Source: Apostichopus japonicus
Lineage: Eukaryota; Echinodermata; Holothuroidea; Aspidochirotida; Stichopodidae
Direction: 5' to 3'
Assembly (NCBI RefSeq): GCF_037975245.1
Contig: NC_092571.1
Location: forward strand, 10,363,917-10,427,916
DNA: 64,000 bases
Below, piece by piece: positions 1 to 64,000 of the stretch. Under the pieces are notes generated by a model, which was not told the DNA's origin, ran no database searches, and saw only the letters and a list, made by a program, of their open reading frames with translations. Position 1 is the first letter of the stretch. Each line of letters starts with the position of its first letter. The position numbers and the translations under genes were made by a program.

Positions 1-1796
1 AGGCCTACACTCAGTCCAGTATGTATACATACAACATACTAAATGCATTTCAGAGATGTAGGTAGGCCTACACTCAGTCCAGTATGTATACATTCAACAT
101 ACTAAATGCATTTCAGAGATGTAGGTAGGCCTACACTCAGTCCAGTATGTATACATACAACATACTAAATGCATATCAGAGATGTAGGTAGGCCTACACT
201 CAGTCCAGTATGTATGCATACAACATACTAAATGCATATCAGAGATGTAGGTAGGCCTACACTCAGTCCAGTATGTATACATACAACATACTAAATGCAT
301 ATCAGAGATGTAGGTAGGCCTACACTCAGTCCAGTATGTATGCATACAACATACTAAATGCATTTCAGAGATGTAGGTAGGCCTACACTCAGTCCAGTAT
401 GTATACATACAACATACTAAATGTAATTCAGAGATGTAGGTAGGCCTACACTCAGTCCAGTATGTATGCATACAACATACTAAATGCATATCAGAGATGT
501 AGGTAGGCCTACACTCAGTCCAGTATGTATAGATACAACATACTAAATGCATTTCAGAGATGTAGGTAGGCCTACACTCAGTCCAGTATGTATAGATACA
601 ACATACTAAATGCATTTCAGAGATGTAGGTAGGCCTACACTCAGTCCAGTATGTATACATACAACATACTAAATGTAATTCAGAGATGTAGGTAGGCCTA
701 CACTCAGTCCAGTATGTATACATACAACATACTAAATGTAATTCAGAGATGTAGGTAGGCCTACACTCAGTCCAGTATGTATACATACAACATACTAAAT
801 GTAATTCAGAGATGTAGGTAGGCCTACACTCAGTCCAGTATGTATACATACAACATACTAAATGCATATCAGAGATGTAGGTAGGCCTACACTCAGTCCA
901 GTATGTATACATACAACATACTAAATGCATATCAGAGATGTAGGTAGGCCTACACTCAGTCCAGTATGTATACATACAACATACTAAATGCATTTCAGAG
1001 ATGTAGGTAGGCCTACACTCAGTCCAGTATGTATACATACAACATACTAAATGCATATCAGAGATGTAGGTAGGCCTACACTCAGTCCAGTATGTATACA
1101 TACAACATACTAAATACATATCAGAGATGTAGGTAGGCCTACACTCAGTCCAGTATGTATACATACAACATACTAAATGCATTTCAGAGATGTAGGTAGG
1201 CCTACACTCAGTCCAGTATGTATACATACAACATACTAAATGCATATCAGAGATGTAGGTAGGCCTACACTCAGTCCAGTATGTATACATACAACATACT
1301 AAATGCATATCAGAGATGTAGGTAGGCCTACACTCAGTCCAGTATGTATACATACAACATACTAAATGCATTTCAGAGATGTAGGTAGGCCTACACTCAG
1401 TCCAGTATGTATACATACAACATACTAAATGCATTTCAGAGATGTAGGTAGGCCTACACTCAGTCCAGTATGTATACATACAACATACTAAATGCATTTC
1501 AGAGATGTAGGTAGGCCTACACTCAGTCCAGTATGTATACATACAACATACTAAATGCATTTCAGAGATGTAGGTAGGCCTACACTCAGTCCAGTATGTA
1601 TACATACAACATACTAAATGCATTTCAGAGATGTAGGTAGGCCTACACTCAGTCCAGTATGTATACATACAACATACTAAATGTAATTCAGAGATGTAGG
1701 TAGGCCTACACTCAGTCCAGTATGTATACATACAACATACTAAATGCATTTCAGAGATGTAGGTAGGCCTACACTCAGTCCAGTATGTATACATAT
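1..1796. repeat. 63-bp tandem satellite, about 28.5 copies
   Basis: A head-to-tail array of a 63-bp unit that begins aggcctacactcagtccagt. It starts at or before the left edge and stops abruptly at about 1796. Copies differ mainly at one hexamer (gcattt, gcatat or gtaatt) and at one base of the gtatgtatacatac palindrome. The unit also holds the palindrome gtaggcctac. Because 63 is divisible by 3, the minus strand reads open for 566 codons as a 21-residue repeat (MYTYWTECRPTYIS then E/D-M/L-HLVCC). I read the open frame as a by-product of the period and not as a gene: there is no unique flanking coding sequence and no signal for a start. Confidence 0.95.
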
Positions 1797-2060
1797 AACC
1801 TTTCTACTGAATGACAGCATTACCATTCCTTGAAACTGCAACATCACTGCTCATGACATGACAAAATGGAGATATTTGTAGATACAGCAGAGTTTGAAAT
1901 TACACATAAAATAGTACCCCAGAGTATGTGGAGTATGAAGTTCCTGATATGAGTCTTGACATATAGATCGTCTGTCTATTAGGATAACTCTGTTGAGTGT
2001 TCAGTATTGTGTCCCTCATTTACCTTTGTTATCTCTTTATGTCGAGTTATCTTCTAGACT
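1797..2060. other. unassigned sequence between satellite and exon-derived array
   Basis: About 260 bases of unique AT-rich sequence. I could not identify a terminal ZCWPW1 exon here, although one would be expected somewhere at or left of this position. Confidence 0.5.
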
Positions 2061-2468
2061 ATTACATATTGATCTATATATAATAATACTGATATAACAA
2101 TACCACGGACAGATTTGATAATGACTGAGTGTTATTTAGTACCTGCTACTAATAGCTGATTCATATCTTCTGTGGTTGTCTCTCTCATAGCCATTACATA
2201 TTGATCAATATATAATAGTATTGATATAATAATACAACAGACATATTTGATAACGACCGAGTGTTATTTATAATAGCTGATTCATATCTTCTGTGGTTGT
2301 CTCTTTCATAGCCATTACATATTGATCTATATATAATAATATTGATATAATAATACGACAGACAGATTTGATAATGACTAAGCGTTATTTAGTACCTGCT
2401 ACTAATAGCTCATTCATATCTTCGGTGGTTGTCTCTTTCATAGCCATTACATATTGATCTATATATAA
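2060..2468 (-). repeat. tandem copies of a ZCWPW1 exon end plus splice donor (left part)
   Basis: Three copies of a unit of about 125-133 bp. On the minus strand each holds about 50 bases of the 3' end of the exon at 3999-4157 (coding ...AMRETTTEDMNQLLVAG), then intron sequence and an AT-rich stretch. Exon fragments lie at about 2142-2192, 2270-2316 and 2393-2445. The first and third keep the donor (gcag/gtacta); the middle one has lost it by a short deletion. None has a recognisable acceptor, so they are exon-end duplicates and not complete alternative exons. The array is split by the LINE at 2469-3807. Confidence 0.85.
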
Positions 2469-3807
2469 TATGTATTCGGACTTATCTAGATAATGGTGAG
2501 AATGTGTTGGGTCTTTATCTAGATCTCAAGAAAGCCTTTGACACTGTCGACCACAAAATTCTCCTTGCCAAGTTATACAGTTACGGTATTCGAGGTAAAG
2601 CTTTCGATGTTATGCATAGTTACTTATCTAACAGGAAGCAATTGATGTATGTTAACAGTACTTATTCTACGTGTTCCAATGTTAATATCGGTGTGCCTCA
2701 GGGATCTGTTTTAGGACCGCTGTTATTCTTAATCTATGTAAACGATATTAAAAATGTTGTACCTGACGAGTCCTTAAGACTTTTTGCTGATGACACAAAC
2801 TTTTTTGTCCACGACAAAAACTGTACCAATATCGTGCTTAAAGCACAATCAACGTTAAGCAGTCTCAAAAATTGGTTTGATGCGAACAGACTTACCTTGC
2901 ATCTTGGGAAAACTAACTTTACTATTTTTCATGCCAAAGATAATGTTTCTCATTCGTGTCCAGAGCATTTTGTATTGAATAATACTAATATTTGTAAAAC
3001 AGATTGCGTCAAATATCTTGGCCTTATGATTGATGATAAATTGTCATTCAAGCAACATATTGATGACCTTTGTAATAGTCTTGTTAAGTTTAATGGCATT
3101 TTCTATTGCCTCAGGGATTCGCTCACTCCCTCTGTAGCTATTCAGCTTTACTGTTCACTGGTTTGTTCTAAGATTTCTTACGGTGCTGAAATTTATGGCA
3201 TGGCTAAAGCTACCATACTTAAGCCTTTACAAATCCTCCAAAATAGAATGTTAAAAACCATTACTTTTAAACATCGACATTATCCTACCAGTACTTTGCA
3301 CAAAGACCTTGGTATTCTTAAGGTCAGCGACATTCATGTTCTCAAGATGTGTTCTTTTATTTATAAGTATATCAACAATATTCTCCCCGTGTCTTTAGTG
3401 ATATTGTTAATCCCTGTAATTCAGCGTATATTCGTAACAGTACGAGGAATAATAACCCATTTTTCTGTTAGCAGACATCACTCGAAACACGGTAAATTAC
3501 TCTTGAAAAACTACTGCTATAAAACCTGGAAAGTGCTTCCAAATGATATAAAAACTGTTAAATCTTATGTAACGTTTAAGCGAAAACTTAAAGCCCACCT
3601 AATTGAAAACTACGCTGACTGAGTATTGATTATCTCATGTTTATTTATCTCTACTCTTAATTGTTACCTTCTTTCTTTGTTTTTTTGTTATTTTTGGTCG
3701 CTAGCTCGATAAACTACTATTGTTTTTCTAGTGTCCTGTTTATACTATACCACTTTGTTCTACTGTTCTTATGTATAGACGAAATAAATGAAATGAAATG
3801 AAATAAT
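2469..3807 (+). mobile_element. 5'-truncated non-LTR retrotransposon with reverse transcriptase (CR1/Jockey-like)
   Basis: The plus strand carries about 380 codons of a LINE reverse transcriptase, open to a stop at 3620-3622. Visible RT blocks: LDLKKAFDTVDH near the start, GVPQGSVLGPLLFLIYVNDI, the catalytic FADDTNFF, and KYLGLMIDDKLS followed by the thumb region. The endonuclease and N-terminal RT are missing. A short 3' UTR ends in a repeated aaatg tail at about 3783-3804, typical of CR1/L2-like LINEs. It lies inside the exon-derived array: the left flank ends tatataata and the right flank resumes ataataatattgata, which fits target-primed insertion with a short duplication. RT clade is inferred from motif style only. 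Confidence 0.9.
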
Positions 3808-3998
3808 AATATTGATATAATAATACAACAGACAGATTTGGTAATGACTGAGTGTTATTTAGTACCTGCTACTAATAGCTGATTCATATCTTCGGTGGTT
3901 GTCTCTCTCAGAGCCATTACATATTGATCTATATTATAATATTAATATAATCATACAACAGACAGATTTGATAACGACCAAGTGTTTTAATTTAGTAC
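3808..3998 (-). repeat. exon-end tandem array (right part, next to the source exon)
   Basis: Continues the array interrupted by the LINE. It holds one further copy of the exon 3' end with donor (about 3863-3915), then the AT-rich spacer, then joins the true exon at 3999-4157. Similarity between copy and source stops where the exon diverges at about 4047, so the duplication began inside the exon. Confidence 0.85.
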
Positions 3999-4157
3999 CT
4001 GCTACTAATAGCTGATTCATATCTTCTGTGGTTGTCTCTCTCATAGCCTCAACTGCCTCTGATATCCAGCCGTCTGTTTCATGCTCCAATTCTTTCATGT
4101 CCTCCGAGCTCAATATGCTACACAAGATGTCTTCGCTTACCTCAGAGTCATCCAGTT
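3999..4157 (-). CDS. ZCWPW1: ZCWPW1 exon 11 (source of the downstream exon-end array)
   Basis: 159 bases, phase 1 to phase 1. Very acidic: ELDDSEVSEDILCSILSSED, then a helical part ending NQLLVAG. Acceptor aattgacag, donor gcag/gtacta. Its last 50 or so bases and donor are repeated four more times downstream. Confidence 0.85.
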
Positions 4158-7100
4158 CTGTCAATTTGTGAAAGAGTATCAATGAAAAGCATAGCAGGGA
4201 GGGTTGTAGATACTGTATATTGCATGTGATCAGCCATGAAAAGTTATTGATGATTGAACTACCCTGAGTTAAAACTCATTTCCTTTTGTGTTTTCTAAAG
4301 ACTTTCAACTCTAGCCTCTCTTGAGATAAGCTTGCAGATTCATTCCCTAGAGACTTTTGGAGACTAACGTAGTGGCTCTTTGATCATTTACTGGTGGACA
4401 CGATGAAAGCAAGGAAAACATTCACAGAGAGTTCCCGATGGTCATAGCTGTTTATTATATATTGTGTCCGAGTAATCTATGGAATAGAGACAGGGGATCA
4501 ACTTTGATCAGTCTGAGTGAATTGTTGATTTTATGATCCTTTATAAACCAAACTTGGAGGCGATGCTCAATGGTCAAGTTTGGCAGTCAGAACTGTCAGT
4601 GTAAGCAATTAATGTATCTAACAAAAGTGTTTGGATTAGATAAGAAGGATCAATTGGAGAATATTTTGATGGTCACAAAAGACATAACTTTCCTCCTTAT
4701 TTGTTGAAAATAGTCAAGTGACCAATGCATTATTTTATTGTTACTTGTATTAGTCTGGAGGTCAGTTGGAGAGATTATTGATGACCCTGGTACAGGTCAC
4801 TCGGTCAGCCTTATACATTCAAATTGTACATTACTACCTGCACAAAGATTGCTATCAACTGTTATGTACAATATCTCACGTACACCCTCAGATCCCATTT
4901 CCTGTTTGTCACAACTTTGAATCCCCAGAATTTGAAAGGAAAACCTTACACTTACCAATCTTGAATTATATTTATTCACCCATTTTTGTAATGTTTTGGA
5001 GTATCATTGATAATTCTACAGCTATAGTTATCTAGCAAAAGGCAGCATATGGTTACGATGTACTTTGGCAAAAACTTTTCAATACTAAGGTGTAAAACTT
5101 CAACCAAATGAAACTATTATGTCAATTTGAAACATATCATATGCAAGAATTTCTAATGGTTACTCCTGCAAGGGAACATTTCACCATAACTTCCATATAT
5201 GGCTAATGTTTTACTTGTTTAACCAAGAATCACAGTAAATATCCTTGAAGGGAACCTTTCTAAGATAACAGACCAACTGATATCCTGTGTTTATAACCTA
5301 AACTGTAAACACAGTGTTTAGATCAGGGTTGTTTAGGGAGTGATATATTTGTCAAGCTTACAAAAGATTTCTAGTTCACTTCCTTTCACTTTGATAGTTC
5401 CTGTTCCTACTAAAGTGGTTGTTAAGTATCATTTAAATAAGAAAAGAATAAAGCAACAAGTAAACTGAGCTATTAAACTGAGTTGAAGATCAAACATTAA
5501 ACACTGATATAAATCAATCACATCTGATTTGAATACACATTTTAAGTTCACATAAACTAGGACTGTCTTTGGCCAAAGGTTTCTAACTCTGAAAGGTGAA
5601 AGCTGACTGATTTTTATTGATTGGTTAATCAAACCGATAGGTACTTATCAACTATGCTCAATACTTCTGCTTGTCACACTTCCACAGCAACTCAGTGGAG
5701 TTTTGATCAGTTCAGTGTGAAGCAGTGAAAGAGGGTCTGAATAGTAAGCTTAGCTACACTGTATAGATTGGATTGATATATTAGGTTGATCAGTTCAGTG
5801 TGAAGCAGTGTAAGAGGGTCTGAATAGTAAGCTTAGCTATAGATTAGATTGATATATTGGGTTGATCAGTTCAGTGTGAAGCAGTGTAAGAGGATCTGAA
5901 TGGTATGCTATAGATTAGATTGATGTATTACAGTTAAGTGTGAAGCAGTGTAAGAGATTGATATATTAGGCTGTGAACTAATGATGGATGAGATATCCAA
6001 TGACAATGTTAGTGCAATCACCATTCTAGCTTCTTCTCTATATTAGCGTAACAGTTCACTCAATACATTATAACATTTCTGGCTGCTGTGTTTGATATGG
6101 TTTCCAGAACAATACTTCATTTATATAGGTCAAAGCGGGGCATATACAGTACATGTTCTCTGTCTTACAATAACAGAGCTATAAATAATGTGGAGAATAA
6201 CCCAAATAAATAAAACAAAAAAAAATGTACCTTGCAAAGAACAATCTCTACTCTGTTTTGTCCAAACTCCTTTAAAGGTCTTGCTGAAGCCAAACGTGTC
6301 TATTCTTTCCTGAAAGAGACATCCAAAACAGCATTATATTGTAACAAATCAATTGGACAATACCTGAATATGACTAAAAATGTATTACAGGCAGTAGGCA
6401 TAAACTAGACAATTCACCTGATCCTTTGATCTTTGCAGGGAATAATGATTTAACATCAAATAGTAGAATGCTATGAAAATGGTCAAATTGCTACACATGA
6501 GAATGGTCAATATTTATTTGTGTAGTGATCTGATAATTTCATACTGCATTCTGGTAAAGGATGAAAAGCTGATCATAACTCATAACTTTATTTTTTTTTT
6601 CATCAGAAAAACAAAAAATATAGACCTAAACACTATTTAAGTTATTTACTGTATTGGCAAACAAAAACAGTGCAACTATTTTTTTCTTCTTAAAACAGTG
6701 AAACTGACTACAACAATCTCACAAGTTATTGACAGGTTGATTTGAAAGATGACTAGATATTAAATACATATTTGTATAAGGTTACAGACACTGTTGAGTG
6801 ATGAGAGAATCAAGGCCAGCAATATGTAAGTGTTACTTTTAAGGTTCTTTAGTGTTTTTAAACGGCAACAGTGCAACAATACAACAGACTATCAAACATA
6901 GTTTATCAGTATATAAGATAGGATAAATAGTTTGATGGGAATGCTGATGCAAGCTCAGGGAATGATGTAGAAATCACTTTTTGTGCAGCAGTTTTGAGGT
7001 CTATGAACTTTTTCTGATATAATATCATAGTTATTAATAATGAAACTCTGACAATTATAGAACTGCCTGTCGTTTACTTATTGCAAGTAAATTGATCTTT

Positions 7101-10100
7101 GGTTTGGTAACATCTTAGTCTATTTAATGATTGTTGCCTTTTGAGGAAAAGCATGAAACCTTGTTAAGTTTAACATATAAAGCATTTTATTCAAACCATT
7201 TCACATTCAATGTTTTTCACAACATTAATACTGTACACAGTGTTCCTTAGATGAAGGCTATGGATAGGGTCAGAAATCTTAATCACAAAATTGGAATTTA
7301 ACCAGTGTAGGAACAGATAACAATACACCAGCATATTGCATGACAGTATTGGTTTATGGTCAACATTACTTTAACAAAACTGAGTAATAATAAAGGATCC
7401 AGGTGAAATGGTCACAACTGGAGTGTCACATGATACTTCTGGTGTTTCCCTGTCCAGCCATTTATAAGGTAATGGCTAGCACTCCATACACACAGGCTGG
7501 GTGGTTAGTAATGGCTAGCACTCCATACACACAGGCTGGGTGGTTAGTAATGGCTAGCACTCCATACACACAGGCTGGGTGGTTAGTAATGGCTAGCACT
7601 CCATACACACAGGCTGGGTGGTTAGTAATGGCTAGCACTCCATACACACAGGCTGGGTGGTTAGTAAGGACTAGCACTCCATACACACAGGCCTGGTGGT
7701 AAGTAATGGCTAGCACTCTATATACACAGGCTGGGTGGTTAGTAATGGCTTGCACTCCATACACACATGATGGGTGGTTAGTAATGGCTAGAACTCCATA
7801 CACACAGGGCTGGGAGGCTAGTATTGGCTAGCACTCTATATACACAGGCTCAGTGGTTAGTATGGCTTGCACTCCATACACACAGACTGGGTGGTTAGTA
7901 ATTGCTAGCACTCTATACACACAGGCTGTGTGGTTAGTAATGGCTAGCACTCCATACACACAGGCTGGGTGGTTAGTAATGGCTAGCACTCTATATACAC
8001 AGGCTAAGTGGTTAGTAATGGCTAGCACTCCATACATACAGGCTGGGTGGTTAGTAATGGCTAGCACTCCATACACACAGGCTGCATGGGTGGTTAGTAA
8101 TGGCTAGCACTCTATATACACAGGCTCAGTGGTTAGTAATGGCTAGCACTCTATACACACAGGCTGGGTGGTTAGTAATGGCTAGCACTCTATATACACA
8201 GGCTAAGTGGTTAGTAATGGCTAGCACTCCATACATACAGGCTGGGTGGTTAGTAATGGCGAGCACTCTATACACACAGGCTGGGTGGTTAGTAATGGCT
8301 AGCACTCCATACACACGGGCTGGGTGGTTACCATTTATCTTACTGTGTGTGCTACTACATGTAATTCATCAATGAACTGACCCAGGTCTATCTATAGACT
8401 TTTGCTTTACAAATGGAATGCTTATCTCCCTAGACTAGGGTGCTTAATTATATGCTGGAGTGCAAAATGGAAGAAAACATTGGTTATGTAACAACCAAGT
8501 GTCATACAAAAACTAGGAACTGGTATTGTTACACCAAGTGTGTGTAATTAAAAAAAAATTAATTGAAATAAGAGCAGAAATCTGCATTCAACTAAAAATG
8601 AGAAGAAAACAAATACCTTAATTGACACTTTCAAAGCATCTAGTGCTTGCTTCTTGGCTGGAAGTATCGATTTGGAGTAGTCTTTCTTCTTATAAAATAA
8701 CTGCCACAAAAGAAGAAATAAGTTGGCTTTCAGTGATGAATTATATCATACATTTAACTACAGAACATTCAACATTGTGTATGACACTTCCAACTTTAAA
8801 ATAAACAATGCATACAAAACATATATGAAAACATAGCAGTACTTCAAGTAGGATTTGAATAAACTTGTGACAAAATTCTAGGTTTAATTACTTTTACTTG
8901 TTGAATATAATGACATGTCCTAGTTTGACAACCTCCATTCCCATCTTTCCACTTTACAAGGAAACTTAAGCAATAAAGTGCCATTACTCACATTATTATA
9001 ATCTGTATAATTGCTAGCTTTGCAGATGTCAAAATGTTGTGACAAACAAACCTGTAAACCTTTAAATTGATACCTTATCGATTCCCTTTGGTGATATTAA
9101 CTGTGTGCATGCATACCTGCTGGCACAAAGACTCACACTGAAGGACTAAAATTAAAGAATTTCATTTAAAAAAAAAAAAAATACAGAAAGTTTCCACACT
9201 TTATCAAGTTTGTGTGCTACAATTAAATTTTTAAATGTTGGTTGAACATTGTAACCCTTAATATGAACTGTTATTAACCTTTTAATGCTACTGGTTGTTG
9301 TAACCCTTAATATGAACTGCTATTAACATTTTAATGCTACTAGTACCACTAAAGCTGGCTTATATAATCATGTCTAAAAGATAGGTAGCTTTCCCTTTAA
9401 AACTAAAGAGAAGCTGCCAGTGTTAAAGCTGTTCACTTTGCATCTTTCACCTAATTTTATCCTACTTTGACACCTGCTGAACAATGGCCACCATGTCAGC
9501 TCTTTTGGGAGCCATTCCTCTTACATCTCTTACATCTTCAGTTTTGAACCCCAAATTGAATTTCTAACATCCAGATAAACTCTGCATCAATTCTGCACAA
9601 TACTAAGCAATGGCAACTGTGTATAACTCCATGGTAACCAACATTTGCCACTTTAGAACTCAAGGAGTCATGTTCCATCCAAAGTTGATCCTTTGTGATA
9701 AAATATTCTGACGAATTATACCACTGAAATAATGACATTTATAAAATCAGGTGTCATAACTTCCATAGTGTGGAAATGGTAACAGATGACAAAATGTTCA
9801 CATTTAATTGAAAATCTGCTTGTTTCATGCCAACTTGACCCTATCTTAATTCATTAATGATGTTTGCACATTTCTTGGGAATATAAATAACCACTAAAAA
9901 TTTGGCAGAAAACATCCCTGCAAAACAAAATGAATGAATGATCCCAAATTATTTGCAAAACTCACAGATCCTGGAGGTTTCCCAGGTTCTTCAAACTTCT
10001 TAACCGAGGCTGCACAAACCCAGGAACGGCTCACAACCTCGTCCAGGAATACACAATGATAGTGAGTCTACAGGAGATGATATCATGGTTAAAGATAACT

Positions 10101-13100
10101 CTAAGCTATATAATAGTAGTTCCATATGTCCCAACTCAATAAACTTGACAAATTTATTTTTCCAAATCATGCTTGTGATTCTTTGAGGTTAATAAACACA
10201 TATCTATTCATGACCACATAGATTCCAAATTTCTTCACGATGGAAGAAAAGCTGACCATCAAAAGCAACATTCAAATCTATCACCTGGCTTGCTGAATTT
10301 GTTCTTCATAACAAATATCTCAAATGCTGTATTTATAAAAAAATGCTGTAATTAATAATAATTATGTAAAACTTTTGTTGAAGATTCTTTCACAATTGTT
10401 TCCTCAATTGGTTTTTTAATAGTTCACAACTTTACTGGGTTGCATCAAATGAAACTGGGGTGTGATCCTTGGTTACATAATATGCAAAGTACCCTCTATA
10501 CCATGGATTGCTAACAACTAAGGAACGAGAGCTGGTTGATGGAGCACAGGACTTGTACAGTTGCATACCTGCGTTTACCAATTTCAATGAAGTTCTTACC
10601 AGTATTTTATTTGCATTTCTAAATTTATTCTAAAAGTTGGTAACAGACTCCAAAAGAAATGTTCTTGTTAACAGAAAAGAAGAGGAAAGGCCTTTGCTTA
10701 CCACATCTGAGTCTATTCCATTGTGGAACATAAATTCACCACGGTCAGGGTCAGTCTCTACCATGGCAGGCCACCATGGAAATCCCTGCATCTTAGCCCA
10801 CACGATGGAGCCTTCTGTGAACTTGTTGTGAATGAATTCCAATTGTGAGTAGTCTTCTTCTAGTTTGTCACATGAATTAAAATTTTCATCTATTAAACAA
10901 GAAAGAAAATGAAACAGTTCCTTACACACTGCAGACGAGCAACAGAATAGTCAATGTAATGAGCAAATTCATGCAAACTTTATATTGCAGAAGGCCCTGG
11001 AGTCATAACTTTTGGTTGAAATATTGTCTTATGCAAAAGAGAACCAGAGAATCAATTTTATTGAGAGAAACTGGAATGATTGATCATCCATTCACAAATT
11101 TTATACTGCTCTATTTTATTTTGATATCATATCTATTTTGTGCTAATGTACTGCCAAAAGAAGGAAAAGAAAAATTAAACACATAAGAAATGGGTATACC
11201 CATTTCTTCTTTGTTTAATTTTCTTACCATCCTGTGACTAATGCAAAGCTGTTGCAGAATGATCAGCCAAATAAGCCATTACTAGCATACACATTGTTGG
11301 CTTTTAGTGTTTACAGCGTATACAATATATGTAAAGGTAATGTGTTCGGTGCAGTCATCACTATGAATATATCAGTAGAGTAGATTCACTACCTTATATG
11401 TGCAATTAGTATGCACTTGAACAACATCTCAGAGGCAAATGGATCACTCCATGAGGTTGGGGTGCAAAGTGTGGCATCAATGTCAAAGTTTCAAAATGAT
11501 TTTCTCTCTCATTTGAATGTGTTCTTTGTATAACCAAGATAGATGAGAACATACAATGTGTTACATAGCTGTATCTACATCATATATGTTCTTACATGCA
11601 TATAAAATGAAACAAACAAGCTCAAATACCCATTTAACAAGTTAAATTATAATTTCAAGCTCTTATGTAGTTTTAAAACAGCATGAACTACATTCTCTAT
11701 CTAGCAAAAGTATCTTGTGCATTCATGAAGTTGTAACTGATGACACAATGTTCATGTAAATTCATGTTACATTAAAGAACAGCAGATTTCCCTTAAAATT
11801 GTGTAGGTAAAAGGAATGGCTTGTAACTTGCAATTCGGAAGAGGATTCATGAAATTTAACTTCAGATGAAGAAGCTTGTTTTTTGAACACCTTTCATTCA
11901 GTGTTATTTCCATCTTTATGACTTACCAGGATGCATGATGCATGTCCACTGCTCTGGTATTTTAGCGGGGTCTGTCTCGGATTTAAGAAAGCGCCATTTC
12001 TTGCATTGCATGTTTTCACATTGTACCCAGACACCATCTTCTGTTATATCACGATCTTGAAACTTTCCTCTTTCCTTTAGCTTCCTTTTCTGGGAAGGTT
12101 TCTTCGATACCTTAGAAGAATCTAATCATAGGCAACAGAAGAATTAAATCAAACAATTTTCTGTCAATCTCCTCAAATTACTTTAATATGTCAATAAATA
12201 ATGTTGACAGCATTTTTCTAGAGAGTATCACTTCCATTTCACTGCTCACTTTAGCTTTTGTGGAATATCAACCACACAAATTTTAAGAGAAGAACCACGT
12301 AGTAATTGAATAACCTTCTCAATACACTACACACTTTGTACCTACACATAATACCAAGATCATGGATATGTCATGGTTTAAATAGTATGACCATTTCTAG
12401 CCTAAAATCTGGCTGCCTACTGTATGACTGTATTCTGTGATTTATCTCTCCTTTAGTCCAGCTCTCTGAATCAATATAAAATCTTCTTCAAGGCAGTATG
12501 TATATACACAATGTTTAGAGCAAATGAGAGAACTGCATAAATTCTCGAAAAAAAAAAGGAAAGGAAGAAAAAAAAAAAAAAAAATCCCTTAAGTTGTCAT
12601 TTTATATGTCAACAATAAGACCCACTGTATGAGAATTCAACAGAGCACAACCAAACCTGATTGCATTTTTGCTTCTCTCAGTCTTGATTTCTAGAGTTGA
12701 ATTCCCCGGAATATTTTACCATGACATTTGCACTTCATTTGTTTCAAATCCATTTTTGGTAATTTCAAACAGCAGATATTACATTCCTCTTCCACAAATC
12801 AAATAGAAATAAACTTCTGAAATATTACAAAGTTTTACATTAATTTTAATAACTTTTATGAAATATAAAAATTATTTTCAAGGTTTTATATGCTCTCAGT
12901 CACCATGCTGTAGAAGAGTATTGATATGTTTAAACATAAAAAAAAAAAAAAATTTAAAAAGGTTCAATTAATACTGTGTCCATTTCTTCTATTATTGCTT
13001 CTTTCATAGCAAATGAATTAATATTCCTTTTTACCTGCTGAACCAAACAATTCCCTGCTTGGATTCCTTGGACATTCTTTAGAGTGAGCTTTCTTTCTTT

Positions 13101-16100
13101 TCAATTTCTTCTTTTGAGGAGGGTTTGGTGTTATCTCCACAGAATCTTCCATAATTTCATCCAGAGGAGTACAATGCAAGTCATCTTCAAGACTGTCAAA
13201 CAATAAATAATGAAAAGAAGTTAAAAATATTAAAAAACACATATTTAGCAGTACTTGAGATCAGCATGTAAAGTGATAAACTCTCTGAGATGTCAAAAAC
13301 AAATAACATAACTTAGGTATGGCTTGCCAAAGGGAATGTGTGGGTTCAAATCCCAGCTTCATACCATGTTCAGTTGCTTGGCTTCAAAATGTTGAAATTA
13401 AATTCATTTTATTCGGAATTGCACATTGTGCAAAATGTGCAATATTTTCAATGTCATACGTTAACTTTGTCACAAGACGTTCTGGGATAGCCCCCTAAGG
13501 TATTTTATTGATTGTTTGTGCATGTTGAGTTAATTGGATGCTAATTATTTAGCCATGGTTTTGTGCATCCTTAAGCATTGCATAATAATGTATTGTTAAC
13601 AGAGTATTGGTCTTCGGCATAGTCACATGCTCTTTCCTTTCTGTCTCAGGCTTGACCCGAACACAAGCAAGACCATAAGTTGCTCTTGTTCAATTGTACA
13701 AAGGTAAGGCCAAATTTTAGTTGAAAAGAAAGGAAACCAGTATATCCACCAATTTCCACCGTCATTTGAGATGACACTGACTCATTTCCTTATGAATTAA
13801 ATCGGGTGTCTTTTGGACCTTTATAGATGGCAAAAGAGGCAAGGAAAATACAAGCTGAACGAGAAAGAAAAAGAATGTGAAACTAAGGCCAAAAGCCCAC
13901 GCTCATATAGAGACATGCTAGTAAGATAAATGAGAATATTTTTGTACTTAATCGCAATGAAGTGAACACGTTGAAAGAACCTTCAATGAAACAGAACTTA
14001 AACTAAAACCAAAAGGAAGAAAGAATATTGAGACCAAGTGGAGACGAGGCTGAATGAAATAAGAAACCATATGCAGAAGATATGAAATAAATGTAACAAA
14101 CTTAAGAGAATATATAGAAAGCTGCTTCTATCTAACTGTTATTAATTTTTGTTTTGTAGTTTTGTTTCCTTGCACCAATTTCTCTGCAGTATATGTATAT
14201 ATTTATTATATTCAAATAGGGAAAACATTCTATAAGCAATGCGCTTCTTTTTTCTCCTTTTCTATGCATTTGTATAGCTTAAATATTGTATATCAAGTTA
14301 CATGATGAATGTTTTTTTTTCTTTTTTCTTTGTACCAGCTGTCTCTCTAGATTGTATTGTATATCAAAATATTCGTTTATACTTTGTTAAACATTCATGT
14401 GCTGTACACAATTGCTGGAAATAAATTTTTGTCATTGTTGTTAATTTGGCTGTTACTATATATTGCACATTGCAACTCATATACACTCTCTGTCCTTCTT
14501 TACGCCCTTGTCAACTACTCTGAGAAGAATCCATGGCAAACTTCACCATCAACAGGTTTTGTTTATCTTTTAAATTCAAGTCATTAGTATAAAACCTTGG
14601 GAAAACTTACAATTAACTGTGCGAAGGGATGCTGTTTTATTGTAATAAGGTATGATAAAGTGCCTTAACCAGAATTAAATAGTGATTTTAATTGCAACAG
14701 TAAAACATAAGAGTCTGAAGACAAGGGTGGGAAACATGTTTGCTGTGTACAGCAAAAGAGCGAGTCTTTTAAAAAGAAAATTTTTTGTGTGTCACTTCAA
14801 ACTACACCTATAACAGACATCATACAGTACTGTAATGCAAAATGTATTGGTCAAAATAGGGTGAATAAATTTCAGAAAATTTCATCAATGAAACAAGCGA
14901 TGCAGTTGGAGCAATGTTTCATTTTAAGTGGCTCATTACTTATAGAGTCACTCTACATTATAAATTTATATCACAAAACAAGTAACTTGCATCCACAAAA
15001 GCTATTTTAATGAAGGACCAATAAAAGAATGCGGATAGGAGGTTGGCTAATGAAGCTATTTCCAATATGTCTGGTTTGGATGAAAGAGTTCTAAGAATGA
15101 TAAAGTTATACTGCATACAACGATGCTGCGTCACTCAGATCCCCCGCTTGCTGCTCCTCATCCAATTCTTCTTTGTTTGGATCTTCTGGTCTAAGTAAGA
15201 AAACAATGTTACAAAAATATCAATACAAAGTTTGCAAAAGCAAAATATCATACAATATTAATAACAAATATGATATGAAACAAATTTTAAATACATATTA
15301 CTGTAACTCCAGCCTATAATGAACTTTCACACAACCTGTTCTATTTGGTCATGCATTCCTTGATGAATGGTAGCTCTCAAAATTCAGCAGATAGTTGTAC
15401 AGGTTGGGGCAATATCTGATGAGAGGGGTAATGGTCACTAGAGACACTGAGACCCAGGATCAACTAGCAGATACAGTACCATCATGCAAGAGCCACTTCA
15501 CACACAGTTGGGCACCCTTTTTCGACGGCTACTCTATTATGAATATTCAGATATAAGTTATCGTAGGGATAATCAAAGGTGTCGCCTTCTTGATAGCCAT
15601 TTTGGGGCTAAAACTTAACAAGAAGATTCCCTTAACAATAATGATGTTTTTGCATGTCTGGAAAGAAAGGACATCACGTTAGGCATCTAATGGCTGACCA
15701 TCTAAGAAAAGACAGTAAGCTTGAACACTGAAGGAGGAAAACCTGTTCAAGGAAGCAAGATAAGAAGAGTCCCTCAACAATAAGGCTGAACTTTGCAACT
15801 GGAAAGAAAGGACAACATGTGAGGAATCTAATATCTGACCATCTACAGTAAGTATCTAATAAAAGAGAGTTGGCTTTAACACTGCAGGAGGGAGACCTGT
15901 TCAAGGTAGCAAGACAAGAAACACATCAAACTGGAGACAAGGCGGCAGCGGCAATAGCAAATGTCTACGATCACTGTGGACCAACAATTGGCACCTACTG
16001 TAGTGCTGAATGGTGCCAAACAAGGTTCTTCCAACTGGTAGAAGTGGATCTTTGAGTCATCACCAGAGATTGTTGCATCATAATTAAATGCCATTCACCT

Positions 16101-18258
16101 ACTGGGGACATGGAAAGTATGTATAGATTACTACCCAATGGTCTCCACTTGAAGGAGGGTTCGAGGGGGTTTCGATGGGCATATTCCTGCCCTATTGGCC
16201 AAAAGGAATACCAAAGAGGCACTCCCTCTTAACCACCTCAAGTATTGTTTTGGCTATCTAGCAAAGTACCATTCAAAGTATCCAATATTTTCATGGTTAC
16301 TACAAGCAAATTAATTTTCCTCCATTTTTTCAAACAATTCTAGGCCTTTTCCAAAAATTTATCTGCACAAGAATTCAAGGTCACATTAACTCTGAGAACA
16401 GATCGATTCTATCAAATAGCAGTTGCAGACATTGAGTAACTCCTTTGAATACCGAATTAAGTAAAAGCATAAATGGATTACTAGGCATAGAATACTGCAA
16501 CCTTACTGAATTCAACAGTCTGTTTACCCAACTTTTTATAACACATTTTCTTATTTATTGAAGTTTTCACTCACATAAATTCTGGAGGTAACTGTTCATC
16601 TTCCTTATCCTGCTCTCTGCAGTTGCCACAATTATCTTCTTCCTCTGCCCCAGAAATGTCCACACTGATTGCTGAATCATTTGGCTTCAAACCATCTGTT
16701 ACATTGGAGGGACCATTTTCCTCTTCTAATGAGAAACAACATGACAAGAAAATACAAAGTCAAAATATATTTAACAAAAGACTTTAATTGCAAAGACTTT
16801 AAATATTATTAAATGGAAGGTCAGAAACTTTGCCAAAAGCTATAATTATAGTACATGAAAATATTGCTTGAATATTGTTTATAGAGAAATATATCCTTCT
16901 GTACAATCTGTAAAGCAAACCAATCAGGTCTACATCTCATGCAGTAGCATAAACCAGGGAGTATTCTACATTTGTAACTGACTATGTACATCAAAATTTC
17001 ACCCCATTAAAATATTATCAAGTATTATTTGCCAAGTACTGTATAGTAGCAGAGATGCCAACCTCTTGACACAAAAAACAGACTGAATATCCTAAAAAAT
17101 CAGATTTTTGAGAGAAAAATCAGATTTTCACAAAAACTCAACACTACCACTGGCCCGTTGGGCCCGGGCCAGTAAAATGTCAGAAAAATGTTTTACTGGT
17201 AAGAACGCGCAAGTAAAATGTTTACTCTTTCAATAACATCTAATGAGAAATTGTAAAGCATCTGCAATAATTCTTATGATGCAAGAAGGGTGTTTAAATG
17301 CATAATGAGAATAATGATACAACTTAATTGCTTGCATATTTTGGGCCAATGAGAATTTGGTTCAAGACAGAAGTAGAAGTGAGAAAAAAATTACTGTATA
17401 GACTTGCATTATACTCATGGAAATATGAGCAACATTCCTGTTAACTGATATTATAAACCAATTAAAAGAAAAAAAGTGTCAGAAATTTCAAATAATCAAA
17501 TATGAATTGCAGCATGTACAGTAGCAAGATTATTGATCAACTATTAAAAAAAAAATAATAATATAAAAAATAAACGATTTTTTTCTTTTTTTGAAAGATG
17601 AAAAGTCTTATTTTCAAGAGGCAAATCGTATTAACATTTCACTTTTTTTATCGTACTAAATACGATAAAATCGTACTGGTTGGCATCTCTGTAGTACCAA
17701 TTAACCACACTGGAGACTTAGTGTATTTTGTCAATGTGCTTCGACACGTTAATAGACTTCATAAATCACCTGTTTATTTGAATTACTGCTTAAATAGTTG
17801 GATCACACAAAGCAATGGATTTAACAATGAGACTAACAGCCACGGATTTCAGCTTTTATAATGAACTCATTTGCAGCCAGTCATATATGCAGTCAAGCTG
17901 CCAACCATATGTGATTCATCCCACCTCTTGTACTGTACTATGTCAAATATGCACAACGTCTTCAATGACTGATACTACTAATGTTTGATGACATGGCTGC
18001 CCTCATACCCTTCTGACATTTTATATCTGGGTATGTGTTTGCACTTTGCAATTACTATCATTCATTATTTCTGTAATACAGCTACTGTATTCCAGGTCAG
18101 AGTATAGTAGTTTCCTAAGCAGAAATGACATTTCACATGAATCCAGGGTCTGACTACCTTCAGTCTCCTAAATTTAATTCTGAAACAGGGATGTACCATC
18201 ATTTACCTTTGGTTGTGACATGCCCACTTTCTGCTGCACTGTCTGATTTCTCTCCCAT
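3999..18258 (-). CDS. ZCWPW1: ZCWPW1-like CW zinc finger and PWWP domain protein (C-terminus not found)
   Basis: A chromatin reader; in vertebrates ZCWPW1 binds H3K4me3 (CW finger) and H3K36me3 (PWWP) at PRDM9-marked sites and aids meiotic double-strand break repair. Coding exons, 5' to 3' on the minus strand: 18258-18207, 16725-16575, 15190-15119, 13192-13035, 12121-11927, 10889-10702, 10067-9966, 9563-9474, 8700-8617, 6309-6231, 4157-3999. All junctions use GT/AG and keep phase, giving about 443 residues. The start ATG at 18258 has an in-frame TAA 12 bases upstream. Zinc ligands C179, C184, C205 and C216; PWWP motif P247-P250. Residues 1-145 are acidic then lysine-rich. After the PWWP comes a basic helix-like part and a conserved-looking SIKERIDTFGF segment. 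The last exon seen ends in phase 1, so at least one more exon is expected, perhaps beyond the left edge. The 15119 donor (gtatgc) and the 9563 acceptor are the least certain junctions. Confidence 0.9.
4158..6230 (-). other. ZCWPW1 intron with a degenerate tandem repeat
   Basis: No exon recognised. A repeat of about 67-83 bp (gatcagttcagtgtgaagca, starts near 5705, 5788, 5863 and 5930) covers about 5700-5972. The rest is unique AT-rich sequence. Confidence 0.7.
5700..5972. repeat. degenerate tandem repeat, about 4 units of 67-83 bp
   Basis: Units share ttcagtgtgaagcagtg, then aagagggtctgaatagta and a tagattagattgatatatt segment. Unit length shrinks from left to right. Confidence 0.85.
6231..6309 (-). 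CDS. ZCWPW1: ZCWPW1 exon 10
   Basis: 79 bases, phase 0 to phase 1, coding ERIDTFGFSKTFKGVWTKQ and SRDCSLQ. Acceptor ctctttcag, donor caag/gtacat. Confidence 0.85.
7470..8330. repeat. 39-bp minisatellite, about 22 copies, in a ZCWPW1 intron
   Basis: Unit taatggctagcactccatac plus acacaggctgggtggttag. Copies vary at a few positions (ccatac/ctatat, gctggg/gctaag). Since 39 is divisible by 3, both strands show open frames of 13-residue repeats (MASTPYTQAGWLV on plus), which I treat as artefacts. It lies between the coding exons at 8617 and 6309. Confidence 0.95.
8617..8700 (-). CDS. ZCWPW1: ZCWPW1 exon 9
   Basis: 84 bases, phase 0, basic helical segment (LFYKKKDYSKSILPAKKQ, then ALDALKVSIK). 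Acceptor ttgtggcag, donor aag/gtattt. It reads directly into the ERIDTFGF of the next exon, a junction that fits the SIxERxxxFGF pattern I recall from vertebrate ZCWPW1. Confidence 0.85.
9249..9346. repeat. two-copy 49-bp direct repeat
   Basis: ttgtaacccttaatatgaac begins at 9249 and again at 9298, inside a ZCWPW1 intron. Confidence 0.8.
9474..9563 (-). CDS. ZCWPW1: ZCWPW1 exon 8 (weak acceptor)
   Basis: 90 bases in phase 0, coding KFNLGFKTEDVRDVRGMAP then KRADMVAIVQQ. Chosen because the acceptor at 9564-9565 and the donor cag/gtgtca at 9473 keep frame with both neighbours. The acceptor has a poor pyrimidine tract, so its exact start is less sure than the others. Confidence 0.65.
9966..10067 (-). 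CDS. ZCWPW1: ZCWPW1 exon 7: second half of PWWP domain
   Basis: 102 bases, phase 0 at both ends, reading THYHCVFLDEVVSRSWV followed by CAASVKKFEEPGKPPGS. The YHxxFLDEVVSRSWV strand pair is the usual second half of a PWWP barrel in this family. Acceptor tgtag, donor tct/gtgagt. Confidence 0.9.
10702..10889 (-). CDS. ZCWPW1: ZCWPW1 exon 6: last CW cysteine and PWWP core
   Basis: Codes residues 210-272. C216 completes the CW finger; an acidic linker leads to GSIVWAKMQGFPWWPAMVE, the first strand and signature of a PWWP domain, then DRGEFMFHNGIDSDV. The exon ends in phase 0 at gtg/gtaagc and the domain continues on the next exon. Confidence 0.93.
11167..11225. repeat. near-perfect inverted repeat (hairpin)
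   Basis: The core aagaaatgggtatacccatt tctt (11185-11208) is a perfect 24-base palindrome; the arms extend imperfectly through aagaaaaattaaac on the left and gtttaattttctt on the right. It lies in a ZCWPW1 intron. It could be a minimal foldback element or chance. Confidence 0.8.
11927..12121 (-). CDS. ZCWPW1: ZCWPW1 exon 5: CW-type zinc finger
   Basis: Codes residues 145-210. A lysine-rich stretch is followed by W176-VQC179, four residues, C184-KKWR, and W203-TC205. The fourth zinc ligand C216 falls on the next exon, with ten residues between C205 and C216, the spacing I recall for human ZCWPW1. W176 and the KKWR tryptophan are positions expected for the methyl-lysine cage. Acceptor gattag, donor cctg/gtaagt. 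Confidence 0.92.
13035..16725 (-). CDS. ZCWPW1: ZCWPW1 exons 2-4: acidic N-terminal region
   Basis: Exons 16725-16575, 15190-15119 and 13192-13035. They code a low-complexity acidic segment (for example SGAEEEDNC, PNKEELDEEQQAGDL) followed by a lysine-rich patch (PPQKKKLKRKKAHSKE) that may be a nuclear localisation signal. The join TT+T at 15119/13192 gives AASFLEDD; a competing join (donor at 15135, acceptor at 13185) also keeps frame but uses a poorer acceptor. Confidence 0.75.
13193..15118 (-). other. ZCWPW1 intron, mostly unassigned
   Basis: Holds the possible SINE remnant near 13341. A short lysine/glutamate-rich open stretch on plus around 13830-13930 ends in stops and matches nothing I recognise; it may be an old transposon fragment. 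No exon found. Confidence 0.5.
13310..13375 (+). repeat. possible tRNA-derived SINE remnant
   Basis: gtgtgggttcaaatcccagc at about 13341 looks like a tRNA T arm with a B box (ggttcaaatcc), and the flanking ggtatgg/cataccat could pair as an acceptor stem, but only about 50 bases separate them and no A box is clear. Not a functional tRNA gene. Confidence 0.3.
15655..15925. repeat. two-copy direct repeat of about 140-150 bp
   Basis: ggaaagaaaggacatcacgt near 15660 recurs as ggaaagaaaggacaacatgt at 15801, and the cctgttcaagg-agcaagat segment near 15740 recurs near 15895. In a ZCWPW1 intron. Confidence 0.75.
17050..17691. mobile_element. non-autonomous DNA transposon with perfect 14-bp terminal inverted repeats
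   Basis: Ends cagagatgccaacc and ggttggcatctctg are exact inverse complements, 642 bp apart. A GC-rich internal hairpin (actggcccgttgggcccggg ccagt) lies near 17150. The CAG...CTG ends resemble hAT elements. Flanks (tatagtag / tagtacca) do not give a clean target duplication. No transposase. In a ZCWPW1 intron. Confidence 0.75.
18207..18258 (-). CDS. ZCWPW1: ZCWPW1 first coding exon
   Basis: ATG at 18258-18256 begins MGEKSDSAAESGHVTTK and ends in phase 1 at aaag/gtaaat. An in-frame TAA lies 12 bases upstream, so no earlier start is possible in this exon. The 5' acceptor is uncertain; a candidate is tactgtag at about 18310. Confidence 0.75.
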
Positions 18259-18916
18259 GCTTGCTTCTTAATGGCTTTGCTCCACCAATATGTTGAAGGG
18301 ACAAAGCAGCTACAGTATTCATTAAGAAGAAGTCACTTGAAAATAAGGAAGCAAACACAGTCATTAATAAAATACCAGTATAAAGTGGGAGCCTTTAGAC
18401 CAGATAATTCATACTGTAATAGTTTCAATTATATCATGATGATGGACAAAGATGGCTTTCTTATTATAAAGAACAAGTTATGTCGATCAATGTAACATAC
18501 TGAAACGTATCTCTGCTAAAACAAAAGAGCTAATTAACCATTCACGTTGTACAGAAATTGAGCATCTGGAGTACCAGGGATTGAAGATCATTTGCTAATA
18601 GAGAGCCATCATGCAGATGTCCCAACTGCTATCATTTGTCAATGAACTTTGTTGAATTAGACCTCTTAGTAGCAAGAATAGTGGATCAATGTATATTAAG
18701 CTGTACATATATCAGAAATGTGGTAGACTGCAGCAGAGGAGAGTGCACAGTCAGTTAAATTCTCCTACTATGCTGTCCAGGCTACAGTTGGCATAAAAAT
18801 ATGGATACGTCAAGGCCTAGCTTCATGGATGACTTTAGACGGAATTTTAATTGTGATATCATACCAAAAAAAAAAGTAAAGCAAAAGCTACATTAAAAGG
18901 TTTCTACAACTATACT

Positions 18917-19418
18917 CAGACCCGTCAACTCTCCCAGTTTTATACGGAGACTCCCGGTTTTTACCCGAATCTCCTGGCCTCCCGGTTTCATATTCTATTC
19001 TCCCGGTGTTTTACTGTTTCATCACTTGCGACATATCTGAAAATAGCCAACAATTAGTCCTATACTGAACAGGAAAGGCTATTCAGTGTAGTTCGCAAGA
19101 ACAAGACAGATAGTCCGTCAAGTCTCAAGCTTTATGGGACTCTATCTAGCATACTAGCCATGAAGTCGCAGCACCCAGAGTCCACTGTTCCCTGTTTCAA
19201 ATGGAAGCCTACTAAAGAAACCCTGGAGAAAGCGAAGCGAGCTGCTGTAAACTATAACAAGAAACACTGATTGGATGATTCTCTCACTGTATTGCATAAG
19301 TAGACTATACTTATTAAGGAGTATCCAACCTCCATATTTTCCCCTTGTTCTCCCTATTTTTTGGCCCTGCAAAAATGTTATTCTCCCTATTTTGGGGTCA
19401 AACAGGTTGACAGGTCTG
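18917..19418. mobile_element. non-autonomous DNA transposon flanked by TATACT
   Basis: Left end cagacccgtcaact and right end ggttgacaggtctg form imperfect terminal inverted repeats; tatact directly precedes and directly follows the element. Internal sequence is rich in the word ctcccggtttt. No coding capacity. hAT-like ends, but only 6 bases of target duplication match. Confidence 0.7.
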
Positions 19419-19769
19419 TATACTGGTCTTAAAAGCTACATTGGCTTTCTTGTATTTTCATGTATTCCAACATTCTCGATGTTCCTGGCTTATTATTATT
19501 ATTATGTGTAAATATGAAAGTTAAATCCATAAAAGACATGTTTTCCTACTACACTCAGTTTGCATACTGTATATATGAGCAAACCAATTACTGGTCTCTT
19601 TGTAGACCACCGTTAATATCCTAGTCTGTTAGACACTATAATAATGGATAATCCTTAGAAGTTTAAAGGGGTCATTTATCAAAGTGATCTGAAGCAGCCA
19701 ATAGAAGTGTTTATTTACAGCCGACAAGATATCAAACTACATAGTAATGCCAGCTAGCTAGTCATAGGG

Positions 19770-20174
19770 CAGGGTTGTCCAACCTACGGCCCGCGGGCCA
19801 CAGTCCGGCCCGCCGCAGGGTTACGTCCGCCCCGCCAGAGATGCTTCTACAGTGCGAAATTTTAGTGAGCAGAATTATTGATAACAATTTGAAGCTATAT
19901 AATCAATCATTCGAACCTTCTGGGTACAAAAAACTGCATACAGGTCAGTTTGTGTGACACTCTCAGCGGAGGGGGGGGGGGGGGGCGGCTGGACTTTATT
20001 CATCTGTTTTATCAGGAAGGAAAATAAATCAGTGCGCTCCGCGCGCAGTGCTCACATTTTGTTGCCTTGGGCTTCTGGCAAAAAAATTCGAAAAATCGAG
20101 CGTAGGGTTCATGCGTCCCCCTCCTTCATAATCATTCCATGTGGACCTCCTCCGCAAAAGGTTGGACAACCCTG
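19770..20174. mobile_element. hAT-like MITE with 8-bp target duplication (one mismatch)
   Basis: Ends cagggttgtccaacc and ggttggacaaccctg are perfect inverse complements. The flanks are tcataggg and taataggg (7 of 8 match). The cagggttgtccaacctacgg cccgc start is characteristic of the hAT superfamily as I know it. A run of 18 G lies near 19968. In the long 5' intron of ZCWPW1. Confidence 0.85.
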
Positions 20175-21321
20175 TAATAGGGCTTTCATATACTATTTAA
20201 TGATAAATGTCAAATCCCTTCACTCTGGAGTGCCATGAATCAAAGCTTGATATAGTCCCAGTTGAATAATGTGGAATTGCAGGGTTTTGTTTGGGTTTAC
20301 TTTATCAGATAATTTAACACTTTAAGAATTCTCCACAGTGCACAGTAATACCACCATCCCATATTGGGTTTCCAACACATGCCACTTGCAACAGTCATAC
20401 TCATACTGTAGGCTTTAGTAGCATGTTTAAGCTCAGCTAGTTGCCTATGTAACAGCTAGTACACTGTGCAGACGTAGGCTAGACAAAGGAGCATTGTTCA
20501 TTAGCCTATTGATCCTATTTGGGAAGATAGATAAATATCCTTTATTGTACGGTAACTTTGCATATCCCCTAAATTTGTGTACTGTGTTATAGGTATGTAG
20601 TTGCAGCTGTACTGATAGACAGTGTAGTTGCCTTGTTCGTAAGTCAAATTGTAACAACTTTTTCAATCACACTTTTACTCAGATACAAAATACCTTTCAC
20701 AAAAACCGTCAAAATTGCCTCAGAGAATCAAGAAAACATCAATTTTGAATAATAAGACACCTTTGTGGATTATTACACCCATTTAACAGAATTACACAGT
20801 TAAATTCAATGAATGCACAAAGTTAGGAACATTTTTCTTCAAGTGCTTCAAGCTGCTTGACATGATTGTCATCACCATTATCTTTTTGAAGTAACTTTGA
20901 TGCCCGGCCTTACTATCCCAAATTTACCATGATTGATACCATCATACACTAGTCTTAGTAACAGTAAATCACCAAGCGGCATATCAACTTCCTAAAGACA
21001 CATCAGTTTATCGTTTTTTTTGTTTGTTTTCAAATAAAGTCAGACATGACATATCCAGTAGGTCTAAATCCCCTTTTCACTTAATCAAATTTCCCGCCAT
21101 AGCCTACTAACGTTAGTACTATAGAAATGTACCAGCCTAACATTTATTACAACCTAGGTCTACTTCGATCAGTTCAAATGCACGAATTGGAACCAAATCT
21201 TGCATTTATATTGCAGTGGTGACTTAGAGCAAATTGCTCAAGAAGAGTATAATGAGATAAAACTCACGTAGGATCGATCTGCTTTGTTCCTTAGCAAGGC
21301 CCAACGCTAGATCTAACTCAC

Positions 21322-21375
21322 CAAAATCAAAGACGAATTGCCCAGCAGCAGACGACAACAGAGGGAACTGTTAAA
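21322..21375 (-). other. ZCWPW1: likely non-coding first exon of ZCWPW1
   Basis: On the minus strand ...gtctttgattttg/gtgagtta offers a strong splice donor with exon end at 21322 and no ATG in the preceding 45 bases. The 5' limit is unknown. The intron to the first coding exon would be about 3 kb. Confidence 0.45.
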
Positions 21376-22205
21376 AAACACTACTGTATTGAACGATGTT
21401 TTCAGCAGTTGTGGGACGTATTCATAATACTTTACATTTGCTGGTTAAGAATTGGACAAGTGAAAATTTATAAAAAGATATACTGCATCTAGTATTTTGT
21501 AATAACGTTATTATGAGGCTTGTTTATTATTTAAGGATAACAGAAAATTTTTAAATCCATCTCAAAAATTTCTGTGAAAGCAACTACTAGAACGGCAACA
21601 CGCGAAAAGATCCTGCGTCTGCGCACTGAAGATGTGATGTAGCCAAATACTTGTACTAAGTAAAACACATGCACACAATGTCATCAAGTTCTACGCATGC
21701 ACTACATGCTGATATACTGTACGTACCTCACCACACTAAATACGTACGCTGGCTGATGCCGAACGTATCAACATTGTTATATTCTCGACCGTCGCCTTCG
21801 AGAGAAGAACGCAAGCTAGTTAGTCGTGATGAGAAGACTTTAAAGACCGCTTGTTAAGGATAGAAATAACCTAAGTTACACTGAAAGATATTTGGGTGCT
21901 AGGAATCGTGAGATTCTGACTGTTTATTCACAGAACGTCAGGAAAAGGAAGGTTTTGCAGTCGTGGTCGTGAAACGAGGTCTTCCATTGTGCATTACAGT
22001 TGGGGACACGAACCTCCATATTACAACCGAAACGAGACTGCGCATGCATGTTACACTTGCCTTCCACTTGCCCTCTGTATGCAAATGAGTTCAGTGCAAT
22101 CTTCATGTGTTTGTAAACAAAATGGGAACACTCGTTGCAGCGGTAGTGTGTCTTCACGACCCTGGATGCTGAGCTAGAAGTAGTGGTACCGATGGAAGAG
22201 TGAAG
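21323..22205. promoter_or_regulatory. divergent promoter region between ZCWPW1 and MEPCE
   Basis: Between the presumed first (non-coding) ZCWPW1 exon and the MEPCE start codon there are fewer than 900 bases and no recognised repeat. The sequence is less AT-rich and holds NRF1-like words (ctgcgcactg near 21617, ctgcgcatgcatg near 22037), common in bidirectional promoters. Transcription starts are not visible. Confidence 0.6.
22192..22203 (+). promoter_or_regulatory. three-codon upstream ORF before MEPCE start
   Basis: atggaagagtga (Met-Glu-Glu-stop) ends two bases before the MEPCE ATG at 22206. The upstream ATG has G at +4 but C at -3, so leaky scanning is likely. It could dampen translation if the transcript includes it. 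Confidence 0.6.
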
Positions 22206-23594
22206 ATGTCGGCAGCTGAAATCATTCGAGAGGCTCATCAAGGAGATGCCTGCAAATTGGCATCAAAAACTTTGGGTGAAAAGGTACATTTGCAGACAAG
22301 CTCTGATATATTTGCCCAGCCTTCAGACTACAAAAAGGATGGCTTTGGATGTGTCTCCAATAGTTCAAAAGTTTCGCAAAAAGAGTTGTCAACAATTGAA
22401 AACGTTGAAACAGCTAATAATAGTAATACCTCTGGACCAGAGCTGAAAGATGGTGGGATAACTCCATCATCTTCATTTCATGGAAAACGAAAACTTTCGC
22501 TTTCAGTGGAGAACAATAATAAGAAAATTCCCAAGAAGAGAAGAAAAACTGTAGAAAAAAGCAATGTAAGATCTGTAAAAAAGTTTCTGTTAGGCGGGAA
22601 CCGCACAGACCCATTGAACTTGAACAGCTTAGTTGATGAAGAAGTATCAAAGATTGCCAATGCCCAGACACCAATATCTTCCCCATTGCCAGAGAGAAAC
22701 AAGGATCCAGACCCGGTTATTGTTCCTCAGGATCTGCGTGATCCATTGAAGTTAAACAGTGACACAGATGAAAGTAATCCCAGTCTCACAAAAGTGGTAG
22801 TTCGCAAGAGAAAGAGGCGCAATTCCTTTCGTAACCCCACAGCAGACGATACATCATTTGAAGAGGATACCAAGTCGGTACAAAGAAACTCGTTGGAGAA
22901 AGAGACTTTAACGATCGACGTTCGGCCCCACCAAGCAAAGCATCCTATTGTCGATAAAATTGTATCACCTGTCATTCCAGAAGCGTGTAGAAAGCGCAAG
23001 CACAAACGAAAGTCAGATCCTTCACCGACTGTTTCAAAAGTTTTACTAACGGATGAGGAGGGAAAGCCTTATGCACCAGTGAAAGCAAAGGACAAGAAAA
23101 ATGATCATAAGAGCCCAGAAAAAGCCAGAGGGTCATGCAGTGAGGAAGTCTCACTCCCCAAGTTTAGGGACAAAGGAGAACAATACCAATATGGTAATTA
23201 TGTGGGTTACTACGGATACAGAAATGCAAACCAGAAAGATGTACGTCTAACATACTTCAGACAAAATTGGTTTGAGGGCAAAACTTGCCTTGACATTGGC
23301 TGTAATACAGGTCATGTGACCTTGTATGTTGCCAAGACTTTTCAACCAACAAAAATTGTTGGAATGGATATAGATGCTAAACTTATTAACTTAGCCAGGA
23401 AAAGTGTGCGTCAGTGTTTAGAAGACATGTTGAAGTCAAAGGGTGGCTTTGGTGGTGGGAAGTTCCCAGTTTCTATGAAGAAATGTTATGGTGCTCTACC
23501 AGCATTGCAAACAGTGCCTCAGTTACAAGAAGGAAACAGCAGCTCTGCAAAAAAGACCCAAGATCTCTTCCCAGGAAATGTTTTGTTTCGTTGT
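22206..23594 (+). CDS. MEPCE: MEPCE exon 1: disordered N-terminus and SAM-binding motif
   Basis: 1389 bases, 463 codons, ending in phase 0 at cgttgt/gtaagt. Residues 127-189 (FLLGGN...DPLNLNSL...DEEVS...SSPLP...DPLKLNS...DTDE) closely follow a segment I recall from the N-terminal region of human MEPCE, an unusual degree of conservation for a disordered tail. Several Lys/Arg clusters ([22 protein letters not shown]) are candidate nuclear signals. Confidence 0.95.
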
Positions 23595-26500
23595 GTAAGT
23601 ACAGCAGTGAAGTGATTTAAGATTCTCTGCAAATACCTTGCTATTTTATGAAATGGAGTCACTATGACTTGCTAATACTGTAAGCTTTCCAAGTTTCAAA
23701 CGGTAAATACGAGTAGGAGGATAGTGTTAAAATTGTAAACAGTGTATTAGGTTTGGTATTAAACTTGCATTGCCATGTAGGTTGATTGCACATCACTGCT
23801 TAGGCCTACTGTAAATGCAAAATTTATACAGAGTCAATCTTAAACTGTTATTACACTCAGTCTCAGACCACCATGGGACCTCTAAAACCTGGCTTGGAAG
23901 AAACAGAACTTTAGGTGCAATCATGTTTGGTTTATTAAGCAGATTTTCAATCCTCTGAAAGTGTAGGCTGTCCAAAAAGTGTTGGCCATGCTACAGCATG
24001 GCCAAACTTCTAGCAAGTTTGTAAACTTGTGGGTTTACTGTTGAAGAGTGAGCATTCATAATCTTTTATAATTTTTGATTCCTTGCTGATGGAGATGGTA
24101 CAGTATATGTGTGGGTACAGTATTTGTGAGGGTGTGTCGCCTTGGCTTGCAAACACTATATAACTCAAAAGAGTACATGGTGCTTCATTTTTAAACTTGA
24201 TATGTGGATAAAGCTTAGTAAGTAGACTGACCTTATCACTTTCCATGAAGGTCATTGGAGGTCACCATTTGAGGTAAACAAAGGGTAAAACTCAGAGAAA
24301 CTTGTAAAACGGGGAAAACTTCAAAACAAACCATTGGTTAACTTCATACCTGGCATGTGGATGTACCTTTGTCAGAAGAACAACCCATTTTGTTTATCTT
24401 GAGGTTCAAGGTCATGAGAGATCAGAGTCTGAAATGTGTATTTAAACACAACACTGAGTGTTTACTTTGGATGAATTCATGTAGACCCACCATATTGATT
24501 TCACTGAACCTATAGTTTTTGTGGGAGGTCAAGCGTCATCTGCAGTTATCAGCATTTGGTCAAAGTCTAAAAATTCTGAAAGTTCAAGTTATTCCAGTGT
24601 AAAGGTAAGGTGAGCTTCTGTTGTTACTAGCTGCATTCAAAGGTCATTGGAAGTCAAACTTGGAAATACAGTGTTAGTTATATTAAATGTTCTTGAATAA
24701 TTTTGTACTTTAGGAAGCATTAGTACAGCTAATTGGCTTTTTGGGTAACTAATTTTGAAAAAGACAAAAGGTTCTAGATGTGCATGCTAAACTGATCAAA
24801 CTTGTGCACGAAGCAAGGTACAGTACTGAAGATTTTAACACAATAATGTAAAGAGCTGATAAACTTATGTCTGTTATGTGATTATTTGAACTTAGATTGA
24901 ATTCTCTTTTAATAAAGTTACAGTAGATTTTCCTTCTATGTTTGGTAGACGTCAAATCGGGTATTAATTTGGGACAAAGAGAGTGTCATTGTGTAGATGA
25001 GACATCTCTGGCATAGTTTGATTAAACAATGGTTTTGTCCAGACCACAGTTCTGCATGTTATTGTTTCTAAGTGTATGGCAGATTTAATGACAGATGTAC
25101 TACTGTATTGTTAATTATGTATACCAAACATTAATTTATCAATTCATTGTCATCACAATGAAGGCTGTCAACACTGACCTCTTACAGTGGATTGTGAATG
25201 TGAGATCATTCATGATCTGGCCATGTGGACAGATTTATTAAAAAACTACACCATATGACGTAGACATTACCCATTGAGGCCACATTTATCTTTATAGTTT
25301 AAAAATTAGTCTGTACATAGCATATTAAAATTAATTTGCTTAAATTTGTACGGTGCAAGTTGCTGATGCAATATATTTCTCAACTGCAGTGTGATTTATG
25401 TGAAAGTTATCATATTATTGTACATGGCTATGAAAAAAGCTTGTGACTTGCATTCAATATTAGAAGTAGGATAACCCCTATTTCAATACTCCTCAGGCTG
25501 TATGCTGAGGTTGTGTATTTAAACCATTATCTTGTATCAGTTGTACTGGTAGTCAATAAAAATAATTGTAACCTGGGACAGTGCACAAGAATCATAATTT
25601 ACGTTCTGATCAATAGCCTTACAGTATTTCCATTAGACTATAATACTTATATTACAAGTGTCTCATGATCAAATTTTCAAACATTTTGATGCACATTCAA
25701 ATTGACACTATATCCAGTTTCCTTATTATGATGATGTGACAGTTTGATATGTAGCACTGTCTTTGATTTTGACATCAGACTGGGCTGGTTATAAGGTTAA
25801 TGTAACTATATGGCCTGCGCTTGACTTATACTTAGCTAAAGATGTATTCAAACTGAACGGAAGTGTCTAAAATTGTTTCAGGAAATGGTATAGAAAGGTT
25901 TGCAGGGTATTTGTCATCAACTCTGTAATTACAGTATTTTCTACGTGCTCTGGCCATTGTAGTACAAAGTTACTTACATTGGTGTAGGGGATGAACTGCA
26001 ACATTGAGACTATGAATCCATTAGCATGTTAAAGGCATTGAAGACTCGCCCCAAACCGGGTGCCGCCATCTGAAAAAGTTAACTTCCTGTTGCTTGCAAG
26101 TAACGTTTTGTTCGTGTCGCTACAAAATGCAGACAGTAATGAAACGTGATACCTTGTTATCTTTAGCTGGACCTGAGATGTCCATCGCTGTATAGTTTAT
26201 ACACTGTGCTGTGGGTATTGACGGCAGCTGTATGTACTGACTGCACACTAGTGTCTAATTACCGACGGTAGCAAGCTGTGTGTGTATTTTCTGGGATGGT
26301 GGTGTCTAACACTTCTGTTACACCTCAATCGATACTAGGTCAGATTACCGGCATTTCGTTAGACGTTTCTTTTTGCGCGAGTCTTCACACCCTTTAATAC
26401 TCTGGGATCATTATGAAGTTTGTGTCTAAAAATCTACTTACAGGTCACTGAAGTTCCATTGTAAGGTCACTTCAAGAGGCAATATTGATTATTGACACAT

Positions 26501-29500
26501 TATTTTAAATGTTTGTTGATGTTCTTGTAATCTCTGTGAGCCATTTGCCACCTACTATTATGTGGTAATGTGGTTACGGAGGATGTTAAAAAGTCAATTC
26601 TTAATGAGTTATGTATTTGGTAAGGCAAAGTTTTTAGATACCGTTGGTTAATGTGCTCGGTGCATGTCTTACATGCACTTTGCTCAGTTTGCTGGAGTAA
26701 ATCTATATATATATATATATAGTAGGGAATTATAAATCTATTACACAACAACTTTCTGTTCAGTGGAAACAATGTTCTATTTTTGAGGCTGATGCAGGCC
26801 AAAAAATTATGCTTTTCCTTCCATCCAGTTCAAAGGTTGTAAATATAATCTCTCTGTAAAGATTATTGATTTAATTCCAAAATACAGTTCATGCATGAAT
26901 ACATTTGAAAGGATCCTGCTCCATAAAGGGTGGAAATGAAAGGTCATGTCCTGTAATAGGTATTATTGTAAAACCTTGTGAACAAGGTATGTCAAGGAAA
27001 GATCATAGCCAAATATTGGTGGATATGTAAATATGTACCCCATATTGAGTATACATACCAGCTACATGTGCTTCTGATGGAACTCGTGTAAGGGTCAACA
27101 TAGGTCAAAATAAGGAAACCTTGTCAACAGATTTATAGATTTCAAGAACAGAAAATTGGATGGATCTCACTCATAATATATGGGAAACTATTCAAACAAG
27201 TCAAAGGTCATATGAGTTATAGGTATTCCGTGGTGAGATGCACTAGCTTGTTAACATGAGCTCACAAGAAAGGCTATCCTGTATTTGACTCAGTTTTCCC
27301 CAAAAGTAAAATAATACGGTTAATGTTCGTTGGAGGTCAAAATTGTACCAAAAGTCACTAAAATCACTGAAAAGAAGTTGTCAGGGACTTAGTGTTTAAG
27401 ATTGTGAGAGGTACTATAAGTTATAGTTTCCACACTCTGGTAAATAACAAATTATTGTTATGGTCACTTCTTCTCACTCCATTGAATATTTAGTGGAAAG
27501 AAATGGTTATATAATCAACTGATTATTAGACAATTTACAAGATGCATAACATCTTGCTGAAAAGTTGTCATAAATAAAGAATATAATAGCATTTTAAGTA
27601 CATTGCAAGTAATGCTGATTAATGCAGGTACATTGTGAACATTCTGCTGTTTAAATGGTCATGATATTTTCAAATACTGTAAGATCTGACAGTTGACAAA
27701 TTTCAAAAGATAGACCAGAGGGCAGAGGCATACCCAATGTGAGCTTGAAGCAAAGAGTTGTGATGTCACATATGTGAGCACTTTATGCCTTATATGAATA
27801 ATATATACACACACATTTACTGGTATTTTGGTAAGTTGAAAGCCCCATCCCATCATCTTAGGTCATAGCAACAAGGTGATAAAGGAAGGAAGGCAGAATA
27901 TTTTATTGTCATTGTGCAACAATGATGTCCCGGTTTGATTCAAGTTCACTTGTCATACAAACTATGACAACTTCATTTATCATCATGAGCTTAGATTATG
28001 TCTCTCTTTTATCAATTAAAAATGTAATATAAAAGAGCCACGTGGTACCCTCGATGTGTTATCGCCAGATGGACTTGGCACGGTGTAATCCTGAAAAGGA
28101 CAAGCTTAATACTAGTCTGTCTTTTGATATCTGATCACTTGGTGGCATACGAACTTTCACCAATTGATACTGTAGTACAAAATTTATTTTGATGTTCCTG
28201 GTACTATTGTACTTTTTTCTGTACATGTACTGTACTAGAAGCTACTGGTGTCAACTTTTAAGAGAAGCAGTGTATTCTGAAATGTTTGCCCCTTTTTTTT
28301 CTCTGCAGGGTAACTTTGTTCTTAGCAAAGACGAGCTTCTGAAAACTCAGAAGGAAGAGTATGAGACAATACTGTGTCTCAGCATCACAAAGTGGATCCA
28401 CCTGAACTGGGGTGATGATGGCTTGAAACGTTTTTTCCGTCGTATATTTCTAGCCCTGAAACCAGGAGGTGTATTCATACTGGAACCACAGGCTTGGCCT
28501 TCATATGCAAAGAAGAAGAAAATGACAGTAAGTCTCCTCTCTCATTGCACTTGGAAGGCTGCTACAGGGGATTGGTAGTGTTGTGGGGGTGGGGATGGTG
28601 GGGGGGGAGGGAGGGTGGGGGATGAGAGATGAGAGGGTGTGTGTGGTTCAGGGATGACTTAAAAGAAGGGTTATTGAAAGGCAATGGTCATTTGAGAAAA
28701 TAAGTCTATAAATACTGTAGCAAAGTAACATTAAAACACATAACATGCTTAGCAGTGTACTGTACTGTCAGACACTGCTGCTGAAGTGATTGTGTTTTTA
28801 ACTTTCACCGTCATTGTAACTAAGTGCTAGACATCACCTTATCAGGCGCGGATCCAGAGGGGGGGTCCAGGGGGTCCGGACCCCCCTGCTCTTGGCCAAA
28901 AAAAAAAAAAAAAAAGGAGAAAAAAAAAGAGAGAGAAAAAAATAATTTCATTAAATGCCAATTTTAAACATGTAGGACGTCAGAAGGGCGGTTATCCTTA
29001 CAAGTCAGCCAGGTGTGTCTTTTCCGTCAAATGAACTATAGTGTGCATGCGTGCTACACGTGCCAAAAATGCCTAAAATTCTCAATTTTCAGACCGAAAA
29101 GTTTCAAAATTGAGGTGGTGTTCGAGAATTTCACAATGGATAGAGGGAATCCCACTCCCCTTAGACCCTAGGATCACTGGAGGCCAAACCCCTCACCTTT
29201 CCAGAATCCTGGATCCGGCCCTGCATCAAACAGTGGTGACGGAACGGGAGGGGGAATGGGGGCTAAAGGCATTATGATTTTTGTATCATCTCAACTCATC
29301 AGATATGTATTACCATATTTCATAGATTGTTTTTTTCTCATCAATTGAGAAATTGCAGACATGAGATCCATATTTTCAGGCTAGGTACATGCAGCTTAGA
29401 ATACTCGGGAAGTGACGTTTCCGGCCATCTGGGGGGTTTGTAAAGCCAAAAATTTTCTGGTACGCTCCGCGCCAACCGATGGTGGCGCTCCGCTTAGAAA

Positions 29501-32500
29501 GTCTTACGTTCAGGCGCGGCTGGACCAGTCAGACCCCCCCCTGTCACAAATCCTGCATCCGCCCCTACTTATGTTGAAAAATGAACTGCATAAGTAACAT
29601 CTGTTTAACCAGTGAAAAATCAAGCACAATGTGTTGAACTAGTTTGAAAAAAACTTGAGTGTCAAACATTGCCATTGCACTGCTCTGCAAATGAGATTTG
29701 TCTGGTCAAAAATTCCATACCAATTACGTGGACACTCCACAATGAAGACAATGTCATTAGAATAGGTGCTAAATGTTGGTTAGTTTCCACTGATAAAACT
29801 AGTTCAACATAATGGGAATGAGTGAACATGATTGAATCCAAGACAAAATTTGGCACCCTTCATAATATTTCGTACATTATTTGACTGTACGTAGAAGTAC
29901 AAGGGTGCACTTAACATTTGGAAAGAACAACAGGGCTCTAAGAAGATTGGGATAAAATTAGGTAACATAAAGGTACCATGGTAACAAACAGTGACTGCTC
30001 TGAGTCTTGTCACTGTATTGTGAGGAGAAGACTCCATGGGAAGATTTATACTAAGGAAAGGAAGTAATACATAAATCAAACTTTGCACAAGAACAAGACC
30101 TTTCACCAGTAGGAGTAGCTGATTTATTTTGACTGAAAAAATGTGTATGGTTTAATGGTTAATTAGCATGAAAATTAAATTACTTGGGTGCACACAAACT
30201 GTGTTTATGATATGAGCTAACTGTAGCAAGTTCAAATTTTGTACATATTTTTTTCTAGCGTTTCTGAGAAATGTATGTACACATTCACTGTTTATATAAT
30301 CCTTTGACAATTGAGAATCAGGTGGATTGTGACTTAATCTTCTAAGAGGGCTTTATAGTAATATAAACTTATTTTATTGCTACTTTTGTGGGTGCTGTGA
30401 CTTAGTAAACTAACCAGTTAAGACCATATCTAGTTATAATTGGAATCTCTATGTGATTGTGAGGTCATAAGTTCATCACCATGGGGGTTAATGTGAATCA
30501 GTCTATTGTTATACTTGGTACAAGATGAAACAAACTCAGGAATCAGGACCACATCTAATGTATGCTGTGGCCTAGGGCAATGAATTGCTTATATAACTGA
30601 GGCATTATTCCTGGAAGGGTAAGAAAGGCAGTCCTGAATAGTGCAAAGACTACCCTCACAACTTAGACAGATGAGGGCACAGATAGAAAAACAAAAGTTG
30701 TTTAGGTATAGTGAAGTTTAAGGTAGCATACGCCCATTTAAAGCCCCATTGACTTACACACTAAATCACAAAAGTAATGTGGTCTCTAAGTCTAGATAGA
30801 AGTTTTCACTAGCTAAACGCACCCATCACCGGATAGCTGACAAGTTGGCCTTTCATGGCACCATCAATTTTCCATACCATGACCGCGCAGATTTGTTGCT
30901 ATCCGAGCTGGAAGTTTTCGTCACTTGTAAACAAACCTCTTCACTCAGTAGTAAACAATTTTCCTACGCTGCTCCTGGGAGGCCTAAAGGGGTCTAAAAT
31001 TGCCTCAATTGACCCAATTTTCTCACCACATGTACTTCCATTCATGCTCTTTAACATGCACGCCATAAAAAAATAGATCAGGATTGATAACAGGTCAAAA
31101 AAGATGTTCTCCTGCTGCTCTTTGGCACTTTTCCTGAAGGAGAACAATCGAGCGGATGGATATAGACTCTAATAGGAGTATGCCACCTTGGGGCAATTCT
31201 GGTGCACCATGTGGAAAGCTTTGTATGGGAGGTCTGTGGAGATCATTGGGTCAAATTGTTGAACCTAACATGTTAGTACCCTGGATAGGCCAACTAGAGT
31301 TCAAAGTCTTTCAGTTTCTCAATATGATACTACAAAATATATGTCTTTTCTTGTTACATTGTGAATTTTCTCAGACCTTGAGATTCAATGTGTACATTTG
31401 TTATGTTGAAATACCCCCAAAGGTACTGAGTTGGTGAAGTGGGAGAGGAATAGTTTATTTCTTACCATAGTACCTGGTTTAAATACAATAAGTAATACTT
31501 AACATGATGCTGCATGGTATGAAATTATGAATGGCTGTGCCAAATGCTGAAAAACCTAAAGAAAATGCCTGTAGATATACTTGTATGTACAGTCTTGCAA
31601 TGGACGATTTGAGCCAACGATAACAAATTTTATCTAGGAAACTTGTTATAGTAGGTCTACAGTACATCCATGCATATTAGGTTTGACTACTTAAATATTT
31701 ACTTCATCAAAAATTACAAATATGGGAGATCAAATCAAATCAAACAAGAAAATATTGTAACCTTTTCTGTAAAACATCAGCTAAAGACTAATGTGAACCT
31801 GTTGGGAGGACAATTGTGCAAAGGAGTAAGAATTAAACTCAAGAATGTGATCAGAGTACTGTATGTGTAAAGCAGTTAGCAAGTTTTCATTGAAGGTATT
31901 CTGCATTTTAAATTAAAGCCTATAGAAGCCGAGAAAACAAACATAATTACAAAATCACAAGAAATGTAAAATTACAAGATACAGTAGCATCAGGGTGGGG
32001 AAGGGGAGGGGATAGGGGACCGGACAGGGGCGAGTGTAAATCCAGTTGAATATGAGTGTGCCTGAAAACAGTACAGTGAGCAGTGAGCACTGTCGTTATG
32101 TACAGTAGTCAACATAATGCATTTGCTGCCAGTTTTGTGACAAACCTGAATAAGGTTATGATTTGTAGGTAGTTGTGTCATTGTGCTAAACTAACAACCA
32201 TGACCCCTTCGTACATGGACTAACAGCTCAATGTTATAGCTAAGATCATTAATCAAACAGTGTGGAATTTTTGAGGTTTGGAGCATGTCCATATACAGTA
32301 GATCACCAAATGGTTGAAAAAGTGAAAATATCTGTGTCCAGACTATTTAAGGAACAAACTGAGTTTGCAAGAGTTTGCAAGACCTTGTAGATTTAGTTGT
32401 TTGTTAATTTATTTTAGCTATGATACCTGTCCCTAAGGGCAAATTGCAGGTTTGGCTGAGTATCTACAGTAATTCATCAAGATAGATAACGATCTGTTTC

Positions 32501-34930
32501 AAGCTTTTGTTTCTCCACCTTTGCAACAACTTGTTAGATCTCAGTGAATCTGTCATGTTTGCCACTGTTTTTTATTAGCTGCTTCTGTTGTGTAGTATCT
32601 TGTCTGTTTCTAATTTTAAGTTCTAATGGTGAATATTATCAGAATTAGCAATATTCCCACTCAGTCCCAGAAGACTTTGTTTGTTGCATAATAGGATAAT
32701 GGATCAACTTTACCTTTGATTATAATGTATTAGAAATGTGATATATTTGCCTGGATTGTTTGTGGCGCTAAATGACACTTTCATACTCTACTATAATTTG
32801 TTGTTTTGTCTTTGTGAAAAGATGGAGATACTTTCTTTGTGGCAGGCAGAGAATTAACAGCTGGCTTTAAAGGTTGCCAATGGGAATCCATAAACTTGCA
32901 GCAAACAAGCTGAACTATACTAGTAATTTCTGTTCAGTCTGGTGAATGGAGCTGCTTTTACTGAAGTCAGTCAAGTGATATGCTGATAGGTCGTATTATT
33001 AAAACTAGTCAATACAAACAATTAACAGTGATTGTCAATGTTTCCTTACTATGTGGCGTGTTCAGTCAAGTGATATAGGCTGATAGGTTGTACAGTATCA
33101 TTAAAACTAGTCAATAAAAACACTTAACATGGATTGTCAATGTATCCTTTCTCTGTGGTGTGTTCGGTCAAGTGATATAAGCTGATAGGTTGTATTATTA
33201 AAACTAGTCAATACAAAGAGTTAACAGTGATTGTCAATGTATCCTTTCTCTGTGGTGTGTTCGGTCAAGGGATAAATATAGGCTGATAGGTCGTATTATT
33301 AAAACTAGTCAGTACAAACAGTTTACAGGGATTGTCAATGCATCCTTCCCCTGGTGAGTTCGGTCAAGTGAAAAAAATAGGTTGATAGGTCGTATCATTA
33401 AAACTAGTCAATACAAACAGTTAACAGGGATTGTCAATGTATCCTTCTTCAGTGGTGTGTTCGGTCAAGTGAAAAAAATAGGCTGATACATCGTATCATT
33501 AAAACTAGTCAATACAAACAGTTAACAGGGATTGTCAATGTATCCTTCCTCTGTGGTGAGTCCCAGTCAAGTGCATCTCGCTTCATTACACAATTCTTCT
33601 TCTGCTTTCAGGAAACCACCTACAGAAACTTTTACAAGATCGAATTCAAGCCCCACGACTTCAAGCGGTTTCTTCTCAAAGATGTTGGTTTCTCCACTTG
33701 TGAAGTAATTGGGACACCAGTGAACCAGTCAAAAGGTATCAAATTACTGTTGTAAATGGTTTTGTCTTTATAGGGCAGAGAAGGCGGGTTTAATCCCTCA
33801 ATTGGAGCTTTGAACGTTTATATCTCTTTCTTTAATCTGACCTTCTTTGTGACTGGCAAGAGTCCAGTTTGGTAAATGTTAATACTACATCGAATTGTAG
33901 TATGTTGTCCTAGGTTGTTGTTCAAAATATTGCCAAAAGAATACAGGCCGGTATTTGGATGTCGTCCTCAAATGAGTTGGTGCAGTTATTAAAAAAACAT
34001 CTTGAATTTTCAAAATCTACACGGAAGATCTAATAGACGTAGTATTTCAAACTTTGCTGAATGCTGATAAAATGTACTGATCATTTTCATGGTACACACA
34101 CCAGTGTCAGCTGAATGATGAGAGCTGATCTTCACAAACAAAATAGGTAAAGGCTTGTAAGGAGTGAAAGGGTGAAACAAACCAGCGCTCAGTTCATCCA
34201 TGCTAAATGCTAACGCTCACGTACCTCTATTATCCAAGAGTTGACTCTATGTTCAATCGACCTCACGTCAGTCACCGCACAGCATAACCTTACTATCTAC
34301 TATCAAACTTTTAAGTTATGCTTTGTTGAAATTGATGACATTGCACAATCCTTTGTTGTAGCAAGGTTACAGACTGGAGGATAAATGTTGGGGAAATCTT
34401 CATTCTCAGGGCATTGAGAGCAGTTAATGTGATTTACTGTTCCATCATCCTTCAAAGTGATAATATAAAGTAATATTCACTATGTAGAAACTCACGCCAA
34501 AGCAATGTTGTAATAGATATCAGCGACAGGAAGCATGTTGTTATTATTGCATTACTTATCCTTGTGGTACATATAAATTTCTGATATTCTTCCTTAAAAG
34601 TTTTATGCTGTTATTGATATGAATTATGAATATGATATGAATTGTTATGAATTATGTGGTACATCTCGTACTTGCTATTTAGACATGTCGACCCTTTATG
34701 TTAACTTTATTTTTCTTGCAGGCTTTAGGAGACAGCTGTTACTGTTTAAGAAGCTGAACCGAAGACCAGCAGATGCTCAGATTGCTCAGAGTATAGAGTT
34801 AAATCATAAGGACTCCTCAAGCCAATCTTCCTTGGAAAGTAGTAACCCTCCAGCTAGCTTACACTGTCTAGAACATAAGGAAGCTACAAAATGGAAAGAC
34901 CGACCTAAAGAGGACAAAACCAATCTGTGA
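22206..34930 (+). CDS. MEPCE: MEPCE, 7SK snRNA 5'-gamma-phosphate methyltransferase
   Basis: Caps 7SK snRNA by methylating its 5' gamma phosphate from S-adenosylmethionine and stays bound in the 7SK RNP that holds P-TEFb in the nucleus. Four coding exons, all GT/AG and in phase: 22206-23594, 28309-28527, 33612-33735, 34722-34930; 646 aa against about 689 in human. The ATG at 22206 has A at -3; the frame reaches only six bases further up, to a GTG. Residues 1-320 are disordered and basic, with two DPL-x-LNS motifs. The Bin3-type catalytic domain begins at [11 protein letters not shown] (329-339), then the SAM-binding motif [10 protein letters not shown] (361-370), and [15 protein letters not shown] (485-499). 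Exon 4 ends with a low-complexity tail. Introns hold only repeats. Confidence 0.96.
23595..28308 (+). other. MEPCE intron 1
   Basis: No exon. Carries the TTAA-flanked MITE at 26029-26397, an (at)n tract at 26703-26720, and many scattered aggtca words (for example near 24244, 24412, 24644, 26941, 27102, 27199 and 27333) in poorly conserved, possibly decayed repeat units. Confidence 0.7.
26029..26397 (+). mobile_element. TTAA-flanked MITE, copy 1
   Basis: ttaa then aggcattgaagactcgccc at the left; gcgcgagtcttcacaccc then tttaa at the right. The ends are imperfect inverted repeats. TTAA duplication suggests piggyBac-type transposition. No coding capacity. Defines the arbitrary plus orientation. 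Confidence 0.88.
28309..28527 (+). CDS. MEPCE: MEPCE exon 2: catalytic core
   Basis: 73 codons, phase 0 on both sides. [19 protein letters not shown] then [20 protein letters not shown] and [17 protein letters not shown], all hallmark Bin3/MEPCE blocks. Acceptor tctctgcag, donor aca/gtaagt. Confidence 0.96.
28843..29223. mobile_element. DNA transposon remnant with GGATCC-type inverted ends
   Basis: Left end caggcgcggatccag, right end ctggatccggccctg. A G-run and C-run pair (28858-28886) follows the left end. Flanks caccttat and catcaaac do not match, so the target duplication is lost or the ends are misjudged. In MEPCE intron 2. Confidence 0.65.
29350..29575 (-). mobile_element. copy of the GCGGAGCGCC-containing repeat family
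   Basis: Plus-strand order: cagacatgagatccatattt, cgggaagtg-cgtttccggcc, then gtacgctccgcgccaaccga tggtggcgctccgctta, ending in a C-run and ctgcatccgcccct. The same blocks recur, in reverse, around 50930-51380 and 51560-51720. Confidence 0.7.
30720..31189. mobile_element. short transposon with AAGGTAGCATAC inverted ends
   Basis: Left end aaggtagcatacgccc, right end ggagtatgccacctt. A related element with similar ends lies at 50352-50646. No target duplication seen, no coding capacity. In MEPCE intron 2. Confidence 0.65.
32967..33575. repeat. about six tandem units of about 100 bp next to MEPCE exon 3
   Basis: Units share ggtcaagtgatataggctga, then attaaaactagtcaatacaa and cagggattgtcaatgtatcc. 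Unit starts near 32970, 33066, 33168, 33264, 33364, 33464 with a last partial unit at 33567. The array ends about 40 bases before the exon 3 acceptor. Confidence 0.9.
33612..33735 (+). CDS. MEPCE: MEPCE exon 3
   Basis: 124 bases, phase 0 to phase 1: [20 protein letters not shown], then [18 protein letters not shown]. The acceptor sits only about 40 bases after the end of a 100-bp tandem array in the intron. Confidence 0.95.
33736..34721 (+). other. MEPCE intron 3
   Basis: Unique AT-rich sequence; nothing recognised except the donor (aaag/gtatca) and acceptor (ttcttgcag). Confidence 0.7.
34722..34930 (+). CDS. MEPCE: MEPCE exon 4 and stop
   Basis: Completes the domain with [15 protein letters not shown], then a polar tail of about 50 residues absent from the short human C-terminus as I recall it. 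Stop TGA at 34928-34930. Polyadenylation signals aataaa at 35190 and 35200. Confidence 0.93.
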
Positions 34931-35189
34931 CAAGATTGATTCACAGTCAGGCATCTAAAACCCATTCACTTTGCTGTATGTTAACACTGCCAGTAGAACT
35001 CAGCCAGTAAGAAGTCACCGGTGGTAAATACAGTGTGAGGACTTACTCGTTAAATAAGTGAAGAAACTTAGAAAGAAACTAAAGTTAAAATCAGAATTGT
35101 TCTAGACATGATATGTGTGATCAAAGTGAGACCGTATGTTGGAGAACACTTAGACTTAATGGAAATCTGAGGTAGAACAGTCTCAGTGA

Positions 35190-35205
35190 AATAAAGAGCA
35201 ATAAA
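35190..35205 (+). terminator. MEPCE: MEPCE polyadenylation signals
   Basis: Two aataaa hexamers (35190-35195 and 35200-35205), 260-275 bases after the stop codon. Cleavage site not seen. Confidence 0.6.
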
Positions 35206-35925
35206 TGCCAAAGCAAACAAACAAATAAACAAGTAAACAAAACAATACAAGGTAGTGGGAAGCAAAGCATTGAGAGTGAGTCCTTCCATTAAAGTTATAC
35301 AATCATTGTAGCAAAGGGACTGAAAATTTACGTTTGTATGTGTAAGCATTCAATGAGATTGTTCCATTTAGCATGAATGCTCCCTTTTAAAAAGTGTATA
35401 ACTTTGTGCTTGTGATACCACTTGTTTCTTCTTGGTTTTGGGTTACAGTATGTGGAAATATTTCTGTTTCATACTCACTGATGAGTTGCATGATAGTTTA
35501 CCTATATATTCTCTGTGGGTTTGATTGTCACAGTCATCTACTTACAGTCAGGGGTGTCTGCAACAGTATATTTTGGGCTATCAGTTCAAGTTAACGTTTC
35601 TGATATTTGAATGAGGACTTTATTTTCATCACTGAGAAGTTATAGACTTAAAACAAGTTCCATATGGCAGAGGAAGCCTACAAGAATTAGAATCTCAACA
35701 ATTACATCTAATATGCTTATTGTCTGATCAAGAATCCTGCAATAATAATGGTAGTTGTTAAGTTGCTTCTGCATTGCTGAGATGCTTGACCCTAAAAGGG
35801 CTTCATATCGCACAATAAAAGGTGGAATCTGGCCATTTAATTTCAATTTCACACAATGATTATCATTTGTATATTTACTGTGGCATTACAGAAAGATTGT
35901 TCTACACTGCTTTGATTTGATTGTG

Positions 35926-36238
35926 TTACGGTTCCCTTAACCGAACAGTGATAGTGTGTTACAGTCTCCCGAACAGTGATAGTGTGTTACAGTCCTCCGA
36001 ACAGTGATAGTGTGTAACAGTCCCCCGAACAGTGATAGTGTGTTACGGTCCCCTTAACCGAACAGTGATAGTGTGTTACGGTCCCCTTAACCGAACAGTG
36101 ATAGCGTGTTACGGTCCCCTTAACCGAACAGTGATAGCGTGTTACGGTCCCCTTAACCGAACAGTGATAGCATGCTACGGTCCCCTTAACCGAACAGTGA
36201 AAGTGTGTTACGGTCCCCTTAACTGAACAGTGGTCCCC
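35926..36238. repeat. 33-bp minisatellite, about 9 copies
   Basis: Unit cagtgatagtgtgttacggt ccccttaaccgaa; the first copies lack the ttaac part. The period divisible by 3 gives open frames on both strands (CYGPLNRTVI on plus), treated as artefacts. Confidence 0.93.
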
Positions 36239-38328
36239 TTTGGTGGCTGCTGAGTGAAGATATCTCATGATTGATGATAATTTATCAGAATTGATGTGGA
36301 ACCATATTTAAAATTCAGCCCTGAATAAAGAGAGCAAGGGATAATTTGTGGTATAGCCAAAATGCTTCACAAGATGGTCGACATGCTACACAAACCAAAA
36401 GATACATATCAAATTATTAAACTTTGTAAATTAGAACATGGAACAATAAAGAAAACAATCGCAGCTGACATTATACATAAAACCCCAAGCTGAAAGGTCA
36501 CTTTCTTTAAAAGCATATTATATAACAGATATATCTCATGTTGACATTCAAATTAGAATTAAAAAACCCCCACATAATACATGCATAGAGTAGCACCTTG
36601 TACATGCACTTGTCCAGAATGACCTTTAAACAGACAAATAGACAACAAGTAGGGTCATAGGTCAACTATATGTATGACTTGAGTAGCGAATCAAAGACGT
36701 GACTACTGCCACCACATGTTAGTGATGTTTTTAGCTTGCTTGGTACTAAAGCAATTCTCTGCCATGTTTGACTACAGGTGCTTATGAAGACTATTGATCA
36801 GGTACGATATTAGATGCCGTCCCTGCTTTTCATTTTACCAAGATTTTATTTATTTTATTATTTAGGATGAAACAAATGTGCCATAGCGTATGGTCTTGTT
36901 TGTTTAATGAGAATATCATTTAATTAATGGAAATAGTAATTACCTGTAAAGTCTCATTCCTGATGCTACTTGGAAGGCATATTATTTTGTATAACAAAAC
37001 CACCGATTGAAGGAGATGTTTTGTTTTTGTCCCTTGTGCATATTTAAACCATACATTCCACAATCTCAGGAGCACACGTGGGATGAATTTATGTTCAGTC
37101 ATGATGAAGATTTGGCGAGGTTTTGTCCGTGATAACCATATGATGGATGAAATATTCTTTATATGGTTATATACCACTAAAATATAACACTGTTGGTCAT
37201 ATCACATTTGTAGTTATGTTCATAATTCCACCAGGCATTTCATGAACAAACAATGATTCTAAAGAAGAATGTTTGTTGATTGATAGATTATGCAAATTTT
37301 TTCATCCTAAAGGGTTAGATTTTTTCCATAAAGAAACCATTTGCAAAATTGATAATTAAAAAATGATACTATCGTAGAAAAGCATAACTATTCTTGAAAA
37401 TGGAAAGTTGCATGGATTTCAATCAACATGTAGCTCTGATTGCCTCACTGCAGAAATTGAAAGAATTTACACTTCATTGTTAATCTCTGATATCCCAGTA
37501 TTTGTATCACCTTTGTGAATTGCTAAAATTACCAAGAGAAGAAACTTCAGAATTGTGCAAGTTACATAACTCAATTGTTGTTTGTTGCCTAGTACCAACT
37601 ACAGTTACCATGTTGTCTCTGTTAAAAAAGTAGAATTGCATATCTCATTTTCATGCGGTATTGTGTAATTGCTGTCAGTTTGGGTTGCATGTGATGCCTG
37701 ATTTTAATTGACTCTAAACTAAAATGTAAGTTGAATGATATACCAAGTTGTGCTTTTACGTTGTTCTATCGAAAGGGCATTAGGGATGCTTTACAAACAC
37801 TTTATGTCTTTTATCAACTAACCTTTAGGGAGCAGAAAGGCGAAACTCGAGGGAATTAGGAAGAGAGGGCAGCATATAATGTTCTATGGCACATCAATAC
37901 AACAAATGGTTACATTGTTTATTCAGCTTCTGATTTACAATGCATGATTCTATGAGGACATTAAAGTTGACTTTGAATGTAAGAGTGGGGTGGGGTAGTG
38001 AGTGCTTTTTGTCTTATCATTCATTCATATTGGTATTTTACTCTGAAGCCAAACAGAAGATGGGAAAAGATGTTTCAGGTTTATCAAGTTTCCTCTCAGT
38101 ATAAGTCGATGATTCAAATGTCTCCGCTGAAATTGCTGTATTCCCACTCTCAGCTTAATTCTTTAGTATATCACACCGTGATGTCTGTGTACATTGAAAC
38201 CATGTGCGTAAAACTGTCTGTCTGTGATACTCTTAACTTTGTAAAAGGTGCAGTTTCACAATCCATTTTAACTTGAAGCATCATTGCATTATTTACAAGT
38301 CAAACGCAAGATGACTTATTGTGTCACT

Positions 38329-38661
38329 CAGGGGGGTAGGAAGCTTCCAAAAAGTAGGGGGGGGGTTCACAACATCAGAGGTTGCACTTTCTCATTCCAC
38401 AACCACCATTCGTTATGCTATAAACCGATACACACCGGCAATATCACTCAAATATATTTATGATGTGTTAGTATGCTATCAATACCATTATGGTGTACGT
38501 GAATAATTAAAATAAAATATTAAAATTAACAAAGGCTTAAGATACCCAAAAGACAGTTCTTCATCAAAGGGGCACATTTTACTTGGCAGAAGGGCACATT
38601 TGCTATCTTGGAAAAATAGTGAGGGAGGGGGGCATGCCCCCCCCCCGGCTCCTACCCCCTG
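38329..38661. mobile_element. hAT-like MITE with exact 8-bp target duplication GTGTCACT
   Basis: Ends caggggggtaggaagc and ggctcctaccccctg are imperfect inverted repeats. gtgtcact occurs at 38321-38328 and again at 38662-38669. A G-run follows the left end (38357-38365) and a C-run precedes the right end (38638-38647). 333 bp, no coding capacity. Confidence 0.9.
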
Positions 38662-39309
38662 GTGTCACTTACACTAATACAAAAATGGATGGATAAATTA
38701 ATCACAAAGCAAACCTACAGTAGTGAATACATTCTTCTTGTTTTGGAAGAAGGAAACTTTCTCCCGATATTTTTTCAAATAGGCGGTAGTTAGTCTGCTA
38801 AATAAAGTACAAAATTGTCTAACACAAGCAAAGAGATGACATATTTTCATTTTGAACATTAATAAAATGTGGAACATCATGTCTGTTTACATTTCACATT
38901 AAAAACATCTTAAAAATCTCTAACAAAGATACAATTGACCAATTATTCATATTAACGGATGTATTGCAACATAACGGAAAAACAAGTGCTAGTGTTTATT
39001 TTTTCATTGGATACTCTTGCTGATGTTGGCTGAAATATTTAAAGCATTTCCTAAAGGGGTATTTTGTTTATTTAATAGTTGTCTGCAAGAAATGCGCCTC
39101 TTTCAAATATGAAAAGCTTTTTTCCTAAATCCTGATGTAATCAAATATCACAAATAGTGTCTGCTATAATAATGCAAGAAATCAGTCCATGATACAAAAT
39201 GTGTACAACTACGTAATGTTAGCTAGCAAGGGGTCTTTTTAACCGAGCAGAAGATTTGTACATATTGTGAATTCTCTCTGCTCTCTGGGAAATTTCATTG
39301 GCAAGAAAA

Positions 39310-39585
39310 TATTGATGCTGCTTTAAAATTTGGTTTGTTAAAGCAACCAATTTTCTTTGAATAAGCGAAGCTGTGCCTTGTGATAATCCCTTTGCTGGGC
39401 AGCTTATTAACTTAACTTTTGGTTTGATGAAGCAGCAATTTGCTTTGAATAAGCGTAGCTTTGCCATGTGATAATCCCTTTCCTGGGCAGCTTATTAACT
39501 TTAATTTTGTTTTTTGAGGCAGCAATTTGCTATGAATAAGCGGAGCTTTTCCATGTCATATTTCCTGGGCAGCTTATCAGCTTTG
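39310..39585. repeat. three tandem units of about 88 bp
   Basis: Units share gcaatttgctttgaataagc g-agct, then gtgataatccctt-ctgggca and gcttattaac. gaataagcg begins near 39358, 39447 and 39534. Confidence 0.88.
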
Positions 39586-41271
39586 CATCTCGATATTCAT
39601 TTCAGATGAGGGCGAAACATTTGTTGGTGTTCACTGGGGCTGGATGTGATTATTACCATTGTAGCAAAAAGTGAATTGGATGGAACAGTAAATTAAAATA
39701 GGAACTGTGGCTACCTTTGTGTGGCAATATCAGGAAGATATCTAACTTTTATTAAATACTGTCAGATTTTGATCAGCTCTGGATACCTTTGGTAAACATG
39801 GCATGAATTTCTGAAGTGGTGTTTAACTTTTCTACTGCAGCAATACCAAGCAGTGTTTGTTATTGGTATTAAACTACGGTTGCCCATATTGACAAAAATG
39901 CAGCTGATGTACTAAGCGTTCCGATTTGAATCAAATTGAAATTGGGACTTATTATTGTAATTTGATGTTTTTGTACCATGCATCTGACTCTTAAATGTTT
40001 ACTCTAGGCAAACTACTATCACTTCAGTGGTTTGCATTCTCTTTGAGAATTGCTATGACGTACCCAGTAGTACCATCATTGAGCTGTACTACAAGCATTG
40101 AGAGGGATAATAACAAAGTTTTGACATTTAAAAACAAAATTTATAATACAGAGTAGCACATTGATCTAAATCAGACCTTAAAACCTTGTTCCATTGTTGA
40201 GATAATAATATTGCAGTTTATTTTTATTAGTGCAATATTCTGGAATGTTATACAAGGACTACACCAACAGTTGTTTTTGTTGTTTTTTCAACCAAAAGTG
40301 AAATGATTAGATAACCATGGAAAAAAAAAAATCTAACTTTGGGAAGGGATGTCTTTTTGTTTTAGTGAGGTGTGACCAAGTGACTTCATAAAAAATTAAA
40401 TATCGATTTCAGTTGCAGGTGTTGGGTCCTGATTTAGTCACTGAAAAAAAGTGGTTTTGTGTATGACATCACAAGTTCTTACTCAATGTAATTTTCCAAT
40501 TTTAATCAATAAATTTCAGAATCTTATGTGTTCCTTTTCATTTGCTATGCATTATATCTGTTTTGAGTTTTACACATGGTTATCCTTTTTTTCTTATAAA
40601 ATTGGTATGATTTATTGAAATATGCATTGCCAGGGGTAAGGAGAGTAGTCTGTTAATATTTGTTCTCATATTTACTGACTGTCTCTGAAGTAACATCTCA
40701 TTTTGTTTGCCTAAGTTGATTCTTTGAGGATTACTACTTGGCCGTATGAGATGAAGGTACAAATTTGATATTAAATACAATTGTCCCTTTACATTGCAAT
40801 GATTTGTTTGGTAATATTTTGCTGTGAGATTCGACTAATAAATTTTAGAAGTATGTCTCTCTCGTAAGAAAATAAGGAAGTTCATGTGAAGTAATATAGA
40901 AATCCATTCTTCTATTCTCTAAAGATCAGTTAAGAGGAGCATACTGTTTACTTTTTCGGAATGTTTTCCTCTGCAAAATTCATATTTCCATGCTGTATAA
41001 CTTAGCAGAGCAAAACCAGAAAGCCAACTGGCTTAGTGATTCCTTGTCAAATTTTGTATGAAAACATTCAGCAATAATACTGCAAACAAGGGTTCTAATT
41101 GTTTTTAAGAACAGTCACGGAAGATATAGCCTTGGCACAAAACCAAACAACGTAACTGATCCACTCTCAGTCCCCTTACATCGAGACACGCTGTATGACA
41201 ATATTACAGTAAATGTGCATCACGAGTCCCTTGGAGAACAGATACTAAACATGATCTTAGCTTAAAGGCAT

Positions 41272-41622
41272 AGAAGACTCGCCCCAAACAGCGTGCCGCC
41301 ATCTTTAAAAAGTTAAATTTCCGTTGCTTGCAAGTGAAATCTTTCTCTTGTCGCTACAAAATGCAGACAACGTGATACCTTGTTTTCTTTAGCTGGACCT
41401 GAGATGTCCATAGCTGCTATGTACACTGTGTTGTGGATATTGACCGTAGCTGCATGTTCTGACTGTACACTAGTGTCTAATTACCGATGGTAGCAAGCTG
41501 TGCATGTGTATTTTCTGGGATCGATGGTGGTGTCTAACACTTCTGTTACATCTCATTCGAAAATAAGTCAGATTACCGGCATTAGACGTTTCTTTTTGCG
41601 CAAGTCTTCACACCCTTTTTAA
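41272..41622 (+). mobile_element. TTAA-flanked MITE, copy 2
   Basis: Same family and orientation as 26029-26397: ttaaaggcatagaagactcg ccc at the left, gcgcaagtcttcacaccc then ttttttaa at the right. Several short internal deletions (351 bp). Confidence 0.87.
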
Positions 41623-41754
41623 AGGCCACGAAGCTTTCTAAGTGATGACCATTACTAATTTCAAGTTAGCAGTAGGCCTATGGTCCTTGCATTGCAGTGG
41701 ACTTGCCTTTTAAGTACTAACTTCATCCATGTAAGGTTTACTTTTGTGTCATCA

Positions 41755-42135
41755 GGTTGACAAGGTTTTCAGACTTTGACCTCTGTTGAGCTCCACCAAC
41801 CTCAACCTTGTTCTGGTATGCACAAAGCAGGATCTATATACAAAAGTGTGAAGTTCAAACCAAGATGTAAATTGGAGTTATCTTCACAAGGTTTTCAGAC
41901 TTTGACCTCTGTTGACTCCACAAGTTTCTTGTATTACTTGCAGGGATTTGATTATCATCTATGGACTGCAACCAACATGTGTTAACAGGGTTTTCAGACT
42001 GATAGTTGTTGTCTTCAAACGACCTTTGACCTCCACCAATAGGATTCTTGTACTCACCATAGGAGGATCTACATACTAAGTATGAACTAGAAGATGTACT
42101 TTTTGAGTAATCGTGTTTACATTTTCAGACACTGA
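41755..42135. repeat. degenerate direct repeats
   Basis: caaggttttcagactttgac ctctgttga occurs near 41761 and 41887; shorter ttttcagac copies follow near 41990 and 42122. Spacing about 100-135 bp. Confidence 0.7.
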
Positions 42136-42839
42136 CTTCAGTACAGAGAAGATAGGTCTTGTATCCAAAAAAGATGGAACCATGTACCAAGCTCATCCAC
42201 TAATCAGGGCTTCTCACACCTCCACAGATAACATCGCGTAGATTCCGTTTGCCCTCGACAAGATATAAACGTTTCAAGGTCCCTTTATTTTAGATGTTCA
42301 ATTTCATTTGTTAAGATGTAATCAAGTTTAGTTACAAGTGCCAAAGGATATAAATGAATGATGGTTTTGGTTGAACAACTGCTGTAGTAGTAAAGTAACC
42401 CAAGTGTTGTTAGAATGCCCTTTATCTTTATGAAGTTCGTAAACCTGCGATCGAAGCTTAAAGCAATCCATGTTTCCACACATAAAACTGCTTTAAATTT
42501 GTTTAACTGGAATAAAGGATTCATAGGTCTGAATTTGCTATCTTGTTTAAATGGGATTTTATATGATTTGTAGGCAGTCAATGGCTTTGAATTATTTGGA
42601 TTTGGTCAATTGGGTCAAATGAACAAAAATATAGTGAAACCAGGAAATGAAAACGTTTCAGTGGTTCCGATACCTCATGATATTCGTGGTGTGGTATGCA
42701 ATACATGTTAGTATTCATGCATTCAACTTGTGCACACTTAAATGAAGAGGATCATGTATTGACTGATGTGGCAACATATAAAGGGGGGTACCAGGAATAG
42801 TTATCGTAATATAGTATAAAAACATATAGGGCCTACATT

Positions 42840-43935
42840 CATGAATATTAATGAGGTCAACATTTTATGATCTCATAAGCATGTATCTATATATTTACAT
42901 TGCATGCTGCAAGTAGGCTTACATGTGTAAATCTAATGAATTTCAGAAATATCTGATTAAGAATTGTATGTTCACTGATTAATTCATGATATGCACACTA
43001 GCACAACATGGTTGATTGTATGAATGTAGTGTGTCAAATTTAATATGCCAAGGATGAAAACCATACAACATTTGGTTCTTGTCCTGTGTTTAAAGGCATT
43101 TCTTGCAATTTGATGAATATTAATGACAAAAAAGTCAAAAAATACTTGTTATGCACCAACATTACCATACCAGCATGAACCAACTTTATGTTGAGCCCCA
43201 ACCACTCATTTATATTCATGAGATGAGAACCAAGAACAATAGGGCACATCTACTCATCATGGGACATCTATCTACCCTTTATTGATTCAACTAGTATTTG
43301 TAGAGATATCATGTTTACAAGCTGTTTCTGACAATTTCCCATTACACCTCACCCACTCATGAATATCAATGAGGTAAAAATTATTTTGCAAAGAACTTAG
43401 TATACATAGTTACATCACTATACCAACAATGAACTAAATCAGACATATGGTTGAAGAGACATTTTAATAATGTTAAGCCCTGCCCACTCATTGATATTCA
43501 AGAGATGGGAACCAAAACCAATAAGGCACATCTACGCATCATGGGACATCTATACCTACCAAGTACAGTATGTCATTGATTCAACTTGTGTTTGAGATAT
43601 CATGTTTACAAGCTTTTTTGATGATTTCCCATGAAGCACCATCCACTCTTGAATATAAGTGAGGTACAATTGTTGTTTTGCAGAGAACATGTTCTCACTA
43701 TGTAGTTACATCACCATACCAAATATGAACTATATCGGACATACAGTAAAAGAGACATTGACATTTTAAGAATTTCACGTTAAGCCCCGCCAGCTCATTA
43801 ATATTCAAGAGATGGGAACCTACATACATTTGGGAACACCTACACGTCATGAGGCATCTACCTACCAAGTAAAACATTGATTCAACTTGTGGTTGTTGAG
43901 ATATTTTTGCAAGCTATTTGTCACATACACACATG
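42840..43935. repeat. large tandem units of about 255-295 bp, about 3 copies
   Basis: Each unit holds agttacatcac-ataccaa, aatgaact, gttaagccc-gcc-ctcatt, attcaagagatgggaacc, aca-cta-catcatgggacat, attgattcaacttgt and gagatatcatgtttacaagc, in the same order. Anchor accataccagcatgaac-type words lie near 43163, 43418 and 43711. Confidence 0.85.
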
Positions 43936-44725
43936 CTAACATAATAATTATTGCAAAAGTTACTGAGCCTTCTGACATCGTAACTTCCCTTCGGACATCG
44001 TAACTTAAAAGTTACCTAAGTTTGTGTGAAATGGGTCAGATTAACAGGACTGTTGTACGTCAGTGTGAGTTAACATATTCTAAACTTGCACATATGATGT
44101 CATCACAGCTAATGGTGTGAACTTATTACAATGGATGGAATGTTGTACATTAAAAACATAACATAAACACTGTGATGTTTATCTGCAAAAATAGAATATT
44201 TATTGTATTATTGCTGTTTAACAAACATGTTTACAGAATGTGGCAAGACATAGCTGGACCAAAGATAATCATTACAGTCACAAATATCAGTTATTGGTAA
44301 ATGAGGCAATAAGTTACCATTTCTCATTGCAATGCATTCTTCCAACTGATCAAATATAGTATAATAACCTTGTTTGCTAACAGAATCCTTATAAAAAAGA
44401 AGCACAGTTTTATATTTACTAACTCAATTCCTTCTGAACATTACAAGTAAATTATATTTTCAAATATTAACATGGCAATGACATTCAACTTATGAGAATA
44501 ATAAGTTGTATCAAGGGTATTCAGTAATTGCAGTACATTTATTACCTATGGATATATTGTTGTCTTTACTCTTGTAACAGTGGAGTGGTTTTGAAATGAA
44601 AACGTGTCATTCCAGTTTTACATTGATGACTCAATAATCAAGTTTTGGACTAAAGACAATACCTTTACCACCCATGATATTAAAAGATGGCTTAAATAGG
44701 GAAAATACAAACTGTCATCAATAAT

Positions 44726-45095
44726 CATAAGCGTAGGAGCCCAATTTGATTTGGGGGGGGGGGGGGGCTGTAACTACTTGCCCGAAAAATATAACCAAAA
44801 CGTTCAACATTTTAATGTGCATATCATATAGGCATGCATCGGTTATTACATTACATGCCAATAACATACAATCATTTGCTGTGTTATTACCCTTCCATAT
44901 TGGTTATAATTATTGGGGAAGTTGTTACAATAATCATGATAATAATATCAGTCTAACCATTGAAAAGCACATTGCAAATTATTTTGTAGTATATGCCCGA
45001 ATAATTCTCAGCATATTGCCCAAATTTTCACAATAAATATTGGTTGGGGGGCTTCAGCCCCCCCCCCCCCCAGCCCCCCACCTCCTACGCCTATG
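44726..45095. mobile_element. hAT-like MITE with exact 8-bp target duplication TCAATAAT
   Basis: Ends cataagcgtaggag and ctcctacgcctatg are inverted repeats with one mismatch. tcaataat lies at 44718-44725 and 45096-45103. A run of about 16 G follows the left end and long C-runs precede the right end. 370 bp, no coding capacity. Confidence 0.9.
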
Positions 45096-45949
45096 TCAAT
45101 AATTACTGAAACAAAAAGTGGCATATTACTGTGATATTTCCAACTAAGTCTGATGAGTTTGATACAGAATAGTGTAACTGGATGAAGATGCAAATGTTTG
45201 TGTCAAAGTTTAAAATGGTGCTCCCCCCCCCCCCCCAAAAAAAAAAAAAACTTTGTCCTTTAATATGGTAAACTGCATTGAGCTACTGTAACTTGAATGG
45301 TTTACCTTGAATCCTTGGTACAGTATTTCAGTCCGTTTGATTCTACTGATCTAAATTTGATGTAACCAAACAAATACTAAACACACCACAACTAATTATG
45401 AGTAATTAATATGGTTTGCCACAGAGGGTTATTACTCTCCATAACTATATATATATATTAATATAATACTTTCAGGGTTGACCTAGTCATGACAACTACC
45501 AGGAGTGATGACCAAGCTGAAATTAATACTAAGCAAGGCTTTTCTTTCCCAAAATCTGACATGTAAAATGAAACCCTGCAGGAATTTGCCAATTTGGGTC
45601 ATCATTGATAAACTATGAAGAAATCTTTTTCAGCGACTATCAGATTATTATATTAACAGAAAGGTTTTAAACATGATGACGTTTAAGTTAGCATGTCAAA
45701 TCGTGTGAGTTAAAGTAACATCCAAAAATATTGTCCCTGAAATTTTGCATAAAGTCAATGTGAAAGTTCTTAACAAAGAATTAAAAAAAATATAAAAAAA
45801 ATACAGAAGAAGATGGAGAAGAAAAAACATGCAAGTAGAGACTAAGTGAAGAAAGTAAGAAGACCAAAACACTGCTGGAAGATGCAACAAGTCTTAACCA
45901 GATGGAGGACTTTCACACACTTGGCTACTGTACTTGCCTTATAAGGAAA

Positions 45950-46317
45950 TTAAAGGGTGTGAAGACTCGCGCAAAAAGAAACGTCTAATGCCGGTAATCT
46001 GACCTAGTTTGGAATGAGGTGTAACAGAAGTGTTAGACACCACCCATCGATCCCAGAAAATACACACACAGCTTGCTACCATCAGTAATTAGACACTAGT
46101 GTACAGTCAATACATACAGCTACGTCAATACCCACAGCACAGTGTACACACGAAACAGCGAAGGACATCTCAGGTCCCGCTAAAGGTAACAAGGTATCAT
46201 GTTTCATTACTGTCTGCATTTTGTAGCGACACGAACAAAACGTCACTTGCAAACAACGGAAAGTTAACTTTTTCAGATGGCCGCACGCGGTTTGGGGCGA
46301 GTCTTCAAAGTCTTTAA
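45950..46317 (-). mobile_element. TTAA-flanked MITE, copy 3
   Basis: Inverted relative to copies 1 and 2: ttaaagggtgtgaagactcg cgc at left, cgagtcttcaaagtctttaa at right, TTAA on both sides. 368 bp. Confidence 0.88.
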
Positions 46318-47288
46318 AAGGCAACATTCAAGTAACCAATTTTGCTACTCTTCTGTAAGCACGTTTCTTCCACATATCTGAAGGGAGCTGTTTCAATCTT
46401 TAAGAATTTTGTTAAAGAGGGTTTGTTTTGACATAAATGTCACATTAATTGTCAAACTAAATAAGTTACTTGAAATGATAACCATCAGACCTTTGGCTGA
46501 GGTCTTCTGATGGACAAAGGTTAAAAATATGCGCAGTAAAATAAATTTCATGTTTTACTGGTCTTGCTTTTTCTTATCGCATATTGTGCCATATAGCAAA
46601 ATCTGAATCAAACTTTCAAAGCTGTAAGGGATTGATTTGATCAGAATTTTTTAACAGAGATAGCACTTTGAAGACTCTCATTTTAGCATCATTCCGTTTA
46701 CCTCAAATGATCTTTGATGACACCAACAAACAATAATTTGGATCATCCTTGCACTTGTTAAATTGGGACACAAACTAATTATGATAATCTGTCAACATCA
46801 CCCTTCTTGAGATATCATGTTCTCACATTAGGGTTGTGATGGTACAGTATGTCCATGCATGTCAGCTTGGGATCACAACTGCTAGATCTCATACCACAGA
46901 CAGTAATGAGGTAAGTCCAATTTGCCGGTATGTGACAGATAATTCTGTTGAAGGTGATGTACTTCAAAATAAGTAGATATAGACTGTTCCTGGATGTACA
47001 CAAACATAATGACAGCTTAGAAACATTGCCAGTTTAACTCTCAGTACCAAGATATTTTCTCAGCTTCTAACAGGTATATTTGCAATGTAATCATGTTGTA
47101 ATTGTTATTCACCTGACATTCTGTTAAGTTACAAATCATCTCACAAAACCCAAACAGTATTAACCTGATGGTAGCTTCATATGACTTGCTCATGTGTAGA
47201 ATACATGCAAGGTTCATTTCTGTTGCAAGCTTGGGTCATTCCAAGGTTCTAGAATCCTAGCAGTACACTTCTCATCACAGGTGCCCCC

Positions 47289-48305
47289 CTAAGGCACACC
47301 CTGTACCCGCTCGCAGCACTCCGAGGGTAATTTATTCCAGTTGTAAACATAAGACTGTCTGAGTTGTTGTTCACTTTCACACATCTTACCAGTACTTTGC
47401 AGATGCTGCCATTTATTTCTAAGGCTCTCTATGCTCTGTTTATGAGAGATGATATACACATTCCGACAGCCTCGTGATTTGTACTCGGTGTCGAACCTGG
47501 GGTCGTGCTCCCTGGTGACATCGACCGGAGCCAGCCATGAGCCCAAGGAGACGTCTTCGGCATGGTGAAGTTTGAGGTACGGAGCATTCCTGGCGACAAA
47601 GTGAACAAGATCCGATGAGATGACGTACCCTCCTCCAAGAGCATAGGGTATGTATCTATCGCAGAGGACCCAGTCAGCTTCACCATACTTGCCATTTCTA
47701 TGGACATGCGCCCGGCCATCAAAGAATCCCCAGTATAACTTGACCTTACTCTTGCTTTCGAGTTCTCTCTGGAGTACATCCAGTCTCACAAAGGAATCGT
47801 CGTCCACTTTAAGCATGTAATCAAATTCAACGTTACTGTCGGCCCATACCATCATTTCCAGAACTTTACGGGTTAGACTCTTGAAAGCGTCTTCGACGTT
47901 GGTCAAGTATAAGAGATCTTTAAACTTGTCGTTCTCTTTCTTTAACTCTGCAAATTCCTTTTCAGTGACTTTCGCCGTTCCTAAGACAAATCTGATCATG
48001 ACATCTTTATTTTGCTTCTGTAGCCAATTGTTTCGTAACTCTTCCCTCCTGGTCAGGAGAGGCGGGGCAGAGAGAATAAATACAACGAGAGATGCTTTGT
48101 ATTTCTTATGGACAATGGCTGAATCATCCCGGCTAAATATGTCGGCACTTTGATGGTCATTGCCACCGGCACATTGACCACCGGAAGGATTGCATCTCGC
48201 CAGGTACAGGAAGATTGCAATGAAAGACAGGCCTGGGATGATGATGAGAAATGGGTTTGTGGTTCTGACCATTCTGCCCACCTTTCTTTGGGCTTTGTAG
48301 TTCAT
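47289..48305 (-). CDS. B3GALT6: B3GALT6, beta-1,3-galactosyltransferase 6 (GalT-II)
   Basis: Adds the second galactose of the glycosaminoglycan linker tetrasaccharide (Gal beta-1,3 onto Gal) in the medial Golgi. 338 aa, close to the human 329. The start is the ATG at 48305, two bases after a splice acceptor (ttcttgatag); the ten codons further upstream that stay open are intron. A type II membrane anchor spans about residues 18-36 (PFLIIIPGLSFIAIFLYLA). Glycosyltransferase family 31 motifs follow: RREELRNNW (86-94), the manganese-binding KVDDDSF (166-172), YALGGGYVIS (221-230) and EDVSLGSWLAPVDV (250-263). The coding sequence is intronless, as in human. Stop at 47289-47291; no clear polyadenylation signal seen nearby. 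Confidence 0.94.
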   Translation of the reverse strand: MNYKAQRKVGRMVRTTNPFLIIIPGLSFIAIFLYLARCNPSGGQCAGGNDHQSADIFSRDDSAIVHKKYKASLVVFILSAPPLLTRREELRNNWLQKQNKDVMIRFVLGTAKVTEKEFAELKKENDKFKDLLYLTNVEDAFKSLTRKVLEMMVWADSNVEFDYMLKVDDDSFVRLDVLQRELESKSKVKLYWGFFDGRAHVHRNGKYGEADWVLCDRYIPYALGGGYVISSDLVHFVARNAPYLKLHHAEDVSLGSWLAPVDVTREHDPRFDTEYKSRGCRNVYIISHKQSIESLRNKWQHLQSTGKMCESEQQLRQSYVYNWNKLPSECCERVQGVP

Positions 48306-48307
48306 AC

Positions 48308-49596
48308 CTATCAAGAAGAAGGAAGAGGTAATCATTATTTATTAGAGGTGGTACTGTATGTATGTTACATCAATGTGTTAAATAAACTAAAAACATTCTT
48401 AAACAACAATGTCAGTCTTCAGTATTTCTGCAATTGAAAATAGTGCAACTGTGTACATCGGCAATCTACTGTAGCTCTACAGTAAATTACTGAGCAAAAT
48501 CAGCAAAGTTATTCTTTTGTTAACTATAAAATAAGGACAGTGTGAGGAACTTTAATGGGGGAAGGGTAGGGGGACTTAATTATAAAGTTCTTGTGTCTAG
48601 TCATAAAATTAAAATCTAGCATATAGTACTATAGACATTGTAGCATATTTATTTTGAGTAAATTAAAGGAGATAAAAATGTCGCTCATGATGCTAAAAGT
48701 TGCTTTTAAGATTTACTTTCTTACTCAGTAAAATGAGCCTTCAAATTTTTCTGAACTACTGTATTAAGGAGGGTTAAATGAGACAATTCACAACTGACTG
48801 ACATTACATTTGGCAATAGTCAAATATGTTGCTGCACAGAAATACATCAGGCACAGTGTATCATTCTGGGTAAGTCATGGATGTGTTAATAATGCTGTTT
48901 ACTTCAGCATGCAGTAGGTAAGACATCCCATCCACTGCATTTTATATCGGTTAGACAGCTACTATTAAGCATTCTGAAGATCATCAAATCCTGAATAGCT
49001 TACACATTCAGCATGTTTTAATGAGCTACATGCACTTTGCATACAAATAAGGAAGGGCTTCAATGTACTTTTTCCAAAGGGCTTCTGATTGTGCTGGCCA
49101 TTAATGGCCTGGAAGTCGGATCAAAGTGCTTTGTTTGCAAACTTTGAGCCACTGTAATTACTCTTTGGACAAGATACTGATGAAAGTGTCTTAGTGATGT
49201 AACACTACTGTAACAATGGTTTGCAGCCACACCTAGGCTGTAGTGGCATGCACTGGATTTGAAAGGTAGTGGAGGGAGGTTGGTATGTCTAGCCTGGTTA
49301 GGTTACTAAAATCTAGATTATTGAGGATTACTACTTACTTAATAGTTTCTACAATTTCATACTTCACAATTTAACTCTTTAACAACGTGGCAAGTTCTTC
49401 AAATGCAAACAAGGTAGCAGTGCATAAACTGTAACACAATTGGAGTTGAACAACGTCCGGATATCTGACGTTAGGCTACATTGTGTCCATATTAGTAGCG
49501 ATCAGCTGTTTCTTGTATTATGCTCCACGCAGGCAGTAAACAAACCGGCACTTCAACAAATTCTCGTCCGAATTCTTTAAAGCAAAAACCACTTAC
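48308..49596 (-). other. 5' UTR intron of B3GALT6
   Basis: About 1.3 kb of unique sequence bounded by the donor at 49596 and the acceptor at 48308. Nothing else recognised. Confidence 0.55.
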
Positions 49597-49650
49597 CTGA
49601 TCTAGTGCGGATTGATAATGATGGTACCTTGATCCAAATTTCTGTCACAT
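49597..49650 (-). other. B3GALT6: likely 5' UTR exon of B3GALT6
   Basis: On the minus strand ccgcactagatcag/gtaagt is a strong donor with exon end at 49597. Joined to the acceptor at 48308 it would place two bases (GT) before the B3GALT6 ATG. The 5' limit is unknown. Confidence 0.55.
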
Positions 49651-50351
49651 TTGCCCTGACATTTGGCTGTATGATAACAACGACCATCTAGCGGTATTTT
49701 TTCGCGTAGGCAATGGTAGCCCCTGATGTAGGCGTATATAGCAACGTCAACGTAGTGTCCATGTGTGTTTGCACACTTCTCAAACAGCAGACTATTTTGC
49801 CTGTCAGCAAAATACATCTCAGACGAAACATCACCGAACAAGCATGGAACGCCGAACCATCGCACGCATTTCTGTTGTGTGTAAACGATTTTATGGTAAA
49901 ATACACTTTCCAGGCAGTGGCTCACCGCTCACGTACAAATGTTCGACGGAGATGGGGAGGAAGGGTTGAATCAATGTGTTGTTGGCACTTTGCACCTTCA
50001 AAAATCTCTGTTTGTCCCGACAAAAATCTGTTTGTCCCGACAAAAAATTCTCGAATTTCCCATAACTCATACTCCTCATCATTGATGGTGATAGCACACT
50101 ATGTACAATCAAGTAATTAATTTTCTTCATAATCCGTCGAATTTAGATTTATTTTGTCAATATTAAAAAAAAAAAGGGACAAAATAGTTGAAATTTTGTT
50201 CTAAATCGTCACAATGATGAGATTAAACATCAAAATTTTGAGACATATTTGTAGAAGACTTGAGATAAAAAGTGACATAAGTTGTCACACATTTGAGATG
50301 AAAAGTTGACTTACAAGTACACCACATTACTGTGACAATTTTGTGATGCTT

Positions 50352-50646
50352 AAAGGTAGTCGACTCAGTATAGGCCCCAAATTATAGCATGCTATAACTG
50401 CTGGAAGTTTTCATAAAGTACTTTCCTGGAGGTCTTTACTCTTCAAATTGTTCTCAGACAATTTTAAGTAACACACAAGATGACTTCATGTCGCAGTGAG
50501 GAAAATTTCCTCCAAGGTTGTAATAAAAACAGTTTAAGATTTTTGACCAAAGGTGACCATATTTGAAATATCTAGCATATTTGGGGTGAATACAGCAAAC
50601 CTCTAAGTCACCTTCTAGGAAAATTACATGGAGTATGCTACCCTAA
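50352..50646. mobile_element. short transposon with GGTAG inverted ends and 7-bp flanking repeat
   Basis: Left end aaaggtagtcgactc, right end gagtatgctaccctaa; gatgctt flanks both sides (50345-50351 and 50647-50653). Ends resemble the element at 30720-31189. Confidence 0.7.
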
Positions 50647-50879
50647 GATGCTTCCACTATATTCTTCATCGCAAAGGTAGAATCCACTTTCACAGTTGGT
50701 CCACTGTCTTACCCACTGGTAAACATGACAGCCTGCACATAGAAAAACAGTCCTCCTCAAATTCACTCGAGCATTAATAATTTGTTACCTGATAGCATTA
50801 TATACCCCAAATGCTGTCGTTAGCGTTCATCCTTGAGCACACCTAGTTGATTGACCAGTCACCTGTTTGCAGAGGCAGG

Positions 50880-51380
50880 ATTTGAGTCGTTAAAGTGGGG
50901 GGGGGGGGGGGGGGAACCTGCCCGCAAGACTATCTAAGCGGAGCGCCACCATCGGTTGGCGCGGAGCGTACAAGAAATTTTTTGGCTTCAGGCGCGTAGC
51001 CAAGGGGGGGGGGCGAAGGGGGCGGCCGCCCCCCCTTGAGCATATTTTTTACAAAATTTTTAAAGGTTTTTATGATATCGCTAGTATTTTCAAAAGAGAA
51101 AATGCTAAGATGCAACTTACAAGGCATGGGAAGTGCCATTTCCGGCGATCTGGGAGGCATTTACAGCCAAAATTTTCTTGTACGCTTCGCGTCAACCATG
51201 ATGGCGCTACGCTTAGATAGTTTGCAATGCGGAACTTACAGTTTCGCCCATCCCTTGGCAAATTCCTGGCTACGTGCCTGTTTGGCTTTACAAACCCTCC
51301 AGATGGCCGGGAACGGCACTTCCCGAGTGCTCTTAGCTGCATGTACCCATCCTTGAAATATGGATCTCATGTCTGCAATT
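50880..51380. mobile_element. GCGGAGCGCC-family repeat copy, split by a younger insertion
   Basis: Starts in a G-run, then gcggagcgccaccatcggtt ggcgcggagcgtac near 50938-50970, aagaaattttttggctt; it is interrupted at 50989-51280 and resumes with tttacaaaccctccagatgg ccggg near 51286 and cacttcccgagtg. The order matches the intact copies at 29350-29575 and 51560-51720. Confidence 0.75.
50989..51280. mobile_element. hAT-like MITE with exact 8-bp target duplication TTTGGCTT, nested
   Basis: Ends caggcgcgtagccaagg and tcctggctacgtgcctg are imperfect inverted repeats. tttggctt lies at 50981-50988 and 51281-51288. Removing it restores the older repeat. The insert itself carries an inverted, diverged copy of the same GCGGAGCGCC block (51125-51222). 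Confidence 0.9.
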
Positions 51381-51395
51381 GTATCTAGATAGTTA

Positions 51396-53101
51396 CAGTG
51401 GCGTCACCAGACTTTCCAGTCTGGGGGGCACAGGGGGGGCACCAGCATTTGATGGGGGGCACTTAAGTGGATACACATCACCGTCCTGGGGGGTCTAAGG
51501 GGAGGGGGTTCCCTTCCAGGCGCGGCGGAACGGGAAAATTATTGGGGGGGGGGCTAATGTGTAGAGACTATCTAAGCGGAGCGCCACCATCGGTTGGCGC
51601 GGAGCGTACAAGAAAATTTTGGGTATTTCAAACCCCCAGATGGCCGGAAACGGCACTTCCCGAGTGTTTTATGCTGCGAATACCTAGCCCTAAAATATGG
51701 GTCTCAAGCCTGCAATTTCTCAGATTGCACGTAAAAGTCTGTAAAAACATTGTAATTTGTATATTCGATGGTGTTTTAAGAGAGTAGCTATTACTCGTAG
51801 TGTACTCGCAAAGACGTTTTTGAGTGTAGTAAGGGGATGTTGGAGAACTGGCTGAAATGAAGCAAGCCATTGGCCTAAGACGAAGTTGTGTTGCGCTTTC
51901 CGGTGCTCACACTTACTGCTTCCACTTTTCACGGGGCGTGAAGACGCGGTTGGGGTGACAATGTGGTCTATAGCCAGGGGACGTGCCCCCAGCATTTACT
52001 AAAATTATTACACCTATATAGTATACGTGTGCATCGGACAGATCGGCAAGTATGCATTGGAAAATGGGCAGATGCACGTTTCGGAGCCTTGGTAAATATT
52101 GAGGGGCTTATCATGCATTTGCCCCCTCAACTTTTTCATTGAGGGGGGGGGCTGAGCCCCCAAGCCCCCTTATCCGCCGCCACTGCCCCCCTCCCCTTTG
52201 GAAAATTTACGCATACGGAGGATGGGCTGGATGCAAAATGCTGCCACATTTGATGCTAAATTCGATCTGAAGATATCTCCAGAAATTGCTATTTTTGAGG
52301 TAATGATTTTAACAAGGCGCAGAATTTTGCAGAGGATATGAACCACATGCTGTCGATATTATGCCTAACCCTATCAATAGAACCTACATTTGTTGAATTA
52401 ATGTGTGCATGACCCCCGACTCCTTTCTTGTCCTTCTCGTTTTCGCCCATTATCTATTAAGATGTAACAGTTTCCAGCATCGTTATTGGCTCCTATCAGG
52501 GATCTCACCATGCAATCCAAAGTTTGATCACACATCGAGTATGGCTCAGTATGCAGGTGTGAACATTCGCCATTTGTTCCTACAAGCATCTGACCTCAAA
52601 TGACCTCTGCAGCCCCTACACAACAGGGTTAATATATGGGTCCACAAATATAGGCAAGTATGGTGCCTGCGGACCCTCACATTCTCACATTTCGTCAGCT
52701 CCTAACCTGTCAACCTCAGACCAAGGCAACATATTACAGTACCCTCCCTTCTCACAGTCATGTAGCTCGCGAAGCGGACGTGTATATCCGCTGGTATGGC
52801 GTGAGCACTGACACATTCAATGTAAATATCGACACCTGTTGTGATGGCGCGGGTTACGACTTCGATACCCGACGTTCAGGGAAAAACTTTTTCATATTTT
52901 CGCAGCTCATTTGAAGAAAATACGAATTTCTGTGCTTCTTTGTCCTTATGAAAACCAACTCAGATGATGGGAGTTGAATATAACAAAATATACATATATT
53001 TTTTTACCAACCCAAATCTCAGATGGGGGGGGGGGGGGCACTAGGTTTTCCAGGGGGGGGGGGGCACGTGCCCCCCTGGCCCCCCCTTGGCGACGCCACT
53101 G
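51396..53101. mobile_element. 1.7-kb hAT-like element with exact 8-bp target duplication GATAGTTA
   Basis: Ends cagtggcgtcaccag and ttggcgacgccactg are inverted repeats with few mismatches. gatagtta lies at 51388-51395 and 53102-53109. A G-rich run follows the left end and a C-rich run precedes the right end. Inside is a GCGGAGCGCC-family copy (51560-51720) and unique sequence. No frame longer than about 106 codons and no transposase motif, so it is non-autonomous and probably composite. Confidence 0.9.
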
Positions 53102-53187
53102 GATAGTTAATTATCGTTTAAAAATTTGAACAGGATTGAAAGTAGAACATATGGTCAGATGGTGATGTACAACTTTTGTTATACGTC

Positions 53188-53430
53188 ACTATCTAAGCGG
53201 AGCGCCATCATCGGTTGGCAAGGAGCGTCGAAATTTTCGATGAAAGGTACCCTTAGATCGGTTAAAATAACACCCATATAGGCTTTAAATTGCATCTAAA
53301 CAATTAATGAACGGGTGTAAATTTAGGGAGGACGGATAGAAGAACTTATATGGTGATGTACAACTGAAGCTTATCACTATTTAGGCGGTGCACCACCATC
53401 AGTTGGCGCGGCGCGTCGAAATTTAAACAA
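53188..53430. repeat. two diverged copies of the GCGGAGCGCC block
   Basis: ctatctaagcggagcgccat catcggttgg (53191-53228) and ctatttaggcggtgcaccac catcagttgg (53379-53417), about 190 bp apart, each followed by gcgtcgaaattt and a similar tail, so this is a tandem pair. Confidence 0.75.
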
Positions 53431-56400
53431 AAAGGAAATCCTAGATCAGCAAAAATGACACCTCTGGTAACAATAAATCGCATCTAGACAGTTCTTTCCC
53501 CCTAAAATTATTAGTATATTGTGCATTGGACCGATCAAGAAAATGTTCAGCACCCACTTCGAAATTCTCCCCGCGGTCCCCACTTCTTGGAGCACTTGGT
53601 AAATATTGGGGGCTGAACATACCTTTACCCCCCCCCACACTTTTTCATGGGGGATAAGCCCCTCAAGTCCACCGGTTCCGTCGCCACTGAAGTCGAGGCG
53701 GGGTGACTTTTTCGATTTTACAATGCGACTAGGTGCAACATGGAGCAATATTTACGGCTCATTTCATAGTACTGGCTGAGATGCATCATTCCAGGATTTC
53801 GAGCAGTAAAGAAATTGCATCGGCATTGCCATTGCATATTGTTGAATGACACGGAAGGGGGGGGGTGTCATGTGTCAGTGTATTGAATTTAATTATTGAT
53901 ATACCCAATATGCAAATCTGGATTTCGTAAATCGTTTCTCTGGATTTAGTTATTCAACGCTTTCAGTAGAGCAGCAACGTTGAAAATCAATTCCTGAAGC
54001 TAGCACTGTAGCACATGTCGCGGATTCATCACATGCATAATTGAATCGCTAGTGTGTTAGCTCCAGGATTCCGTAACCTGTGCTGCGAACCATGTGCTAG
54101 TTCCAGCTCCAGTTATTCTGCATGCTACATGTTACACACATATTCGACTTAGATTCGACAAATAGGCCTGTTTGATAGAGCTGTTGTGGGGGAATAATTT
54201 CGATTAGGGTTGTGAACATTTGTCTGCAAAAACGACAAAAAAGTGAACTAAGGTCTGGGAAAAAGTGGGGGGGGACAAATGCCCCCTCTTGCCCCCCCCG
54301 TAATCCCGCCCATGCCTGTGTGATTGTAAACACAAGTGCTCTAATGGCCAGCACTACTTTCCTGTGTGTGAAGACAAGTTTAGCTTGACCACTGAAATGG
54401 TACACTGTGCGTTTAATTTCTGCATATGAGCATTCAGTATGGCTACCATTATCAACTCTGGTAGATTTTCAATCACCCGTTTTTGGCCAAAGCAGGGGAC
54501 TCTGGTGGTTATTTTCTATAGGCTGGGAAGATCGTAAGGAATTCACTATCATTGGCAAGCTTGCTAACTGATTCTCATGGCAAACTACTACACGAAATCA
54601 TCGGAAAATAGACAGAAAAAGAAAACACCAACCAAAGCGGAAGCTCGGTATTTTTATATCTTTACGTATATTTGACTTCTAAAGGAACAGAAATCGTTTC
54701 TAATTAGTTCATTGTAACATGTAAAACTTTCCGATGAACCAGGTTACTAAAAGAGGGACACATGACCAATATTAAGCATATTAAAAAAAAAATTCAAGGC
54801 TCAGGTGTCTTAAAAATTTAATCCCTAAATTCATCTCATTAGGAATATGTAAGCTAGAGGCTTGTTTCACAGATAAACCATTGTACAAGTGATGCTGGCA
54901 CCTAAAAACATCTGTATTTTGAATTTTTTTCACTCTCAACACAACAAAAATGAGTTACCTGCACATGATTAAATTAAGGTATGTTATGGTTATTTCATTA
55001 TACTCCATAGTAAGTTATTATAGCAAAGGCCTTACAGCGTATTATAGTTCTCATGTAGTTCTGGTCTGAGTTTGTATGGTTCTTGTTCCAGCTTAGGCTC
55101 TCTGGTCGAGTGTAGCTCCTGTTCCCTTGTAAAGAGATGCTTGATCAAACTAACAAAAACATATATCTAAAGAAGGGGAGGAGTGAGGAGAGGAGAGATG
55201 GGGAGAGGAGGGGAAGGGAGGATTAGGAAAGATTTAAAACTGGAAGATTAACTGTATATGGTGGACCAAGAATGTTTACTGAAGGTTGCTGGAGTTGAAG
55301 AGTGGATTTGAAAAAAAAATCCAAATCCAATACCTTTATTTTAACAACTCGGCTGAGGCCTTCACTGAATTTGCATCAAGACATACATATTTTTTACTTA
55401 AGGTCCAATGAACTAATGAATCTTAATGATAGATGAAATTCTTGAGAAGCATCCAGCAAGATTGACTGAGAGCTTGGCTCCACTACTATTACTAATAATG
55501 GTAAATGTGTGACACTTCTTGAGACAATGAACATGTGCATAAACTCTTCTCTTTCACAGACATAAAAAGGAGTTTCAAGTGAAAAGGAAAACAAACAAAA
55601 GTCAAAGCCCAAAAGTTACCATAAACAGATAAAAAGGTTCCCATTGTTAACGATGTGCCACTAGTCTTGAAAAAAGGTCAGTATTGGTAGGCCAGGGTTG
55701 CAAGCATTTCTCAATATCATTTATTTTCCAACTTTTTTATATCTTTCAATCTGAAACATCTGGTGGCTTCCCCCAAACTCTACAAATAATTGTATTTAGT
55801 AAAGACTGTTAGATTATAATGCATAAAGGCACTGTCCTTTGAGCAAGTCATAAATGATAACTACATGTACATGTTGCAACTTGTCATAATCGAACACTAC
55901 ATCATTATGTTATCTCCTTGTGATACATAAAATCATGTACCTATGCAATTCATCACCAATACATGAGAAACAGGTTCTGATTGGAGGATAGAGCTGCTTA
56001 AAGGCTAGGCCTGTAGCTACATCTGGTGGAAATGTGTGGTAGGATATGACTTTTTGGAGAATAAAGGTCATCACTATTGCACCCAAAATATGCTAGGAGG
56101 TCAGAAAGTGGTCACCAATATTCAAAATTCAACAAGTACTTCCCAACAACTCTAATGTAGCGATTCTGCGATATTTCATTGTCTACTTTAGGTCTACTCG
56201 ACAACTGGTATCAGAACCTTTAAGAAAGTACTTTTTGAAAACTTCAAGCAATTTTAAGTACGCTATAATTTGTGGCCAAAACCGATGACTTTGACAGTTG
56301 ACCAAATATGCTAGACAGTATGAAGTCATATGTGAACAAATATCCTCAACTATTTTTCCGGGTATGCAGTGCCATACTTATAGATATAATGCCTGTATCT

Positions 56401-56970
56401 GTTGGTAACCTTTGACCTCACTGTGACCTATGACATACCCATGCACAGTTGAACTCATGCAACCTTCACAACTAGACAAGATAAAGTGTGTGTCTTTAAT
56501 TCACCTTCCATCTTTCAAGAGATAATTCCTTCACGAGCATAGAGAAGCGAATCACATTTCAAGAAATCTGGTATCCAATAATCAAATGAACAGGATGAAT
56601 CAGAAACTAACTAGGTAAACCAATCCATCTCCTTCAATGCAGAGCACAGAACCATTGGTTTACATAGTAACAGCTATTGAAACTAGCCAACAGTAATAAC
56701 AATTCACCCAGTTGTGGAAATGTGATGGTGTATACAGCAACTTAGATAGAATTCATGAAAGATAAGATGTGTGATTCTGATCTCTGATCAATGGCCTCTC
56801 ATACAGGCACCCTTTCTGGTAAATCACAGCCACTTACAGAAGGACAGTTTCATGTATGTTTATTTAATATGTAACAAATACATCAAAATTAAATCCAGAC
56901 TATTGGATTCAAAAAGGGGCTGGTGTTCCAAACTCTGTATTTCAGTGGGTAGAATATATACTTAGCTCAC

Positions 56971-57340
56971 TTAAACGGTGTGAAGACTCGCGCAAAAAGA
57001 AACGTCAAATGCCGGTAATCTGACCTAGTTTCGAATGAGGTGTAACAGAAGTGTTAGACACCACCATCCATCCCAGAAAATACACACACAGCTTGCTACC
57101 GTCGGTAATTAGACACTAGTGTACAGTCAGTACATACAGCTGCGGTCAATACCCACAGCACAGTGTATAAACGATACAGCGATGGACATCTCAGGTCCAG
57201 CTAAAGATAACAAGGTATCATGTTTCATTACTGTCTGCAGTTTTGTAGCGACACAAACAAAACGTCACTTGCAAGCAACAGAAAGTTAACTTTTTCAGAT
57301 GGCCGCACACGGATTGGGGGCGAGTATTCAATGCCTTTAA
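56971..57340 (-). mobile_element. TTAA-flanked MITE, copy 4
   Basis: Same orientation as copy 3: ttaaacggtgtgaagactcg cgc at left, gcgagtattcaatgcctttaa at right, about 370 bp. Lies 290 bases past the ABCF3 stop codon. Confidence 0.88.
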
Positions 57341-57629
57341 TGATATCCCTGTATCCTTTGACACGAGCAATGCCCATTGTGGCTCTTATTCTGATGATCT
57401 GTACTTTAGTAATGTAGGTCACAACAGCAGAAGGTGTATCAATATCAAACCCTTGAGGTGTAGACACATACAGCAGGAGTGTTCTTGCAGTATAAACCCC
57501 AAGAGTGTGTCCATTGTGAAAAACATCCCCAAAAGTGATCATTACTAATGACAATCCCAACCGATATGGTAAAACATGATAAGATAATACTAAAACATAA
57601 AAAAAGGAGTCCCCGATTGGTCGTCAAGT

Positions 57630-57782
57630 TTACTTCTGCAGAGCGAATTCCTTCTCCACCATCTTCTTGTAGGCATCGATTCCTCCTTCCATCGCCTTCA
57701 CCGTGCCTGATCCACAAACCCACAATTCCTTGCAGACCATCCGTATTAAACTCTCGTCATGGGATACCAGAATCACACCGCC
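57630..57782 (-). CDS. ABCF3: ABCF3 terminal exon with H-loop
   Basis: GGVILVSHDESLIRMVCKEL then WVCGSGTVKAMEGGIDAYKK and MVEKEFALQK followed by TAA. Slightly shorter at the end than the human protein, which I recall ending a few residues later. Confidence 0.94.
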   Translation of the reverse strand, partial: GGVILVSHDESLIRMVCKELWVCGSGTVKAMEGGIDAYKKMVEKEFALQK

Positions 57783-60700
57783 CTATGATAAAAAAATGAG
57801 CCAAAACTCAAATTACTGGATGAAAATATGTTGCCTTCTTCTGAGAAAAACCAAAACAAAACAGGAATCCTTTGTGTTTCTTTAATGTTGTTTTTCCTAC
57901 AACACTCTCTTGTCTTGTAACAAGTTTAAGAGATTCTTCATCTAAGTTGGTTTGTTTCTTAGTGATAAAAACATGGACAAAAAAGAGAAGTTTTGATAAT
58001 ATATATTAATTTAAGTCTTCTCTGTTTATTTCTTGATGTTCTTTCTTGATCAAATACATATAATCAGCAGTTATTTTAAGCCTAAGCAAGACACAAATGT
58101 GGGAGAAACCTGCAAGGGCTTATGAATTACAACTTACACATCGGGTAGCTTCCAATTCAACATTTTAACTCAAATTTGGAACCAAAACATATTGCAAAAA
58201 TAATTTATTGTCGACCCACAAATTTATCAAAGCTCGTTATAATCCATACATAGTCATTAATCAAAAGCTTGTTTGAAGAAACAAAAACTTGGTAGAGAAT
58301 TTAAGATCAATCTGTCGCAATTATGGTTTGATTAGACTTGACCAATTTTAAGCAAATACCAGATAAGCATAAAGCTATCTTTTGTGTTGAATTTACCATA
58401 TCTTGACACCATACTTGACAATTAATGCAAAAATATGTAAACAACATACGCTGCTGTAGTATACAAATCTGGCACCAGTTAAGATAAAAGAAGGCAAAGT
58501 TTACAAGTGGAACATTGAAACAAATTCATTACAAATTTGTGGGTCTTGGATGAATTAGTTAATGACATGTGAAATTAGCAGTAAGCATAATCATGAAACC
58601 TAGCAGATGTCAAAGTTAGAATAAGGAGTATCCTAGTACCCAACTAATATTTGTTAATATTACATAGATTGGTCAGAAATGACTTAAGGTAACAAAAGTT
58701 GTAAAATACAACATAATCGACTCCTTACATCGGTTCTAGCAACATGTCCATCGCAACTCACCTTAAACTTGTTCAAAGCATTGCCTAGGCCTTCTACAGT
58801 CTCTATATCTAAATGGTTGGTAGGTTCATCAAGGATAAAGAAATTTGGACTGTGGAGAGATAAAGAATGGCGGTCATTATTGACGAGACTAGAATGTCTA
58901 CTTGTATTAATGAAGGCAGCTGTCTGAACTTACAAAGAATTTCTACATCAGAGGAACAAAACACACATTCTGAGGGTAAAGGGGTGGGGAAGGGGCATGA
59001 GAGAGTAAATTATAGTCCCACCATGCATGTCATCTTGCCATTCTGAAGAATCTTCTTGCCAAAAGTTTGGCTCATTCCCAGAGATAGAGCAAATGAAAAC
59101 TTCAAACGCTTTGACTACATGATATTAAAAACCAATGCAGCTACAGTGAACAACTTTCGTTGGACACTATATTGCAATGGAAGAGGCTTCTTTGTAGAAC
59201 TCGCGAAGAAGCCTCATTGGCTTATCAAAGCCCCAAGCTGACCGAAGTCAGTCTCTTAGACTCATATTTAACGTCCATGATGATGAATTGTCAACAACTC
59301 TGTAACTGGACGACATACATTAATCTTGGAGTGACTCAAACTCCAAGCATAGGACATGAAGCATGGGGAGGGATCCGAGGTGAGGTGGGAATAATAGAGA
59401 GAACATGAATTATTACGACTTCTAATGAGATGAATCAAGGGCCGACACAATACCTACTATCAATCTAAAGATCTATTCTAATAATCCTATCTAATAGTCG
59501 GGTGTTACCTGCACCTCACATGAAATATAAGTACAGAGAAGTGACCTTCATCAGTGGTTTACAGTAACATCCTGACACTCTCCTGCACCATCCATGTCAA
59601 GTTGAAGACTTTCATATTTTAAAGGCGAAGACAGTTGGAAGGTGTTTTTGTTCTTGATATAGTTTCACAATGGCTTATAGAGTGCGATATATAATAACTC
59701 AGTGTTTACAGACTATTCGTAAGTGTTGATATTGTTTTACAAAACTCTAAAAAGTTTCACATACTTTGCCATGCACATAATCGCAAAAGCGACGCGACTC
59801 TTTTGTCCTCCGGACAAGCTGGACACTGCTCTTGTAGCTAGTTCACCTGTTACACCGAACCCACCCAGTATACTTCTGTATTCCTCAACATGTTTACCTG
59901 CAAGAGAAGTAGAGAACAAGAAAGTAGAAACACCTAGTGGTTTGCTCATTAGTTCTTATTAATGGATAAATTGATATCAGGAGAAAACATGAATGCAGAT
60001 ACCAAGCTAAAGACTGCCACAGCATTCTTGTAAAGTGGTGAAGCATACATACACACACACATATATACATGTTTGTATTACATTCTAACTGAGGACCCCA
60101 TTGTATTTTCCATTGTTCAAATCCACGTACCCTAACCTTAACAATACCCCATACAATAGAATTCCTCTGGGACGTGGTGATTCTTAGAAATCACAACCGA
60201 GGACCTGGAATTCTTTTGTTCAAGTCCTCGGTCAGATAAAAAACAAATGCACACACACACACACACGCATATATATATATATATACGCTAATGTATTGAC
60301 AAGCAAAACTGTCTGAAATTATCTTGAAGATAAACATGAATGCTACCAGAGAAAGGAAAAATTAAAATTTGAAATAATTCCTGTTGTGACTCACCAGGAT
60401 ACCTAGCAGCACACACTTCAATAGCATTCTTGTTTAGGTCCATCTGTTCTACGTGGTGTTGACTGAAATAACCTATTCTGAGGTTACGATGGATGTGACA
60501 TATACCACTGGTTGGACTTAGCTGGCTCTGAATAAGCTTCAATAGAGTTGTTTTACCAGAACCATTATCTCCAACCTAGGAAAAAAAAAAAAATTGTGGC
60601 TACATAATGTCGCATAACTCGCATTACTTATTGTTGACAGGATACAGTTAAAATTGAACTATCCAGGGCTTTATGCCCAGATGTTGGTATATGTGAATGA

Positions 60701-63024
60701 GAACTCTAAGCAATCCGTATTGTATGCCTATGTATAGTCAATACAGTCCAGTACTTCCATTAACAAAATAAATTTACTTGTCAATTTGTCATTACTATAA
60801 CATCAAAGCAGGCTATTTTATGTTTCTCAAATAATGAAGCTAAGACTGTAAGTACATTAATGTAATGTCACAATGTACTGTCATAAAATACAGGCACAGA
60901 AGGCATTGGACGGTTTGTAAACTACTAAATCAGGCACAGAGGCCACTGGAAAGTCTATTAACTAGTAAATCAGGCACAGAGGCCACTGGACAGTTTGTTA
61001 TTCTTAATCTGCTCATTGATTTACAATCGCAACTGTCTGATCAAGTAGATAGTATTTACCCCGAGGGTTACCAGGAGAATATTGTGTTTGTACTCATTTT
61101 GATATACTTGTACTTATATCCTCTCATAGGTAGGTGACTCATTGCAGCAGTTGAACCCTGCATCCCTTGATCAACTGTATCTTGTGGTTGTGTTACAAGC
61201 ACATGCCAGTTCTTGAACTACAGTATGTGCTACACACTCAATATTCTACCTAGATTGTTTCATTACTCGTCAGTCATTTTGTCAGCTTGTTTAATATTAT
61301 ACTCACAGTACACAGAAGACTGAAGTGTTTACTTGTGTGGATCTTGTAAAGAATGGTTATGTAAGGTAAAGGTGATCAGCTTTTCCCACAAATAGATACC
61401 GACACTTCAAGAGGCATGATACCATTTTCAAAGTATCGTCCAATGGTCAGAAATGTGAGTTTCTAATGCAATGTTTGGAAATAAGGTGTACATGCTCCAG
61501 GAAAGAACTTTTGAGGCTAAATAGTAAGGAAAAGCAAGAGATTCTCTTTAACTTGATAAGCTTTGTGAATGCTCTAATTATCAAGACACTGAGATTCTGG
61601 TTTATCAGTGTAAAGGTACTCACTATACAGATTCTTGATTCTAGGTTTGCCGAGAGATCTACACTAGTGAAGATCGTCTTTCCCGGAGAGTAGTGGAAAC
61701 CGACCTCATCCAACTGAATAATCGGGGGAGAAAGTTTGTCGACATCTGCAGGGAACCTGAAATGAAACCAAAGGTATAAACCAAATATACGTATTTAGTC
61801 CTTCTGTAATGTATACAAAATTCTCATTGAAAGATTATGACATATGTTGCCAAATCTTTTGACAAAAAAGGATAAGAAGAAACAAGAAAGCAACAAAAAT
61901 AAAAAACTTAAGTATTTGCAGGAAGATTTGAAATTGATTAAATAAAGTACATGTTGGAAAAAAAAACTGTTTTCAAAGAAAACAAAACTGAGAATACCGG
62001 TTAAGGTCACCACCACAACACAGTAATAGCAAAGACACTATTGCGACCATTCTTCGTGAATAATTTACCAGGAAGTGTGGGACAGAGGAAGGAAACAGCA
62101 ATATGCTAACTTCACATAAAATCTGTCAACAGTTGTTTTGGTAAATTATCATGTATCAAGATGTATTTGATAATCACATCAAAGGTTTTATTTAGTGAAA
62201 CACAAAGTAAGGAAAAGAGAATGAAACTACTCACCTAAACGTCACATCTGGTTCTCGCACAACTGGTTTAAGTTCGGGCCTGCAAAAGATTTGACATTTC
62301 TTTGTAATAGTTTATTCCTCTTTTCCAAATTATTAATCACCTTACAATGCTAAGCTGCCACATATGCCTTGTGGAAAACACAAACAAGGCTTATATAGGT
62401 TCTATTCCTCACTTCAATTGACTTTTTTATTTTGTTTGTATTATTGTCATCTTTAATGAAGGTAGTCCTTGTCAGTGCAGAAGCGCTGCTTTCCAGAGGA
62501 GCCCTCAATTAAGTGCTCTAGATGCAGTTTGTTCACTCTCTAGCACACCACATTGAGCTTCCAACAGGGTCTTCAATACTCACTGCTCGTCTTTATATCT
62601 CATTAGGTGGTTGCTTTAATTAATTCATGGTTCTAACATGCTACACTACGAGGATTGCTATGACTGCAATCAAAACAGTGCTTGTACCTTGTCACAAATG
62701 GCAAGTAACACAACTAATAAGAATACATACACTTCAATTAGCATAAAAGGCCATCTCAACTTCTTCTTCTTCTTTACATATGTCTTGTTTAAATGTTAAA
62801 TTTTGTCACTGGCTGCATATTAAACTTAAGATGACAGACACAGCCCAGTGGACAATTAGTCATCAATGCCTTTCTTGTTTGAACAGATTATTATCAACAA
62901 ATCCACGTCTAAAACAATGGAAATAAGGCAAAACATTTTCTACTCACAGTTTCTCCAATTGTTTCAGTTTGCTTTGTACCAAGGAGGCCCGTTTTGCGTT
63001 GTAACGAAACTTATTTATGAAAAC
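57630..63024 (-). CDS. ABCF3: ABCF3, ABC transporter subfamily F member 3 (C-terminal half; 5' end off the window)
   Basis: A soluble twin-ATPase ABC protein without membrane segments, related to yeast Gcn20 and linked to translation control and innate antiviral responses. Seven exons on the minus strand: 63024-62948, 62279-62235, 61756-61624, 60575-60395, 59897-59765, 58849-58762, 57782-57630. All are GT/AG and in phase, giving the last 269 residues. They start in the linker before ABC domain 2 (VFINKFRYNAKRASLVQSK) and run through Walker A (GDNGSGKTTLL), Q-loop (YFSQHHVEQ), signature (LSGGQKSR), Walker B (FFILDEPTNHLD) and H-loop (VSHDE). All catalytic motifs of the second ATPase are intact. 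Stop TAA at 57632-57630, near the family's usual C-terminus. The first ATPase domain lies beyond 64000. Confidence 0.95.
58762..58849 (-). CDS. ABCF3: ABCF3 exon with Walker B
   Basis: PNFFILDEPTNHLDIETVEG then LGNALNKFK. The catalytic glutamate follows the Walker B aspartate. Acceptor ctccacag, donor aag/gtgagt. Confidence 0.95.
59765..59897 (-). CDS. ABCF3: ABCF3 exon with ABC signature
   Basis: KHVEEYRSILGGFGVTGELA then SSLSGGQKSRVAFAIMCMA. Phase 1 to phase 2; acceptor cttgcag, donor aa/gtatgt. Confidence 0.95.
60250..60287. repeat. (ac)n and (ta)n microsatellite
   Basis: gcacacacacacacacacac acgc followed by atatatatatatat, in an ABCF3 intron. A shorter (ac)n/(at)n tract lies at 60050-60068. 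Confidence 0.95.
60395..60575 (-). CDS. ABCF3: ABCF3 exon with Walker A and Q-loop
   Basis: Phase 0 to phase 1. VGDNGSGKTTLLKLIQSQL then HIHRNLRIGYFSQHHVEQMD and NKNAIEVCAARYPG. Acceptor cctag, donor cctg/gtgagt. Confidence 0.95.
60890..61000. repeat. 40-bp tandem repeat, nearly 3 copies
   Basis: caggcacaga-ggc starts at 60891, 60931 and 60971, in an ABCF3 intron. Confidence 0.85.
61624..63024 (-). CDS. ABCF3: ABCF3 linker exons before ABC domain 2
   Basis: Exons 63024-62948, 62279-62235 (only 45 bases) and 61756-61624 read VFINKFRYNAKRASLVQSK, LKQLEKLPELKPVVREPDVT, then FPADVDKLSPPIIQLDEVGF and LSANLESRICI. The 45-base exon is supported by phase on both sides and by the LPELKPV block known from the family. 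Confidence 0.92.
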
Positions 63025-63840
63025 CTGCAACGAAAGGCAGCGTTAATTACTAACGCATCAATTTGTTGTAACAACAAAAGAAAAACAAATATATGCTTGT
63101 GTTTCCAAAACTATGGCATTTAACTATATAAAAATATAATTATATGCTTGCATCTTTTATATACTTTAACATATAACACTGTTTGGAATTCATAAAAACA
63201 AAATCTTCGCAAACAGAGAGGAAGAGTCTTTTAACAAATTTAACTTCTCAGATTCATAACACTGAACAACATACTAGACAAACATGATAGCCATGATAGA
63301 AGTACAATGCAAAACTTCATCACAACTTAATAATACCACGAACCTCCCCCACCCCCTGCCCCCACCCCCAAAACACTCAGTTCTGCTATCTGGCAATAAT
63401 GGGATAATGTAAGTTAGTCATTCAGAAAGTTGATCTCTCCATATGTCAATTGTGTATTACAATCGTCCTTCCTAGAATTACTTGCCAACCAAAGAATTAA
63501 AACAAGGAAACCTTACAGCTCAATTTTATTTCTGTCTGATTCGATATTCTGACCAAGCAATGCAATATTGCCACATAATTTGATATCCATTAGTCTAAGG
63601 AAGTGAATCAATAGTCATTTAGTTCAAAAAAGCAAATTTATCTTCCAAACATTTAATGTCATGTGTTATATTTTGCTTATTTGTAAACCTTTAAATGTTC
63701 AGCACTTTATTATAGTTACTGGTGTAATTTTGAGTGGACTTAAAAGACAGATTATGTTTTCAAGAACCTTATCTGTCCTTTAACGATTTAACAAAGATGG
63801 AAATACCATATTGTTATAAATTCACAACAAACTTTCATCT
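63025..63840 (-). other. ABCF3 intron
   Basis: Unique sequence between the exon at 62948-63024 and the 47-bp array; a C-rich tract at 63344-63370. No exon recognised. Confidence 0.6.
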
Positions 63841-64000
63841 GTATTTCAGCAATGTACCTACCATAGCATGAGCCCTGAATTGTATCTGTATTTCAGCAAT
63901 GTACCTACCATAGCATGAGCCCTGAATTGCATCTGTATTTCAGCAATGTACCTACCATAGCATGAGCCCTGAATTGCATCTGTATTTCAGCTATGTACCT
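63841..64000 (-). repeat. ABCF3: 47-bp tandem array carrying an ABCF3 exon end and splice donor
   Basis: Unit starts gtatttcagcaatgtaccta at 63841, 63888, 63935 and 63982; the array continues off the right edge. On the minus strand each unit reads GAAATACAGATGCAATTC AGG GCT CAT GCT ATG then gtaggtac, i.e. EIQMQFRAHAM followed by a donor in phase 0. That peptide fits the family segment just before VFINKFRYNA in the next exon (human has a QQQYREHIQ-like stretch here, from memory). The real exon is probably the highest-coordinate copy, at or beyond the edge; the others are duplicates in the intron. Since 47 is not a multiple of 3, reading through meets a stop. Confidence 0.75.

Follow-up and report, generated by a model that had tools for sequence, protein, structure and literature searches.

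The ZCWPW proteins are a family of readers of H3K4me3 and H3K36me3, and MEPCE, a broadly expressed housekeeping gene, encodes the 7SK RNA methylphosphate capping enzyme. A first-pass annotation of the locus described here, in the sea cucumber Apostichopus japonicus, gave human ZCWPW1 and MEPCE as divergent neighbours; the divergent strands are our working assumption, while the adjacency and a common start region are found in print. A shared TSS region has been described for human ZCWPW1-MEPCE (PMC10312909), and joint ZCWPW1/MEPCE labels have been given to chromosome 7 positions 100,026,415 and 100,027,339 (PMC6119822) and 100,027,122 (PMC12551033). For cattle, one locus row brings together NYAP1, TSC22D4, SPACDR, PPP1R35, MEPCE and ZCWPW1 (PMC12837429), a list that we assume to follow map order. 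As for the reader family itself, the split into the paralogues ZCWPW1 and ZCWPW2 has been placed in the vertebrate ancestor, and the same paper reports that Zcwpw1 mRNA of mouse and human is confined to testis (PMC7237205).

Conserved divergent pairs form a recognised class, for which an inter-TSS distance below 1 kb is the rule. One survey counted 1,399 such pairs in human, with 101 kept over 46 vertebrates, and reported human pairs as conserved in fly (66), worm (50) and yeast (18) (PMC12672016). One more conserved pair in an echinoderm is to be expected now and then. In the 64-kb window, by which we mean the whole stretch of sea cucumber DNA analysed, a ZCWPW-type gene and MEPCE stand next to each other; the same two gene families are adjacent in human (7q22.1), cattle (BTA25) and sea cucumber. 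The sea cucumber pair shares with the known class the opposite strands, the neighbouring position and a CpG-rich gap, but 3,947 bases separate its start codons. It is probably a new case of a divergent pair kept over deep evolutionary time, within a class that was already known. We did not find an invertebrate ZCWPW-MEPCE pair in print: judged by titles, the papers that name ZCWPW1 together with MEPCE do not deal with invertebrates, and a head-to-head remark in literature naming ZCWPW1 refers to other genes.

A ZCWPW-type gene facing MEPCE

The coding part of the ZCWPW gene lies on the minus strand, from 18258 down to 3999, where ten exons join into one open frame of 413 amino acids: 18207-18258, 16575-16725, 15119-15190, 13035-13192, 11927-12121 (carrying zf-CW), 10702-10889 and 9966-10067 (both carrying PWWP), 8617-8700, 6231-6309 and 3999-4157. 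Every exon is followed by GT, and AG precedes every exon except the first, which starts with ATG. The 3′ end at 3999 is uncertain, and the final exon may continue as far as a stop at 3934, giving a coding span of 3934 to 18258. In a second copy of the locus, discussed below, all ten exons are likewise open, minus one deleted codon. Pfam recognises zf-CW (52.8 bits) and PWWP (44.0 bits) in the protein. This order, zf-CW and then PWWP within one open gene, is that of ZCWPW1 and ZCWPW2, the dual histone-mark readers that co-occur with PRDM9. A search for PRDM9 itself through the SSXRD profile gave zero matches in the genome, but the control genomes were equally silent.

The gene had been named ZCWPW1 on first inspection. 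Membership of the family stands, but the name ZCWPW fits better than the strict one, as the CW domain scores 45.3 bits against ZCWPW2 and 42.5 bits against ZCWPW1, and the published split of the paralogues lies in the vertebrate ancestor. Across the whole genome, Pfam gives five zf-CW and seven PWWP matches, which are co-located only in two cases of each, on contig C11, although a weak second ZCWPW gene could escape such a search because domain matches come exon by exon. Thus, in contrast to the two vertebrate paralogues, a single ZCWPW-type gene was found here, the second copy aside. The sea cucumber gene is probably an undivided, ancestor-type ZCWPW, pro-orthologous to ZCWPW1 and ZCWPW2 together, in which case human ZCWPW1, and not ZCWPW2, would occupy the ancestral place.

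MEPCE is read from the plus strand between 22206 and 34930 as four exons (22206-23594, 28309-28527, 33612-33735 and 34722-34930) that encode 646 amino acids. The predicted protein carries a full Bin3 domain (144.3 bits) and a methyltransferase domain in Pfam, and among PDB structures it matches 5una best (274.6 bits), an entry for the 7SK snRNA methylphosphate capping enzyme. The RNA 5′-monophosphate methyltransferase 6l8u, which we take to be BCDIN3D, reaches only 33.6 bits. Judged by these matches, orthology to MEPCE is clear, as the predicted protein combines the methyltransferase core with Bin3 and is nearest MEPCE rather than BCDIN3D. The two genes are neighbours on opposite strands with their 5′ ends facing, and the divergent arrangement that the first-pass annotation had seen is therefore borne out by gene models, strands and domains.

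The gap and a candidate shared promoter

The same annotation put fewer than 900 bases between the two genes. From the ZCWPW ATG at 18258 to the MEPCE ATG at 22206, we count a gap of 3,947 bases (18259-22205), and the smaller figure holds only given a noncoding ZCWPW exon that ends at the donor-like site at 21321 (22206 - 21321 = 885). Such an exon is a reasonable proposal. An in-frame TAA stands 9 bases upstream of the ZCWPW ATG, with an acceptor-like site about 50 bases upstream, and a spliced 5′ leader is therefore plausible. A candidate noncoding first exon could start on the minus strand somewhere in 21322-22205, the stretch suggested by donor-like sites whose first intron bases are 21321, 21726, 21731 and 21267. 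By donor weights, these sites score 4.6, 4.5, 4.1 and 1.9, respectively; the ten ZCWPW donors of the gene model score from -2.0 to 6.6, and the donor-like sites of the gap are ordinary.

Nothing recognisable lies between ZCWPW and MEPCE. Three stop-to-stop frames of 93 to 112 amino acids overlap the gap, none with a Pfam match over the cut-off, and two of them overlap MITE-like elements. One of these elements (18911-19418; 502 bases with AGTATA on both sides) ends in 13-base inverted repeats with one mismatch and faces an empty site in the second copy; a repeat listing with a minimum length of 11 gave no inverted pair for it. The other (19770-20174) has perfect 16-base terminal inverted repeats. 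In the second copy, the distance from ATG to ATG is 3,428 bases, and a single transposon-like insertion makes up 508 of the 519 bases of difference. Because the two gaps differ by this much, and mostly through one insertion, the regulatory constraint on spacing that had been proposed for the pair finds no support.

The window's highest CpG observed/expected ratio, 1.25, falls just upstream of MEPCE (at 21401-21800 and 21501-21900). In windows of 400 bases, the top three of the 64 kb start between 21401 and 21601 with ratios of 1.19 to 1.25, against a median of 0.32 and a 95th percentile of 0.86, and in overlapping windows of 800 bases, 9 of the top 12 fall in 21001-22200. Beside the ZCWPW coding start (18001-18800), the ratio is only 0.00 to 0.24, and the lesser peaks within the gap, at around 18.8 to 19.2 and 19.6 to 20.2 kb, coincide with the two MITE-like elements. 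That the top windows are found by MEPCE and none at the ZCWPW ATG favours one shared promoter, for which 21001-22205 is our candidate. The peak should be read as an indication only, because ratios nearly as high occur elsewhere in the 64 kb (1.18 at 53101, 1.14 at 3401 and 1.11 at 49801). The window at 3401 lies partly inside a reverse-transcriptase frame. Nevertheless, the simplest reading is that one promoter segment beside MEPCE likely serves both genes.

Between the two copies, 1188 of 1213 aligned bases are identical in 21001-22215, and no inverted or direct repeats are listed for 20900-22400. The segment contains TGCGCATGC (22039-22047), which resembles an NRF1 half-site and has the MEPCE ATG about 160 bases away. 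It is the sole match in the 64 kb, although with at least one match in 17 of 100 shuffles it is weak evidence. A wider signal of NRF1-like sites was rejected, TGCGCA occurring four times in the window against a shuffle mean of 5.0. Two of these four occurrences are in the gap, which was noticed after the fact. At gathering scores, Rfam gave zero matches for the window.

A second copy of the locus

Contig C11 holds a further Bin3 match at 7.006 Mb and a further zf-CW match at 6.991 Mb, which mark a duplicate of this region at a distance of about 3.39 Mb. The comparison, which spanned 70 kb, shows the copy to be collinear with indels and to include the galactosyltransferase gene (99% at the amino acid level); it lacks a partner for seven stretches of at least 300 bases here, the longest of 1.7 kb, and has eleven such unmatched stretches of its own, reaching 2.3 kb. 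The copies differ by substitution at 2.9% of 63,414 aligned bases, in a patchy manner, with 0 to 10.7% (median 2.2%) across 132 windows of 500 bases. For instance, 20 windows in 8001-18500 differ by 2.0 to 10.7% (median 6.8%) and 26 windows in 22001-35000 by 0 to 8.0% (median 1.4%). A hyperdivergent ZCWPW haplotype was considered and set aside, as the seven windows of 60501-64000 are equally high (median 7.0%). All aligned codons of both genes are stop-free in both copies, with dN 0.017 and dS 0.054 for ZCWPW and dN 0.0027 and dS 0.023 for MEPCE.

The extent of the doubling was followed with five 3-kb probes, all of them searched, two of which had clear partners. The probe from 6.60 Mb had its partner at 9.99 Mb, with about 100% identity along 3 kb, and that from 6.85 Mb at 10.24 Mb (93-95%, in two pieces), while those from 7.15 and 7.40 Mb landed in young repeats and were uninformative. 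The probe from 8.70 Mb matched best at 5.48 Mb, with 100% identity along 2.75 kb. However, about 2.08 kb of this match is a repeat with copies of about 100% identity on other contigs, which leaves about 0.67 kb to carry the pairing; the offset of this pairing is 3.216 Mb, against 3.386 to 3.391 Mb elsewhere. A doubled stretch of at least about 0.45 Mb is firm, and one of 1.5 Mb is only suggested. Nine 10-kb loci in which N was counted contained none.

A long collinear copy with patchy, allele-like divergence is what we observe, and the second copy is most likely a retained haplotype, both alleles having been kept by the assembler; a true recent duplication is the lesser possibility. The published assembly relied on ALLHiC and on hifiasm with default parameters; the strings "purge", "haplotig" and "heterozyg-" are absent from the main text of that paper (PMC10344927). 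Since it is most likely a retained haplotype, the copy was dropped as independent support for the pair. The duplicated locus is a warning for gene counts taken from the Apostichopus japonicus assembly.

Probable common descent and the persistence of the pair

The adjacency was probably inherited, and descent from an ancestor shared with human explains it best; the basis for this is the sea cucumber genome together with published statements on human and cattle, with which loss and re-pairing would also be compatible. With 19,828 genes in Apostichopus japonicus (PMC10344927), the chance that a named gene would be the divergent neighbour of MEPCE is about 2.5e-5, or about 6e-4 given membership of the same chromosome. 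The surroundings are the point on the other side. In contrast to the human and cattle pairs, the coding starts here are 3.9 kb apart and a galactosyltransferase gene and an ABC gene follow on the right, while PPP1R35, which is in the same row in cattle, lies 7.9 Mb off within this contig (by a partial match covering 58 of 140 profile positions). Wider synteny with human 7q22.1 was thus rejected, there being no conserved order found beyond the pair, with PPP1R35 as the sole gene tested. Surroundings that differ from those in human would suit an adjacency that arose independently in echinoderms and mammals, but we regard such a coincidence as very improbable given the a priori figure of about 2.5e-5, which the choice of this pair among a few genes would raise by less than ten-fold.

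A separate question is why an inherited pair would have stayed together. On balance, we favour an inherited divergent pair in which both genes most likely start in one CpG-rich segment at around 21.0 to 22.2 kb. MEPCE, which starts coding at 22206, would be transcribed from this segment, and ZCWPW transcripts would start on its other side, with a putative noncoding first exon joined across an intron of about 3 kb to the first coding exon at 18258. Insertions resembling transposons would have lengthened this first intron of ZCWPW and left the pair unbroken. The adjacency would have been kept probably since overlapping promoters make a break harmful to one of the genes, and not for co-expression. 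The main competitor, which we consider possible but clearly weaker, is an inherited pair with two promoters about 3 to 4 kb apart, in which ZCWPW starts just before its first coding exon and adjacency is passive. The distance between the start codons is indeed well above the 1-kb inter-TSS rule, the exon in the gap is only putative, and the gap tolerates insertions; against this, there is no CpG-rich stretch at the ZCWPW start, where the ratio is so low, and an acceptor-like site stands before the ZCWPW ATG.

The remaining readings give the pairing a regulatory purpose. The first-pass annotation had seen in the pair an arrangement preserved from an invertebrate deuterostome to mammals, suggesting shared promoter control of a meiotic reader and an snRNA capping enzyme. 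The inheritance holds as the likeliest reading and one promoter segment is plausible, but shared control is unsupported. Zcwpw1 is reported as testis-exclusive in mouse and human and MEPCE is broadly expressed; a common promoter need therefore not mean co-regulation. Selection retaining the pair for co-regulation of the meiotic reader and the 7SK/snRNA capping enzyme could draw on the divergent adjacency here and the adjacency in human and cattle, but it is an unlikely explanation, given the same contrast in expression and a spacing between the genes that is not fixed. A slightly less remote, though still speculative, scenario is that the promoter has been shared since the deuterostome ancestor, with ZCWPW1 at the ancestral site and ZCWPW2 moved, and that coupling to a gene related to RNA polymerase II pausing is under selection in the germ line.

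If the two genes were indeed inherited together, the pair would be a naturally occurring instance in which a gene restricted to testis in mouse and human apparently has its start next to the promoter of a housekeeping gene. On the same condition, the pair predates the echinoderm-chordate split and the site of ZCWPW1 is the ancestral one, and the origin of a reader linked to PRDM9 would be traceable through gene order.

A second copy of the locus

The window (1-64000) corresponds to 10.364-10.428 Mb of contig C11 and has a collinear counterpart at 6.970-7.046 Mb on the same contig, at an offset of about 3.39 Mb. The divergence between these two copies is patchy, ranging from 0 to 10.7% with 2.9% overall, and the doubled stretch is firm over approximately 0.45 Mb and perhaps reaches 1.5 Mb.

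Repeats in and around ZCWPW

In its 3′ half, the final exon of ZCWPW forms part of a 132-base repeat array (2143-2444 and 3866-4049) of five copies, the exon itself being counted as one, and a reverse-transcriptase frame (2444-3622; RVT_1, 78.5 bits) lies between copies. The window also contains two tandem arrays, one built from 28.6 copies of a 63-base unit (1-1799; 97% matches) and the other from 22 copies of a 39-base unit (7469-8330; 89% matches). Elsewhere on C11, positions 7150001-7153000 correspond to a young repeat, which we infer to be a mobile element. Of 435 candidates, 40 were scored, and these include 38 additional copies of this repeat that are nearly full in length and 95-96% identical.

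Differences between the copies

In the ZCWPW body (8001-18500), the median difference between copies is 6.8% per 500-base window, whereas for MEPCE it is 1.4%. Within the initial 432 bases of the ZCWPW coding sequence, 11 differences are nonsynonymous and 5 are synonymous. In the gap between the two genes, a MITE-like insertion of 502 bases (18911-19418), flanked on either side by AGTATA, is matched by an empty site in the second copy. This second copy is most likely an alternative haplotype that was retained in the assembly.
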